Source: Pegea sp. RAD2-039
Lineage: Eukaryota; Chordata; Thaliacea; Salpida; Salpidae
DNA length: 64,000 nucleotides
Assembly: GCA_034620365.1 (NCBI GenBank)
Contig: JAQGEQ010000281.1
Location: forward strand, 580,472-644,471
Direction: 5' to 3'
Of this stretch, positions 1-64,000 are shown piece after piece (within the stretch, counting starts at the first letter, position 1; the number at the start of each line of letters is the position of its first letter). The translations under genes and the position numbers were made by a program. The notes below the pieces were generated by a model. It was not told where the DNA came from, did no database searches, and saw only the letters and a program-made list of their open reading frames with translations.

Positions 1-47
1 CATTTAAATTTTTATAAATTTTTTTAAGAAATTTAAGATGCTTTCAA

Positions 48-121
<74 letters not shown>
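48..121 (+). tRNA. tRNA-Asn (anticodon GTT), copy 1
   Basis: A complete cloverleaf can be folded. The acceptor stem GTCTCCG pairs with CGGGGAC (one G-U), followed by discriminator G. The anticodon stem TTCGG/CCGAA encloses loop CTGTTAA with anticodon GTT at 82-84. The T arm has the GGTTCAAGCCC B-box form and there is no intron. The downstream T runs (GTTTTGCTTTTT) suit Pol III termination. The gene marks the left edge of the first array unit and is identical in sequence to three more copies. Confidence 0.97.
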
Positions 122-122
<1 letters not shown>

Positions 123-718
123 ATCGTTTTGCTTTTTATAAAATGAAATTTGTTTATATCGTAACAAATTTTTAAATTAAAAAATTATACTGTTTCAGTG
201 CATTTATAAAAACATTAATTAATAAAAGCTTTAATTAAACTAAAAAATAATAACACAAAATTTTAGAATTTAAATAAAATTTTATAAGACAGTTTTCAAA
301 TACTATGAAAATGTTGTATAAGTTTCGACTAATTTACAAGAAGGCTTGAAATAATTTTGTTTGTATAGAATATTTAATATTTAGATGAAATTAATAGATA
401 ATAAATAAATAATCAAATTGAATTTTAGGTATTTTGGGAATTGCTTTTTTGGTTCCGAATTTTAAAATTTAAATAAATTTCTTAACAGTTTATTACATCA
501 TCGTTTACAATTTAATTAAAAAATTCAACAAAACTCCTCGACTAAGACCCCGCAGCCTTTCTCGCGTTCTTATTGGCAGATATCACCGAATATATCAACG
601 TTTAACTCGTTTCGCAAAGTCGTGAGAACCAAACGTTGTTTTGGCGAAGCAATTTTCAGATCGATTTCTTGTTCCAAGTACCGCTTGTCTTGATCAGTTA
701 ATTGGATTAATTTAACAA
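122..718. other. AT-rich spacer with a short relic of the gene X upstream region
   Basis: No gene is seen. Positions about 294-383 resemble the stretch upstream of gene X (compare 2235-2330). The sequence then jumps to a block that in units 2-4 follows the exon-11 relic (compare 13431 onward). From about 535 the DNA becomes less AT-rich and runs into the minisatellite. Unit 1 therefore keeps an even shorter relic than the other units. Confidence 0.5.
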
Positions 719-1032
719 TCTGATCCTCATCCGATCCTCATCTTCACCTGATCCTCATCTTGATCCTCATCTTCATCTGATCCTCATCTTAATCTGATCT
801 TCATCTGATCTTCATCTTCATCTGATCTTCATCCTCATCTGATCCTCATCTTCAAATCGATCTTCATTTTCACCTGATCCTGATCCTCATCTTCATCTTG
901 ATCCTCATCTTCACTTGATCCTCATCTTCATCTGATCTTCATCTGATCCTCATCTGATCCTCATCTTCATCTGATCTTCATCTGATCTTCATCTGATCTT
1001 CATCTGATCCTCATCTGATCTTCATCTTCTTT
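719..1032. repeat. TGATCCTCATCT minisatellite, unit 1
   Basis: Imperfect tandem array of 6-mers and 12-mers built from TGATC(C/T)TCATCT, about 310 bp, with interspersed CTTCACC variants. It is strongly strand-asymmetric, with pyrimidines on the + strand. The same array sits at the same place in the other units with lengths of about 437, 222 and 685 bp. Confidence 0.95.
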
Positions 1033-1164
1033 TCAGGAACTGCACCACGATCGATTGCAGAAATTTAAAACTGTGAAACGAACGATCAGGAACCGCGTAG
1101 AGCGCGCGCGTCCCCTAGGTAACCTCTCACTAGCGACCCGCTGACAACTACTTCTACTCGTAGA
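1033..1164. other. Insert present only in unit 1 between minisatellite and CpG-rich block
   Basis: About 130 bp of GC-rich DNA containing GCGCGCGCG and CTCACTAGCGACCC. In units 2-4 the minisatellite runs directly into the AAGCGCACGAAGG border of the regulatory block. The stretch is therefore either ancestral sequence lost when units 2-4 arose or a local insertion. No ORF or element is recognised. Confidence 0.6.
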
Positions 1165-1600
1165 GAAGCGCACGAAGGTGGTGTACGCCGGATTCGACGC
1201 AAAAGCGCCGCGAAGCGTTCTTCGCGCTCAAGCCAAATATGGAACTGAAAGTACAAATGGTAAACTCACTAAAGGTTGGTGATGACGTCACATCGTCATT
1301 ACGTCACTCAAGCTTCGAATCGAAACAGCTCATCAGATGACGTCATCGTTGTTTACGTCAGCAGCGGCGCGAATGAAAGCCGAATCGACGCGAATTCGAA
1401 TGAATGTTCCGGTTGGCCGCATCGTGGCTTCCGATGTTGGTTGGAGACGCGCGAACTCGAACAAAAAGAAGCGTAAGCGACATCTCGTGGTTGGTTGTCA
1501 TAGCAACCAACAATTCTTCTTCTTTTGTCGCCCAATTTGCTCCTTTGATGCGTAAGACTCTGAAATCGATGGGTCGACTTCGAAACTGATGACGTCACTG
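1165..1600 (+). promoter_or_regulatory. CpG-rich block with CArG, three CREs and an X-box-like site, unit 1
   Basis: This is an island rich in C, G and CpG inside very AT-rich DNA. Exact CArG box CCAAATATGG lies at 1233-1242. Perfect palindromic CRE TGACGTCA lies at 1283-1290, 1338-1345 and 1590-1597, with further ACGTCA half-sites between. GTTGTCATAGCAAC at 1494-1507 is an RFX X-box-like inverted repeat with one mismatch. The block lies about 0.9 kb upstream of the first recognisable exon of gene X. Short overlapping ORFs here show no domain and look like chance frames. A promoter or enhancer role is inferred. Confidence 0.6.
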
Positions 1601-2098
1601 ACGCAATTTTGCGCCTCTCTCTTATTCCATTTTTCTCTTTTTAAATTTAATGATTAAATTAAATTTTAATTAAAAAGTTTTTTGTTTTAAATCTTTGTAA
1701 TTAGTTTAATTTACACAAGTTTGTAAAAAAAAATTCATTTTAGCAAAATTTCAGTTCATCTAAAAAAAGTAAATTGTAATTTTCTGAAAAATTATCTTTA
1801 AATTAAACAAGGTTCTGGGACTCGTACCAGGGACCAATGTATTAAGAGTCCCTAATTCAAAACCAATATTTCGAATATTCGCACAATTTTAGAATCATAA
1901 ATTATTGTTATTAAAACGTTTAAAACCAATATTTCATAATAAATATTTGTGAATTAGATTAACAAATACTTAAAACTCAGTTTAGTAGAAGTAGTTTTAT
2001 AAGAATAACACAAAACAATAAAAGTTTTGAATTAATTTGAATAAGAATTATGAAAGTAAGGAGTTAATTAAGTTTATTTATTTTTATTTATTTCAATA

Positions 2099-2257
2099 AA
2101 TGCAAAGGAGGGTGCTTGAAGAGAGCATCTCTCGCTAACACATCTTCTCACAAATAATATCTATTAAGTTAGTTTAATAACTATTTATGATTTAGATTTA
2201 ATGCTGGATATGGTTTAGTAACAATAATATTAAAAAATTATTAAAAATAATGAAAAT
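2099..2257. repeat. Dispersed repeat D1 (GAGAGCATCTCTC), unit 1
   Basis: About 150 bp containing AAAGGAGGGTGC and the perfect inverted repeat GAGAG-CAT-CTCTC (2121-2133). Present in all four units and in intron 1 of the SLC6 gene (57200-57346), so it is a dispersed element and not part of gene X. Confidence 0.75.
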
Positions 2258-2398
2258 TTTGTATAAGTTTTGGCTCATTTATAAAAACGTTTAAAATAAT
2301 TTTATTTTTAAAGAATATTTAACTTTATTTAATAAATAAATTTTATCTGTAGTCTTTGAAATTGTTGACTGCAACCAGGTGTAATGATCATATCAATT

Positions 2399-2470
2399 AT
2401 TACGTCATAATCACAAAAAGATACTTTAAGTTAAAAGTGAATTTTTTTTTCTAGTTTATTGAGTTTACAG
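2399..2470 (+). promoter_or_regulatory. Probable gene X proximal promoter and non-coding first exon, unit 1
   Basis: TTACGTCATAA (2400-2410), a CRE/bZIP-type site, is followed about 60 bp later by a short stretch ending TTTACAG at 2470 and a strong donor GTAAGTCG. No ATG occurs in the few tens of bases before the donor. It is best read as a 5' untranslated exon spliced to the coding exon at 2703. Conserved in all units (donors after 15530, 29031, 42493). The start point is unknown. The TTTTCTAG just before could instead be an acceptor. Confidence 0.5.
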
Positions 2471-2752
2471 GTAAGTCGTTATTTTTATTTATTAAAACTT
2501 AAAATATTTTAATTAAACGCTTTTTAATTTATTATAAGTTTTGTTTGGAATAAATTAACTTATTGCTAGTTTATATAAGCTAGATGTAAACATTACATTA
2601 AACTGATTACATAATTTTTACTAGTTTATCGACTTTTGATAAATATTTTATAAATATTTAAATATTCAAAGTTCTAATGAAAATTGAAAACTTAATTTTC
2701 AGAATTATTATTTTCATTTTGAGCTTTAGTTGTGAATAACTTTTCTATTGAA

Positions 2753-5700
2753 ATGGAAATTCAACCAATTAGTATGACTGAAGTAAGTTTATTACTTTTA
2801 TTTTTGAAATATTTATTTACTTCTTTTTTATATTAATAAAGTTATGTTTAGTAATTAAAGTACTTTTTACAATTTTTTAATAAATTAAGATATAAACAAA
2901 TGAAAACAAATAAGTTGATTTTAATTTAAATAAAACAACTAACTATTTAGTTTATTTGTTTGTTATAGTGTGGAGAAAGTATTTCAACCAATAAAAGCTT
3001 GAATAAAAAAGCTCTAACATGGTTCATTTCATTTGATAAACCAAATGAACATCCAAATAACAATAAAATTCATCAAAAGGTTTGCTACTTTGTCTAATTT
3101 CAGTAATTCTTTTATCTTTTAAATATTATAAATTTTGTAAGAATATCTTTTTAACATATTTAGTAATGTAAGTACTTTCACGTAGATTTAAATGTATCTT
3201 TTAATTAAATGTTAATTATCTAGTAAATAACTGCTAAAAAAACTCAAAAAGTTAAATTGTACAATTTACAAAACTAACTTTAATTTAAATAACTTAAATA
3301 AATAAATAACTTTTAAATAAAAATGGTTTTTTTTCGGGATTTTCGATGGCAGAGTTTTTTAGATCTGTTTACATAAGATTTCCGGTAAGAATATTTTTCT
3401 GAAAGCAATTTGGAGAATCTTTAGTTACTAGTAATTATTTGATACTTAGAAAAATTTGTTGATAAAATAAAGTATCACATAAATCATTAAAATATGAAAA
3501 TTTAGAAAATCAAAAGTTAGATATAAAAAGTTAAGTTTTTTTAATTGGTATAATTTTTATAGAACTGAAAATCTTTTATTAAAAACGAATAATTATTAAA
3601 AAATTTTAATAAAATATAAATTTGCTAAAATAAAAATTTTTATTCAGGTTAAATATAGCGACCGAATGTCAAGTAAGTGTTTACCTAACTAATATTATAT
3701 TTTAAGTTTCTAAATTTGTTGAAATTTTGTAAATTTAAATTGTTGTTGTATCTTACTAACTATCATAAAACTCTCTGATAAAAATGATTATAAAAATTAG
3801 TTTCTTGATTTGATATTTAAAACTATTTTCAATTTTAGTTCATTCTATTCAAGTTGAGTTGTTTGAAAATATTCATCTTCAAATGAAACAAAATGATGTT
3901 TTGATGGTGATTAAAAGTTCTTTTTTGATTAAAAGTTCTTTTCTTAAATTCTTTTAATGCTGTTCAAAATGCTTCTGTAGTAATCTAGATAATTTTGTTT
4001 TGTTAAAAGAAATAAAATAATAAAAGCTAATTCTAATAATAAAGGACATAGAATAACTATACACTTTCTGATTAGTGATGAGTAATTTTGATATTTATTG
4101 ATATTCTTTAAAAATACAAATAGTTATTTTTAATATGGTTTTACTATTCTTAGATAAACATAAAACTTTATTAAGCTTTTCACAAACGTTTTATTTAAAG
4201 AAATTCCTTTAGAAAAGTATAACTTTATACTAAGAGATAAATATTAAAATATTTGTGTTTAGACTTTTACTAATTCTATTCAACTATTATTTTACAGAAT
4301 ATTAACATCCAGACAACCTTTACAACTTGCAGTAAGTGTTTTTTTTGTTTCTAGAATAAGTTGTTATTTAATCAAGTCCAGAATCAATTTTATTACAATT
4401 TTGTAATCAATTTTTATAGTTTAACAAGAGATCTTTTTTATTAAAGCTTAAAAGAACTTTTACAAAATAATACTTTAAGATTTGGTTTAACCTAATATCA
4501 CTAACTGATATTTTGTTAATTTTTTCAGTAAATGCAGAACAAATGACATTAGATGATTATATAACATTCAAAGTAAGTTTTGTTGCACTGAAATGAAGTA
4601 CATTTGTTGTAGATCAAAATTATATCTTTAGAAAATAACACAAACACTAAACAAAACGATATTAAAAAGATTAAATGTTTTCATTTACTTAATAATTTTA
4701 TCAAAGTTACTTTTTGATTAAAGTTTTGTCGGTTTTAAATATATGTTTTAACTTACAGTGCAACCAAATGGTTTCTAGAAAACTTTTAAAGAAGCAACAA
4801 AATGTAAGTTTTGCTTCAATTGTAGAAAAGTTTTCTTTTATCTTTCTTATTATTAAGGAATTTTGATTTAGTTTAAAGGCTTTAATTTAACTTTTTTCTA
4901 ACAGCTTTGAAAACGGTAAAAGTAAAAGATATTAATTTTGTTTTAAACTAGTGTGCAGCAGAAACTTAATAAACATAAAATATACAAAAAGATAAAAGTT
5001 TATTCAATTTATAGATATTGAGAACATTAAACGGTTGAATTAATTTTTTCTAGGTTTAATACTTAATATTTGTTAACAGATTGGTGCTAACAGAAATGCT
5101 ATTTTCATGAATAAAAAAACGTTTGAGACGTTGTACTCAAGATTGAATGTAAGCAATGATAATGATTACAAGAAAATTGATGATTTAAATGTAAGTAGTA
5201 ATTTTTATTATACTCTGCAATAACTTTGATTTTTAATTAATGTCTAAGTTGTTAAATCATAAAATAAAATGTTTCTTGAATAAGTTTCAAAACTTTCAGG
5301 AAATAAAAAACGATGAAACGCTTAAAATACGAGAAATAGAAGAAGTTAAAGTCAGATCAATTCTTAAACAAAGGCTTGTTGATGAAGATATTAATGATAA
5401 AACTGTAAGTATCAACTAAGCTTCAGTTTTGATTGTGATTTTTTCCAAAATAAAATTGATTTAATTTATCTGTTCGTAAATTTATTGTTGTTAAATAAAT
5501 TTAATTTATTTGTAATATAAATAGATAATAGCAAAAGAAATGAAACATGTCAAGTTCACTCCAGAAATTAAAAGGAAATATGTAAGTTTCAATTATTTAA
5601 TTATTATTTTGTTTATAATATTTGATTTATTGGCTTTCAGAGATGGAAGAGGTTTAAGAAATGTCTTTTAAACTTTGTCACTTTGAAATGTTTTCGAAGA

Positions 5701-5819
5701 AGTAAGTTGTAAGATTTCTTAGATTTTTATATTTAGTAACTTTTGATATTTTTTCAGAAAAAAGAGGCTATGATTTCGACTTTAGATTTGAAAGTTTAGA
5801 TTATTATTATTTTTTTTGA
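2753..5819 (+). pseudogene. Gene X copy 1 (unrecognised, 13 coding exons; one splice acceptor lost)
   Basis: I do not recognise this family. Coding exons: 2753-2782, 2969-3079, (3337-3384), 3648-3672, 3839-3906, 4298-4331, 4529-4572, 4759-4803, 5080-5190, 5300-5404, 5525-5581, 5641-5701, 5758-5819. They join in frame to a 266-residue product beginning MEIQPISMTE, with no signal peptide or clear membrane segment. A lysine/arginine-rich C-terminal part includes RWKRFKKC and RRKKRGYDFDFRF, ending in Tyr/Phe. Most donors are GTAAG. Before 3337 the acceptor reads TTTCG where copies 2-4 have CAG or an equivalent AG, from loss of one A. That exon is therefore likely skipped (48 nt, in frame) or spliced at a later AG. 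AATAAA at 5848-5853 follows the stop. It could still make a shortened protein, so calling it a pseudogene is provisional. Confidence 0.6.
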
Positions 5820-5879
5820 AACTGTTGTGTTATTTGCGCTAGTATTTAATAAAAATAAAAATCATTACAAGTCTTTTGT

Positions 5880-7345
5880 GATCTTTTAGAGTTTTATTTT
5901 TTAAAAAAGGTTTATTCTTGAGATTCAAGCAATTTGCTAACAGGATTTATGTAATTGATTACAACATTTATGTTTTTCTTACAATATTTAACATGTAATA
6001 TAAACTGAAAAGAAAGCTTTCTAATTAAAAAATAAACATTTTTAAAAAGTAGAATCCTTTGTTTTAAAATAATTTATTTTCTGAGACGGTTTATCAGTAT
6101 TCATTTGTTGCTAATTATTGGCGCTGTTCAAATATTAGTTTAATTTCAAAGAATTACTTTAATGTTTTGTACAATTTAATGGATATATTTGAGTATCTAT
6201 AAATTGCTTAAAATATTTAGTTATATGTCGATTACGTTTTATTCTACAATTCATCTTTACTTTAAACAGTTTAATTTACAATAAGAGAGCCTACTTCGGC
6301 CAAGAACAGTCATGAGGGTTGTGTGCTTTCTATCCTTTATTTGTTTGCAGAATTGAAAGCGCCATTCGGAGCGATCCTCTGCGATATCCTCCTAATTTCT
6401 GGTATTGATATTGAGCGATTTCATAATGCGGTTGCAAGTATCGTTAAAGCAAACTTTTATTCTTAACTTATACTCTTAAAATAGTAAAAACGGCTTTTGT
6501 GTTTCGAGAACAGGTGGACACATAATAACGAAACGTTCATAAAAACCCTGTTAATAAAATTGCTTGAAGCTATTATCCTTATTATTTTCTTCATATTTTT
6601 ATTCAAAAAACTTGCTTCTGTGTTTTGCTTCATCATTTTTTATAAACTTTGATAAAATGATTATTTTTAGTAGCTTTTTGCTCAAATTGTAATATAAACT
6701 CTGTTTTTCACATTAAGTTTTAAGACTTCTTTGCTTTTTCGACCTGCTGTGAGTCGGAAGGGTTTTGTAATCGACTTGATTTGGGTCTTGGTATGATAAT
6801 TTACGTCAGCAAGTTGTATAAGGAGTTTTGATGGCTTTGACTGGAAATAATCACCAAGAGCTTATTTATTTATCTTATTATTATATATTACTTGATGTTC
6901 ATCCTTTGTTCTTCCTCGTGATCTTCATTAATTGATATTCATCTGATAGTTCACGTGGTGGTACAGAAAGTGGTTTAGAAGATAGTTCACGAGATGGTTT
7001 ATCTGGTTCAAAAGTTTGTTTAGAAGATGGTTAAGGAGATTGGTCAGGTGGTGGTTTACATGAAATGGTTTATTATTGGTCAAAATATTTGTTAAAAAAT
7101 TAATGAACTTTTATTCTTAAAAAACCAGAATCAAAAAAGTTCTGATTTGATGATTAAAATAAAACTCTAAATTCTAACAAAATTTTTTCTACTTTCTAAA
7201 TTATCAAACAATTAAAAAACATGAAAATATTTCTGTAGGAACATTTTGATATTGATCTGAATGTTTTTGAAAATAAACACGACATCAAAAGCAACTTTAT
7301 ACTGAAAATAAACTTACACAGCAGTCTACTAGTAAAGTTGATTTA
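5880..7345. other. Spacer between convergent gene X and Kelch genes, unit 1
   Basis: No gene is supported. It contains dispersed repeat D2 (about 6279-6535) and a degenerate Gly/Ser-coding minisatellite (about 6950-7065). Compared with units 2 and 3 this spacer lacks roughly 380 bp around 6870. The rest is AT-rich without features I can name. Confidence 0.5.
6279..6535 (+). repeat. Dispersed repeat D2, unit 1
   Basis: Starts near AGAGCCTACTTCGGCC (GAGGCCTACTTCGGCC in other copies), runs through GGAGCGATCC and CTCCTAATTTCTGGTATTGA, and ends near GTGGACACATAATA. Two copies occur in each complete unit after the first, and inverted fragments lie at 61204 and 63854. A short open frame reading CDILLISGI crosses it in most copies. 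That could be a transposon coding remnant or chance. No terminal repeats were identified. Confidence 0.7.
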
Positions 7346-10121
7346 TTAAAATGGGAAATTTACACATATGTCAGGTACACATGGTTGATAGCTGACAACT
7401 ACATGATCAATACATTGATTCGAACTCGCAACTTCTTTCCATTCATTTGTTACTTGATCGTAACATTCGACAATTTGGAAATCACGACCATCTTCGTCTG
7501 GACCATCCTCTAGATCCCCTGTATCAATCAACGAGCTCATCACATTTATGCAAATTATTGTAAACATCGTTAAAATGTTGATTAAAACGTTTTTCATTTC
7601 CAAATATAATAAAAATTTTACCAAAAATATAAATCTTCTTATTAAAGACAACAGCTTTTGGACATGCTCTCGAATAATTCATACTTGCTACGAATTCCCA
7701 ATTATCATTGAGGACATCGTATCTTTCAACAGTCTTTAAATATTCTTCATCATCCCAGCCACCAATGACGTAGATATAGTTGCCAAGCGTGACTAATTCT
7801 GTGATGATTTTAGAATTAGTTATCATCATAAGATCAAAACGTCATCATGACGTCATCAGTCACCTGATCCATATCTAGGTGTCAAAGTTGGTTTTACAGT
7901 GCTCCATTCGTCCTTCTGTGGATCATATTTCTTAAAAAAAGGAACCGAGTCCGTGATATCATTGTTGCCAAAAGCATACAACATGCGGTTGAAGACAGTG
8001 TAATCGTCAACTAAACGACAATCATTTAGTGAAGCTCTTTGCGTCCATTCATCAGTAATGGGATCGTATCTGGAAATAACAAAGTTTTTGGCAAATTAAG
8101 TTTTCGTTGAAAATGCCATTTCATCACTCACTTCATTAATTTGATTTCAACATCAGCTTTAATAATGAGGTACAACTCATTGTCAATAACTTCTACTCTC
8201 TCATATGATAACCTCTCGCCTAAACTTTTGCATTGCTTCCACTCATTTGTGATTGGGTCGTATCTTGAAATTTAATGACGTTATATTTATTTTGTAATGA
8301 TGATCACACCATTTGTTTCATACAAACCTTTCTATGTCACCATTACGGGATAAATTTATTAACACATATATGAAACCGTTAATGACAACAGATTTTGAAT
8401 AGTATAACGCATATGGAAGACACAAGTTTGGAAGCTTAAAGCGAACATCCGTTTCAGACAAACGAAACTCTGCACTTTTCAATACTTTCTCAGTAGAACT
8501 ATCGGGTTCAGTTATGACGTAGATCACCTGTGACGTCATATGTCAGTCGATGAAGTGAAAAGTATTTAATTAAATAATCTTACCTGCGGAATATCAAGTT
8601 GTCTTGGCTTACTTTCAATTGTGATGTAAGCTTTGAGATCTTCAAGCACCTTGCTGAGATGTTCATAACAAGTATTTCTAATTACATCACAATTTTCCAA
8701 TTGCATAGAAATGAACCTTGGTTTTATCAAATGACAACGTACCTAGAGAAATCACAATTTTATACTCATAAGTCTACAACTTTATAATTTTTAGATACTT
8801 ACTTTTTTAATTAATTCTTTTAAGCAGTTTTGTCTTGAAGTTAAATCATATTTGATCCACTCTAGAAGAGCATTGAATACTTGGGATTCACAAACCACAT
8901 GAAGCTCATTTTGAGTAATTACTTTAGAAATTACAGAGTCTGGTTGTAATTTGAATTTTTGAGTTTTTGAAATCTGGTGAATATCATTTGGTTAATCAAA
9001 AACTCGTCCTTATTAAATATAAAAAAACAAGATCAATAGAAATAACCAAATAAAAAATATTTCATAAATATTTAAGCTTGATGAAGTAGAGAAAATCTTT
9101 CTACATGAAAAGCTTTAGCCAGGAAAATAACAATTCTTCATTTTTTTACTTTTAGAAAGTTTTTTCCAATAATTTTTTCAAATTTAGTTGAAAGCTCCAT
9201 ATATCCAAAATACTCAACAAACATTGCAAATTCGAAGCAGTTGTAAATGTCTATTTGACTTTCCAAAAAGCTGTAATTGATAAAGTATAGTTACAAAACT
9301 ATTAAAAGAAACTGATTTATAAAACTATCTTACTTGCTACATAACTTCTCTAGACCATTTATTTGAAACATGGAATCTGCAATCATGAGTCTCACAATAT
9401 TTTCTTCATTGATTTGTATTTCTTTTGTGTGCAAATAATCAAAAAGAACAGAAAATACATTTGGGTCTACGTCATTTATGGTAACTTCATCAGAATGTGC
9501 TTCTGTGAATCCACCTTAATAAATTCAAATAGTTTTTGTGATGATACATTTAGTTATTTTGTAACTGAAGTTGAATCTTGAATCTAACTCACCACGAAAC
9601 ATAGCTTCAAAATAAGGTGAAGCAGCAGCTAAAACTCCTTTGTTACATTTGAAAGTTCGTTCAAAGCCATTCAATTTCACTTTGATTAAAACATCACAAA
9701 CCGGCGAATTTTCAAAAGAGTCATTTAGATTAAAGTGGCAACGATTATCCACTTCCTTAAGTTCATTTCTAAATGAATAACTAAAAACACAACCCCTTAA
9801 TAAGTTGTTAGATCGATACGTAAATGAAATAAGAAAATTAAAATTCCTTTTATTAATTGAGTAATACTGAAATCACTCTAAGCCAGATAAAAAAACATAA
9901 TAAAATCAAGTTAAAGCTGATAAGATTTAAGTTATTAATATCTTTCTAGATTCAACATAAATGATTTTTCTATCTGCTTTTATTTTAAATAAAAAGTGAA
10001 TATAATTTTATTTATTTAGAAAACAATGTTTAGTAAAGACACAAAATTCTATTAACCTGATATTATCTCTAGGTGGCACATCTGAATCTGAAACAACTTT
10101 ACTCTTTGATCTTTCTGCCAT
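7346..10121 (-). CDS. BTB-BACK-Kelch protein, array copy 1
   Basis: Eleven coding exons on the minus strand: 10121-10057, 9768-9593, 9514-9334, 9270-9150, 8973-8803, 8742-8584, 8527-8328, 8263-8132, 8069-7864, 7798-7622, 7518-7346. They join in frame to 586 codons plus stop, the usual KLHL length. The BTB domain (about residues 45-140) shows CDVLIKVKLNG, VLAAASPYFEAMFRGGF and NVFSVLFDYLHT. BACK (about 145-290) shows VVCESQVFNALLEWIKYD. The C-terminal half is a Kelch propeller with VIGGWDDEE and repeated RYDP..NEW strands. Such proteins usually act as CUL3 substrate adaptors; the substrate is unknown. The start is the only ATG upstream of the BTB, in MAERSKSK. An AATAAA overlaps the stop on the minus strand. 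Tail-to-tail with gene X. Confidence 0.9.
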
Positions 10122-10910
10122 TTGGATCCAATTAAAGATTTCTGAAAAAAAAATTATATAGGAAGTATATGTATACGTATATATATACTGTTGATGAAAC
10201 TGCTAAGGATAATATCTAGTATATCTAATATACAAAATGTAGATTTTATCTAAAAATAATCAATGAATATACTATGTATAGAATTTATATTTAAATAAAG
10301 TTAAGACAGCAATTTTAAAAAACAAAAGTTGTAGAAACTTTACAACTATAAATATAAATTAAATAAATTTAAATCATTCTTGAAAACCAGTTCTCTGGTC
10401 GATGTAGCTAAAATTAATCATAAAATATAATAAAAAAATTACTAAAATAAGTCTAATATCAACAGAATATCCTCAAAAGTAAATAGATAAGTGTTAAAGC
10501 ATTATTTAATAACTGAAAAAAGTTGATATTTTAATGATTAAATATAATTCAATGATATAAATGTAAAAAATTATTCAACAAATCAACAATTGTTTGACTT
10601 AAATAAATTATACAAGGTTGATATAAAAATTCTAAAATAAGAAAACATAAAAATTTTCAATCAAGGTATGATTAAAATTTAAGAGATCTCAAATATCTCC
10701 CTTACTTGATAAAACGATCCTTACTTGGTGTGAGTCGCCAGCTTGTTTATAAAATGTTTATGGAAAAGCAATATAAAAAGTTTGCTTAATGTGAGATCTC
10801 AAATACCTCTCAAAAGAACCCAATAAATAAAAACACATTTGCCCATATATTTAAAGAATTTATAGTATTTGAAAAACCTCCTATACAAATAAACTAAGAT
10901 AGACCCTTCC
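10122..10910. other. AT-rich upstream region of Kelch copy 1
   Basis: Presumed promoter and 5' leader of the minus-strand Kelch gene. It includes alternating TATGTATACGTATATATATAC at about 10168-10188 and very AT-rich DNA. No second gene is seen. The same region precedes the other two Kelch copies, with small indels. Confidence 0.4.
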
Positions 10911-11930
10911 ATTAAATCTCTGTACAAAGATCTTTGTATAGTTTACAAGAAATCTATTTCTAATTTCTATTTAGGAAGAGAAAGTGCAGTCTTATCTTCA
11001 CCTTGCAAGAAAACGTTTTTTGGTTTCATAAGTCACAAACTTAAGGCGAGATCTCAGTTACCTCCCTTACTTGATAACAGCGGCCAGCTTGTGATGGTAC
11101 AAGAAAATAAAGCTGAGTTGCTAAACAATCAATTTAATGGCGATTTGTATAACCGATGATGGTAATACTCCTTCTCTCTCCTACTCCGACATTCTTACAA
11201 ATATCTCCGAGATGGTAGATCTTGACATAACAGTCAATTTGGTATCTAAGGCTATTTTTTGATTAAAATGATCAGTTTCCAACACCCCAGATCAGATTCC
11301 AGCTTTGTTTTTAAGATTAACTACTTCCTCTTTATTACTACCTTTATCGCTTTTCTTTAACATGACTTTGTGGCGAGGAAGATTTCCACAAATTTGGTAG
11401 AAAGTTATTACTGTTTTATTACTCCAACTCATAAGTAGGGTCCCAGAAACACCACACTTAACTACAAACCAGTTTCGCTGACTTCAGTTATTTGCAGAAC
11501 TCAAGAGCATATCATTCACAATCATATGACCAGTCATTTGATGGAGCACCATCTAATATCTGATGTCCAGCATGGCTTTGTGAAGTGGAGATCTTCCATG
11601 ACTCAACATCTCATTTTTCTTAATGAGCTTACAGCCCATTATGAAATTAAGACTCCCTGTGACATCATATACCTCGATTTTGCTAAAGCCTTTGATTCTG
11701 TCCCACACACTAAGCTTGTTACTGTATTGAAAAACTTAAAAATCAACATCTTTATCTTACAGTGGTTGGAAAATTACCTTTCAGGTAGAACCCAACAAAC
11801 TCGTGTATAAAAAGATCTGTATCTACTTTTAAACAAATCACTAGTGGTGTTCCTCAGGGTTCTGTTCTGGGTCCCCTTCTCTTTTTTCATTTTCATTGAA
11901 GACCTCATCAGAAGACTAGTATCTCAACGA
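10911..11930 (+). mobile_element. Decayed non-LTR retrotransposon (LINE) fragment, unit 1
   Basis: Broken frames carry LINE reverse-transcriptase landmarks in the right order: ENKAELLNNQF (linker), a PDQIPALF-like block, NYKPVSLTSVICRT, HGFVKWRSS, the catalytic motif A YLDFAKAFDSVPHTKL at about 11670-11720, W...YLSGRTQQTRV, and a shifted SGVPQGSVLGPLLF (motif B) at about 11840-11885. The YxDD motif and the rest are missing. Frameshifts and a TAA after QTRV make it non-functional. The arrangement is like CR1/Jockey-type elements. It was co-amplified with the unit. Confidence 0.85.
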
Positions 11931-12266
11931 ATATCTTCGTTATATATATCTTCTTTCAACAAATAGACTAACTAAAGAGGGATTCTTGTGTTGACAGCAA
12001 CAAGTAGAAGCTTTTTATCTGGAAACAACCTACCAGCGCTACTCTAAGTAGTCAACTAGTTTTTAAATATGCTTATTAAAGAGAAGCTTCTATTCAAGAA
12101 CCACGTGACTTGGTGTACCTTAACACAGAAGTCGATCTCTTGTCTCATATTTCGATGTAAAAGATTAAAATTAAAACTTTACTTTAAGATAAAAAGTTTG
12201 TGTCAATCCAAATTTTGTCATTAAAATTTCTAAAAAAATTGTTTAACAATTTTAAGCTGCTTTCAT

Positions 12267-12340
<74 letters not shown>
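12267..12340 (+). tRNA. tRNA-Asn (anticodon GTT), copy 2
   Basis: Identical over 74 nt to the copy at 48, with the same 3' flank CGAATCGTTTTGCTTTTT. It marks the unit 1/unit 2 junction. The preceding 25 bp (TTTTAAGCTGCTTTCAT) are shared with copies 3 and 4. Confidence 0.97.
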
Positions 12341-12341
<1 letters not shown>

Positions 12342-12355
12342 ATCGTTTTGCTTTT

Positions 12356-13000
12356 TATTACAGTTTTCAAATATTATGAAAATGTTGTTTAAAAAACTTT
12401 GAAATAATTTTGTTTTAATTTAACTTGATATAATAAATGAATTTTATCTTTAGCCTGTAAAATTGTTGACTGCAACCAGGTGTAATAATAATATAAATTA
12501 TTACACTAATCTGCAATAATTTTGATTTTAATTAATATCCAAGTTGTTAAATTATAAATACTAAATATCTAAGTTTTTAAGTCATAAAACAAAATGTTTG
12601 TTGAATAAGATTCAAAACTTTCAGGAAATAAAAAACGATGAAACGCTTAAAATACGAAAAATAGAAGAAGTTAAAATCAGATCAATCCTTAAACAAAGAC
12701 TTGTTGATGAAGATAATAATGATGAAACTGTAAGTATCAACTAAACTTCAGTTTTAAATGTTATTAGTTCCAAATAAAATTGTTTTAATTTATATATTTG
12801 TAAAATAATTGTTGTTCAATAAATTTTTATTTGTAATATAAATTAAGGTTTTGTACAATTTATTAAATTGATTTATTTGAGTGTCCATAATTGCTTAAAA
12901 TATTTAGTTGCACCTCGATGACGTTTTATTCTACAATTCATCTTTACTTGAAACAGTTTAATTTATAATAATAGAGGCCTACTTCGGCCAAGAACGGTCA
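12356..13000 (+). pseudogene. Doubly deleted relic of gene X carrying only exon 11, unit 2
   Basis: Colinear with gene X but with two internal deletions. It starts with the gene X upstream region (GACTGCAACCAGGTGTAAT at about 12470-12490). It then jumps into intron 10 and carries a complete exon-11 homologue at 12625-12729 with acceptor and donor. It then jumps from just before exon 12 to the 3' flank and repeat D2. Exon numbers count the non-coding first exon as 1. Exons 1-10 and 12-14 are absent. It cannot encode gene X, though the isolated exon keeps an open frame. Confidence 0.8.
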
Positions 13001-13203
13001 TGCGGGTTGTGTGCTTTCTATCTTTTATTTGTTTGCAGAATTGAGAGCGCCATTCGGAGCGATCCGCTGCGATATCTTCTTAATTACTGGTATTGAAGTC
13101 GAGCGTAATCATATCGCGCTTTCAAGTATCTTTTAAGCGAAAACTTTTATTCTTAAAATAGTAAAAACGGTTTTGGTGTTTCGAGCACAGGTGGACACAT
13201 AAT
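12973..13203 (+). repeat. Dispersed repeat D2, 5' copy of unit 2
   Basis: GAGGCCTACTTCGGCC to GTGGACACATAATATCG, following the gene X relic exactly as D2 follows intact gene X. It came in as part of the same duplication. Confidence 0.7.
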
Positions 13204-13770
13204 ATCGTAAAGTTCATAAAACCCGGGTTGAAGGGCCTGTGTTTAAATTAAAGCCGGAATTGAAGCCTCGCGAACAGTTCGTCACTGTACTCAGTGTCGC
13301 TCTGACAGTTCCTGCGAAATAAAACATTATTTCGGTCAATTTCGTTAAACGCCATTTTCTGCAAAAATTTAAAACCTTCAAAAATAAACTTTTAATATTT
13401 TGAACCATTCTAAATTTCATAAATTATAAATCAGATGAAATTAATAGATAATAAATAAATAATCAAATTGAATTTTGGGTATTTTGAGAATTGCGTTTTT
13501 GGTTTCTAATTTTTAAATTTAAATAAATTTCTTTAAAATTTATTACATCATCGTTTACAAGTTGATTAAAAAATTCAACAAAACTCCTCGACTAAGACCC
13601 TGCAGCCTTTCTTGCGTTCTCATTGGCAGATATCACCGACTATATCAACGTTTAACTCGTTTCGCGAAGTCGTGAGAAGCAAACGATGATTTGGCGAAGC
13701 AATTTTCAGATCGATGTCTTGTTCCAAACACCGATTGTCTTGATCAGTTGATTGAATTGATTTAACAATC
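13204..13770. other. Spacer, unit 2
   Basis: A moderately GC-rich stretch (13220-13345, with GGGCCTGTG and CTCGCGAACAG), shared by units 2-4, precedes AT-rich DNA. A 68-codon minus-strand frame here (13214-13420) has no recognisable domain and I do not call it a gene. Confidence 0.4.
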
Positions 13771-14207
13771 TGATCCTCATCCTCATCTTCACCTGATCTT
13801 TATCTTCATCTGATCCTCATCTTCATCTTCACCTGATCATTATCTTTATCTGATCTTCATCTTCATCTGATCCTCATCTTCACTTGATCCTCATCTTCAC
13901 CTAATTTTCATCTTCATCTGATCCTCATCTTCATCTGATCCTCATCTTCACCTTATCCTGATCTTCATCTTCATCTTGATCCTCATCTTCACTTGATCCT
14001 CATCTGACCTAATCCTCATCTTCCTCTGATCCTTTTCTTTACCTGATCTTCATCTTCACCTGATCCTCATCTTCATCTGATCCTTGTCTTTATCTGATCC
14101 TCATCTTCATCTCATCCTTACTTGATCTTCATCTGATCCTCTTCTGATCCTCATCTGATCCTCATCTGATCTTCATCTGATCTTCATCTGATCTTCATCT
14201 GATCCTG
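13771..14207. repeat. TGATCCTCATCT minisatellite, unit 2
   Basis: About 437 bp of the same imperfect array as at 719. It joins directly to the regulatory block with no unit-1-type insert. Confidence 0.95.
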
Positions 14208-14211
14208 AAGC

Positions 14212-14645
14212 GCACGAAGGTGGTGTACGCCGGATTCGACGCAAAAGCGCCGCAAAGCGTGCTTCGCGCTCAAGCCAAATATGGAACTAAAAGTACAAAT
14301 GGCAAACTCACTAAAGGTTGGTGATGAAGTCACATCGCCGTTACGTCACTCAAGCTTCGAATCGAAACAGCTCATCAGATGACGTCATCGTTTTTTACGT
14401 CAGCAGCGGCGCGAATGAAAGCGGAATCGACGCGAATTCGAATGAATGTTCCGGTTGGCCGCATCGTGGATTCCGATGTTGATTCGAGACGCGCGAACTC
14501 CAACATAAAGAAACATAAGCGACATCTCGTGGTTGGTTGTCATAGCAACCGACAATTCTTCTTCTGCAGCTCAATTTGCTCCTTTGATGCGTAAGACTCT
14601 GAAACCGATGGGTCAACTTCGAAACTGATGACGTCACTGACGCGA
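14212..14645 (+). promoter_or_regulatory. CArG/CRE/X-box-like block, unit 2
   Basis: CCAAATATGG at 14275-14284; CRE TGACGTCA at 14380-14387 and 14629-14636; X-box-like GTTGTCATAGCAAC at 14536-14549. The first CRE is mutated to TGAAGTCA (about 14324), the only unit in which it is broken. Confidence 0.6.
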
Positions 14646-15157
14646 TTTTGTGACTCTCTCTTTTTCCATTTTTCTCTTTTTAAATTAAATGATTAAATTA
14701 AATTTTAATTAAAAAGTTTTTTGTTTTAAATTTTTGTAATTAGTTTAATTTACACAAGTTTGTAAAAAAAAATTCATTTTAGCAAAATTTCAGTTTATCT
14801 AAAAAAAGTGAATTCTAATTATCTGAAAAATTATCTTTAAATTAAACAAGGTTCTGGGACTCGTACCAGGGACCAATGTACTAAGAGACCCTATTTCTTA
14901 ACTACTGAGATAGCTGGACTTGTAATATATTCGAATATTTGCACAATTTTAGAATCATAAATTATTGTTATTAAAACGTTTAAAACCAAAATTTCATAAT
15001 AAATATTTGTGAATTAGATTTACAATTGCTTAAAACTCAGTTTAGTAAAAGTAATTTTACAAGAATAACACAAAACAATAAAAGTTTTGAATTAATTTGA
15101 ATAAGAATTATGAAAGTAAGGAATTAATTAAGTTTATTTATTTTTATTTATTTCAAT

Positions 15158-15318
15158 AAACGCGAAGGAGGGTGCCTGAACAGAGCATCTCTCGCTAACA
15201 CACATTCTCACAAATTAGATCTATTAAGTTAGTTTAATAACTATTTATGATTTAGATTTAATGCTGGAGATGGTTTAGTAATATTAATATTAAAATATTA
15301 TTAAATATAATGAAAGTG
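15158..15318. repeat. Dispersed repeat D1, unit 2
   Basis: GCGAAGGAGGGTGCCTGAAC form; the inverted repeat is altered (CAGAGCATCTCTC). Confidence 0.7.
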
Positions 15319-15929
15319 TTGTATAAGTTTCGACTAGTTTATGAAAAGATTTCAAATAATTTTGTTTTTAAAGAATATTTAACTTTATTTAATGAATAAA
15401 TTTTATCTGTAGTCTTTAAAATTGTTGACTGCAACCAGGTGTAATGATCATATCAATTATTACGTCATAATCATAAAAAGATACTTTAAGTTAAAAGTGA
15501 ATTTTTTTTTCTAGTTTATTGAGTTTACAGGTAAGTCGTTATTTTTATTTATTAAAACTTAAAATATTTTAATTGAACGGTTTTTAACTTTTTATAAGTT
15601 TTGTTTTGAATACATTAATTTATTGCTAGTTTACATAAGCTAGATGAAAACATGAAATTAAATTGATTAAATAATTTTTCACTAGTTTAGCGACTTTTGA
15701 TAAACATCTTATAAATATTTAGATATTTAAAGTTACAAAGTTAGTAGCTTTAATAAATCGTTAAATTAGAATAAATAATTATATTTAACACTATACTAAT
15801 TAGATGTAAAAGCTACTTAAAATTGTATTTCATTTTTTTCTTAAATAAACTCTAATTAAACTCAAAACTTGTTTTTCAGAATTATTATTTTCATTTTGAG
15901 CTTTACTTGTAAATAAATTTTCTATTGAA

Positions 15930-18900
15930 ATGGAAATTCAACCAATTAGTATGACTGAAGTAAGTTTATTACTTTTATTTTTGAACTATTTTTTACATTT
16001 ATATCAAATAAAGCTTTAATAACATAGACTTTTATAATGTGATATTAATTAGGTTTGTTTAATTTTTTGTTTATTTTTTGTTTGTTTTAGTATTGATAAA
16101 GTTATGTTTAGTAATTAAAGTACTTTTTACAATTTCAACTTTTTCAATTTTTTAATAATTTACGATATAAACAAATAAGTTGATTTCAATTTAAATAAAA
16201 CAACTAACTATTTAATTTATTTATTTGTTATAGTGTGGAGAAAGTATTTTAACCAATAAAAGCTTGAATAAAAAAGCTCTAACATGGTTTATTTCATTTG
16301 ATAAACCAAATGAACATCCAAATAACAATAAAATTCATCAAAAGGTTTGCTACTTAGTCTAATTTCAGTAATTCTGTTATATTTTAAATACTATAAATTT
16401 TGTAAGAATATCTTTTTAACATATTAAGTATTGTAATTACTTTCACATAATTATAAATGTATCTTTTAATTAAATGTAAATTATCTAGTAAATAACTGCT
16501 AAAAAAACTCAAAAAGTTAAATTGTACAATTCACAAAACTAACACTAAATTTATTAACTTAAATAAATAATGAACTTTTAAATAAAAATGGTTTTTTTTC
16601 AGGGTTTTTCGATGGCAGAGTTTTTTAGATCTGTTTACATAAGATTTCCGGTAAGAATAAATTTTCTGAAAAATATTTTGAGAATCTTTAGTTACTAGTA
16701 ATTATTTGATACTCAGAAAAACTTTGTTGATAATATAAAGTATCACAAAAATCATTAGAAAATCAAAATTTAGAAAATCAAAAGTTAGATATAAAAAGTT
16801 AAGTTTTTTTAAATGGTATAATTTTTATAGAACTGAAAAATGTTTATTAAAAACGAATAATTATTAAAAGTATTTAATGTATAAATTTGCTAAACTAAAA
16901 AATTTTCTTCAGGTTAAATATGGCGACCGAATGTCAAGTAAGTGTTTACCTAACTAATATTATATTTCAAGCTTCTAAATTTGTAGAAATTTAGTAAAAT
17001 TAAAGTGTTGTTGTATCTTACTAACTATCATAAAACTCTCTGATAAAATTGATTATAAAAATTAGTTTCTTGATTTGATATTTAAAACTATTTTCAATTT
17101 TAGTTCATTCTATTCAAGTTGAGTTGTTTGAAAATATTCATCTTCAAATGAAACAAACTGATGTTTTGATGGTGATTAAAAGTTCTTTTTTTATTAAAAG
17201 TTCTTTTTTGATTAAAAGTTCTTTTCTTAAATTCTTTTAATGCTGTTCAAAATGCTTCTGTAGTAATCTAGATAATTTTGTTTTGTTAAAAGAAATAAAA
17301 TAATAAAAGCTAATTATAATAATAAAGGACATAGAATAACTATACACTTTCTGATTAGTGATGATTAATTTTGATATTTATTGATATTCTTTAAAAATAC
17401 AAATAGTTATTTTTAATATGGTTTTACTATTCTTAGATAAACATAAAACTTTATTAAGCTTTTCACAAACGTTTTATTTAAAGAAATTCCTTTAGAAAAG
17501 TATAACTTTATACTAAGAGATAAATATTAAAATATTTGTGTTTAGACTTTTACTAATTCTATTCAAAAATTATTTTACAGAATATTAACATCCAGACAAC
17601 CTTTACAACTTGCAGTAAGTGTTTTTTTTTTGTTTCTAGAATAAGTTGTTATTTAATCAAGTCCAGAATCAATTTTATTACAATTTTGTAATCAATTTTT
17701 ATAGTTTAACAAGAGATCTTTTTTATTAAAGTTTAAAAGAACTTTTACAAAATAATACTTTAAGATTTGGTTTAACTTAACATCACTAACTGATATTTTG
17801 TTAATTTTTTCAGTAAATGCAGAACAAATGACATTAGATGATTATATAACATTCAAAGTAAGTTTTGTTTCACTGATATAAAGTAGATTTTCTGTAAATC
17901 CAATTTATATCTTTAGAAAATACAAATACTAAACAAAACGATATTAAAAAGATTAAATGTTTTAATTTACCTAATAATTTTATCAAAGTTAATTTTTGAT
18001 AAAAGTTTTGTCGGTTTTAAATATTTGTTTTAACTTACAGTGCAACCAAATGGTTTCTAGGAAACTTTTAAAGAAGCAACTAAATGTAAGTTTTGCTTCA
18101 ATTGCAGAAAAGTTTTCTTTTATCTTTCTTATTATTAAGAAATTTTGATTTAGTTTAAAAGTTTTAATATAACAACTTTTTTCTAACAGCTTTGAAAACG
18201 GTTAAAGTAAAAGATATTAATTTTGTTTTAAACTAGTGTGCAGCAGAAACTTAAATAAACATAAAATATACAAAAAGATAAAAGTTTATTCAATTTTGAG
18301 AAATTGAAAACACTAAGCGGTTAAATTAATCTTTTCTAAGTTTAATACTTAATATTTGTTAACAGGTTGTTGCTAACAGAAATGCTATTTTTATGAATAA
18401 AAAAACGTTTGAGACGTTGTACTCAAGATTGAATGTAAGCAATGATGAAGATTATAAGAAAATTGATGATTTAAATGTAAGTAGTAATTTTTATTATACT
18501 CTGCAATAACTTTGATTTTTAAGTAATGTCTAAGTTGTTAAAGATAAAACAAATTGTTTCTTGAAAAAGTTTCAAAATTTTCAGGAAATAAAAAACGATG
18601 AAACGCTTAAAATACGAGAAATAGAAGAAGTTAAAATCAGATCAATTCTTAAACAAAGACTTGTTGATGAAGATAATAATGATAAAACTGTAAGTATCAA
18701 CTAAACTTCAGTTTTAAATGTTATTAGTTTAAAATAAAATTGTTTTAATTTATTAATTTGTAAAATAATTGTTTTTAATTAAATGTTTATTTGTAATATA
18801 AATAGATAATAGCAAAAGAAATGAAACATGTCAAGTTCACTGCAGAAATTAAAAGGAAATATGTAAGTTTCAATTATTTAATTATTATTTTGTTTATAAT

Positions 18901-19100
18901 ATTTGATTTATTGACTTTCAGAGATGGAAGAGGTTTAAGAAATGTCTTTTAAACTTTGTCACTTTGAAATGTTTTCAAAGAAGTAAGTTGAAAGATTTCT
19001 TAGATTTTTATATTTAGTAACTTTTGATATTTTTTCAGAAAAAAGAGGTTATGATTTCGACTTTAGATTTGAAAGTTTAGATTATTATTATTATTTTTGA
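15930..19100 (+). CDS. Gene X copy 2 (unrecognised 266-residue protein)
   Basis: Coding exons: 15930-15959, 16234-16344, 16603-16650, 16913-16937, 17104-17171, 17581-17614, 17814-17857, 18041-18085, 18366-18476, 18585-18689, 18806-18862, 18922-18982, 19039-19100. All junctions are GT-AG and phases match, giving an uninterrupted 266-codon frame. The family is not recognised. Visible features are two Cys-containing short exons (FTTC, CNQM), a charged lysine/glutamate-rich segment in exon 11 (EIEEVKIRSILKQ), a basic segment RWKRFKKC and a Tyr-rich end. No signal peptide or transmembrane helix. An untranslated exon ending at 15530 probably precedes it. AATAAA at 19129-19134. Confidence 0.8.
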
Positions 19101-19564
19101 AACTTTTGTGTTATTGGCGCTAGTATTTAATAAAAATAAAAATCATTACAAGTCTTTTGAGATCTTTTTTAAAGTTATAACTATTAAAAAAGGTTTATTC
19201 TTGAGATTTAAGCAATTTGCTAACAGGATTTATGTAATTGATTACAACATTTATGTTTTTCTTACAATATTTAACATGTAATATAAACTGAAAAGAAAGC
19301 TTTCTAATTAAAAAATAAAATTTTTAAACAGTAGAATCCTTTGTTTTAAAATAATTTATTTTCTGAGACGGTTTATCAGTATTCATTTGTTGCTAATTAT
19401 TGGCGCTGTTCAAATATTAGTTTAATTTCAAATAATTACTTTAATATTTTGTACAATTAAATGGATATATTTGAGTATCTATAAATTGCTTAAAATATTT
19501 AGTTATATGTCGATTACGTTTTATTCTACAATTCATCTTTACTTTAAACAGTTTAATTTACAAT

Positions 19565-19840
19565 AATAGAGGCCTACTTCGGCCAAGAGCGGTCATGCGG
19601 GTTGTGTGCTTTCTATCCTTTATTTGTTTGCAGAATTGAAAGCGCCATTCGGAGCGATCTTCTGCGATATCCTCCTAATTTCTGGTATTGATATTGAGCG
19701 ATTTCATAATGCAGTTGCAAGTATTGTTAAAGCAAACTTTTATTCTTAACTTTTATTCTTAACTTTTATTCTTAACTTTTATTCTTAAAATAGTAAAAAC
19801 GGTTTTTGTGTTTCGAGCACAGTTGGACACATAATAACGA
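19565..19840 (+). repeat. Dispersed repeat D2, 3' copy of unit 2
   Basis: GAGGCCTACTTCGGCC to TTGGACACATAATAACG, extended by three extra CTTTTATTCTTAA repeats. Confidence 0.7.
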
Positions 19841-20589
19841 AAAGTTCATAAAACCCGTTAAAACAAACCCTGTTAATAAAAATTGCTTGATGCTATTATC
19901 CTTATTATTTTCTTCATATTTTTATGCAAAAAAACTTGCTTCTGTGTTTTGCTTCATCAATTTTTATAAACTTTGATAAAATGATTATTTTTAGTAGCTT
20001 TTTGCTCAAATTGTAATATAAACTCTGTTTTTCACATTAAGTTTTAAGGCTTCTTTGCTTTGTCGACCTGCTGTGAGTTGGAAGGGTTTTGCAATCGAAT
20101 TGATTTGGATCTTGGTATGATAATTTACGTCAGCAAGTTGTATAAGGAGTTTTGGTGGCTTTGACTGGAAATAATCACCAAGAGCTTATTTAGCTTATTT
20201 ATAGCTTAGTAATATTATGATAGAAAATTATTCAAAATTGGCAAAAAGCGAATAAAGAAATCTTCACGATAAGCTTTCGATAATAGCCGAGTGTTGTTTA
20301 CTGACCATCTTGTCTGTTAAATTGCAGATTAAAAAATCAAGCATGTTGGTTAAGCGAATATTATGAAATATTAAAAGAAATGAAAACATAAAAGTTATGA
20401 AATGGTTGATTGGTTGATTGATTTACTAGTTACTGAGTTATGTTTAATGGTAGCCAACGGAAGTTTTTATTAGTTTACTTTCGTTTTACGATTATTAATC
20501 GCAAAGACATCTTCATTGTTTGATTTTCTTCACTTGATCCCCATCTATTGATCTTTATCTCTTGATCCTAAATACTTGATCTTCAACAC

Positions 20590-20725
20590 TTGATCTTCAT
20601 CTGATAGTTGACGTGGCGGTTCAGGAAGTGGTTCAGGAGGTGGTTCACGAGATGGTTTATCTAGTTCAGGAGGTGGTTTAGAAGATGGTTCAGGAGATAG
20701 TTCAGGTGGTGGTTTACATGAAATG
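20590..20725 (+). repeat. Gly/Ser-coding minisatellite (GGTTCAGGAGAT type)
   Basis: Tandem GGTTCAGGA, GGTGGTTCA and GATGGTTTATCT words. One plus-strand frame reads GSGSGSGGGSRDGLSS for about 40 codons without start or splice context. Wording is shared with the coding repeat of the gene at 48808, so this may be a coding remnant. Confidence 0.5.
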
Positions 20726-21002
20726 GTTTATCATTGGAGAAAATATTTGTTATAAACTTAATGAACTTTTATTCTTAAATAACCAGAATCAAAATAGTTT
20801 TGATTTGATGATTAAAATAAAACTCTAATTTCTAACAAACTTTCTTCTACTTTCTAAATTACCAAACAATTAAAAAACATGAAAATATTTCTGTAGGAGC
20901 AGTTTGATATTGATCTGAATGTTTTTGAAAATAAACACGACCTCAAAAGCAACTTTATACTGAAAATAAACTTCACAGCAGTCTACTAGTAAAGTTGATT
21001 TA

Positions 21003-23871
21003 TTAAAATGGGAAATTTACACATATGTCAGGTACACATGGTTGATAGCTGACAACTACATGATCAATACAATGATTCGAACTCGCAACTTCTTTCCATT
21101 CATTTGTTACTTGATCGTAACATTCGACAATTTGGAAATCACGACCATCTTCGTCTGGACCATCCTCTAGATCCCCTGTATCAATCAACGAGCTCATCAC
21201 ATTTATGCAAATTATTGTAAACATCGTAACAATGTTGATTAAAACGTTTTTCAATTCCAAACATAAGAAAAGTTTTACCAAAAACATAAATCTTCTTATT
21301 AAAGACAACAGGTTTTGGACATCCTCTCGAATGATTCATGCTTGCTACGAATTCCCAATTATCATTGAGGACATCGTATCTTTCGACAGTCTTTAAATAT
21401 TCTTCATCATCCCAGCCACCAATGACGTAGATATAGTTGCCAAGCGTGACTAAATCTGTGATGATTTTAGAATTAGTTATCATCATAAGATCAAAACGTC
21501 ATCATGATGCCATCAGTCACCTGATCCATATCTAGGTGTCAAAGTTGGTTTTACAGTGCTCCATTCGTCCTTCTGTGGATCATATTTCTTAAAAAAAGGA
21601 ACTGAGTCCGTGACATCATTGTTGCCAAAAGCATACAACATCCGGTTGAAGACAGTACAATCGTCAACGTAACCATAGTCAATTAATGAAGCTCTTTGCG
21701 TCCATTCATCAATAATGGGATCGTATCTGGAAATAACATAGTTTTTGGCAAATGAAGTTTTCGTTGAAAATGCCATTTCATCACTCACTTCATTAAATCG
21801 ATTTCATCATCAGCGATACCAGGTATAATGAGGTACAACTCATTGTCAATAACTTCTACTCTCTCACCTCCTAAATTATCGCCTAAACTTTTGCACTTCT
21901 TCCACTCATTTGTTATTGGGTCGTATCTTGAAAATTAATGACGTTATATTTAGTTTGTAATGATGATCAAACCATTTGTTTCATACAAACCTTTCCATAT
22001 CACCATTACCGGATAAATTTATTAACACATAGATGAAACCGTTAATGACAGCAGATTTTGAAAAATCCAACGAATTTGGAAGGCACAAGTTGGGAAGCTT
22101 AAAGCGAACATCTGTTTCAGACAAACGAAACTCTGCACTTTTTAATACTTTCTCAGTAGAACCTTCGGGTTCAGTTATGATGTAGATCACCTGTGACGTC
22201 ATATGTCAGTCGATGAAGTGAAAAGTATTTAATTAAATAATCTTACCTGCGGAATATCAAGTTGTCTTGGCTTACTTTCAATTGGGATGTAAGCTTTGAG
22301 ATCTTCAAGGACCTTGCTGAGATGTTCATAACAAGTATTTCTAATTACATCACAATTTTCCAATTGCATAGAAATGAACCTTGGTTTTATCAAATGACAA
22401 CGTACCTAGAGAAATCACAATTTTATACTCATAAGTCTACAACTTTATAGTTTTTAGATACTTACTTTTTTAATTAATTCTTTTAAGCAGTTTTGTCTTG
22501 AAGTTAAATCATATTTGATCCACTCTAGAAGAGCATTGAATACTTGGGATTCACAAACCACATGAAGCTCATTTTGAGTAATTACTTTAGAAATTACAGA
22601 GTCTGGTTGTAATTTGAATTTTTGAGTTTTTGAAATCTGGTAAATATAATTTGGTTAATCAAAAATCTCGTCCTTATTAAATATAAAAAAACAAGATCAA
22701 TGAAATAACCAAATAAAAAATATTTCATAAATATTTAAGCTTGATGAAGTCGAGAAAATCTTTCTACATGAAAAGCTTTAGCCAGGAAAATAACATTTTT
22801 CTATTTTCTTACTTCTATAAAGTTTTTTCCAATAAATTTTTCAAATTTAGTTGAAAGCTCCATATATCCATAATACTCAACAAACATTGCAAATTCGAAG
22901 CAGTTGTAAATGTCTATTTGACTTTCCAAAAAGCTGTAATTGATAAAGTATAGTTACAAAACTATTAAAAGAAATTGATTTATAAAACTAGCTTACTTGC
23001 TACATAACTTCTCTAAACCATTTATTTGAAACATGGAATCTGCAATCATGAGTCTCACAATATTTTCTTCATTGATTTGTATTTCTTTTGTGTGCAAATA
23101 ATCAAAAATAACAGAAAATACATTTGGGTCTACGTCATTTATGGTAACTTCTTCAGAATGTGCTTCTTTGAATCTGCCTTAATAAATTCAAATAGTTTTT
23201 GTGATCATACATTTAGTTATTTTACAACTGAAGTTGAATCTTGAATCTAACTCACCACGAAACATAGCTTCAAAATAAGGTGAAGCAGCAGCTAAAACTC
23301 CTTTGTTACATTTGAAAGTTCTTTCAAAGCCATTCAATTTCACTTTGATTAAAACATCACAAACCGGCGAATTTTCAAAAGAGTCATTTAGATTAAAGTG
23401 GCAAAGATTATCCATTTCAATAAGTTCATTTCTAAAAAGACCAAAAGTATAATTTACTTCAGTATCAAAATCAAAATAAAGTAATTAGAAGAAACAATTA
23501 AGTTAGACAAAAATATGAAAAAATGAATAATTAAAAACACAACCCCTTAATAAGTTGTTAGATCGATGAGTAAATAACAAATTAAAATTGAAATTTCTTT
23601 TATTAAATGAGTAATACTGAAATCACTCTAAACCAGATAAAAAAACATAATAAAATTAAGTTAAAGCTGATAAGATTTAAGTTATTAATATCTTTCTAGA
23701 TTCAACATAAATGATTTTTGTATCTGCTTTTATTTTAAATAAAAAGTGAATATAATTAAATTTATTTAGAAAACAATGTTTAGTAAATACACAAAATTCT
23801 ATTAACCTGATATCATCTTTGGGTGGCACATCTGAATCTGAAACAACTTTACTCTTTGATCTTTCTGCCAT
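21003..23871 (-). CDS. BTB-BACK-Kelch protein, array copy 2
   Basis: Exons on the minus strand: 23871-23807, 23431-23256, 23177-22997, 22933-22813, 22636-22466, 22405-22247, 22190-21991, 21926-21789, 21726-21521, 21455-21279, 21175-21003. The frame is open throughout, 588 codons plus stop, with the same BTB, BACK and Kelch order as copy 1. Exon 8 is 6 bases longer than in copy 1 (IPGIADDEIDLMK end), an in-frame change inside a Kelch blade. Exon 4 ends KNFIE, not KNFLK, and exon 3 begins GRFKEAHSEE. Presumed CUL3 adaptor. The first intron differs from copy 1 by an extra AT-rich stretch around 23440-23530. Confidence 0.9.
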
Positions 23872-24659
23872 TTGGATCCAACTAAAGATTTCAGAAAAAA
23901 AAAATTATATAGGAAGTATATGTATACGTATATATATACTGTTGATGAAACTGCTAAGGATAATATCTAGTATATCTAATATACAAAATGTAGATTTTTA
24001 TATAAAAATAATCAATGAATATACTATATATAGAATTTATATTTAAATAAAGTTAAGACAGCAATTTTAAAATACAAAAGTTGTAGAAACTTTACAACTA
24101 TAAGCATAAATTAAATAAATTTAAATCATTCTAGAAAACCAGTTCTCTGGTCGATATAGCTAAAATTAATCAAAAGATATAATAAAAAAAATACTAAAAT
24201 AAGTCTAATATCAACAGAATATCCTCAAAAGTAAATAAATAAGTGTTAAAGCATTATTTAATAACTGAAAAAAGTTGATATTTTAAAGATTAAAAATAAA
24301 TACAAGGATATAAATGTAAAAAATTATTCCACAAATCAACAGTTGTTTGACTTAAATGAATTATAAGAGGTTGATATAAAAATTCTAAAATAAGAAAACA
24401 TGAAAATTTTCAATCAAGGTATGATTAAAATTTAAGAGATCTCAAATACCTCCATTACTTGATAAAAGGATCCTTACTTGGTGTGAGTCGCCAGCTTGTT
24501 TCTAAAATGTTTATGGAAAAGCAATATAAAAAGTTAGCTTAATGTGAGATCTCAAATACCTCCCAAAAGAACCCAATAAATAAAAACACATTTGCCCATA
24601 TATTTAAAGAATTTATAACATTTGAAAAACCTCCTATACAAATAAACTAAGATAGACCC
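23872..24659. other. AT-rich upstream region of Kelch copy 2
   Basis: Corresponds to 10122-10910, including alternating TATACGTATATATATAC. No gene seen. Confidence 0.4.
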
Positions 24660-25640
24660 TTCCATTAAATCTCTGTACAAACATCTTTGTATAGTTTACA
24701 AGAAATCTATTTCTAATTTCTATTTAGGAAGAGAAAGTGCAGTCTTATCTTCACCTTGCAAAAAAACGTTTTTTGGTTTCATAAGTCACAAACTTAAGGC
24801 GAGATCTCAGTTACCTCCCTTACTTGATAACAGCGACCAGCTTGTGATGGTACAAGAAAATAAAGCTGAGTTGCTAAACAATCAATTTAATAGCGATTTT
24901 TATAACCGATGATGGTAATACTCCTTCTCTCTCCTACTCCGACATTCTTACAAATATCTCCGAGATGGTAGATCTTGACATAACAGTCAATTTGGTATCT
25001 AAGGCTATTTTTTGATTAAAATGATCAGTTTCCAACACCCCAGATCAGATCCCAGCTTTATTTTTAAGAAAAACTACTTCCTCTTTATTACTACCTTTAT
25101 CGCTTTTCTTTAACATGACTTTGTGGCGAGGAAGACTTCCACAAATTTGGTAGAAAGTTATTATTACTTCAATTCAATTTGGTAGAAAGTTATTACTGTT
25201 TTATTACTCCAACTCATAAGTAGGGTCCCAGAAACACCACACTTAACTACAAACCAGTTTCGCTGACTTCAGTTATTTGCAGAACTCAAGAGCATATCAT
25301 TCACAATCATATGACCAGTCATTTGATGGAGAACCATCTAATATCTGATCTCCAACATGGCTTTGTGAAGTGGAGATCTTCCATGACTCAACATCTCATT
25401 TTTCTTAATGAGCTTACAGCCCATTATGAAATTAAGACTCCCTGTGACATCATATACCTCGATTTTGCTAAAGCGTTTGATTCTGTCCCACACACTAAGC
25501 TTGTTACTGTATTGAAAAACTTAAAAATCAACATCTGTATCTTACAGTGGTTGGAAAATTACCTTTCAGGTAGAACCCAACAAACTCGTGTATAAAAAGA
25601 TATGTATCTGAGTCTTGAAGACCTCATCAGAAGACTAGTA
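24660..25640 (+). mobile_element. Decayed LINE fragment, unit 2
   Basis: Same reverse-transcriptase fragment as 10911-11930, with motif A YLDFAKAFDSVPHTKL. It carries a local duplication of AATTTGGTAGAAAGTTATT (about 25144-25195) and has lost the motif-B segment after about 25600, jumping to GAAGACCTCATC. Confidence 0.85.
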
Positions 25641-25985
25641 TCTCAACGAATATCTTCGTTATATATATCTTCGTTCAACAAATAGACTAACTAAAGAGGG
25701 ATTCTTGTATTGACAGCAACAAGTAGAAACTTTTTATCTGGAAACAACCTACCTGCGCTACTCTAAGTAGTCAACTAGTTTTTAAATATGCTAATTAAAG
25801 AGAAGCTTCTACACAGGAACCACGTGACTTGGTGTACCTTAACAAAGAAGTCGATCTCTTGTCTCAAATTTCGATTTAAAAGATTAAAATTAAAACTTTA
25901 CTTTAAGATAAAAAGTTTGTGTCAATCCAAATTTTGTCATTAAAATTTCTAAAAAAAATTTTAAACAATTTTAAGCTGCTTTCAT

Positions 25986-26059
<74 letters not shown>
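25986..26059 (+). tRNA. tRNA-Asn (anticodon GTT), copy 3
   Basis: Identical over 74 nt to copies 1, 2 and 4, at the unit 2/unit 3 junction. Confidence 0.97.
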
Positions 26060-26060
<1 letters not shown>

Positions 26061-26074
26061 ATCGTTTTGCTTTT

Positions 26075-26720
26075 TATTACAGTTTTCAAATATTATGAAA
26101 ATGTTGTTTAAAAAACTTTGAAATAATTTTGTTTTAATTTAACTTGATATAATGAATGAATTTTATCTTTAGCCTGTAAAATTGTTGACTGCAACCAGGT
26201 GTAATAATAATATAAATTATTACACTAATCTGCAATAATTTTGATTTTAATTAATATCCAAGTTGTTAAATTATAAATAATAAATATCTAAGTTTTTAAG
26301 TCATAAGACAAAATGTTTGTTGAATAAATTTCAAAACTTTCAGGAAATAAAAAACGATGAAACGCTTAAAATACGAGAAATAGAAGAAGTTAAAATCAAA
26401 TCAATTCTTAAACAAAGACTTGTTGATGAAGATAATAATGATAAAACTGTAAGTATCAACTAAACTTCAGTTTTGATGGTTATTAGTTCCAAATAAAATT
26501 GTTTTAATTTATTAATTTGTAAAATAATTGTTGTTCAATAAATTTTTATTTGTAATATAAATTAAGGTTTAATTGATTTATTTGAGTTTCTATTAATTGC
26601 TTAAAATATTTAGTTGCATCTCGATGATGTTTCCTTCTACAATTCATCTTTACTTTAAACAGTTTAATTTATAGTAATAGAGGCCTACTTCGGCCAAGAA
26701 CGGTCATGCAGGTTGTGTGC
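26075..26720 (+). pseudogene. Doubly deleted relic of gene X carrying only exon 11, unit 3
   Basis: Same structure and breakpoints as the relic at 12356. The exon-11 homologue is at 26344-26448, in frame, with acceptor CAG and donor GTAAG retained. The shared breakpoints show that the relic arose before the unit was amplified. Confidence 0.8.
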
Positions 26721-26912
26721 TTTCTATCCTTTATTTGTTAGCAGAGTTGAGAGCGCAATTCAGAGCGATCCGATGCGATATCTTCTTAATTTCTGGTATT
26801 GAAATCGAGCGATTTCATATCGCGTTTGCAAGTATCTTTAAAGCGAAAACTTTTATTCTTAAAATAGTAAAAACGGTTTTGGTGTTTCGAGCACAGGTGG
26901 ACACATAATATC
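26680..26912 (+). repeat. Dispersed repeat D2, 5' copy of unit 3
   Basis: GAGGCCTACTTCGGCC to GTGGACACATAATATCG. This copy has the longest open frame across D2 (63 codons from 26717), but without recognisable protein similarity. Confidence 0.7.
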
Positions 26913-27476
26913 GTAAAGTTCATAAGACCCAGGTTGAAGGGCCTGTGTTTAAATTAAAGCCGGAATTGAAGCCTCGCGAACAGTTTGTCACTGTACTCAG
27001 TGTCGCTCTGACAGTTCCTGCGACATAAAACATTATTTCGGTCAATTTCGTTAAACGCCATTTTCTGCAAAAATTTAAAACCTTCAAAAATAAACTTTTA
27101 ATATTTTGAACCATTCTAAATTTCATAAATTATAAATCAGATGAAATTAATAGATAATAAATAAATAATCAAATTGAATTTTGGGTATTTTGAGAATTGC
27201 GTTTTTGGTTTCTAATTTTTAAATTTAAATAAATTTCTTTAAAATTTATTACATCATCGTTTACAAGTTGATTAAAAAATTCAACAAAACTACTCGACTA
27301 AGACCCTGCAGCCTTTCTCGCGTTCTCATTGGCAGATATCACCGACTATATCAACGTTTAACTCGTTTCGCGAAGTCGTGAGAAGCAAACGATGATTTGG
27401 CGAAGCAATTTTCAGATCGATTTCTTGTTCCAAACACCGCTTGTCTTGATCAGTTGATTGAATTGATTTAACAATC

Positions 27477-27698
27477 TGATCCTCATCCTCATCTTTATCT
27501 TCACCTGATCTTTATCTTTATCTGATCTTCATCTTCTTCTGATCCTTTTCTTTACCTGATCTTCATCTTCACCTGATCCTCATCTTCATCTGATCCTTGT
27601 CTTTATCTGATCCTCATCTTCATCTCATCTTTACTTGATCTTCATCTGATCCTCTTCTGATCCTCATCTGATCCTCATCTGATCTTCATCTGATCCTG
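27477..27698. repeat. TGATCCTCATCT minisatellite, unit 3
   Basis: Shortest array, about 222 bp. Confidence 0.95.
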
Positions 27699-27702
27699 AA
27701 GC

Positions 27703-28135
27703 GCACGAAGGTGGTGTACGCCGGATTCGACGCAAAAGCGCCGCAAAGCGTGCTTCGCGCTCAAGCCAAATATGGAACTAAAAGTACAAATGGCAAACTC
27801 ACTAAAGGTTGGTGATGACGTCACATCGTCGTTACGTCACTCAAGCTTCGAATCGAAACAGCTCATCAGATGACGTCATCGTTGTTTACGTCAGCAGCGG
27901 CGCGAATGAAAGCGGAATCGACGCGAATTCGAATGAATGTTCCGGTTGGCCGCATCGTGGATTCCGATGTTGATTCGAGACGCGCGAACTCCAACATAAA
28001 GAAACATAAGCGACATCTCGTGGTTGGTTGTCATAGCAACCGACAATTCTTCTTCTGCAGCTCAATTTGCTCCTTTGATGCGTAAGACTCTGAAATCGAT
28101 GGGTCAACTTCGAAACTGATGACGTCACTGACGCG
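27703..28135 (+). promoter_or_regulatory. CArG/CRE/X-box-like block, unit 3
   Basis: CCAAATATGG at 27766-27775; CRE TGACGTCA at 27816-27823, 27871-27878 and 28120-28127; GTTGTCATAGCAAC at 28027-28040. All sites are intact. Confidence 0.6.
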
Positions 28136-28659
28136 ATTTTGCGCCTCTCTCTTTTTCCATTTTTCTCTTTTTAAATTTAATGATTAAATTAAATTTTAAT
28201 TAAAAAGTTTTTTGTTTTAAATCTTTGTAATTAGCTAAATTTACACAAGTTTGTAAAAAAAAAAACATTTCAGCAAAATTTCAGTTTATCGAAAAAAAGT
28301 GAATTCTAATTTTCTGAAAAATTATCTTTAAATTAAACAAGGTTCTGGGACTCGTACCAGGGACAAATGTATTAAGAGTCCCTATTTCTTAACTACTGAG
28401 ATAGCTGGACTTGTAATATATTCAAATATTTGCACAATTCTAGAATCATAAATTATTGTTATTAAAACGTTTAAAACCAATATTTCATAATAAATATATG
28501 TGAATTAGATTTACAATTGCTTAAAACTTAGTTTAGTAAAAGTAGTTTTACAAGAATAACACAAAACAATAAAAGTTTTGAATTAATTTTAATAAGAATT
28601 ATGAAAGTAAGGAGTTAATTAAGTTTATTTATTTTTATTTATTTTTATTTATTTCAATA

Positions 28660-28812
28660 AATGCAAAGGAGGGTGCCTGAAGAGAGCATCTCTCGCTAAC
28701 ACATCTTCTCACAAATAATATCTATTAAGTTAGTTTAATAACTATTTATGATTTAGATTTAATGCTGGATATGGTTTAGTAACAAAAATATTAAAAGATT
28801 AATAAAAATAAT
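28660..28812. repeat. Dispersed repeat D1, unit 3
   Basis: AAAGGAGGGTGCCTGAAGAG with the intact GAGAGCATCTCTC inverted repeat. Confidence 0.7.
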
Positions 28813-29419
28813 GAAAATGTTGTATAAGTTTCGACTAATTTATAAAAAGATTTCAAATAATTTTGTTTTTAAAGAATATTTAACTTTATTTAATAAATAA
28901 TTTTTATCTGTAGTCTTTAAAATTGTTGACTGCAACCAGGTGTAATGATCACATCAATTATTACGTCATAATCATAAAAAGATACTTTAAGTTAAAAGTG
29001 AATTTTTATTTCTAGTTTATTGAGTTTACAGGTAAGTCGTTATTTATATTTATTAAAACTTAAAATATTTTAATTGAACGCTATTTAATTTATTATAATT
29101 TTTGTTTTGAATACATTAACTTATTGCTAGTTTACATAAGCTAGATGAAAACATGAAATTAAATTGATTACATAATTTTCACTAGTTTAGCGACTTTTGA
29201 TAAACATTTTATAAATATTTAGATATATAGAGTTAAGAAGTTAGTAGCTCTAATTAATCGTTAAATTAGAATAAATAATTATATTTAACACTATACTGAG
29301 ACCTGTTAAAATTGTTTTTCAGTTTTTTTATTAAATAAACTCTAATTAAACTCAAAACTTGTTTTTCAGAATTATTATTTTCATTTTGAGCTTTAGTTGT
29401 GAATAACTTTTCTATTGAA

Positions 29420-32400
29420 ATGGAAATTCAACCAATTAGTATGACTGAAGTAAGTTTATTACTTTTATTTTTGAACTATTTTTGTACAACTTTTTAATAA
29501 TTTAAAATGAAAACAAACAAGTTCATTTTAATGTAAACAAAACAACTAACTATTTAGTTTATTTATTTGTTATAGTGTGGAGAAACTATTTCAACCAAAA
29601 AAAGCTTGAATAAAAAAGCTCTAACATGGTTCATTTCATTTGATAAACCAAATGAACATCCAAATAACAATAAAATTCATCAAAAGGTTTGCTACTTAGT
29701 CTAATTTCAGTAATTCTTTTTTCTTTTAAATATTATAAATTTTGTAAGAATATCTTTTTAACATATTTAGTATTGTAAAAACTTTCACACAATTATAAAT
29801 GTATCTTTTAATTAAATGTTAATTATCTAGTAAATAACTGCTAAAAAAACTCAAAAAGTTAAATTGTACAATTCACAAAACTAACACTAAATTTTTTAAC
29901 TTAAATAAATAAATAACTTTTAAATAAAAATGATTTTTTATTCAGAGTTTTTCAAGGGCCGAGTTTTTTAGATCTGTCTACATAAGATTTCCGGTAAGAA
30001 TAATTTTCTGAAAACAATTTTGAGAATCTTTAGTTACTAGTAATTATTTGATACTCCGAAAAATTTGTTGATAAAATAAAGTATCACATAAATCATTAAA
30101 ATATGAAAATTTAGAAAATCAAAAGTTAGATATAAAAAGTTAAGTTTTTTTAATTGGTATGATTTTTATAGAACTGAAAATCTTTTATCAAAAACGAATA
30201 ATTATTTAAAAAATTAATTAAATATAAATTTGATAACTAAAAATTTTTCTTTAGGTTAAATATGGCGACCAAATGTCAAGTAAGTGTTTACCTAACTATT
30301 ATTATATTTTAAGTTTCTAATTATAACTATTATTCTAAATTTGTAGAAATTTAGTAAATTTAAAGTGTTGTTGTATCTTACTTACTATAATAAAACTCTT
30401 TGATAAAAATGATTGTAAAAATTAGTTTCTTAATTTGATAATTAAAACTATTTTCAATTTTAGTTCATTCTATTCAAGTTGAGTTGTTTGAAAATATTCA
30501 TCTTCAAATGAAACAAACTGATGTTTTGATGGTGATTAAAAGTTCTTTTTTGATTAAAAGTTCTTTTCTTAAATTCTTTTAATGCTGTTCAAAATGCTTC
30601 TGTAGTAATCTAGATAATTTTGTTTTGTTAAAAGAAATAAAATAATAAAAGGTAATTCTAATAATAAAGGACATAGAATAACTATACACTTTCTGATTAG
30701 TGATGATTAATTTTGATATTTATTGATATTCTTTAAAAATACAAATAGTTATTTTTAATATGGTTTTACTATTCTTAGATAAACATAAAACTTTATTAAG
30801 CTTTTCACAAACGTTTTATTTAAAGAAATTCCTTTAGAAAAGTATAACTTTATACTAAGAGATAAATATTAAAATATTTGTGTTTAGACTTTTACTAATT
30901 CTATTCAAAAATTATTTTACAGAATATTAACATCCAGACAACCTTTACAACTTGCAGTAAGTGTTTTTTTTTGTTTCTAGAATAAGTTGTTATTTAATCA
31001 AGTCCAGAATAAATTTATTACAATTTTGTAATCAATTTTTATAGTTTAACAAGAGATCTTTTTTATTAAAGTTTAAAAGAACTTGTACAAAATAATACTT
31101 TAAGGTTTGGTTTAACTTAACATCACTAACTGATATTTTGTTAATTTTTTCAGTAAATGCAGAACAAATGACATTAGATGATTATATAACATTCAAAGTA
31201 AGTTTTGTTGCACTGATATAAAGTACATTTGTTGTAGATCAAAATTATATCTTTAGAAAATACAAATACTAAACAAAACGATATTAAAAAGATTCAATGT
31301 TTTTATTTACCTAATAATTTTATCAAAGTTAATTTTTGATAAAAGTTTTGTCGGTTTTAAATATATGTTTTAACTTACAGTGCAATCAAATGGTTTCTAC
31401 AAAACTTTTAAACAAGCAACAAAATGTAAGTTTTGCTTCAATTGCAGAAAAGTTTTCTTTTATCTTTCTTATTATTAAGAAATTTTGATTTAGTCTAAAA
31501 GTTTTAATTTAACATTTTTCTAACAGCTTTGAAAACGGTAAAAGTAAAAGATATTAATTTTGTTTTAGACTAGTGTACAGCAGAAACTTAAACAAAAAAT
31601 ATACAAAAAGATAAAAGTTTATTCAATTTTGAGATATTGAAAACACTAAATGGTTAAATTAATCTTTTCTAAGTTTAATACTTAATATTTGTTAACAGGT
31701 TGTTGCTAACAGAAGTGCTATTTTCATGAATAAAAAAACGTTTGAGACCTTGTACTCAACATTGAATGTAAGCAACGATAAAGATTATAAGAAAATTGAT
31801 GATTTGAATGTAAGTAGTAATTTGTTATTATACTTTGCAATAACTTTGATTTTTAATTAATGTCTAAGTTGTTAAATCATAAAACAAAATATTTCTTGAA
31901 TAAGTTTCAAAACTTCAGGAAATAAAAAACGATGAAACGCTTAAAATACGAGAAATAGAAGAAGTTAAAATCAAATCAACTCTTAAACAAAGACTTGTTG
32001 ATGAAGATAATAATGATAAAACTGTAAGTATCAACTAAACTTTAGTTTTCATTGTTAATGGTTTTAAACTTGTTTCTTATATTGATATATTTGTAAACTA
32101 ATTTTCTTAACTAAATGATTATTTACAATATAAACAGATAACAGCAAAAGAAATGAAACATGTCAAGTTCACTGCAGAAATTAAAAGGAAATATGTAAGT
32201 TTCAATTATTTAATTATTATTTTGTTTATAATATTTGATTTATTGGCTTTCAGAGATGGAAGAGGCTCAAGAAATGTCTTTTAAACTTTGTCACTTTGAA
32301 ATGTCTTCAAAGAAGTAAGTTGAAAGATTTCTTAGATTTTTATATTTAGTAACTTTTGATATTTTTTCAGAAAAAAGAGGCTATGATTTCGACTTTAGAT

Positions 32401-32432
32401 TTGAAAGTTTAGATTATTATTATTATTTTTGA
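29420..32432 (+). CDS. Gene X copy 3 (unrecognised 266-residue protein)
   Basis: Coding exons: 29420-29449, 29576-29686, 29946-29993, 30255-30279, 30464-30531, 30923-30956, 31154-31197, 31381-31425, 31699-31809, 31919-32023, 32138-32194, 32254-32314, 32371-32432. All junctions are GT-AG and the frame is open. It is the most diverged copy in protein sequence: CGETISTKK, FSRAEFF where the others have FSMAEFF, VSTKLLNKQ where they have VSRKLLKKQ, and ANRSAIF. The first intron is shortened (126 bp against 186 in copy 1 and 274 in copy 2). Whether the amino-acid changes are neutral or adaptive cannot be judged here. Confidence 0.8.
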
Positions 32433-32897
32433 AAGTTTTGTGTTTTTTGCGCTAGTATTTAATAAAAATAAAAATCATTACAAGTCTTTTGTGATCTTTT
32501 AGAGTTTTATTTTTTAAAAAAGGTTTATTCTTGAGATTCAAGCAATTTGCTAACAGGATTTATGTAATTGATTACAACATTTATGTTTTTCTTACAATAT
32601 TTAACATGTAATATAAACTGAAAAGAAAGCTTTCTAATTAAAAAATAAACATTTTTAAACAGTAGAATCCTTTGTTTTAAAAAAATTTATTTTCTGAGAC
32701 GGTTTATCAGTATTCATTTGTTGCTAATTATTGGCGCTGTTCAAATATTAGTTTAATTTCAAAGAATTACTTTAATGTTTTGTACAATTAAATGGATATA
32801 TTTGAGTATCTATAAGTTGCTTAAAATATTTAGTTATATGTCGATTACGTTTTATTCTACAATTCATCTTTACTTTAAACAGTTTAATTTACAATAA

Positions 32898-33150
32898 GAG
32901 AGGCCTACTTCGGCCAAGAGCGGTCATGCGGGTTGTGTGCTTTCTATCCTTTATTTGTTTGCAGAATTGAGAGCGCCATTCGGAGCGATCCGCTGCGATA
33001 TCCTCCTAATTTCTGGTATTGATATTGAGCGATTTCATAATGCAGTTGCAAGTATCGTTAAAGCAAACTTTTATTCTTAACTTTTATTCTTAAAATAGTA
33101 AAAACGGTTTTTGTGTTTCGAGAACAGGTGGACACATAATAACGAAAAGT
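32898..33150 (+). repeat. Dispersed repeat D2, 3' copy of unit 3
   Basis: GAGGCCTACTTCGGCC to GTGGACACATAATAACG. Confidence 0.7.
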
Positions 33151-33889
33151 TCAGAAAAACCCTGTTAATAAAATTGCTTGAAGCTATTATCCTTATTATT
33201 TTCTTCATATTTTTATGCAAAAAAACTTGCTTCTGTGTTTTGCTTCATCATTTTTTATAAACTTTGATAAAATGATTATTTTTAGTAGCTTTTTGCTCAA
33301 ATTGTAATATAAACTCTGTTTTTCACATTAAGTTTTAAGGCTTCTTTGCTTTGTCGACCTGCTGTGAGTTGGAAGGGTTTTGCAATCGAATTGATTTGGA
33401 TCTTGGTATGATAATTTACGTCAGCAAGTTGTATAAGGAGTTTTGGTGGCTTTGACTGGAAATAATCACCAAGAGCTTATTTAGCTTATTTATAGCTTAG
33501 TAATATTATGATAGAAAATTATTCAAAATTGGCAAAAAGCGAATAAAGAAATCTTCACGATAAGCTTTCGATAATAGCCGAGTGTTGTTTACTGACCATC
33601 TTGTCTGTTAAATTGCAGATTAAAAAATCAAGCATGTTGGTTAAGCGAATATTATGAAATATTAAAAGAAATGAAAACATAAAAGTTATGAAATGGTTGA
33701 TTGGTTGATTGATTTACTAGTTACTGAGTTATGTTTACTGGTAGCCAACGGAAGTTTTTATTAGTTTACTTTCGTTTTACGATTATTAATCGAAAAGACA
33801 TCTTCATTGTTTGATTTTCTTCACTTGATCCCCATCTATTGATCTTTATGTCTTGATCCTAAATACTTGATCTTCAACACTTGATCTTC

Positions 33890-34020
33890 ATCTGATAGTT
33901 GACGTGGCGGTTCAGGAAGTGGTTCAGGAGGTGGTTCACGAGATGGTTTATCTAGTTCAGGAGGTGGTTTAGAAGATGGTTCAGGAGATAGTTCAGGTGG
34001 TGGTTTACATGAAATGGTTT
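33890..34020 (+). repeat. Gly/Ser-coding minisatellite, unit 3
   Basis: Nearly identical to 20590-20725. Confidence 0.5.
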
Positions 34021-34293
34021 ATCATTGGAGAAAATATTTGTTATAAAATTAATGAACTTTTATTCTTAAATAACCAGAATCAAAAAAGTTTTGATTTGAT
34101 GATTAAAATAAAACTCTAAATTCTAACAAACTTTCTTCTACTTTCTAAATTACCAAACAATTAAAAAACATGAAAATATTTCTGTACGAACATTTTGATA
34201 TTGATCTGAATGTTTTTGAAAATAAACACGACCTCAAAAGCAACTTTATACTGAAAATAAACTTCACAGCAGTCTACTAGTAAAGTTGATTTA

Positions 34294-37066
34294 TTAAAAT
34301 GGGAAATTTACACATATGTCAGGTACACATGGTTGATAGCTGACAACTACATGATCAATACAATGATTCGAACTCGCAACTTCTTTCCATTCATTTGTTA
34401 CTTGATCGTAACATTCGACAATTTGGAAATCACGACCATCTTCGTCTGGACCATCCTCTAGATCCCCTGTATCAATCAACGAGCTCATCACATTTATGCA
34501 AATTATTGTAAACATCGTAACAATGTTGATTAAAACGTTTTTCAATTCCAAACATAAGAAAAGTTTTACCAAAAACATAAATCTTCTTATTAAAGACAAC
34601 AGGTTTTGGACATGCTCTCGAATAATTCATACTTGCTACGAATTCCCAATTATCATTGAGGACATCGTATCTTTCAACAGTCTTTAAATATTCTTCATCA
34701 TCCCAGCCACCAATGACGTAGATATAGTTGCCAAGCGTGACTAAATCTGTGACGATTATAGAATTTGTTATCATCATAAGATCAAAACGTCATCATGATG
34801 CCATCAGTCACCTGATCCATATCTAGGTGTCAGAGTTGGTTTTACAGTGCTCCATTCGTCCTTCTGTGGATCATATTTCTTAAAAAAAGGAACTGAGTCC
34901 GTGACATCATTGTTACCAAAAACATACAACATCCGGTTGAAGACAGTACAATCGTCAACGTAACCACAGTCAATTAATGAAGCTCTTTGCGTCCATTCAT
35001 CAATAATGGGATCGTATCTGGAAATAACATAGTTTTTGGCAAATGAAGTTTTCGTTGAAAATGCCATTTCATCACTCACTTCATTAAATCGATTTCTTCA
35101 CCAGGTATAATGATGTACAACTCATTGTCAATAACTTCTACTCTCTCACCTCCTAAATTCTCGCCTAAACTTTTGCACTTCTTCCACTCATTTGTAATTG
35201 GGTCGTATCTTGAAAATTAATGACGTTATATTTAGTTTGTAATGATGATCACACCATTTGTTTCATACAAACCTTTCCATATCACCATTACCGGATAAAT
35301 TTATTAACACATAAATGAAACCGTTAATGACAGCAGATTTTGAAAAATCCAACGAATTTGGAAGACACAAGTTGGGAAGTTTAAAGCGAACATCCGTTTC
35401 AGACAAACGAAACTCTGCACTTTTCAATACTTTCTCAGTAGAACTATCGGGTTCAGTTATGATGTAGATCACCTGTGACGTCATATGTCAGTCATTGAAG
35501 TGAAAAGTATTTAATTAAATAATCTTACCTGCGGAATATCAAGTTGTCTTGGCTTACTTTCAATTGTGATGTAAGCTTTGAGATCTTCAAGCACCTTGCT
35601 GAGATGTTCATAACAAGTATTTCTAATTACATCACAATTTTCCAATTGCATAGAAATGAACCTTGGTTTTATCAAATGACAACGTACCTAGAGAAATCAC
35701 AAATTTATACTCATAAGTCTACAACTTTATAGTTTCTAGATACTTACTTTTTTAATTAATTCTTTTAAGCAGTTTTGTCTTGAAGTTAAATCATATTTGA
35801 TCCACTCTAGAAGAGCATTGAATACTTGGGATTCACAAACCACATGAAGCTCATTTTGAGTAATTACTTTAGAAATTACAGAGTCTGGTTGTAATTTGAA
35901 TTTTTGAGTTTTTGAAATCTGGTGAATATCATTTGGTTAATCAAAAACTTGTCCTTATTAAATATAAAAAAACAAGATCAATAGAAATAACCAAATAAAA
36001 AATATTTCATAAATATTTAAGCTTGATGAAGTCGAGAAAATCTTTCTACATGAAAAGCTTTAGCCAGGAAAATAACAATTCTTCATTTTTTTACTTTTAG
36101 AAAGTTTTTTCCAATAAATTTTTCAAATTTAGTTGAAAGCTCCATATATCCAAAATACTCAACAAACATTGCAAATTCGAAGCAGTTGTAAATGTCTATT
36201 TGACTTTCCAAAAAGCTGTAATTGATAAAGTATAGTTACAAAACTATTAAAAGAAACTGATTTATAAAACTATCTTACTTGCTACATAACTTCTCTAGAC
36301 CATTTATTTGAAACATGGAATCTGCAATCATGAGTCTCACAATATTTTCTTCATTGATTTGTATTTCTTTTGTGTGCAAATAATCAAAAAGAACAGAAAA
36401 TACATTTGGGTCTACGTCATTTATGGTAACTTCATCAGAATGTGCTTCTGTGAATCCACCTTAATAAATTCAAATAGTTTTTGTGATGATACATTTAGTT
36501 ATTTTGTAACTGAAGTTGAATCTTGAATCTAACTCACCACGAAACATAGCTTCAAAATAAGGTGAAGCAGCAGCTAAAACTCCTTTGTTACATTTGAAAG
36601 TTCGTTCAAAGCCATTCAATTTCACTTTGATTAAAACATCACAAACCGGCGAATTTTCAAAAGAGTCATTTAGATTAAAGTGGCAACGATTATCCACTTC
36701 CATAAGTTCATTTCTAAATGAATAACTAAAAACACAACCCCTTAATAAGTTGTTAGATCGATACGTAAATGAAATAAGAAAATTAACATTCCTTTTATTA
36801 ATTGAGTAATACTGAAATCACTCTAAGCCAGATAAAAAATCATAATAAAATCAAGTTAAAGCTGATAAGATTTAAGTTATTAATATCTTTCTAGATTCAA
36901 CATAAATGACTTTTGTATCTGCTTTTATATTAATTAAAAAGTGAATATAATTAAATTTATTTAGAAAACAATGTTAAGTAAATACACAAAATTCTATTAA
37001 CCTGATATCATCTCTAGGTGGCACATTTGAATCAGAAACAACTTTAATCTTTGATCTTTCTGCCAT
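34294..37066 (-). CDS. BTB-BACK-Kelch protein, array copy 3
   Basis: Exons on the minus strand: 37066-37002, 36713-36538, 36459-36279, 36215-36095, 35918-35748, 35687-35529, 35472-35273, 35208-35080, 35017-34812, 34746-34570, 34466-34294. The frame is open throughout, 585 codons plus stop. Domain order as in copy 1. Exon 8 is 129 bases, 3 shorter than copy 1 and 9 shorter than copy 2, ending IPGEEIDLMK. The BTB half is almost the same as copy 1, while the Kelch half is closer to copy 2. That mosaic suggests gene conversion or unequal exchange between units. Confidence 0.9.
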
Positions 37067-37708
37067 TTGGATCCAATTAAAGATTTCAGAAAAAAAAATA
37101 TATAGGAAGTATATGTATACGTATATATATACTGTTGATGAAACTGCTAAGGATAATATCTAGTATATCTCATAAAACAAATGTAGAATTTTATATAAAA
37201 ATAATCAAAGAATTTACTATGTATAGAATTACAATTATAAAAAACAAAAATTCTAGAAACTTTACAACTATGAACATAAATTAAATAAATGTAATTCATT
37301 CTAGAAAACCAGTTCTTTGGTTGATGTAGCTAAAATTAATCAAAATGTATAATATAACAAATACTAAAATAAATCTAATATCAATAGAATATCCTCAAAA
37401 GTTAATAGATAAGTATTAAAGCATTATTTAATAACTGAAAAATGTTGATATTTTAAAGATTAAATATAAATACAAAAATTTAAATGTAAAAAATTATTCA
37501 ACAAATCAACAATTGTTTGACTTTACTTGGTGTGAGTCGCCAGCTTGTTTATATAATGTTTATGGAAAAGCAATATAAAAAGTTAGCTTAATGTGAGATC
37601 TCAAATACCTCTCAAAAGAACCCAATAAATAAAAACACATTTGCCCATATATTTAAAGAATTTATAGTATTTGAAAAACCTCCTATACAAATAAACTAAG
37701 ATAGACCC

Positions 37709-38720
37709 TTCCATTAAATCTCTGTACAAAGATCTTTGTATAGTTTACAAGAAATCTATTTCTAATTTCTATTTAGGAAGAGAAAGTGCAGTCTTATCTT
37801 CACCTTGCAAGAAAACGTTTTTTGGTTTCATAAGTCACAAACTTAAGGCGAGATCTCAGTTACCTCCCTTACTTGATAACAGCGACCAGCTTGTGATGGT
37901 ACAAGAAAATAAAGCTGAGTTGCTAAACAATCAATTTAATGGCGTTTTTACAACCGATGATGGTAATACTCATTCTCTTTCCTACTCCGACATTCTTACA
38001 AATATCTCCGAGATGTTAGATCTTGACATAACGGTCAATTTGGTATTTAAGGCTATTTTTTGATTAAAATGATCAGTTTCCAACACCCCAGATCAGATCC
38101 CAGCTTTATTTTTAAGAAAAACTACTTCCTTTTTATTACTACCTTTATCGCTTTTCTTTAACATGACTTTGTGGCGAGGTAGACTTCCACAAATTTGGTA
38201 GAAAGTTATTACTGTTTTATTACTCCAACTCATAAGTATGGTCCCAGAAACACCACACTTAACTACAAACCAGTTTCGCTGACTTCAGTTATTTGCAGAA
38301 CTCAAGAGCATATCATTCACAATCATATGACCAGTCATTTGATGGAGAACCATCTAATATCTGATGTCCAACATGGCTTTGTGAAGTGGAGATCTTCCAT
38401 GACTCAACATCTCATTTTTCTTAATGAGCTTACAGCCCATAATGAAATTAAGACTCCCTGTGACATCATATACCTCGATTTTGCTAAAGCGTTTGATTAT
38501 GTCCCACACACTAAGCTCGTTACTGTATTGAAAAACTTAAAAATCAACATCTTTATCTTACAGTGGTTGGAAAATTACCTTTCAGGTAGAACCCAACAAA
38601 CTCGTGTATAAAAAGATCTGTATCTACTTTTAAACAAATCACTAGTGGTGTTCCTCAGAGTTCTGTTCTGGGTCCCCTTATCTTTTTTCATTTTCATTGG
38701 AGAACTCATCAGAAGACTAG
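37709..38720 (+). mobile_element. Decayed LINE fragment, unit 3
   Basis: Best preserved frame of the three: 38195-38611 is open for 138 codons from the NYKPVSLTSVICRT block through YLDFAKAFDYVPHTKL to LSGRTQQTRV. A stop follows, and the motif-B segment is in another frame. No endonuclease or YxDD part is present. Confidence 0.85.
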
Positions 38721-39067
38721 TATCTCAACGAATATCTTCGTTATATATATCTTCTTTCAACAAATAGACTAACTAAAGAGGGATTCTTGTGTTGACAGCA
38801 ACAAGTAGAAGCTTTTTATCTGGAAACAACCTACCAGCGCTACTCTAAGTAGTCAACTAGTTTTTAAATATGCTCATTAAAGAGAAGCTTCTATTCAAGA
38901 ACCACGTGACTTGGTGTACCTTAACACAGAAGTCGATCTCTTGTCTCATATTTCGATTAAAAAGATTAAAATTAAAACTTTACTTTAAGATAAAAAGTTT
39001 GTGTCAATCCAAATTTTGTCATTAAAATTTCTAAAAAAATTTTTTAACAATTTTAAGCTGCTTTCAT

Positions 39068-39141
<74 letters not shown>
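39068..39141 (+). tRNA. tRNA-Asn (anticodon GTT), copy 4
   Basis: Identical over 74 nt to the other three copies, at the unit 3/unit 4 junction. Confidence 0.97.
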
Positions 39142-39142
<1 letters not shown>

Positions 39143-39156
39143 ATCGTTTTGCTTTT

Positions 39157-39800
39157 TATTACAGTTTTCAAATATTATGAAAATGTTGTTTAAAAAACTT
39201 TGAAATAATTTTGTTTTAATTTAACTTGATATAATAAATGAATTTTATCTTTAGCCTGTAAAATTGTTGACTGCAACCAGGTGTAATAATAATATAAATT
39301 ATTACACTAATCTGCAATAATTTTGATTTTAATTAATATCCAAGTTGTTAAATTATAAATATTAAATATCTAAGTTTTTAAGTCATAAGACAAAATGTTT
39401 GTTGAAAAAATTTCAAAACTTTCAGGAGATAAAAAACGATGAAACGCTTAAAATACGAGAAATAGAAGAAGTTAAAACTAAATCAATTCTTAAAAAAAGA
39501 CTTGTTGATGAAGATATTAATGATAAAACTGTAAGTATCAACTAAACTTCAGTTTTGATTGTGATTTGTTCCAGATAAAGTTGTTTTAATTTATTAATTT
39601 GTAAAATAATTGTTGTTCAATAAATTTTTATTTGTAATATAAATTAAGGTTTTGTACAACTAAATTGATTTATTTGAGTTTCTATTAATTGCTTAAAATA
39701 TTTAGTTGCATCTCGATGACGTTTCCTTCTACAATTCATGATTAATTTAAACAGTTTAATTTATAGTAATAGAGGCCTACTTCGGCCAAGAACGGTCACG
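39157..39800 (+). pseudogene. Doubly deleted relic of gene X carrying only exon 11, unit 4
   Basis: Same breakpoints as units 2 and 3. The exon-11 homologue is at 39426-39530, open, with first codons GAG ATA. Confidence 0.8.
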
Positions 39801-40003
39801 CAGGTTGTGTGCTTTCTATCTTTTATTTGTTTGCAGAATTGAGAGCGCCATTCGGAGCGATCTGATGCGATATCCTCCTAATTTTTGGTATTGAAATCGA
39901 GCGATTTCATATCGCGTTTGCAAGTATCTTTAAAGCGAAAACTTTTATTCTTAAAATAGTAAAAACGGTTTTGGTGTTTCGAGCACAGGTGGACACATAA
40001 TAT
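39770..40003 (+). repeat. Dispersed repeat D2, 5' copy of unit 4
   Basis: GAGGCCTACTTCGGCC to GTGGACACATAATATCG. Confidence 0.7.
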
Positions 40004-40568
40004 CGTAAAGTTCATAAAACCCGGGTTGAAGGGCCTGTGTTTAAATTAAAGCCGGAATTGAAGCCTCGCGAACAGTTTGTCACTGTACTCAGTGTCGCTC
40101 TGACAGTTCCTGCGAAATAAAACATTATTTCGGTCAATTTCGTTAAACGCCATTTTCTGCAAAAATTTAAAACCTTCAAAAATAAACTTTTAATATTTTG
40201 AACCATTCTAAATTTCATAAATTATAAATCAGATGAAATTAATAGATAATAAATAAATAATTAAATTGAATTTTGGGTATTTTGAGAATTGCGTTTTTGG
40301 TTTCTAATTTTTAAATTTAAATAAATTTCTTTAAAATTTATTACATCATCGTTTACAAGTTGATTAAAAAATTCAACAAAACTACTCGACTAAGACCCTG
40401 CAGCCTTTCTCGCGTTCTCATTGGCAGATATCACCGACTATATCAACGTTTAACTCGTTTCGCGAAGTCGTGAGAAGCAAACGATGATTTGGCGAAGCAA
40501 TTTTCAGATCGATGTCTCGTTCCAAACACCGCTTGTCTTGATCAGTTGATTGAATTGATTTAACAATC

Positions 40569-41253
40569 TGATCCTCATCCTCATCTTTATCTTCACCTGA
40601 TCTTTATCTTTATCTGATCTTCATCTTCTTCTGATATTTTTCTTTACTTGATCTTCATCTTTACCTGATCCTTGTCTGTATCTGATCCTCATCTTCATCT
40701 CATCTTTACTTGATCTTCATCTGATCCTCATCTGATCCTCATCTGATCCTCATCTGATCCTCATCTGATCTTCATCTGATCTTCATCTGATCCTCATCTG
40801 ATCCTCATCTGATCTTCTTCTGATCCTCATCTGATCATCATCTGATCTTCATCTGATCTTCATCTGATCTTCATCTGATCTTCATCTGATCCTCATCTTC
40901 ATCTTCACCTGATCATTATCTTTATCTGATCTTCATCCTCATCTTATCCTCATTTTCACTTGATCCTCATCTTCACCTAATTTTCATCTTCATCTGATCC
41001 TCATCTTCATCTTGATCCTCATCTTCACCTGATCCTCATATGAACTAATCCTCATCTTCCTCTGATCCTTTTCTTTACCTGATATTCATCTTCACCTGAT
41101 CCTCATCTTCATCTGATCCTTGTCTTTATCTGATCCTCATCTTCATCTCATCTTTACTTGATCTTCATCTGATCCTCTTCTGATCCTCATCTGATCCTCA
41201 TCTGATCTTCATCTGATCTTCATCTGATCTTCATCTGATCTTCATCTGATCCT
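40569..41253. repeat. TGATCCTCATCT minisatellite, unit 4
   Basis: Longest array, about 685 bp. Its right end repeats blocks also seen in unit 3 and its middle repeats blocks of unit 2, suggesting internal duplication. Confidence 0.95.
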
Positions 41254-41257
41254 GAAG

Positions 41258-41690
41258 CGCACGAAGGTGGTGTACGCCGGATTCGACGCAAAAGCGCCGC
41301 AAAGCGTGCTACGCGCTCAAGCCAAATATGGAACTAAAAGTACAAATGGTAAACTCACTAAAGGTTGGTGATGACGTCACATCGTCGTTACGTCACTCAA
41401 GCTTCGAATCGAAACAGCTCATCAGATGACGTCATCGTTGTTTACGTCAGCAGCGGCGCGAATGAAAGCGGAATCGACGCGAATTCGAATGAATGTTCCG
41501 GTTGGCCGCATCGTGGCTTCCGATGTTGATTCGAGACGCGCGAACTCCAACAAAAAGAAACATAAGCGACATCTCGTGGTTGGTTGTCATAGCAACCGAC
41601 AATTCTTCTTCTGCAGCTCAATTTGCTCCTTTGATGCGTAAGACTCTGAAATCGATGGGTCAACTTCGAAAATAATGACGTCACTGACGC
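41258..41690 (+). promoter_or_regulatory. CArG/CRE/X-box-like block, unit 4
   Basis: CCAAATATGG at 41322-41331; CRE TGACGTCA at 41372-41379, 41427-41434 and 41676-41683; GTTGTCATAGCAAC at 41583-41596. All sites are intact. Confidence 0.6.
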
Positions 41691-42117
41691 GATTTTGCGC
41701 CTTTCTCTTTTTCCATTTTTCTCTTTTTAAATTAAATGATTAAATTAAATTTTAATTAAAAAGTTTTTTGTTTTAAATTTTTGTAATTAGCTAAATTTAC
41801 ACAAGTTTGTAAAAAAAAAAATATTTTAGCAAAATTTCAGTTTATCGAAAAAAAGTGAATTCTAATTTTCTGAAAAATCGTCCTTAAATTAAACAAGGTT
41901 CTGGGACTCGTACCAGGGACCAATGTATTAAGAGTCCCTACTTCAAAACCAATATTTCATAATAAATATTTGTGAATTAGATCAACAAATACTTAAAACT
42001 TAGTTTAGTAAAAGTAGTTTTACAAGAATAACACAAAACAATAAAAGTTTTGAATTAATTTGAATAAGAATTATGAAAGTAAGGAGTTAATTAAGTTTAT
42101 TTATTTTTATTTATTTC

Positions 42118-42276
42118 AATAAATGCAAAGGAGGGTGCTTGAAGAGAGCATCTCTCGCTAACACATCTTCTCACAAATAATATCTATTAAGTTAGTTTAA
42201 TAACTATTTATGATTTAGATTTAATGCTGGAGATGGTTTAGTAACAAAAATATTAAAAGATTAATAAAAATAATGA
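42118..42276. repeat. Dispersed repeat D1, unit 4
   Basis: AAAGGAGGGTGCTTGAAGAG with intact GAGAGCATCTCTC. Confidence 0.7.
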
Positions 42277-42891
42277 AAATGTTGTATAAGTTTCGACTAA
42301 TTTATAAAAAGATTTCAAATAATTTTGTTTTTAAAGAATATTTAACTTTATTTAATAAATAATTTTTATCTGTAGTCTTTAAAATTGTTGACTGCAACCA
42401 GGTGTAATGATCACATCAATTATTACGTCATAATCATAAAAAGATACTTTAAGTTAAAAGTGAATTTTTATTTCTAGTTTATTGAGTTTACAGGTAAGTC
42501 GTTATTATTATTTATTAAAACTTAAAATATTTTAATTGAACGCTATTTAATTTATTATAATTTTTGTTTTGAATACATTAACTTATTGCTAATTTATATA
42601 AGCTAGATGAAAACATGAAATTATATTGATTACATAATTTTCACTAGTTTAGCGACTTTTGATAAACATTTTATAAATATTTAGATATTTAAAGTTACAA
42701 AGTTAGTAGCTTTAATAAATCGTTAAATTAGAATAAATAATTATATTTAACACTATACTAATTAGATGTAAAAGCTACTTAAAATTGTATTTCATTTTTT
42801 TCTTAAATAAACTCTGATTAAACTCAAAACTTGTTTTTCAGAATTATTATTTTCATTTTGAGCTTTACTTGTGAATAAATTTTCTATTGAA

Positions 42892-45800
42892 ATGGAAATT
42901 CAACCAATTAGTATGACTGAAGTCAGTTTATTATTTTTATTCTTGGACTATTTATTTACTTCTTTTTTATATTAATAAAGTTATGTTTAGTAATTAAAGT
43001 ATTTTTTACAATTTTTTAATAATTTAAAATGAAAACAAACAAGTTAATTTTAATGTAAACAAAACAACTAACTATTTAGTTTATTTATTTGTTATAGTGT
43101 GGAGAAACTATTTTAACTAATAAAAGCTTGAATAAAAAAGCTCTAACATGGTTCATTTCATTTGATAAACCAAATGAACATCCAAATAACAATAAAATTC
43201 ATCAAAAGGTTTGCTACTTAGTCTAATTTAAGTAATTATTTTATCTTTTGAATATTGTAATTTTTGTAAGAATATCTTTTTAACATATTTAGTATTGTAA
43301 AAACTTTCACATAATTATAAATTTGCTGTTTAACTAAATGTTAATTATAAATGTATCTATTAAATAATTAAATCATCTAGTAATTAACTGCTAAAAAAAC
43401 TCAAAAAGTTAAATTGTACAATTTACAAAACTAACTTTAATTTAAATAACTTTTAAATAAAAATGGTTTTTTTTTCAGGGTTTTTCAATGGCCGAGTTTT
43501 TTAGATCTGTTTACATAAGATTTCCGGTAAGAATAATTTTTTGAAAACAATTTTGAGAATATTTAGTTATTAATAATCATTAGATACTCAGAAAAATTTT
43601 TTGATAAAATAAAGTATCACATAAATCATTAGAAAATGAAAATTTAGAAAATCAAAAGTTAGATATAAAAAGTTAAGTTTTTCTAAATGGTATAAATTTT
43701 ATAGAACTGAAAATCTTTTATCAAAAACGAATAATTATTAAAAAATTTCAATAAAATATAAATTTGCTAAAATAAAAATTTTTCTTTAGGTTAAATATAG
43801 CGACCGAATGTCAAGTAAGTGTTTATCTAACTAATATTCTATTTTAAGTTTCTAAATTTGTAGAAATTTTGTAAATTTAAATTGTTGTTGTATCTTACTA
43901 ACTATCATAAAACTATCTGACAAAAATGATTATAAAAATTAGTTTCTTGATTTGATATTTAAAACTATTTTCAATTTTAGTTCATTCTATTCAAGTTGAG
44001 TTGTTTGAAAATATTCATCTTCAAATGAAACAAAATGATGTTTTGATGGTGATTAAAAGTTCTTTTTGATTAAAAGTTCTTTTCTTAAATTCTTTTAATG
44101 CTGTTCAAAAGCTTCTGTAGTAATCTAGATAATTTTGTTTTGTTAAAAGAAATAAAATAATAGAAGCTAATTCTAATAATAAAGGACATAGAATAACTAT
44201 ACACTTTCTGATTAGTGATGATTAATTTTGATATTTATTGATATTCTTTAAAAATACAAATAGTTATTTTTAATATGGTTTTACTATTCTTAGATAAACA
44301 TAAAATTTTATTAAGCTTTTCACAAACGTTTTATTTAAAGAAACTCCTTTAGAAAAGTATAACTTTATACTAAGAGATAAATATTAAAATATTTGTGTTT
44401 AGACTTTTACTAATTCTATTCAACAATTATTTTACAGAATATTAACATCCAGACAACCTTTACAACTTGCAGTAAGTGTTTTTTTTGTTTCTAGAATAAG
44501 TTGTTATTTAATCAAGTCCAGAATCAATTTTATTACAATTTTGTAATCAATTTTTATAGTTTAACAAGAGATCTTTTTTATTAAAGTTTAAAAGAACTTG
44601 TACAAAATAATACTTTAAGATTTGGTTTAACTTAACATCACTAACTGATATTTTGTTAATTTTTTTAGTAAATGCAGAACAAATGACATTAGATGATTAT
44701 ATAACATTCAAAGTAAGTTTTGTTGCGCTGAAATGTAGTACATTTGTTGTAGATCAAAATTATATCTTTAGAAAATACAAATACTAAACAAAACGATATT
44801 AAAAAGATTCAATGTTTTTATTTACCTAATAATTTTATCTAAGTTACTTTTTGATAAAAGTTTTGTCGGTTTTAAATATATGTTTTAACTTACAGTGCAA
44901 TCAAATGGTTTCTAGAAAACTTTTAAAGAAGCAACAAAATGTAAGTTTTGCTTCAATTGCAGAAAAGTTTTCTTTTATCTTTCTTATTATTAAGGAATTT
45001 TGATTTAGTTTAAAAGTTTTAATTTAACTTTTTTCTAACAGCTTTGAAAACGGTAAAAGTAAAAGATATTAATTTTGTTTTAAACTAGTGTGCAGCATAA
45101 ACTTAAACAGAAACTTAAAAATATACAAAAAGATAAAAGTTTATTCAATTTTGAGATATTGAATATTAAAATCATTAAACGGTTAAATTAATCTTTTCTA
45201 AGTTTAATACTTATTATTTGTTAACAGGTTGTTGCTAACAGAAATGCTATTTTCATGAATAAAAAAACGTTTGAGACGTTGTACTCAAGATTGAATGTAA
45301 GCAATGATGAAGATTATAAGAAAATTGATGATTTAAATGTAAGTAGTAATTTTTATTATACTCTGCAATAATTTTGATTCTTAAATCTTATCCAAGTTGT
45401 TAAAAATAAGACAAAATGTTTATTGAATAAGTTTCAAAACTTTCAGGAAATAAAAAACGATGAAACGCTTAAAATACGAGAAATAGAAGAAGTTAAAATC
45501 AAATCAATCCTTAAACAAAGACTTGTTGATGAAGATATTAATGATAAAACTGTAAGTATCAACTAAACTTCAGTTTTGATTGTTATTACAATAACAATAA
45601 TAATATTGTTATTCAAATAAAATTGTTTTAATTTATATATTTGTAAAACAATTGTTTTTAATTAAATGTTTATTTTAAATATAAACAGATAATAGCAAAA
45701 GAAATGAAACATGTCAAGTTCACTCCAGAAATTAAAAGGAAATATGTAAGTTTCAATTATTTAATTATTATTTGTTTATAATATTTGATTTATTGGCTTT

Positions 45801-45985
45801 CAGAGATGGAAGAGGTTTAAGAAATGTCTTTTAAACTTTGTCACTTTGAAATGTTTTCGAAGAAGTAAGTTGAAAGATTTCTTAGATTTTTATATTTAGT
45901 AACTTTTGATATTTTTTCAGAAAAAAGAGGCTATGATTTCGACTTTAGATTTGAAAGTTTAGATTATTATTATTATTATTATTGA
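42892..45985 (+). CDS. Gene X copy 4 (unrecognised 267-residue protein)
   Basis: Coding exons: 42892-42921, 43098-43208, 43479-43526, 43790-43814, 43981-44048, 44438-44471, 44669-44712, 44896-44940, 45228-45338, 45447-45551, 45689-45745, 45804-45864, 45921-45985. The frame is open throughout. The first donor is GTCAGT where the other copies have GTAAGT, still a GT donor. The acceptor at 43477-43478 is intact, unlike copy 1. The C-terminal run is six tyrosines because the TTA/TAT repeat at the stop has expanded. No Kelch gene follows, since the unit ends about 70 bases downstream. Confidence 0.8.
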
Positions 45986-46052
45986 AACTGTTGTGTTATT
46001 GGCGCTAGTATTTAATAAAAATAAAAATCATTACAAGTCTTTTGTGATCTTT

Positions 46053-47339
46053 TACTTTTTTTAAAGTTTTTCTTTTGAAAATATTATTATTTTTAATTAT
46101 TTTAATAATTATCTTTGAGAAGACACGTCTTTAACATTTTATGTCCTTTAGAGTTTAATTTTCTAAATATTTCTAAACATTTAAATGTTAATAACAATTT
46201 TAACCATAATATTACTTTATATTATATTTTATATCTAGATTGTATAGAATTTATTCTATTCTCTATTATATAGAGAATGTGAACACGGTTATATTTATTA
46301 TATAATCTACTTTTATATTATATCCTAATCTATTCAAAGTTTTCAATTTTCGATTTTAGTTATTGTACTTCTATTATAATAAATTCTAATGTATTGTTTT
46401 TATACCAGTTTCAAATTAAGTTTAAATCACTTTTCGGTTTTTAACCTTTTTTATAAATATTCAATTTCTTAATTAAATCATTTTTTTTCATGGGTCTGTA
46501 TATCAGCTACTATTATTTGATTTTGTAGCCAGTTTTTAAAAGTTGCTTTTAGACCTTTTTTTTGTACCGATAATCTGATTTACTTAATTATCTAATTATT
46601 TGTTAAAAAATTTTATTTTTACATTTATGCTGTTATACCTAAACTGAAAGTCAAATTTTGTTTAGAGGTTCGATTTAAGATTTATTTCTACTTTTATGTT
46701 TCTGTTGTTTCTTCACTTAAAAAATTCAAATAATTTTTCTACAAAACAATTCTAATAAACAAAACAATTATTTATCATTGAAATATCTAGAATCTTCCAT
46801 AAGAAAGTTGACAATATTTCGAAAATTTTAGCTTTTTGGCGTTTAGTTTTCAGAAATTTTAGTCTTATACCTTAAATAAAAAAAATCAATATTTTTATAC
46901 TTCCATAAACACTTAAATCAAAAAATAATCTTAGTTCTTCAGATAAGCTTTTGAAAGAGTTGTAATATAAGATAATAATAATAATATAATCGATGGAACT
47001 AACTTTATTATTTATTCTGAAGATCCTGAATTATAAACTGATATTTAAAGTTAAAAAATAATGATATTTGCTTGAAAACAAACTTGCTGCAACTAATCTG
47101 TAATTGTAGGTTGAGTTTTATAGATTAATATAGATTATAAATCAAGTGTTTGTTACAACTGAGTAAAAATGAAAATTAATTTAAAATGGAATTTGTTGTA
47201 AATATTTCTAAAAAATATTTCTTATTTTTATTTTTAAAGTACTAAAATTATACTATTAAATTAAAAGGATTAAATTTTACTATTTTGATATTTGGTATTT
47301 ACTAATTTTGATTTATTTTTAAAATGCTAAAATTAAAGC
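46053..47339. other. Right flank of the array, no gene seen
   Basis: Similarity to the 3' flank of gene X (compare 5880) stops at about 46053 after GTCTTTTGTGATCTTTTA. The DNA beyond is unique and very AT-rich. I find no ORF, RNA gene or repeat here. Confidence 0.5.
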
Positions 47340-47412
47340 CGCCCGATGAGGGACTTGAACCCGCGACCGTTGGATTAAAAGTCCAACGCTCTACCGACTG
47401 AGCTAACCGGGC
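47340..47412 (-). tRNA. tRNA-Lys (anticodon TTT)
   Basis: Minus-strand cloverleaf of 73 nt. The acceptor stem GCCCGGT/ATCGGGC has one G-U and discriminator G. The A box is TAGCTCAGTCGG. The anticodon stem TTGGA/TCCAA encloses CTTTTAA with anticodon TTT. The T arm is GGGTTCAAGTCCC. No intron. Standing alone, outside the array. Confidence 0.97.
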
Positions 47413-48807
47413 TTCTTTTTTCCAGGACAAAATTATAATTACTTTTGCAATTACTTTATTAGATGTTTGTTAAGTATAAAAGTTGTTTAATAATTCTCTG
47501 GTTATTTTTAAAGATAATTAAAAAATCTGCATTTTTAAAAACGTCAGTTGTATTTATAAACAATCAATCTCAAGTAATTGAAGTTGATACTAAAAGTTTA
47601 GTTTTTAGTGAGCTTGTTAAATGTCACTTTTAAGAAACCTTCGACCATCAAGCACAAACTTATTCGTTAATTAATTCACTTTTTGGTTTAGTTTTTTTGT
47701 TGACTTGTACTTTACATGAAAGTTCTATTCTTTCTATATATTTCCCACTTATTGCTTTTATTTCAATTTCATAACTCCTCATTCACAAATCTTTAAACTT
47801 TATTTCATTTTTAACTTTAAATTACCTAAATATTTTATACCATAAACTATTTTTATACCAATTTCAAATAACGCTGAATACTAAAATCACTTCAAAATAT
47901 TTAAACTTTTTCTCTTTAGCGTTTTATTTAATGTTTCATCGACAACATTTTCAGACTTTATCTTCATTTTAATGAAAATCTTTTTTAATCTTTTGATTTT
48001 ATATTTACATTTTTTACAATTTCTAATAAATTAGTAGTAAGCAAGTCTACATCTACTAAGTAAGATATTTAGGTCAGTAGTAAGCTCGCTAAATTACTTC
48101 TTTTGTAATTTAACATTTTTTTTACTTCTTCAGGTAATACTGATTACTACAAGTTTTGTTTGAAAATTAAACTTTTTTCAAACTTTAATTTTTCTTTTTT
48201 AAATTAAGTAAATTTTTATTGAAAATTGTGAAATTACTAAATTACTTTATTTAATCAAATCGTGTTTTGTGAGTTAGAAATTCAGTTAGGTGAGTTAAGT
48301 AAAGTTGACAGTTTAGCAAGCTTAAAACATTTGATGAAATTTAGTAAAATTTGATATAAGAACTTCACATAAATTCAATTGAATGTAATTCACAACATCA
48401 AAATACATGAAGTTTTATCATTTTTATAAAAGGATCAGGAAATGAAAACGTTGAATGGATTTAGTCAGTTTTTTAACTTCATTAATTTCTAAAGTTTTTC
48501 AGGAAGCTAATTATAAAGTTAAAAGAATAAAATTTCTGTTTCAAAACCTATTGATTAATTTTTTGATCTAAGTACAAATTCTTTTAGTAATTAAAGAATT
48601 TTTTTTATTTTTAAATATTTTTTATTTTCAGTTTTTTTTCAGTTTTAATTTTGGTAATTCCGTTTATCTTTTGTTTTTCATTTTATTTATAGAAACAATA
48701 AAACATTTTCATCTAAAATATTAGAAAGTTTTCAGCTTTAAACTTCAAAACAACTTTTCTTGAAACTTTTGTAATAATTTTGTAAAATATTTTGTAAGAA
48801 TTGAAAA
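47413..48807. other. AT-rich intergenic region, no gene seen
   Basis: Long T-rich stretches without an ORF or structured RNA I can support. The last few hundred bases presumably include the promoter of the gene at 48808. Confidence 0.4.
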
Positions 48808-49246
48808 ATGAAAACTTTTTTGAAAATTGTGATTGTCTTGGAGCTTGTGTTGATCTTTCAAACAGAACATTCTCTTTCTAACCAAGTTGTAAGTTCTTCA
48901 ACTTTTATAATCTTAAACCTTTATTTAAATAGTAAGTTGCTAACTAATTTCAATTCGTTTGTTTAAGAAGGAAGCTGATAAGGAAGATGGTTTATCTGGT
49001 ACAGGAGATGGTTTATCTGGTCCAGAAGATGGTTTATCTGGTTCAGGAGATGGTTCAGGAGATGGTAGTACAATTACAGTTGAAGATGGTGATGATGACT
49101 TGGCTGGTTCAACAGATAAACAATTTTTATTTTTGAATTCTACGAAAAGCAAAACAACTAATGCTGGAAGTTCTTCAATTTCTTCAAAATCATTTTTAGT
49201 TTTTTTCATTTTTCTTATTATGTTTGTATTTCCAAATATTTTTTAG
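48808..49246 (+). CDS. Small secreted or GPI-anchored Ser/Gly/Asp-rich protein
   Basis: Two exons, 48808-48888 and 48968-49246, with GTAAGT donor and TTTAAG acceptor in phase 0, encode 119 residues. Exon 1 is a signal peptide (MKTFLKIVIVLELVLIF, then TEHSLSNQV). Exon 2 begins with acidic repeats of DGLSG(T/S/P)..., four imperfect GDGLSG units, then an Asp-rich patch. It ends with NAGSSS, a short polar spacer and a hydrophobic C-terminus with no charged tail, the pattern of a GPI-attachment signal. A single-pass membrane protein is the alternative. AAGAAG at the acceptor allows a one-codon alternative. No known family is recognised; it is mucin-like and probably at the cell surface. Function unknown. 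Confidence 0.65.
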
Positions 49247-52200
49247 ATTTTAGATTTAATCTTGAAACTCTTTAAATCCAAAATTTTTTGCTTCGTTTTC
49301 AAACCTTTAATTTTGAAACTATTACTTTTTTAAATTTTGAAATTTATTAAAAACGTTTTTTCAAACTAACTATGAGTTTTGCTCAAAATATTTTCAGCAA
49401 TTTCTTTTAACATTATCTAATCTGATGAACCAATAACTTAATCAAATTTATTATTTGTATTTATGAGAAAGTTTACGAATTGTAGTAATAACCAAGAAGG
49501 TTAGAAATACTTAAAATGTTATCTATTTTATATTTCATCTAATATTGTTTTGGCTTAAGCTAGTTTCAAATAACTACTTTTAGGGCTTTTACAGCGAAGT
49601 TGTTTGTTCAAATATATAATTTTCATCATTAAAAACATTTGAGGTGGTTATTTCACTTACTACTACTATTATTTCTACTTTATATTGCTTACATAAAAAT
49701 GATGAGGTTTCCTACAAGTTATTTGATTTGTGTAATTATCTGCTTTTATCTTGAAAATCTTTTTTTAGATTTAATGATTTTGGTAAAGCAGTTATAAAGC
49801 AAGCTTGATTTGATTCTTCAATCTTTTCAAACATTTTTAATTTTTTTATTTCAAGGTTATTTTAATTATCAGATAAAATAAATAGATATTTTTCATCAGT
49901 TTCAACAATAAAACAAATAAGATGAATATTTTCTTGAATATTGTAATGAGAGTTAAACTAAAATTTATAATTCAATAATTATTATAATTAAATTCAAAAT
50001 AATTGCATTCATAAGTTCTTCAAGATAAATTTGTAAGTTTTTAATTTCGTTTCAAAAGTAATTCATAAGAAATAGATTTTTGTGAAGATTAAAAGATATT
50101 TAATTGTTCATATTTACAAATATTTCATCAAATACTAAAGTTGCTTTTTGTTAGAACTTTCATTCAAATTTTTCCAAGTTTTTTATGTAGATGTGAATAG
50201 TTCTCTTTTACAATCTCTTTTTCATTTATCTTAATCACACATTGAGTAATTTCTTTGTACAAAGTTCACTACGAAGTTTGCTTTTAAATATTTTGTGTTT
50301 AGAAAATAAAATTAGGATTTATTTATGTGACTTATATGATTCTATTTTTTTTAAATCATTTTTAACTTCAATATTTTTTTTAAGTTTTCTATTTCTCGCA
50401 TTTAAAATCAAAAGTATAAAAATTTAGGAGAAAATTTTCAATATTCAAATTTGTAATTTGAAATACTAAAGTTTTAGAGATTTCCAACTCATCAATTATT
50501 TTTAACTATTTTGTTAATTTTTTAATTTTTATCAAATCTATTCTCTGTTTAATAACTTATAACTTTTATACAAAGAATTTGCTATTTATGAAAGTTATCG
50601 ATATTATAATATTAATTATCAACATTTTTATCAATAACCTTAGATAATTTTTTTAATCATTTTTTAAATTTTTTATTAGTTTAAATTTGTTGTTAAACAT
50701 TTTTACTTTAAACAAAAGTTATTCTTAAAATAATCATTCTTATTTAGAATATTTGAACTTATATTTAGTTTTTACAACTCTGAAGCCTTTTACTTCATCT
50801 CATATATTCATATATTCATATATTATCGTGTTCATTATAAGTTTCATTAAATTAATAAAGATTTTATAGTACAAAAAATAAAGAAATATTTTTGATATCA
50901 AATTAAAACTAAAATAAAATTGTTTAAAAAGATCTTGAAACTAAAAATCAAAGTTTATGAATCATTCTTGATGAATCATCTTTCTAAAAGAAGAATCTTA
51001 TTTCAAAAAAGAAAAGATTTTATGAATTTAAACAGAAGAAATCAATTTCTACACTTTGACTTTCTTAGCCAAAAACTTCAAAAAGCTTTTATAAAAGTCA
51101 AAAGATAAAAGTAAAAAATTAATTTTGTAGATTATTAAACTTTATTGAAACACTAAAAATTCGTAACATTTATATCTTAACATTTAAATATGTTTAATTT
51201 TCTATTTTATTTTATATGGATGTTTATCTACCTTCTAAATACTTTTATTAAAATCAAAAATTTGTTAACAACAATGAATAAAGAATTTTGTAAAAAATTT
51301 AAACTTCATCTAAAAACTGAAAATTGAATGTATTTTTATCGCATTACACTAATATTTAAAAGTTTTGATTTTATTTCTGTAAAAACTATTTATAAAACTT
51401 AAAATATTTGACAAACTTTCATAATAACACAAACTTATTTGTAGATATATTAAAGATATTTCAGCTTTATATTTTTCAACCGCTAGAGGGCGCTAACAAG
51501 TTATTAAGGGTTCTAGTATTACTTTACTATCAAATTAAGTTTACTTATTGATTCTTTGGTAAGATTAAAAGAATTAAAAATATAATAATTTTTCAATTCT
51601 CCTTATACTAATATCCAAAATAAATTTATTTTTGTTTTTAAAATTGCAATTTTTCTATTATTAGTTTAATAATTTCATTTATTTACTACTTATAAAATAT
51701 CTAAAAATAATTCGTAATAGTTTTATCCATAATAGTAATAAAATTTTTGCTTTTAGAGTAAAAATAATATTTCTTAAATATGTTTAAAATATGATAAATA
51801 AGTCAGTTTATTAAAAGAAACGTAACAAAATCAGTTTATTTTTGTATTTTTAAAACATTAAATACTTTAAATTATCTCAAATCAAAGGTTAAAGTTTGAA
51901 AGCATTTACCAGATAGATATTTTCAGTAAAATTTGTTCAAAAACTTTAAGATTTCGGCAGCTTCGACACGCTTGAATAATTGAGATTACACCATGCATCT
52001 AGAACTAGTCTGAAGTTTGTTTACTTTCTATCTTTACAAGATCTACTATTTGACTATCTTCAAGTTATTTCGGAAATATTCTTAATTAAAAATTTACTAT
52101 CATAATGTTAATGAGGGTTTTATCTTTAGATCTTAACTTTTAAATAAGATATTAGAAAATACAAAAGCTTAAATTCAAATTGTTTAATAGACTTCAAGAC

Positions 52201-54208
52201 ACTTTATATAAGAATGAATAAAAATTAATCTTTAAACCTTTCAAATGACTAAATTTGAAAATATTGAAGCTTAAAATAACTTTAAACTTTCAAATTTTGA
52301 GATAAGAAAATTTGTTCAACTTTCATTAAGATATTTCTTTATTATAAGTTTTAAAAGTATTTTTGAGTGACATATTCAATGACTCAAGAAACACATTTAG
52401 AATGTTAAATATTTGAGTTAAATTATCTAAGACTTCATATCTGAAGCTTAATTTGTAGAAAATAGTAAAATAAGAAGCAAGAAACAAAGTAGGTCACGTG
52501 ATAGATAAACCATTTGAAATTATTTAAATCATTAGAATAAAAAACTTTGGTAAAATTGTACATTTCAGTTTCGAATCATTTAAAATGTAAAATCCTTAGA
52601 TAGTAAGCTAAAACTTACAAACTTTTGGTTTAAGAGTTAAGACTTTCTAACTGTCACGAAAGATGAAGAACAATTTAGAAAACTTCTAAGCTTTCCGTAG
52701 ATCACTAAAAACAGAATAATTGCCAAAAAAATAGAAAATAATTTTGATTGATTTAATTTACCCAAAAAGTAAGCCAAAAAACGTTGTTTAAAAAACAAAT
52801 CTTGTGAAGATACTTTCAAAAAGTGACTTTGTTGCAGAAAAATAGTTTGTTTAAGATACATTATTGTTTTTGTTTTTTTAGAAAATTATAGAGTCTTATC
52901 TCTCTTAATTTAATTAAATGATTACAGGTAGATTAAGATTTACTAAAAATTTTAACTTTTAATTAAAATAGTTTGATTAGCTTGAATTGTTATCTAGTTT
53001 TATTTAATTAAAAGGACTGTTTTTAAAAGATTAGGAAATTTTTTATCTCATCTAATTAATTTGTTGGTATACTCCATTTAAATTATAAAATGTTGCACAA
53101 AGTTTAGAAATAATTTAAGATTTATAGTTTTGAAAAGCAAACTAAACTGATTAACTATTTTTAAAAAATACTTTTTATAAAAGAATACTTTGAAAAAATT
53201 GTTTTATTTACTGTTTAAAATTGTTTGGTGTAAAAACTTCAAAAATTTACTTGAAATTTATGAGCTGATAAATAAATGTTTTAAACGTAACCACTTAAAA
53301 TTCAAATTCCCCATTCAAATTATTGAACTATCGAACTTAGGAAGTTTAAACCCATTGAAATTCGATTAAACTGTTTCAATTTTTTAACTTTAGTTTTTAT
53401 CTAGAATAATATTTGATAATCGATAAATTTATAATTAGTTATAAATATATGTTCATCTATAATATAGAATAATTTGTAGAGATACGAAACTTTATTTTAA
53501 TAATTTTTCTTTTTTAATATCATAAGAGATAGAAATTACTTTTAGAGAATTTAAAAATTGAATAATTTTCTATTTTTTAAGTGTTTGTTAAAACAATATT
53601 CACTTATTATCAAATTTGTTCCATATTTTCAATTGAAGTTTTTTTTCAAGTAGGTTATTGAAACCAATTGATATTTAGATAAATAAAGTTTTACAAACAA
53701 GTTTCTTTCAAATATTTCAAGTGATTTACGAAAACTATTCAGTTTATTTATTAAATCAGTTATTTAAATTGTATTTACATCATATAAAGTTTGATTTAAA
53801 GCTATAAATTAGCATAAAAGCACTTGAAACGACTGAAGAGTTAGAAATGAAACAAATACACTCACATTAAACATTATATTGTGTGATAAAAAGAAGATGA
53901 AGTCTAAAGGATTGAGAAATAACAGCTAGATCAAAATAATAAATATTTTATAATCTAATAAAAATATTAAAGTTAGAATTTTACTAAAAATTGTACCAAA
54001 GTATAAATTGTGATTTTCAATCTAGAATTTAAACTTGTCAACATCTAGTCATCAAATTTTTAGAAATGTTGACACTTAATACAAAACCTGCTGATTCAAC
54101 ACCAAATGACCTTTAAAATTGTAATTTTCAAACAGAATTATACAAGAAACAAGACACAGTCAGTCATCAACACAGCACGGATTGATTGAGATCAATTTAA
54201 ACAGAAAA
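49247..54208. other. Five-kilobase gene-poor AT-rich region
   Basis: No convincing gene. Frames of 60-75 codons at 50242-50427, 50920-51108 and 52637-52861 are built from AT-rich codons, lack recognisable domains and lack clear splice context. The only notable feature is the GC-rich motif at 51480-51493. Confidence 0.5.
51480..51493 (+). promoter_or_regulatory. CTCF-like core motif
   Basis: CCGCTAGAGGGCGC matches the CTCF core consensus CCASYAGRKGGCRS at 13 of 14 positions and stands alone in several kilobases of AT-rich DNA, between the tandem array and the SLC6 gene. The match is seen in the sequence; binding and insulator function are inferred. Confidence 0.4.
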
Positions 54209-57200
54209 TCAAACATAAGTTTTATATGTCAACGGATAACTAGATTCAGTGGTGACCGGGGGAACGTTTTTATCTCCACTAAACACCTTAGGATCAAAAA
54301 TATTGAACCAATATAACACAGCTACTACAGGAATACAAAGAACTGATAAGAGTAATAGAAGAATTATTAAAATGATTGCCCATAATGGATATGGAGTTGA
54401 AATTAGACTAGCAGTTAGTTGGTTCCATGCTGAATATGCTAAAGGTTTTGCAAAAAGTCCAACGATGCTAGTGATTAAGATGATGATTAAGATTAGAGGT
54501 GTTGTGATCTTCCAAGAAATGATCCAATAATAACCTGGTGTTACTCCGACCATTTCTTTGATATCTGATTTTAATCTAAACAAATTTATGTTTATTTAGA
54601 AATCTTATAATTAATAAAGATCTCAAATTAGATTTAATTATTTTATTAACATTTTTTTTGTTAAAGTTTATAGAGATTTTTTACCTATCTGTGCCATAAC
54701 TGTAGCTAACAGCTATTACTTCTGACAAACAAATAGTTGCAAGGCCTAAAGTTGCTGAATAACCATCAAATATACCTAGAAGATAGTTTCCAGATCTTGT
54801 AGTGAAGATTAAACCAAACAAACACATCACTGTAAATATAAAAGATTACAAAATATTCAAAATAGCTGATATTCAAAATATAATGAACTTTAAAATCTAC
54901 AAAAGCTGAACAAACAATTCAGTTATTAAAAAATCATCAATATTGAAATTTTTATGGTAAGTATACTTTAGTAGCTAAGCAAATAAAACTTACCCCCACA
55001 TAATAATCCAGTTATTTTCCATTTAGCAACTTTCACACCACTATCTAAAGCAGTTGTGATGACAGTTTGAAGAATTCCAAACTCGCTACTGATACCGATA
55101 TTAATTAACATAAAAAAAAATAGTAACGACCAAAAATTAGACCCTGGAAACTCTAAAACTGCTTCAGCAAATGCAATAAAAGCAAGACCAGGACCTTGTA
55201 CATCCTGTAGATAAATGTAAGCATGATTTTGTTGTTGATATAAAGATCTATTTATATGAGAAAAATTTGTGAAGACTACGCCTCAGTGAACAAGGTTCTT
55301 CTGATGTCTATTATTATGTAGATTTATTTTCACCAAATTTTTTAGGATTTCAACATTTTAATTTGAAATAAATTTGGAATAATATTCGATTATTTTATTT
55401 GATATTTAAAAAAAAGATATAAAACAACATTTATGAATTTAAAATAAATATTTTTTTTATACATTTTAAACTAGTTACAAAATTAAACAATTAATAAAAG
55501 ATTCTTTGCCAATTTCAACTGCTAATTCTAAAAAAAATTTTTAGAGCTTTCTGATTGGCTAATAAAAAAGGTGTGTCTGAAGTGAAAAATTAAAGAATTT
55601 TAATTCTAAGAAAACCTGATCTAGTTCTTGTTGTACAGAACAGTTCTTTAATCCACTGACAGCCTCATTAATATGGGACTGGGTGAAGTTACCCAGAAAA
55701 TACTTGTAAAGTGTCATATTAGTGTCTGTGATATAATCAGATGCAACAATTTCCATATTAGGGAAGTTAGAATCCAATAAAAGTTGATTACTAGAAAATA
55801 AATCATTAAAATCAGAAGAATATCGAATAAAACTTACTTATGAGTGCATTTCTCGTAAGAATTCTTCGCTTTAAAGCCAAGAATTGAGAAGACAGTAATA
55901 CAAGCAAATATTGATGTCAATCCGTTTGCAGTAGCTACAAATAGAGCGTCCTACAACAACAAAAAAAGCCCCGAATTTCAAAGATTAATATGCAAATGAA
56001 GCGCTAACTCGAAGACAATTATTCTTTTTGTTGTTGTAACTGGAATAAGCGATGATTGTTCCGTAACCGAGTCCCAAACTAAAGAAGATTTGAGTAGCAG
56101 CTTCCCGCCAGACAGTTGCATCTCTCAATCTTGCTAACTAAAGGAGATATTTTAAGATATATTTGACGGATTTTGAAGCTTACATCTGGACTAAACATGT
56201 ATTTGACACCAATAACAGCTCCTTCAAGAGTTAACCCGCGAATAAAGAACGCTGTTAGCACCATATAAGGAAATAGAGTCGCGAAGTACATGACTTTCCC
56301 AGAAGATTTGATCCCTTTTACAATTCCAAGAAAGATTATGAGCCAAGATAAGATCAAAACGGCGGCCATTTTCCAGTTTAGCATCCCTAAAAGATTAAAA
56401 TGAGATGAAGAAGATCAGAAAATGACTCTTACCTCCGTCATCAATTGTGTCTGAGATGTCAAGTGTGGTTCGGTACCAGAAGTAATTGGTAGGTGAACTT
56501 AATTCGCATTCTAGTACAGGGGTAGAGACGTTCCCGGTCACGTTTAAGGGACACTCAGCCCAGGGTAAAGGACTTTTAAACGAGTTAAAGAAGTAGAAAC
56601 ATGCCCATCCTAAAATTGTTGTGTAGTAAAGACCAATCAGAAGTGAAATCTGTCAGTTTGATGTTTAAATAACTTTCAACGGCATTTTAGTGTCACTTAC
56701 ACAGTTGCTAGCAAAGCCAATACCTCCTAGGTAAGGGTTTATATGACACCAGACTCCGATTGAACCTTTTCTGATCTTTTGACCCAATGCTAGCTCCAAG
56801 TAGTAGAGAGGATAGCCGAGAAGAACTAGCATTATGACGTATGGAATGAGAAATGCTCCTGTAATGGAAAAATATTATTTGTGGTTGAAAATTTAGTGGT
56901 TTATCTTTTTAGGAAGACTTCTTCTATGTTTAATCAAGCATTGCAGCTTTAACCACCATGCAAAAGATTTATTTGTAGAAAAATAAATGCTTGGCTTGGT
57001 GTTGCTGGTCGAGAAATCAACTCATATTTGTTTAAGCTTTGTAGAAAGATCACACTAAAGTTTATAAATCATTTTGTTGTTGCTATAAACAGGTGATACA
57101 AAAATCAAACCCAATAAAAGTTTCCTTAAAATCTTATACTTTATCTTTGCTAATTTACAAAGTTTTTGTCATGATATCAAAAAACATTAATTTATTTATA

Positions 57201-57706
57201 AATGCAAAGGAGGGTACCTGAAGAGAGCATCTCTCGCTAACACACATTCTCACAAATAATATCTATTAAGTTGGTTTGATAACTATTTATGATTTAGATT
57301 TAATGCTTGAGATGGTTTAGTAACAATAATATTAAAAATAATGAAATTGTTATTGATATAAGAACATTAGAATTAAATCAATAAATTGTAATTGAAAGAA
57401 ATTAACAAATCAAAAATAGATTAAAATTATTCAGATTAAATATTAATGATCTCTCAAAAGAGTTTACAAAAAAAAATCAATAAAACTTCATATTATTTAA
57501 TTACCTCCACCATTCTTCTTACACAAGTATGGAAACCTCCAAATATTTCCTAGACCAACTGCAAATCCAAGAGCAGCCATCAGATATTGGAATTTATTAT
57601 CCCAAGAGTCACGTTCAACTTCAATGATTTCATCACTACCATCTAAGCTATCATCTTGGATTTGAACCTTTTCTTCTGAAGCAGAATCTTTTGATTGATC
57701 TTCCAT
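54209..57706 (-). CDS. SLC6-family Na+-dependent transporter, amino-acid (B0AT-like) type
   Basis: Ten exons on the minus strand: 57706-57505, 56858-56701, 56649-56433, 56386-56184, 56137-56009, 55950-55838, 55790-55616, 55204-54994, 54829-54685, 54575-54209. They join in frame to 639 residues, the usual SLC6 length. TM1 has [33 protein letters not shown] and GSIGVW follow. The region between TM3 and TM4 has an N-glycosylation site (NVT). [12 protein letters not shown] and [13 protein letters not shown] are family signatures. TM8 reads IGISSEFG, with Ser where monoamine and GABA carriers have Asp of LDS, and the loop before GPGLAF is long. Both fit the SLC6A15-A20 neutral amino-acid subgroup. 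An acidic cytoplasmic N-terminus precedes TM1. Plasma-membrane amino-acid uptake is inferred; the substrate is not certain. Intron 1 holds repeat D1. Confidence 0.93.
57200..57346. repeat. Dispersed repeat D1 in SLC6 intron 1
   Basis: About 147 bp closely matching the D1 copies of the array (AAAGGAGGGTACCTGAAGAG, GAGAGCATCTCTC, and a shared end in AATAATGAAA). It lies outside the array, so D1 is a dispersed element. Confidence 0.75.
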
Positions 57707-58274
57707 TGCAACAATTTCAAAGATATCTAACTCTGAAATTGATTAAATTAAAAAAGATAAAATTTGTGTTTTAATAAATCAATATTTAATTAATATCTTG
57801 TTTAAATATTTACAATTAAAAATATTTTTAAATAATAAAAGAATTTATTAAATAAACAACTTTAATTTATTTGATTAGCTTAAAAACAAATATTTAATCA
57901 CATGTAAACATACAAGTATAAAATTTTATTAGTTTTTATAATATAATTAAATGATGCAAATAATAAAAATAAATAATAATATTCTAAAAGAAATTAATAA
58001 TCAGTACAATTTATTACAGAAGTATTTACTATCTAATAATAATTAAACTTATAAATAAAATGTTAATTTATTTCTAATTATCTAAAAAAACAATAAAATA
58101 ACAAATTTAAAATCTATTAATATTTAGAAGATATCTATAAAATATAATAATACTATTAAGAAATAAATGTATCAGGTAAAAATGATAAAAATTCTCAGGT
58201 AACAGGTAACTTAATTTTCTGGAAAATATTATTGTTTAATAATAAAATACTTTAAATAAATATTGAAAACATAA
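57707..58274. other. Upstream region of the SLC6 gene
   Basis: Extremely AT-rich DNA that should include the promoter and leader of the minus-strand SLC6 gene. No defined site is recognised. Confidence 0.35.
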
Positions 58275-58726
58275 CAATATTACAGCTATTTAAAACGTTA
58301 TAAAAATTATAATCTAACAGTTTATAATTTATAAAAGCAAAACTTTTGTCTTGATATTGTAATAAAATAAATAAAAAAGCAAAAATTTTAATAAAATTTA
58401 AAAAATTAGAAATAGTAATTAATGAAAAGAAAATTTTACCTAAAACGAAATACCTATATGATTCTCTTTTATAAAAACAAATCATTTACAGAAAGAATCC
58501 AAATTAGTTGAATCAAATATGATTTATTTAAATAAAACATTTTTTAAACTATTTCCAAATATTTTAAATAGAAAAAACACAATTTTAAAATAGTTTTTTA
58601 CTGATTATATGACCTAAATATTATAATAAATATAATAGTATATATATAATAATTGAATCAAAGTTGACCTTTAGATTTCGTAAAGGAACAAAATATTTAA
58701 AATTAAGATACGTAGAATGCTATGAC

Positions 58727-58746
58727 AAGCATTTTTCAAAATGCTT
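58727..58746. repeat. Near-perfect palindrome in lectin 3' flank
   Basis: AAGCATTTT-TC-AAAATGCTT, nine-base arms with a two-base spacer. It lies in a block of higher GC content that also contains CACATGTACAGGGCGAAACG. Repeated unchanged at 61732-61751. Confidence 0.7.
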
Positions 58747-60017
58747 ATGGTCAGTGAAAGTGCTTGAAGTCCACATGTACAGGGCGAAACGGCTTTCATA
58801 ATTTACAAAAAATAACTTCCTAATTGAAGGTATTAAACTTTTAAATGTATTAATGAATTAATTTTTCAAGTAAGTCGGTAAATATTTAAAATTTTATTTT
58901 TTACGAGCATTCTATTGCAAGTTGTGTGTTTTAGATTAATTAATTAAAAATATAATTATTATTAGCAAAAACCTTAAACTAATTATTTTCGTTATTCTAT
59001 ATTTTTTACAAAATATTTTATATGTTTTAACATTTTCTATGTCGTATAATTTAATCATTTAATTAAGAAATACAGAAAATATATATCTATTTGATTAAGT
59101 TTTTAACTAGCTTTTAGTTTTTAGTTAATCTGTTAATATGCTTGCAAATCATAGAAATAAATAATAATCAAAATGATATTTGTTTAATTAGAGATGCTTG
59201 TGAAAAACATATAAGAATGTGTTCTTAAAAAAGATATATTCCTTTTATATAATTCCTCGTTTCATTATTATAGTTTTTACATTCGTTTTTTATTCTACAA
59301 TCGTTGCTAATGTTTCAGATACATCTAATAATTCAGGTATTTTTATTGTCTCTGGATTTATGTATCATTTTTAATCTATTTTAAAAATTTATATCATTCA
59401 ATAAGTTGAATAAATTTTTGTTACAGCCAGTAAAATTATACCTATAAAATTTATTAAACTCGTAAATAAGGAATATTGAAGTAAGATTAATTTGGAAGAT
59501 AGATTTTATTATAACTAAGCTTTTTCTAGAGAGATATGCTGAAACTTAAAGCTGTAAAATTTCTTTTATAAAAAGTTAATAATAAGTTTTAAATCATATA
59601 GCAGTTGCTACTTGATACTTGCTACTAAAAAATCAAGTAGTTATTAGTCTATGATTTATAGACGTATGAGAAATAATTATGAAGACAGTTTTTTTTATTA
59701 CTTTATCACATACAACAGAAGCTGTAGGACTATTAAATTAAAACATTTGATGGATTTTCACCTAAGTTTTTATCACAGGGTTAGATATACTCTTATAATA
59801 ACCACTGATATTTGAGTTTTAAACAAAATCGTCTACTTAAAACTTACTTACAGTAAAATAACCTGATAAAATTACTAATTTCTGGCCCAGCTTTATTTTA
59901 ATTTCAAAACTAATTAACACTGATATATTTTATTTACCTTAAATTGTAAACAAAAAAACGAAAATGATTTACTTAGTCTTTCAAATAGTTTCATACTACT
60001 AGTAAACTAAGTTAAGT

Positions 60018-60836
60018 TTATTCATTAAAACCATATTCTTTCCAAATTTCATTTTCTTTTCTTTCTTTCTTCTCATTTGCTTCAAGCTCTTCTTTATTTA
60101 TCTGTTGTTTTGTTACAACCTTTTTTTTAGAAGATCGTTTTTTTGTTATCATTGACGGATGGTTTGTTTTGGATTCCTTAGATTTTTTTTTAGATTTAGA
60201 AGACTTAGAAACTCTACTGTCAGTATTTCTTTTATATACTTTGCTCAAAACAAGAAGAATAGTCAATAAAACAATCACTCCAACCAAAAAACCAATTATA
60301 GGCTCACAAATATTCTTTTCTACAGTTGTGTTAATATCAACTTCACAAATGAAATTATGCAAGTATTCACATTTTTGGTTATCCCATCTACCATAGTAAA
60401 CGTCATCTCCTTTTTCTCTTTCTGCAACGACTATACCAACACAAGGTTGACGATGAATCGAGCTAGGCTCTCCTTCGTACCTGTTCGGGTTCTCGTCTCC
60501 TTTAAGGAGAAAATCCCCGTCAGACCATGTCCAGTATTTTTGATATTTCTCGAATTGAGTCAAACCAATCCAAAAGATTTTTGCAAATACATCTTTAGAG
60601 TAAACCTTGAAGCTCTGTAGTTCATCGATCATAAAAACCATAACTTTTAAACTTTTAGCATGTGCTAATCGACCACCATCTTTAATACAAGTGTTGTTTG
60701 AGTTTAACATAGATAATCTTCTATCCCCATAAAACAAGTATTTCTTATTTTCAAAAATACGAATTTTAGGAGAGCTCAAAGCATGATTTATAATCAGTGA
60801 ATAAACAAATAATTGGAAACAAATATTACCTTTCAT
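60018..60836 (-). CDS. Membrane C-type lectin 1 with basic cytoplasmic tail
   Basis: A single 272-codon exon. Residues 1-22 form a signal peptide. A C-type lectin-like domain (about 25-167) shows WIGL (89-92), WTWSDG (102-107), EGEPS, WDN (151-153), FICE (162-165) and cysteines 50, 132, 156 and 164. Residues 179-199 form one transmembrane helix. A 70-residue cytoplasmic tail follows, rich in Lys, Arg, Ser and Glu, with no obvious ITAM or ITIM. The sugar-binding EPN is EPS here and WND is WDN, so Ca2+-dependent sugar binding is uncertain. The lack of introns is notable beside the many-exon neighbours. A surface receptor role is inferred. Confidence 0.9.
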   Translation of the reverse strand: MKGNICFQLFVYSLIINHALSSPKIRIFENKKYLFYGDRRLSMLNSNNTCIKDGGRLAHAKSLKVMVFMIDELQSFKVYSKDVFAKIFWIGLTQFEKYQKYWTWSDGDFLLKGDENPNRYEGEPSSIHRQPCVGIVVAEREKGDDVYYGRWDNQKCEYLHNFICEVDINTTVEKNICEPIIGFLVGVIVLLTILLVLSKVYKRNTDSRVSKSSKSKKKSKESKTNHPSMITKKRSSKKKVVTKQQINKEELEANEKKERKENEIWKEYGFNE

Positions 60837-61203
60837 TAAATTAGACTAGTATTTGATGCCTTAAAACCTATTTTTAAATAATTTTACTTCATTTTTAGTA
60901 GATAAATCTAAAGTATTATGATGTCATAATGTCTTTTTATTATTTCGATTATTGACGATATATATATTAGATTAAATCTATCTATCAAACCTAACGCTAC
61001 CATCTATACAGCTTTAGTTTACAGTACGCAAGAGAAAGTTTTTATTGAAAATAAACTCTATAACTTTCGTTATCTTTGTTCTATATTACATATAAGTCTA
61101 GAACCACACTGGCCTGACAACAATGTACAGCAAGCACAGGCTTCGATATATCAATATTCGCTTTATAACAACATCGGCTATCCCTGGCTATCCTCTGTGT
61201 CTG

Positions 61204-61271
61204 GCTAGATTTCAATACCAGAAATTAGGAGGATATCGCAGCAGATCGCTCCGAATAGCGCTCTCAACTCC
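61204..61271 (-). repeat. Inverted D2 fragment at lectin unit A/B junction
   Basis: The reverse complement matches the middle of D2 (GAGAGCGC.ATTCGGAGCGAT through CTCCTAATTTCTGGTATTGA) over about 65 bp. It sits exactly where lectin unit A ends and unit B begins. Confidence 0.8.
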
Positions 61272-62843
61272 AATAATATATTACAGCTATTTAAAACGTT
61301 ATAAAAATTATAATCTAATAGTTTATAATTTATAAAAGCAAAACTTTTGTCTTGATATTGTAATAAAATAAATAAAAAAGCAAAAATTTTAATAAAATTT
61401 AAAAAATTAGAAATAGTAACTAATGAAAAGAAAAATTTACCTAAAACGAAATATATATATGATTCTCCTTTATAAAAACAAATCATTTACAGAAAGAATC
61501 CAAATTAGTTGAATCAAATATTATTTATTTAAATAAAACATTTTTTAAACTATTTCCAAATATTTTAAATAGAAAAAACACAATTTTAAAATAGTTTTTT
61601 ACTGATTACATAACCTAAATATTATAATAAATATAATAGTATATATATAATAATTGAATCAAAGTTGACCTTTAGATTTCGTAAAGGAACAAAATATTTA
61701 AAATTAAGATACGTAGAATGCTATGACAAGCATTTTTCAAAATGCTTATGGTCAGTGAAAGTGCTTGAAGTCCACATGTACAGGGCGAAACGGCTTTCAT
61801 AATTTACAAATAATAACTTCCTAATTGAAGGTATTAAACTTTTAAATGTATTAATGAATTAATTTTTCAAGTAAGTCGGTAAATATTTAAAATTTTATTT
61901 TTTACGAGCATTCTATTGCAAGTTGTGTGTTTTAGATTAATTAATTAAAAATATAATTATTATAATTATTATTAGCAAAAACCTTAAACTAATTATTTTC
62001 GTTATTCTATATTTTTTACAAAATATTTTATATGTTTTAACATTTTCTATGTCGTATAATTTAATCATTTAATTAAGAAATACAGAAAATATATATCTAT
62101 TTGATTAAGCTTTTAACTAGCTTTTAGTTTTTAGTTAATCTGTTAATATGCTTGCAAATCATAGAATTAAATAATAATCAAAATGATATTTGTTTAATTA
62201 GAGATGCTTGTGAAAAACATATAAGAATGTGTTCTTAAAAAAGATATATTCCTTTTATATAATTCCTCTTTTCATTATTATAGTTTTTACATTCGTTTTT
62301 TATTCTACAATCGTTGCTAATGTTTCAGATACATCTAATAATTCAGGTATTTTTATTGTCTCTGGGTTTTTGTATCATTTTTAATCTATTTTAAAAATTT
62401 ATATCATTCAATAAGTTGAATAAATTTTTGTTACAGCCAGTAAAATTATACCTATAAAATTTATTAAACTCCTAAATAAGGAATATTGAACTAAGATTAA
62501 TTTGGAAGATAGATTTTGTTATAACTAAGCTATTTCTAGAGAGATATGCTGAAACTTAAAGCTGTAAAATTTCTTTTATAAAAAGTTAATAATAAGTTTT
62601 AAATCATATAGAAGTTGTTACTTGATACTTGCTACTAAAAAATCAAGTAGTTATTAGTCTATGATTTATAGACGTATGAGAAATAATTTTGAAGACAGTT
62701 TTTATTTATTACTTTATCACATACAACAGAAGCTGTAGGATTATTAAATTAAAACATTTGATGGATTTTCACCTAAGTTTTTATCACAGGGTTAGATATA
62801 CTCTTATAATAACCACTGATATTTGCGTTTTAAACAAAATCGT

Positions 62844-63476
62844 CTACTTAAAACTGTCAGTATTTCTTTTATATACTTTGTACAAAACAAAAAGAATAGT
62901 CAATAAAGCAATCACTCCAACCAAAATACCAATTATAAGCCCATAACTATTATTCTTTTCTACAGTTGTGTTATAATCAACTTCACAAATGAAATTACGC
63001 CTGACTTCACATTCTTGATTATCCCATCTACCATAGTAATCGTCATCTCCTTTTTCTCTTTCTGCAACGACTATACCAACACAAGGTTGAGGATAAATCG
63101 CGTTGGGCTCTCCTTCGCACCAGTTCGGGTTCTCGTCTCCTTTAAGGAGAAAATCCCCGTCAGACCATGTCCAGTTTTTTTGATATTTCTCGAATTTAGT
63201 CAAACCAATCCAAAAGATATTTGCAAATACGTTGTTAGAGTAAACCTTGAAGCTCTGTAGTTCATCGATCATAAAAACCATAACTTTTAAACTTTTAGCA
63301 TGTGCTAATCGACCACCATCTTTAATACAAGTGTTGTTTGAGTTTAACATAGATAATTTTCTATCCCCATAAAACAAGTATTTCTTATTTTCAAAAATAC
63401 TAATTTTAGGAGAGCTCAAAGCATGATTTATAATCAGTGAATAAACAAATAGTTGGAAACAAATATTACCTTTCAT
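62844..63476 (-). CDS. Membrane C-type lectin 2, cytoplasmic tail deleted
   Basis: A single 210-codon exon with the same signal peptide and lectin domain (WIGL, WTWSDG, WDN, FICE) as lectin 1. It has EGEPN with an intact EPN motif and an extra Cys at residue 120. The membrane helix (about 180-201) is followed only by KVYKRNTDSFK. A genomic deletion joined the tail region to 3' flank sequence and supplied a new stop. It may be a receptor without its intracellular part or on the way to a pseudogene; the ectodomain frame is fully open. Confidence 0.88.
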   Translation of the reverse strand: MKGNICFQLFVYSLIINHALSSPKISIFENKKYLFYGDRKLSMLNSNNTCIKDGGRLAHAKSLKVMVFMIDELQSFKVYSNNVFANIFWIGLTKFEKYQKNWTWSDGDFLLKGDENPNWCEGEPNAIYPQPCVGIVVAEREKGDDDYYGRWDNQECEVRRNFICEVDYNTTVEKNNSYGLIIGILVGVIALLTILFVLYKVYKRNTDSFK

Positions 63477-63853
63477 TAAATTAGACTAGTATTTGATGCC
63501 TTAAAACCTATTTTTAAATAATTTTACTTCATTTTTAGTAGATAAATCTAAAGTATTATGATGTCATAATGTCTTTTCATTATTTCGATTTTTGACGATA
63601 TATATATTAGATTAAATCTATCTATCAAACCTAACGCTACCATCTATACAGCTTTAGTTTACAGTACGCAAGAGAAAGTTTTCATTGAAAATAAACTCTA
63701 TAACTTTCATTTTCGTTATCTTTGTTCTATATTACATATAAGTCTAGAACCACACTGGCCTGACAACAATGTACAGCAAGCACAGGCTTCGATATATCAA
63801 TATTCGCTTTATAACCACATCGGCTATCCCTGGCTATCCTCTGTGTCTGGCTA

Positions 63854-63919
63854 GATTTCAATACCAGAAATTAGGAGGATATCGCAGCAGATCGCTCTGA
63901 ATAGCGCTCTCAACTCCAA
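63854..63919 (-). repeat. Inverted D2 fragment at lectin unit B/C junction
   Basis: Same 65-bp fragment as at 61204, again directly at the duplication boundary. Confidence 0.8.
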
Positions 63920-63921
63920 TA

Positions 63922-64000
63922 ATATATTACAGCTATTTAAAACGTTATAAAAATTATAATCTAACCGTTTATAATTTATAAAAGCAAAACTTTTGTCTTG
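63922..64000. repeat. Start of a third lectin duplication unit
   Basis: Repeats 58281 onward (TATTACAGCTATTTAAAACG). It continues beyond the window, so further lectin copies may follow. Confidence 0.8.

Follow-up and report, generated by a model that had tools for sequence, protein, structure and literature searches.

The AT-rich genome of Pegea sp. RAD2-039 contains a contig with about seven head-to-tail copies of a segment of roughly 13 kb. Each copy carries an orphan protein gene that we call gene X, and nearly all also carry an unrelated gene for a BTB-BACK-Kelch protein. We consider it probable that this segment was duplicated and homogenised, with both genes under selection. The Kelch gene would then belong to a branch of CUL3 adaptors, and gene X would be kept separately.

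The window (the whole stretch of 64,000 nucleotides analysed) covers only the last half of the array on its contig, C50. We labelled its units D to G. A self-comparison of the window shows head-to-tail units from 48 to about 46054, with kilobase stretches that are mostly 90-98% identical. Given the length and identity of these repeats, chance is not an issue. The satellite stretches show a lower identity than the rest of the units. From anchor to anchor, the three full units measure 13,042, 13,491, and 13,556 bases. This confirms the three complete head-to-tail units described in the first-pass annotation. The spacings that it gave for the gene X start codons (2753, 15930, 29420, and 42892) were reproduced exactly: 13177, 13490, and 13472 bp. 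Its extent of 48..46053 holds only in part. The repeats there are real, but the window cuts the array. On C50, it runs from about 540,908 to 626,525 and begins about 39.6 kb upstream of the window. All its units are head-to-tail and share the same order, and they comprise seven gene X, six Kelch, and seven tRNA-Asn genes. Additional X copies are found on five other contigs (C198, C182, C220, C221, and C195, the last one degenerate). A LINE reverse-transcriptase piece in the three full window units and a satellite stretch in units D to G had not been named before. SLC6 and C-type lectin genes neighbour the array, in keeping with an animal genome. A search of the assembly for COX1 gave no match. 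The features of the window are the following:

48-121, plus strand: tRNA-Asn (GTT), unit D (ARAGORN; Rfam RF00005, 67.7 bits)
718-1029, plus strand: ATCTTCATCTG / 17-bp satellite, unit D (TRF; many matches across the genome)
1165-1640, plus strand: GC-rich block with three TGACGTCA sites, unit D, 5' of gene X (site count, identity, genome matches)
2753-5819, plus strand: gene X copy D, 12 exons, 250 aa (exon model; family scan)
7346-10121, minus strand: BTB-BACK-Kelch gene copy D, 11 exons, 586 aa (complete gene model, Pfam)
10893-11807, plus strand: broken LINE-type reverse transcriptase fragment, unit D (RVT_1 E 1.7e-12 in 11439-11807 only; no family match above the cut-off in 10893-11156)
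about 12266-12340, plus strand: tRNA-Asn (GTT), unit E (ARAGORN, Rfam)
13768-14206, 27479-27695, and 40566-41253: satellite of the unit D type in the other units (TRF)
14207-14679, plus strand: GC-rich TGACGTCA block, unit E, two exact sites (site count, genome matches)
15930-19100, plus strand: gene X copy E (aligned exon model)
21003-23871, minus strand: BTB-BACK-Kelch gene copy E (complete, open)
24646-25592, plus strand: LINE reverse transcriptase fragment, unit E (ORFs resemble those of unit D)
about 25985-26059, plus strand: tRNA-Asn (GTT), unit F (ARAGORN, Rfam)
27698-28170, plus strand: GC-rich TGACGTCA block, unit F (site count, genome matches)
29420-32432, plus strand: gene X copy F (aligned exon model)
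34294-37066, minus strand: BTB-BACK-Kelch gene copy F (complete, open)
37695-38608, plus strand: LINE reverse transcriptase fragment, unit F (ORFs resemble those of unit D)
about 39067-39141, plus strand: tRNA-Asn (GTT), unit G (ARAGORN, Rfam)
41254-41726, plus strand: GC-rich TGACGTCA block, unit G (site count, genome matches)
42892-45985, plus strand: gene X copy G, the final array element (array end at about 46054)

Gene X is kept open by selection. Its frame is open in 12 of the 13 near-full copies, and the exon lengths agree. When 11 copies were compared with copy D, exons showed one indel in 8283 aligned sites and introns 231 in 23532, counts that include events shared by descent and are not independent. 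It means that indels are about 80 times denser in the introns. Likewise, substitutions amount to 0.039 per exon site versus 0.083 per intron site. The comparison between copies proposed in the first-pass annotation points to constraint, with a dN/dS of 0.385 and a pN/pS of 0.40 (bootstrap 0.25-0.67). The retention of gene X would have a cause of its own, with dosage or diversification as the likeliest candidates.

Some copies have changed. On C50, the first codon of copy A is not methionine and its upstream block is absent. Copy B shows no AG preceding exon 8 in the alignment. One C182 copy is broken. These decayed or altered copies indicate that turnover is ongoing.

Gene X is an intron-rich gene for which searches of Pfam, solved proteins, and viral contigs gave no relative beyond its own genome. 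No Pfam family passed the cut-offs (the best weak matches were DUF3496, E 0.019, and TRAPPC13_M, 0.082). Against solved chains, the best E values were 0.15 with a single sequence and 0.37 with a profile of 10 copies. A viral origin was considered and is not indicated. In a scan confined to viral contigs, 55 stretches fit a pattern, and none encodes a relative.

The Kelch gene is also kept open by selection. The frame is open in all nine copies examined (three in the window and six others; copy A is covered in part). Length changes are confined to exon 8 and occur only in multiples of three. The pN/pS is 0.66 (0.47-0.94), so the same comparison indicates constraint here as well. By domain, the values are 0.50 (0.20-1.54) for BTB and 1.28 (0.48-7.02) for BACK, and neither alone shows constraint. 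With X open in 12/13 copies and Kelch in 9/9, the earlier claim that both genes are maintained is upheld.

We scanned copy D against Pfam and placed the other eight copies by alignment at the same length. Copy D presents BTB at residues 36-146 (E 2.6e-26), BACK at 152-251 (E 5.4e-20), and Kelch_1 (E 2.3e-29), with only three Kelch_1 stretches passing separately. This order within one protein is that of the KLHL adaptors of CUL3 such as KEAP1, which is also the best solved match (E 2.4e-77, residues 37-578). KLHL adaptors contact CUL3 through a phi-X-E motif in the BTB domain. Here the motif reads F-T-E or F-K-E in 9/9 copies. By family, the product is most likely an adaptor of a CUL3 ubiquitin ligase. 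Unlike the KLHL adaptors, the array Kelch is not tied to a named KLHL orthologue. It is one of at least 151 BACK matches in the genome (150 of 399 candidates scored), a lower bound that may include alleles. By sequence, the array Kelch genes form a local branch within a BTB-BACK-Kelch family that has expanded across the genome. Kelch adaptors, and not F-box or MATH-BTB proteins, may be the ones that multiplied in this genome.

The changes between Kelch copies are concentrated in loops of the predicted substrate face. Residues vary at 32 of 85 loop positions versus 19 of 164 in the remaining propeller (P 2.5e-6), with pN/pS values of 1.04 (0.60-2.01) and 0.34, respectively. The borders of these loops were set manually, with the variable sites already in view. 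We give more weight to a comparison with the contact residues of KEAP1, whose outcome is weaker. Variable sites fall on 6/18 exact contacts versus 38/221 other positions (P 0.09). Within one residue of the contacts, the counts are 12/44 versus 32/195 (P 0.075), and within two residues 21/68 versus 23/171 (P 0.002). The loop value of 1.04 may reflect relaxed constraint and does not demonstrate positive selection.

A GC-rich block (GC 0.43-0.50) precedes gene X, with 96-98% identity across five units. The window contains 15 TGACGTCA sites versus 0.41 expected. On C50:500001-644471, 26/26 sites lie within the array. The block bearing them has nine genome matches, each preceding an X copy, and no further match was found. 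The regulatory block that was said to be co-amplified is thus borne out as a regulatory-looking block with TGACGTCA, ahead of nine X copies. Located 1.1-1.6 kb 5' of gene X, it probably serves the arrayed copies of this gene as a promoter or enhancer. The X copies of C220 and C221 have open frames, and no block was found with them. Maintenance thus does not depend on the block. We discarded the idea that two ORFs in the block, at 1286-1552 and 1356-1640, represent a third gene. They overlap on opposite strands, and 1286-1552 matches only Ctf8 (E 0.064, below the cut-off).

The tRNA-Asn (GTT) sequence of the array is identical at 31 genome sites, and for this reason the tRNA looks like a passenger. 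Together with the LINE pieces, it was probably carried along. We propose that a segment of about 13 kb, containing the two protein genes, the tRNA, a control block, and repeat debris, was first duplicated in tandem. Unequal crossing-over and gene conversion would then have lengthened the array and homogenised it in part. Among the five full C50 units (B to F), the closest pair shifts along the unit, from C-F to B-C, B-D, E-F, C-F, B-D, and D-F, a mosaic pattern that agrees with conversion or unequal exchange.

An assembly artefact would explain the repeats without any duplication. Uncollapsed haplotypes are possible, and C220 and C221 are 95.5% alike over 4958 aligned columns. Nevertheless, units of the same contig differ in most stretches, and their differences avoid exons, which copying errors would not do. 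Because these units differ and are mosaics of one another, an artefact seems unlikely, and we give it a minimal probability. Neutral amplification by unequal exchange, with copies that simply have not decayed so far, is improbable. The LINE piece, the satellite, and the tRNA were likewise amplified, and some X copies are decayed, as it would predict. However, the indel density and pN/pS of gene X argue against neutral amplification, and gene conversion by itself would leave the exons unspared. Another reading makes X a substrate or an obligate cofactor of the adjacent Kelch protein, amplified with it for that reason. Each C50 Kelch copy adjoins an X copy (6/6), and both frames are open in nearly every copy. 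Yet X and Kelch are not always together. On C220, X has no Kelch gene (18001-31000, 13 kb examined). Kelch genes occur without an intervening X on C198, C182, and C116 (10 kb examined on the last). The tRNA-Asn is present on all six contigs carrying X, so X is linked to it at least as tightly as to Kelch. In Pfam and solved chains, X has no relative marking a substrate role. We regard this partnership as quite improbable. The functional module suggested by the first-pass annotation is thus not sustained, with X alone on C220, Kelch alone elsewhere, and Kelch being a genome-wide family. X and Kelch were co-amplified because both sit in one duplicated segment.

A role of the adaptor locus in defence is rather unlikely. 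It would agree with a large Kelch family in clusters, with change focused in the predicted substrate-face loops, and with TGACGTCA sites that suggest inducible control of X. A passage of PMC4334554 offers a precedent. However, no pN/pS is confidently above 1, and gene X lacks any link to defence. It is similarly doubtful, and slightly more so, that this is a stress-inducible, TGACGTCA-driven locus in which a lineage-specific X and diversifying Kelch adaptors would act jointly, a repertoire for defence being one example, and in which the array length would vary between haplotypes.

Duplication and homogenisation of a segment with two selected genes can be compared with known systems. In lineage-specific expansions of ubiquitin-ligase adaptors, namely the nematode MATH-BTB and F-box families and vertebrate BTB-BACK-Kelch proteins, substrate adaptors have multiplied and their recognition part is variable, according to passages of PMC1257465 and PMC4334554. 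The array resembles them in both respects. In contrast with the MATH-BTB and F-box expansions, here a Kelch propeller is the putative recognition part, the unit has an unrelated gene, and pN/pS is not confidently above 1. Passages of PMC3846280 include Kelch among lineage-specific expansions and suggest host defence; they describe no array of such structure. The rotifer Brachionus asplanchnoidis, in the passages of PMC8447722, has satellite regions of variable copy number. They are likewise large metazoan tandem DNA with duplicated genes. However, they are gene-poor and built mainly of 143- and 154-bp satellites, compared with a 13-kb unit and two constrained genes. None of the titles and abstract openings listed in literature searches gave a description of such an array.

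The array is a well-preserved case of an already known type of gene-family expansion. Its copies form a natural series (seven X and six Kelch on one contig, and more elsewhere) in which homogenisation can be told apart from constraint on the coding sequence and from divergence of the loops. The array also brings to light a family of orphan genes with 12 exons, maintained by selection, with no Pfam match above the cut-offs and no match to solved proteins. The Kelch copies diverge on the predicted substrate-binding face, and different copies may catch different targets.

The window is the final 64 kb of contig C50 (644,471 bases), from an assembly of 105.7 Mb and 387 contigs. When compared with itself, the window showed units repeated head to tail between 48 and about 46,054. 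Since we also read the 80 kb upstream, the whole array could be placed at about C50:540,908-626,525. The tandem amplicon described in the first-pass annotation is therefore real and larger than proposed, as it extends upstream of the window. Its spacings between gene X starts (2753, 15930, 29420 and 42892) were also correct. The order on C50 is tRNA, gene X (an orphan gene, copies A to G), Kelch gene and LINE piece, repeated six times and followed by a terminal tRNA and X. The five full units, B to F, measure 13,042 to 14,113 bases between anchors. Of the X copies, D to G fall inside the window. Genes in the window include the following.

2753-5819: gene X copy D, exon model with 12 exons, GT/AG ends and 250 residues
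10121-7346, minus strand: Kelch gene copy D, 11 exons, 586 residues
54212-57742, minus strand: sodium:neurotransmitter symporter (SLC6) pieces, downstream of the array; the family scan covered 54212-54595 only
60021-60845: C-type lectin-domain protein, Pfam match
62847-63485: C-type lectin-like piece, resembling 60021-60845

The end of the contig (58277-64000) holds another tandem duplication, which includes the lectin-domain protein and has aligned pieces 95.6 and 97.8% identical. Besides, each unit of the array carries two copies of a ~390 bp repeat (6159-6548, 12843-13224 and homologous positions). In translation, part of it resembles sequence adjoining the downstream lectin genes.

We examined 13 near-full-length copies of X: A to G, two on C198, two on C182, and one each on C220 and C221. 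Twelve are open with matching exon lengths, except that one of these, copy G, has a last exon 3 bases longer. The thirteenth, on C182, is broken from around exon 7 onward. Copy A has Ile at the start position, against Met in the others, and copy B lacks the AG before exon 8 in our alignment. X remnants are an inverted piece (C50:538,995-539,986) and two degenerate copies on C195. Across eleven copies compared with D, the aligned exons (8283 sites) contain 1 indel and the aligned introns (23,532 sites) contain 231, many of them shared by descent and not independent. The sole exon indel was scored as frame-breaking in this count; read copy by copy, all those copies are in frame. The pN/pS of X was 0.40 (0.25-0.67) in 12 copies. 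The Kelch gene is open in all nine copies examined (six on C50, three on C198; those on C182 are known from search matches and stand outside the nine). Kelch copy A misses its final bases solely from the range boundary chosen. These results support the proposal that the amplified genes are maintained. No relatives of X were found in Pfam above cut-offs, in solved structures or in viral contigs. Between the tRNA and the X gene that follows it sits a stray X exon 9, donor site included (12604-12735, 26323-26454, 39402-39536), and two units upstream of the window have one too.

X and Kelch had also been proposed as a functional module of two genes. The other contigs do not support this, given X without Kelch on C220 and Kelch genes with no X between them on C198, C182 and C116. 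In the array, Kelch adjoins X 1.5 kb downstream, whereas the C220 X has no Kelch neighbour within 18,001-31,000. On C198, two Kelch genes are adjacent with no X separating them. On C182, the interval that separates the X copies of 62-64 and 101-104 kb contains Kelch matches at 72, 82 and 94 kb. Finally, 10 kb of C116 holds a single Kelch gene and the beginning of the following one, with no X match and no tRNA.

The Kelch protein has BTB, BACK and Kelch repeats, and its alignment to KEAP1 spans residues 37-578. Length changes relative to copy D are confined to exon 8 (3 to 27 bases, multiples of three). With loop borders drawn once the variable sites were already known, variable residues were 32/85 in predicted substrate-facing loops versus 19/164 elsewhere in the propeller, and pN/pS was 1.04 versus 0.34. 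An alternative set was the Nrf2-contact residues of KEAP1: 22 were listed, six of them named in PMC4668279, and 18 were placed in the alignment. Variable sites were 6/18 versus 38/221 at the exact places (P 0.09), 12/44 versus 32/195 within one residue (P 0.075) and 21/68 versus 23/171 within two (P 0.002). Judging from the loop and contact excesses, amino acid change is likely biased to the predicted substrate face; these excesses do not establish positive selection.

The GC-rich, putatively regulatory block ahead of X carries three TGACGTCA sites at near-constant spacing (two in unit E) and is 96-98% identical across units B to F. It has nine matches genome-wide (six on C50, B to G; two on C198; one on C182), each preceding an X copy. 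The genome search gave no block match at X copies A, C220 and C221, the broken C182 copy or the C195 copies. The window has 15 TGACGTCA sites against 0.41 expected, all inside the array, as are 26/26 on C50:500,001-644,471. The remaining sites on C50 and C198 are mostly within Kelch introns, with three more on C198 at 29.2-29.4 kb and three on C195. TGACGTCA also overlaps the Kelch exon 7 splice acceptor (ATATGACGTCACAGG) in 9/9 copies (8531-8538 in copy D), and covers this acceptor in a distant paralogue on C116. We take the octamer to be a CREB/ATF factor site, and such factors might bind there.

The nearest pair among units B to F changes along the unit.

Nearest pair of units by distance along the unit
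1.8 to 3.6 kb: C-F
3.6 to 5.4 kb: B-C
6.0 to 7.2 kb: E-F
7.2 to 7.8 kb: C-F
7.8 to 9.0 kb: B-D
9.0 to 9.6 kb: D-F

This shifting would be the pattern left by exchange and conversion among tandem copies. The low silent difference in the Kelch BACK (0.015) is compatible with a recently homogenised stretch. Around the tRNA, at about 11.4-14 kb, the largest pairwise differences reach 15-50%, owing to insertions or replacements that distinguish the units in these stretches.

The tRNA-Asn has seven copies in the C50 array, 31 identical places in the genome and 41 at two mismatches or fewer. With 31 identical places, its identity between units needs no special cause. Each of the six X-bearing contigs has at least one, which fits a single ancestral duplicated block. 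Elsewhere, C208:27171-83077 holds thirteen tRNA-Asn genes with 0-2 mismatches.

The Kelch family is spread across the genome. With 103 of 1181 candidates scored, the first 402 residues had at least 350 exon matches, and with 150 of 399 scored, BACK had at least 151; both counts may include alleles. Clusters are present at C116:263605-467063, C97:111035-253158, C14 and C81. In the C116 and C97 clusters, the genes are mostly 7-10 kb apart on a single strand. The locus is a tandem segmental array within a Kelch-adaptor expansion, with orphan gene X co-amplified. It can be compared to the known adaptor expansions described in PMC1257465, PMC4334554 and PMC3846280.
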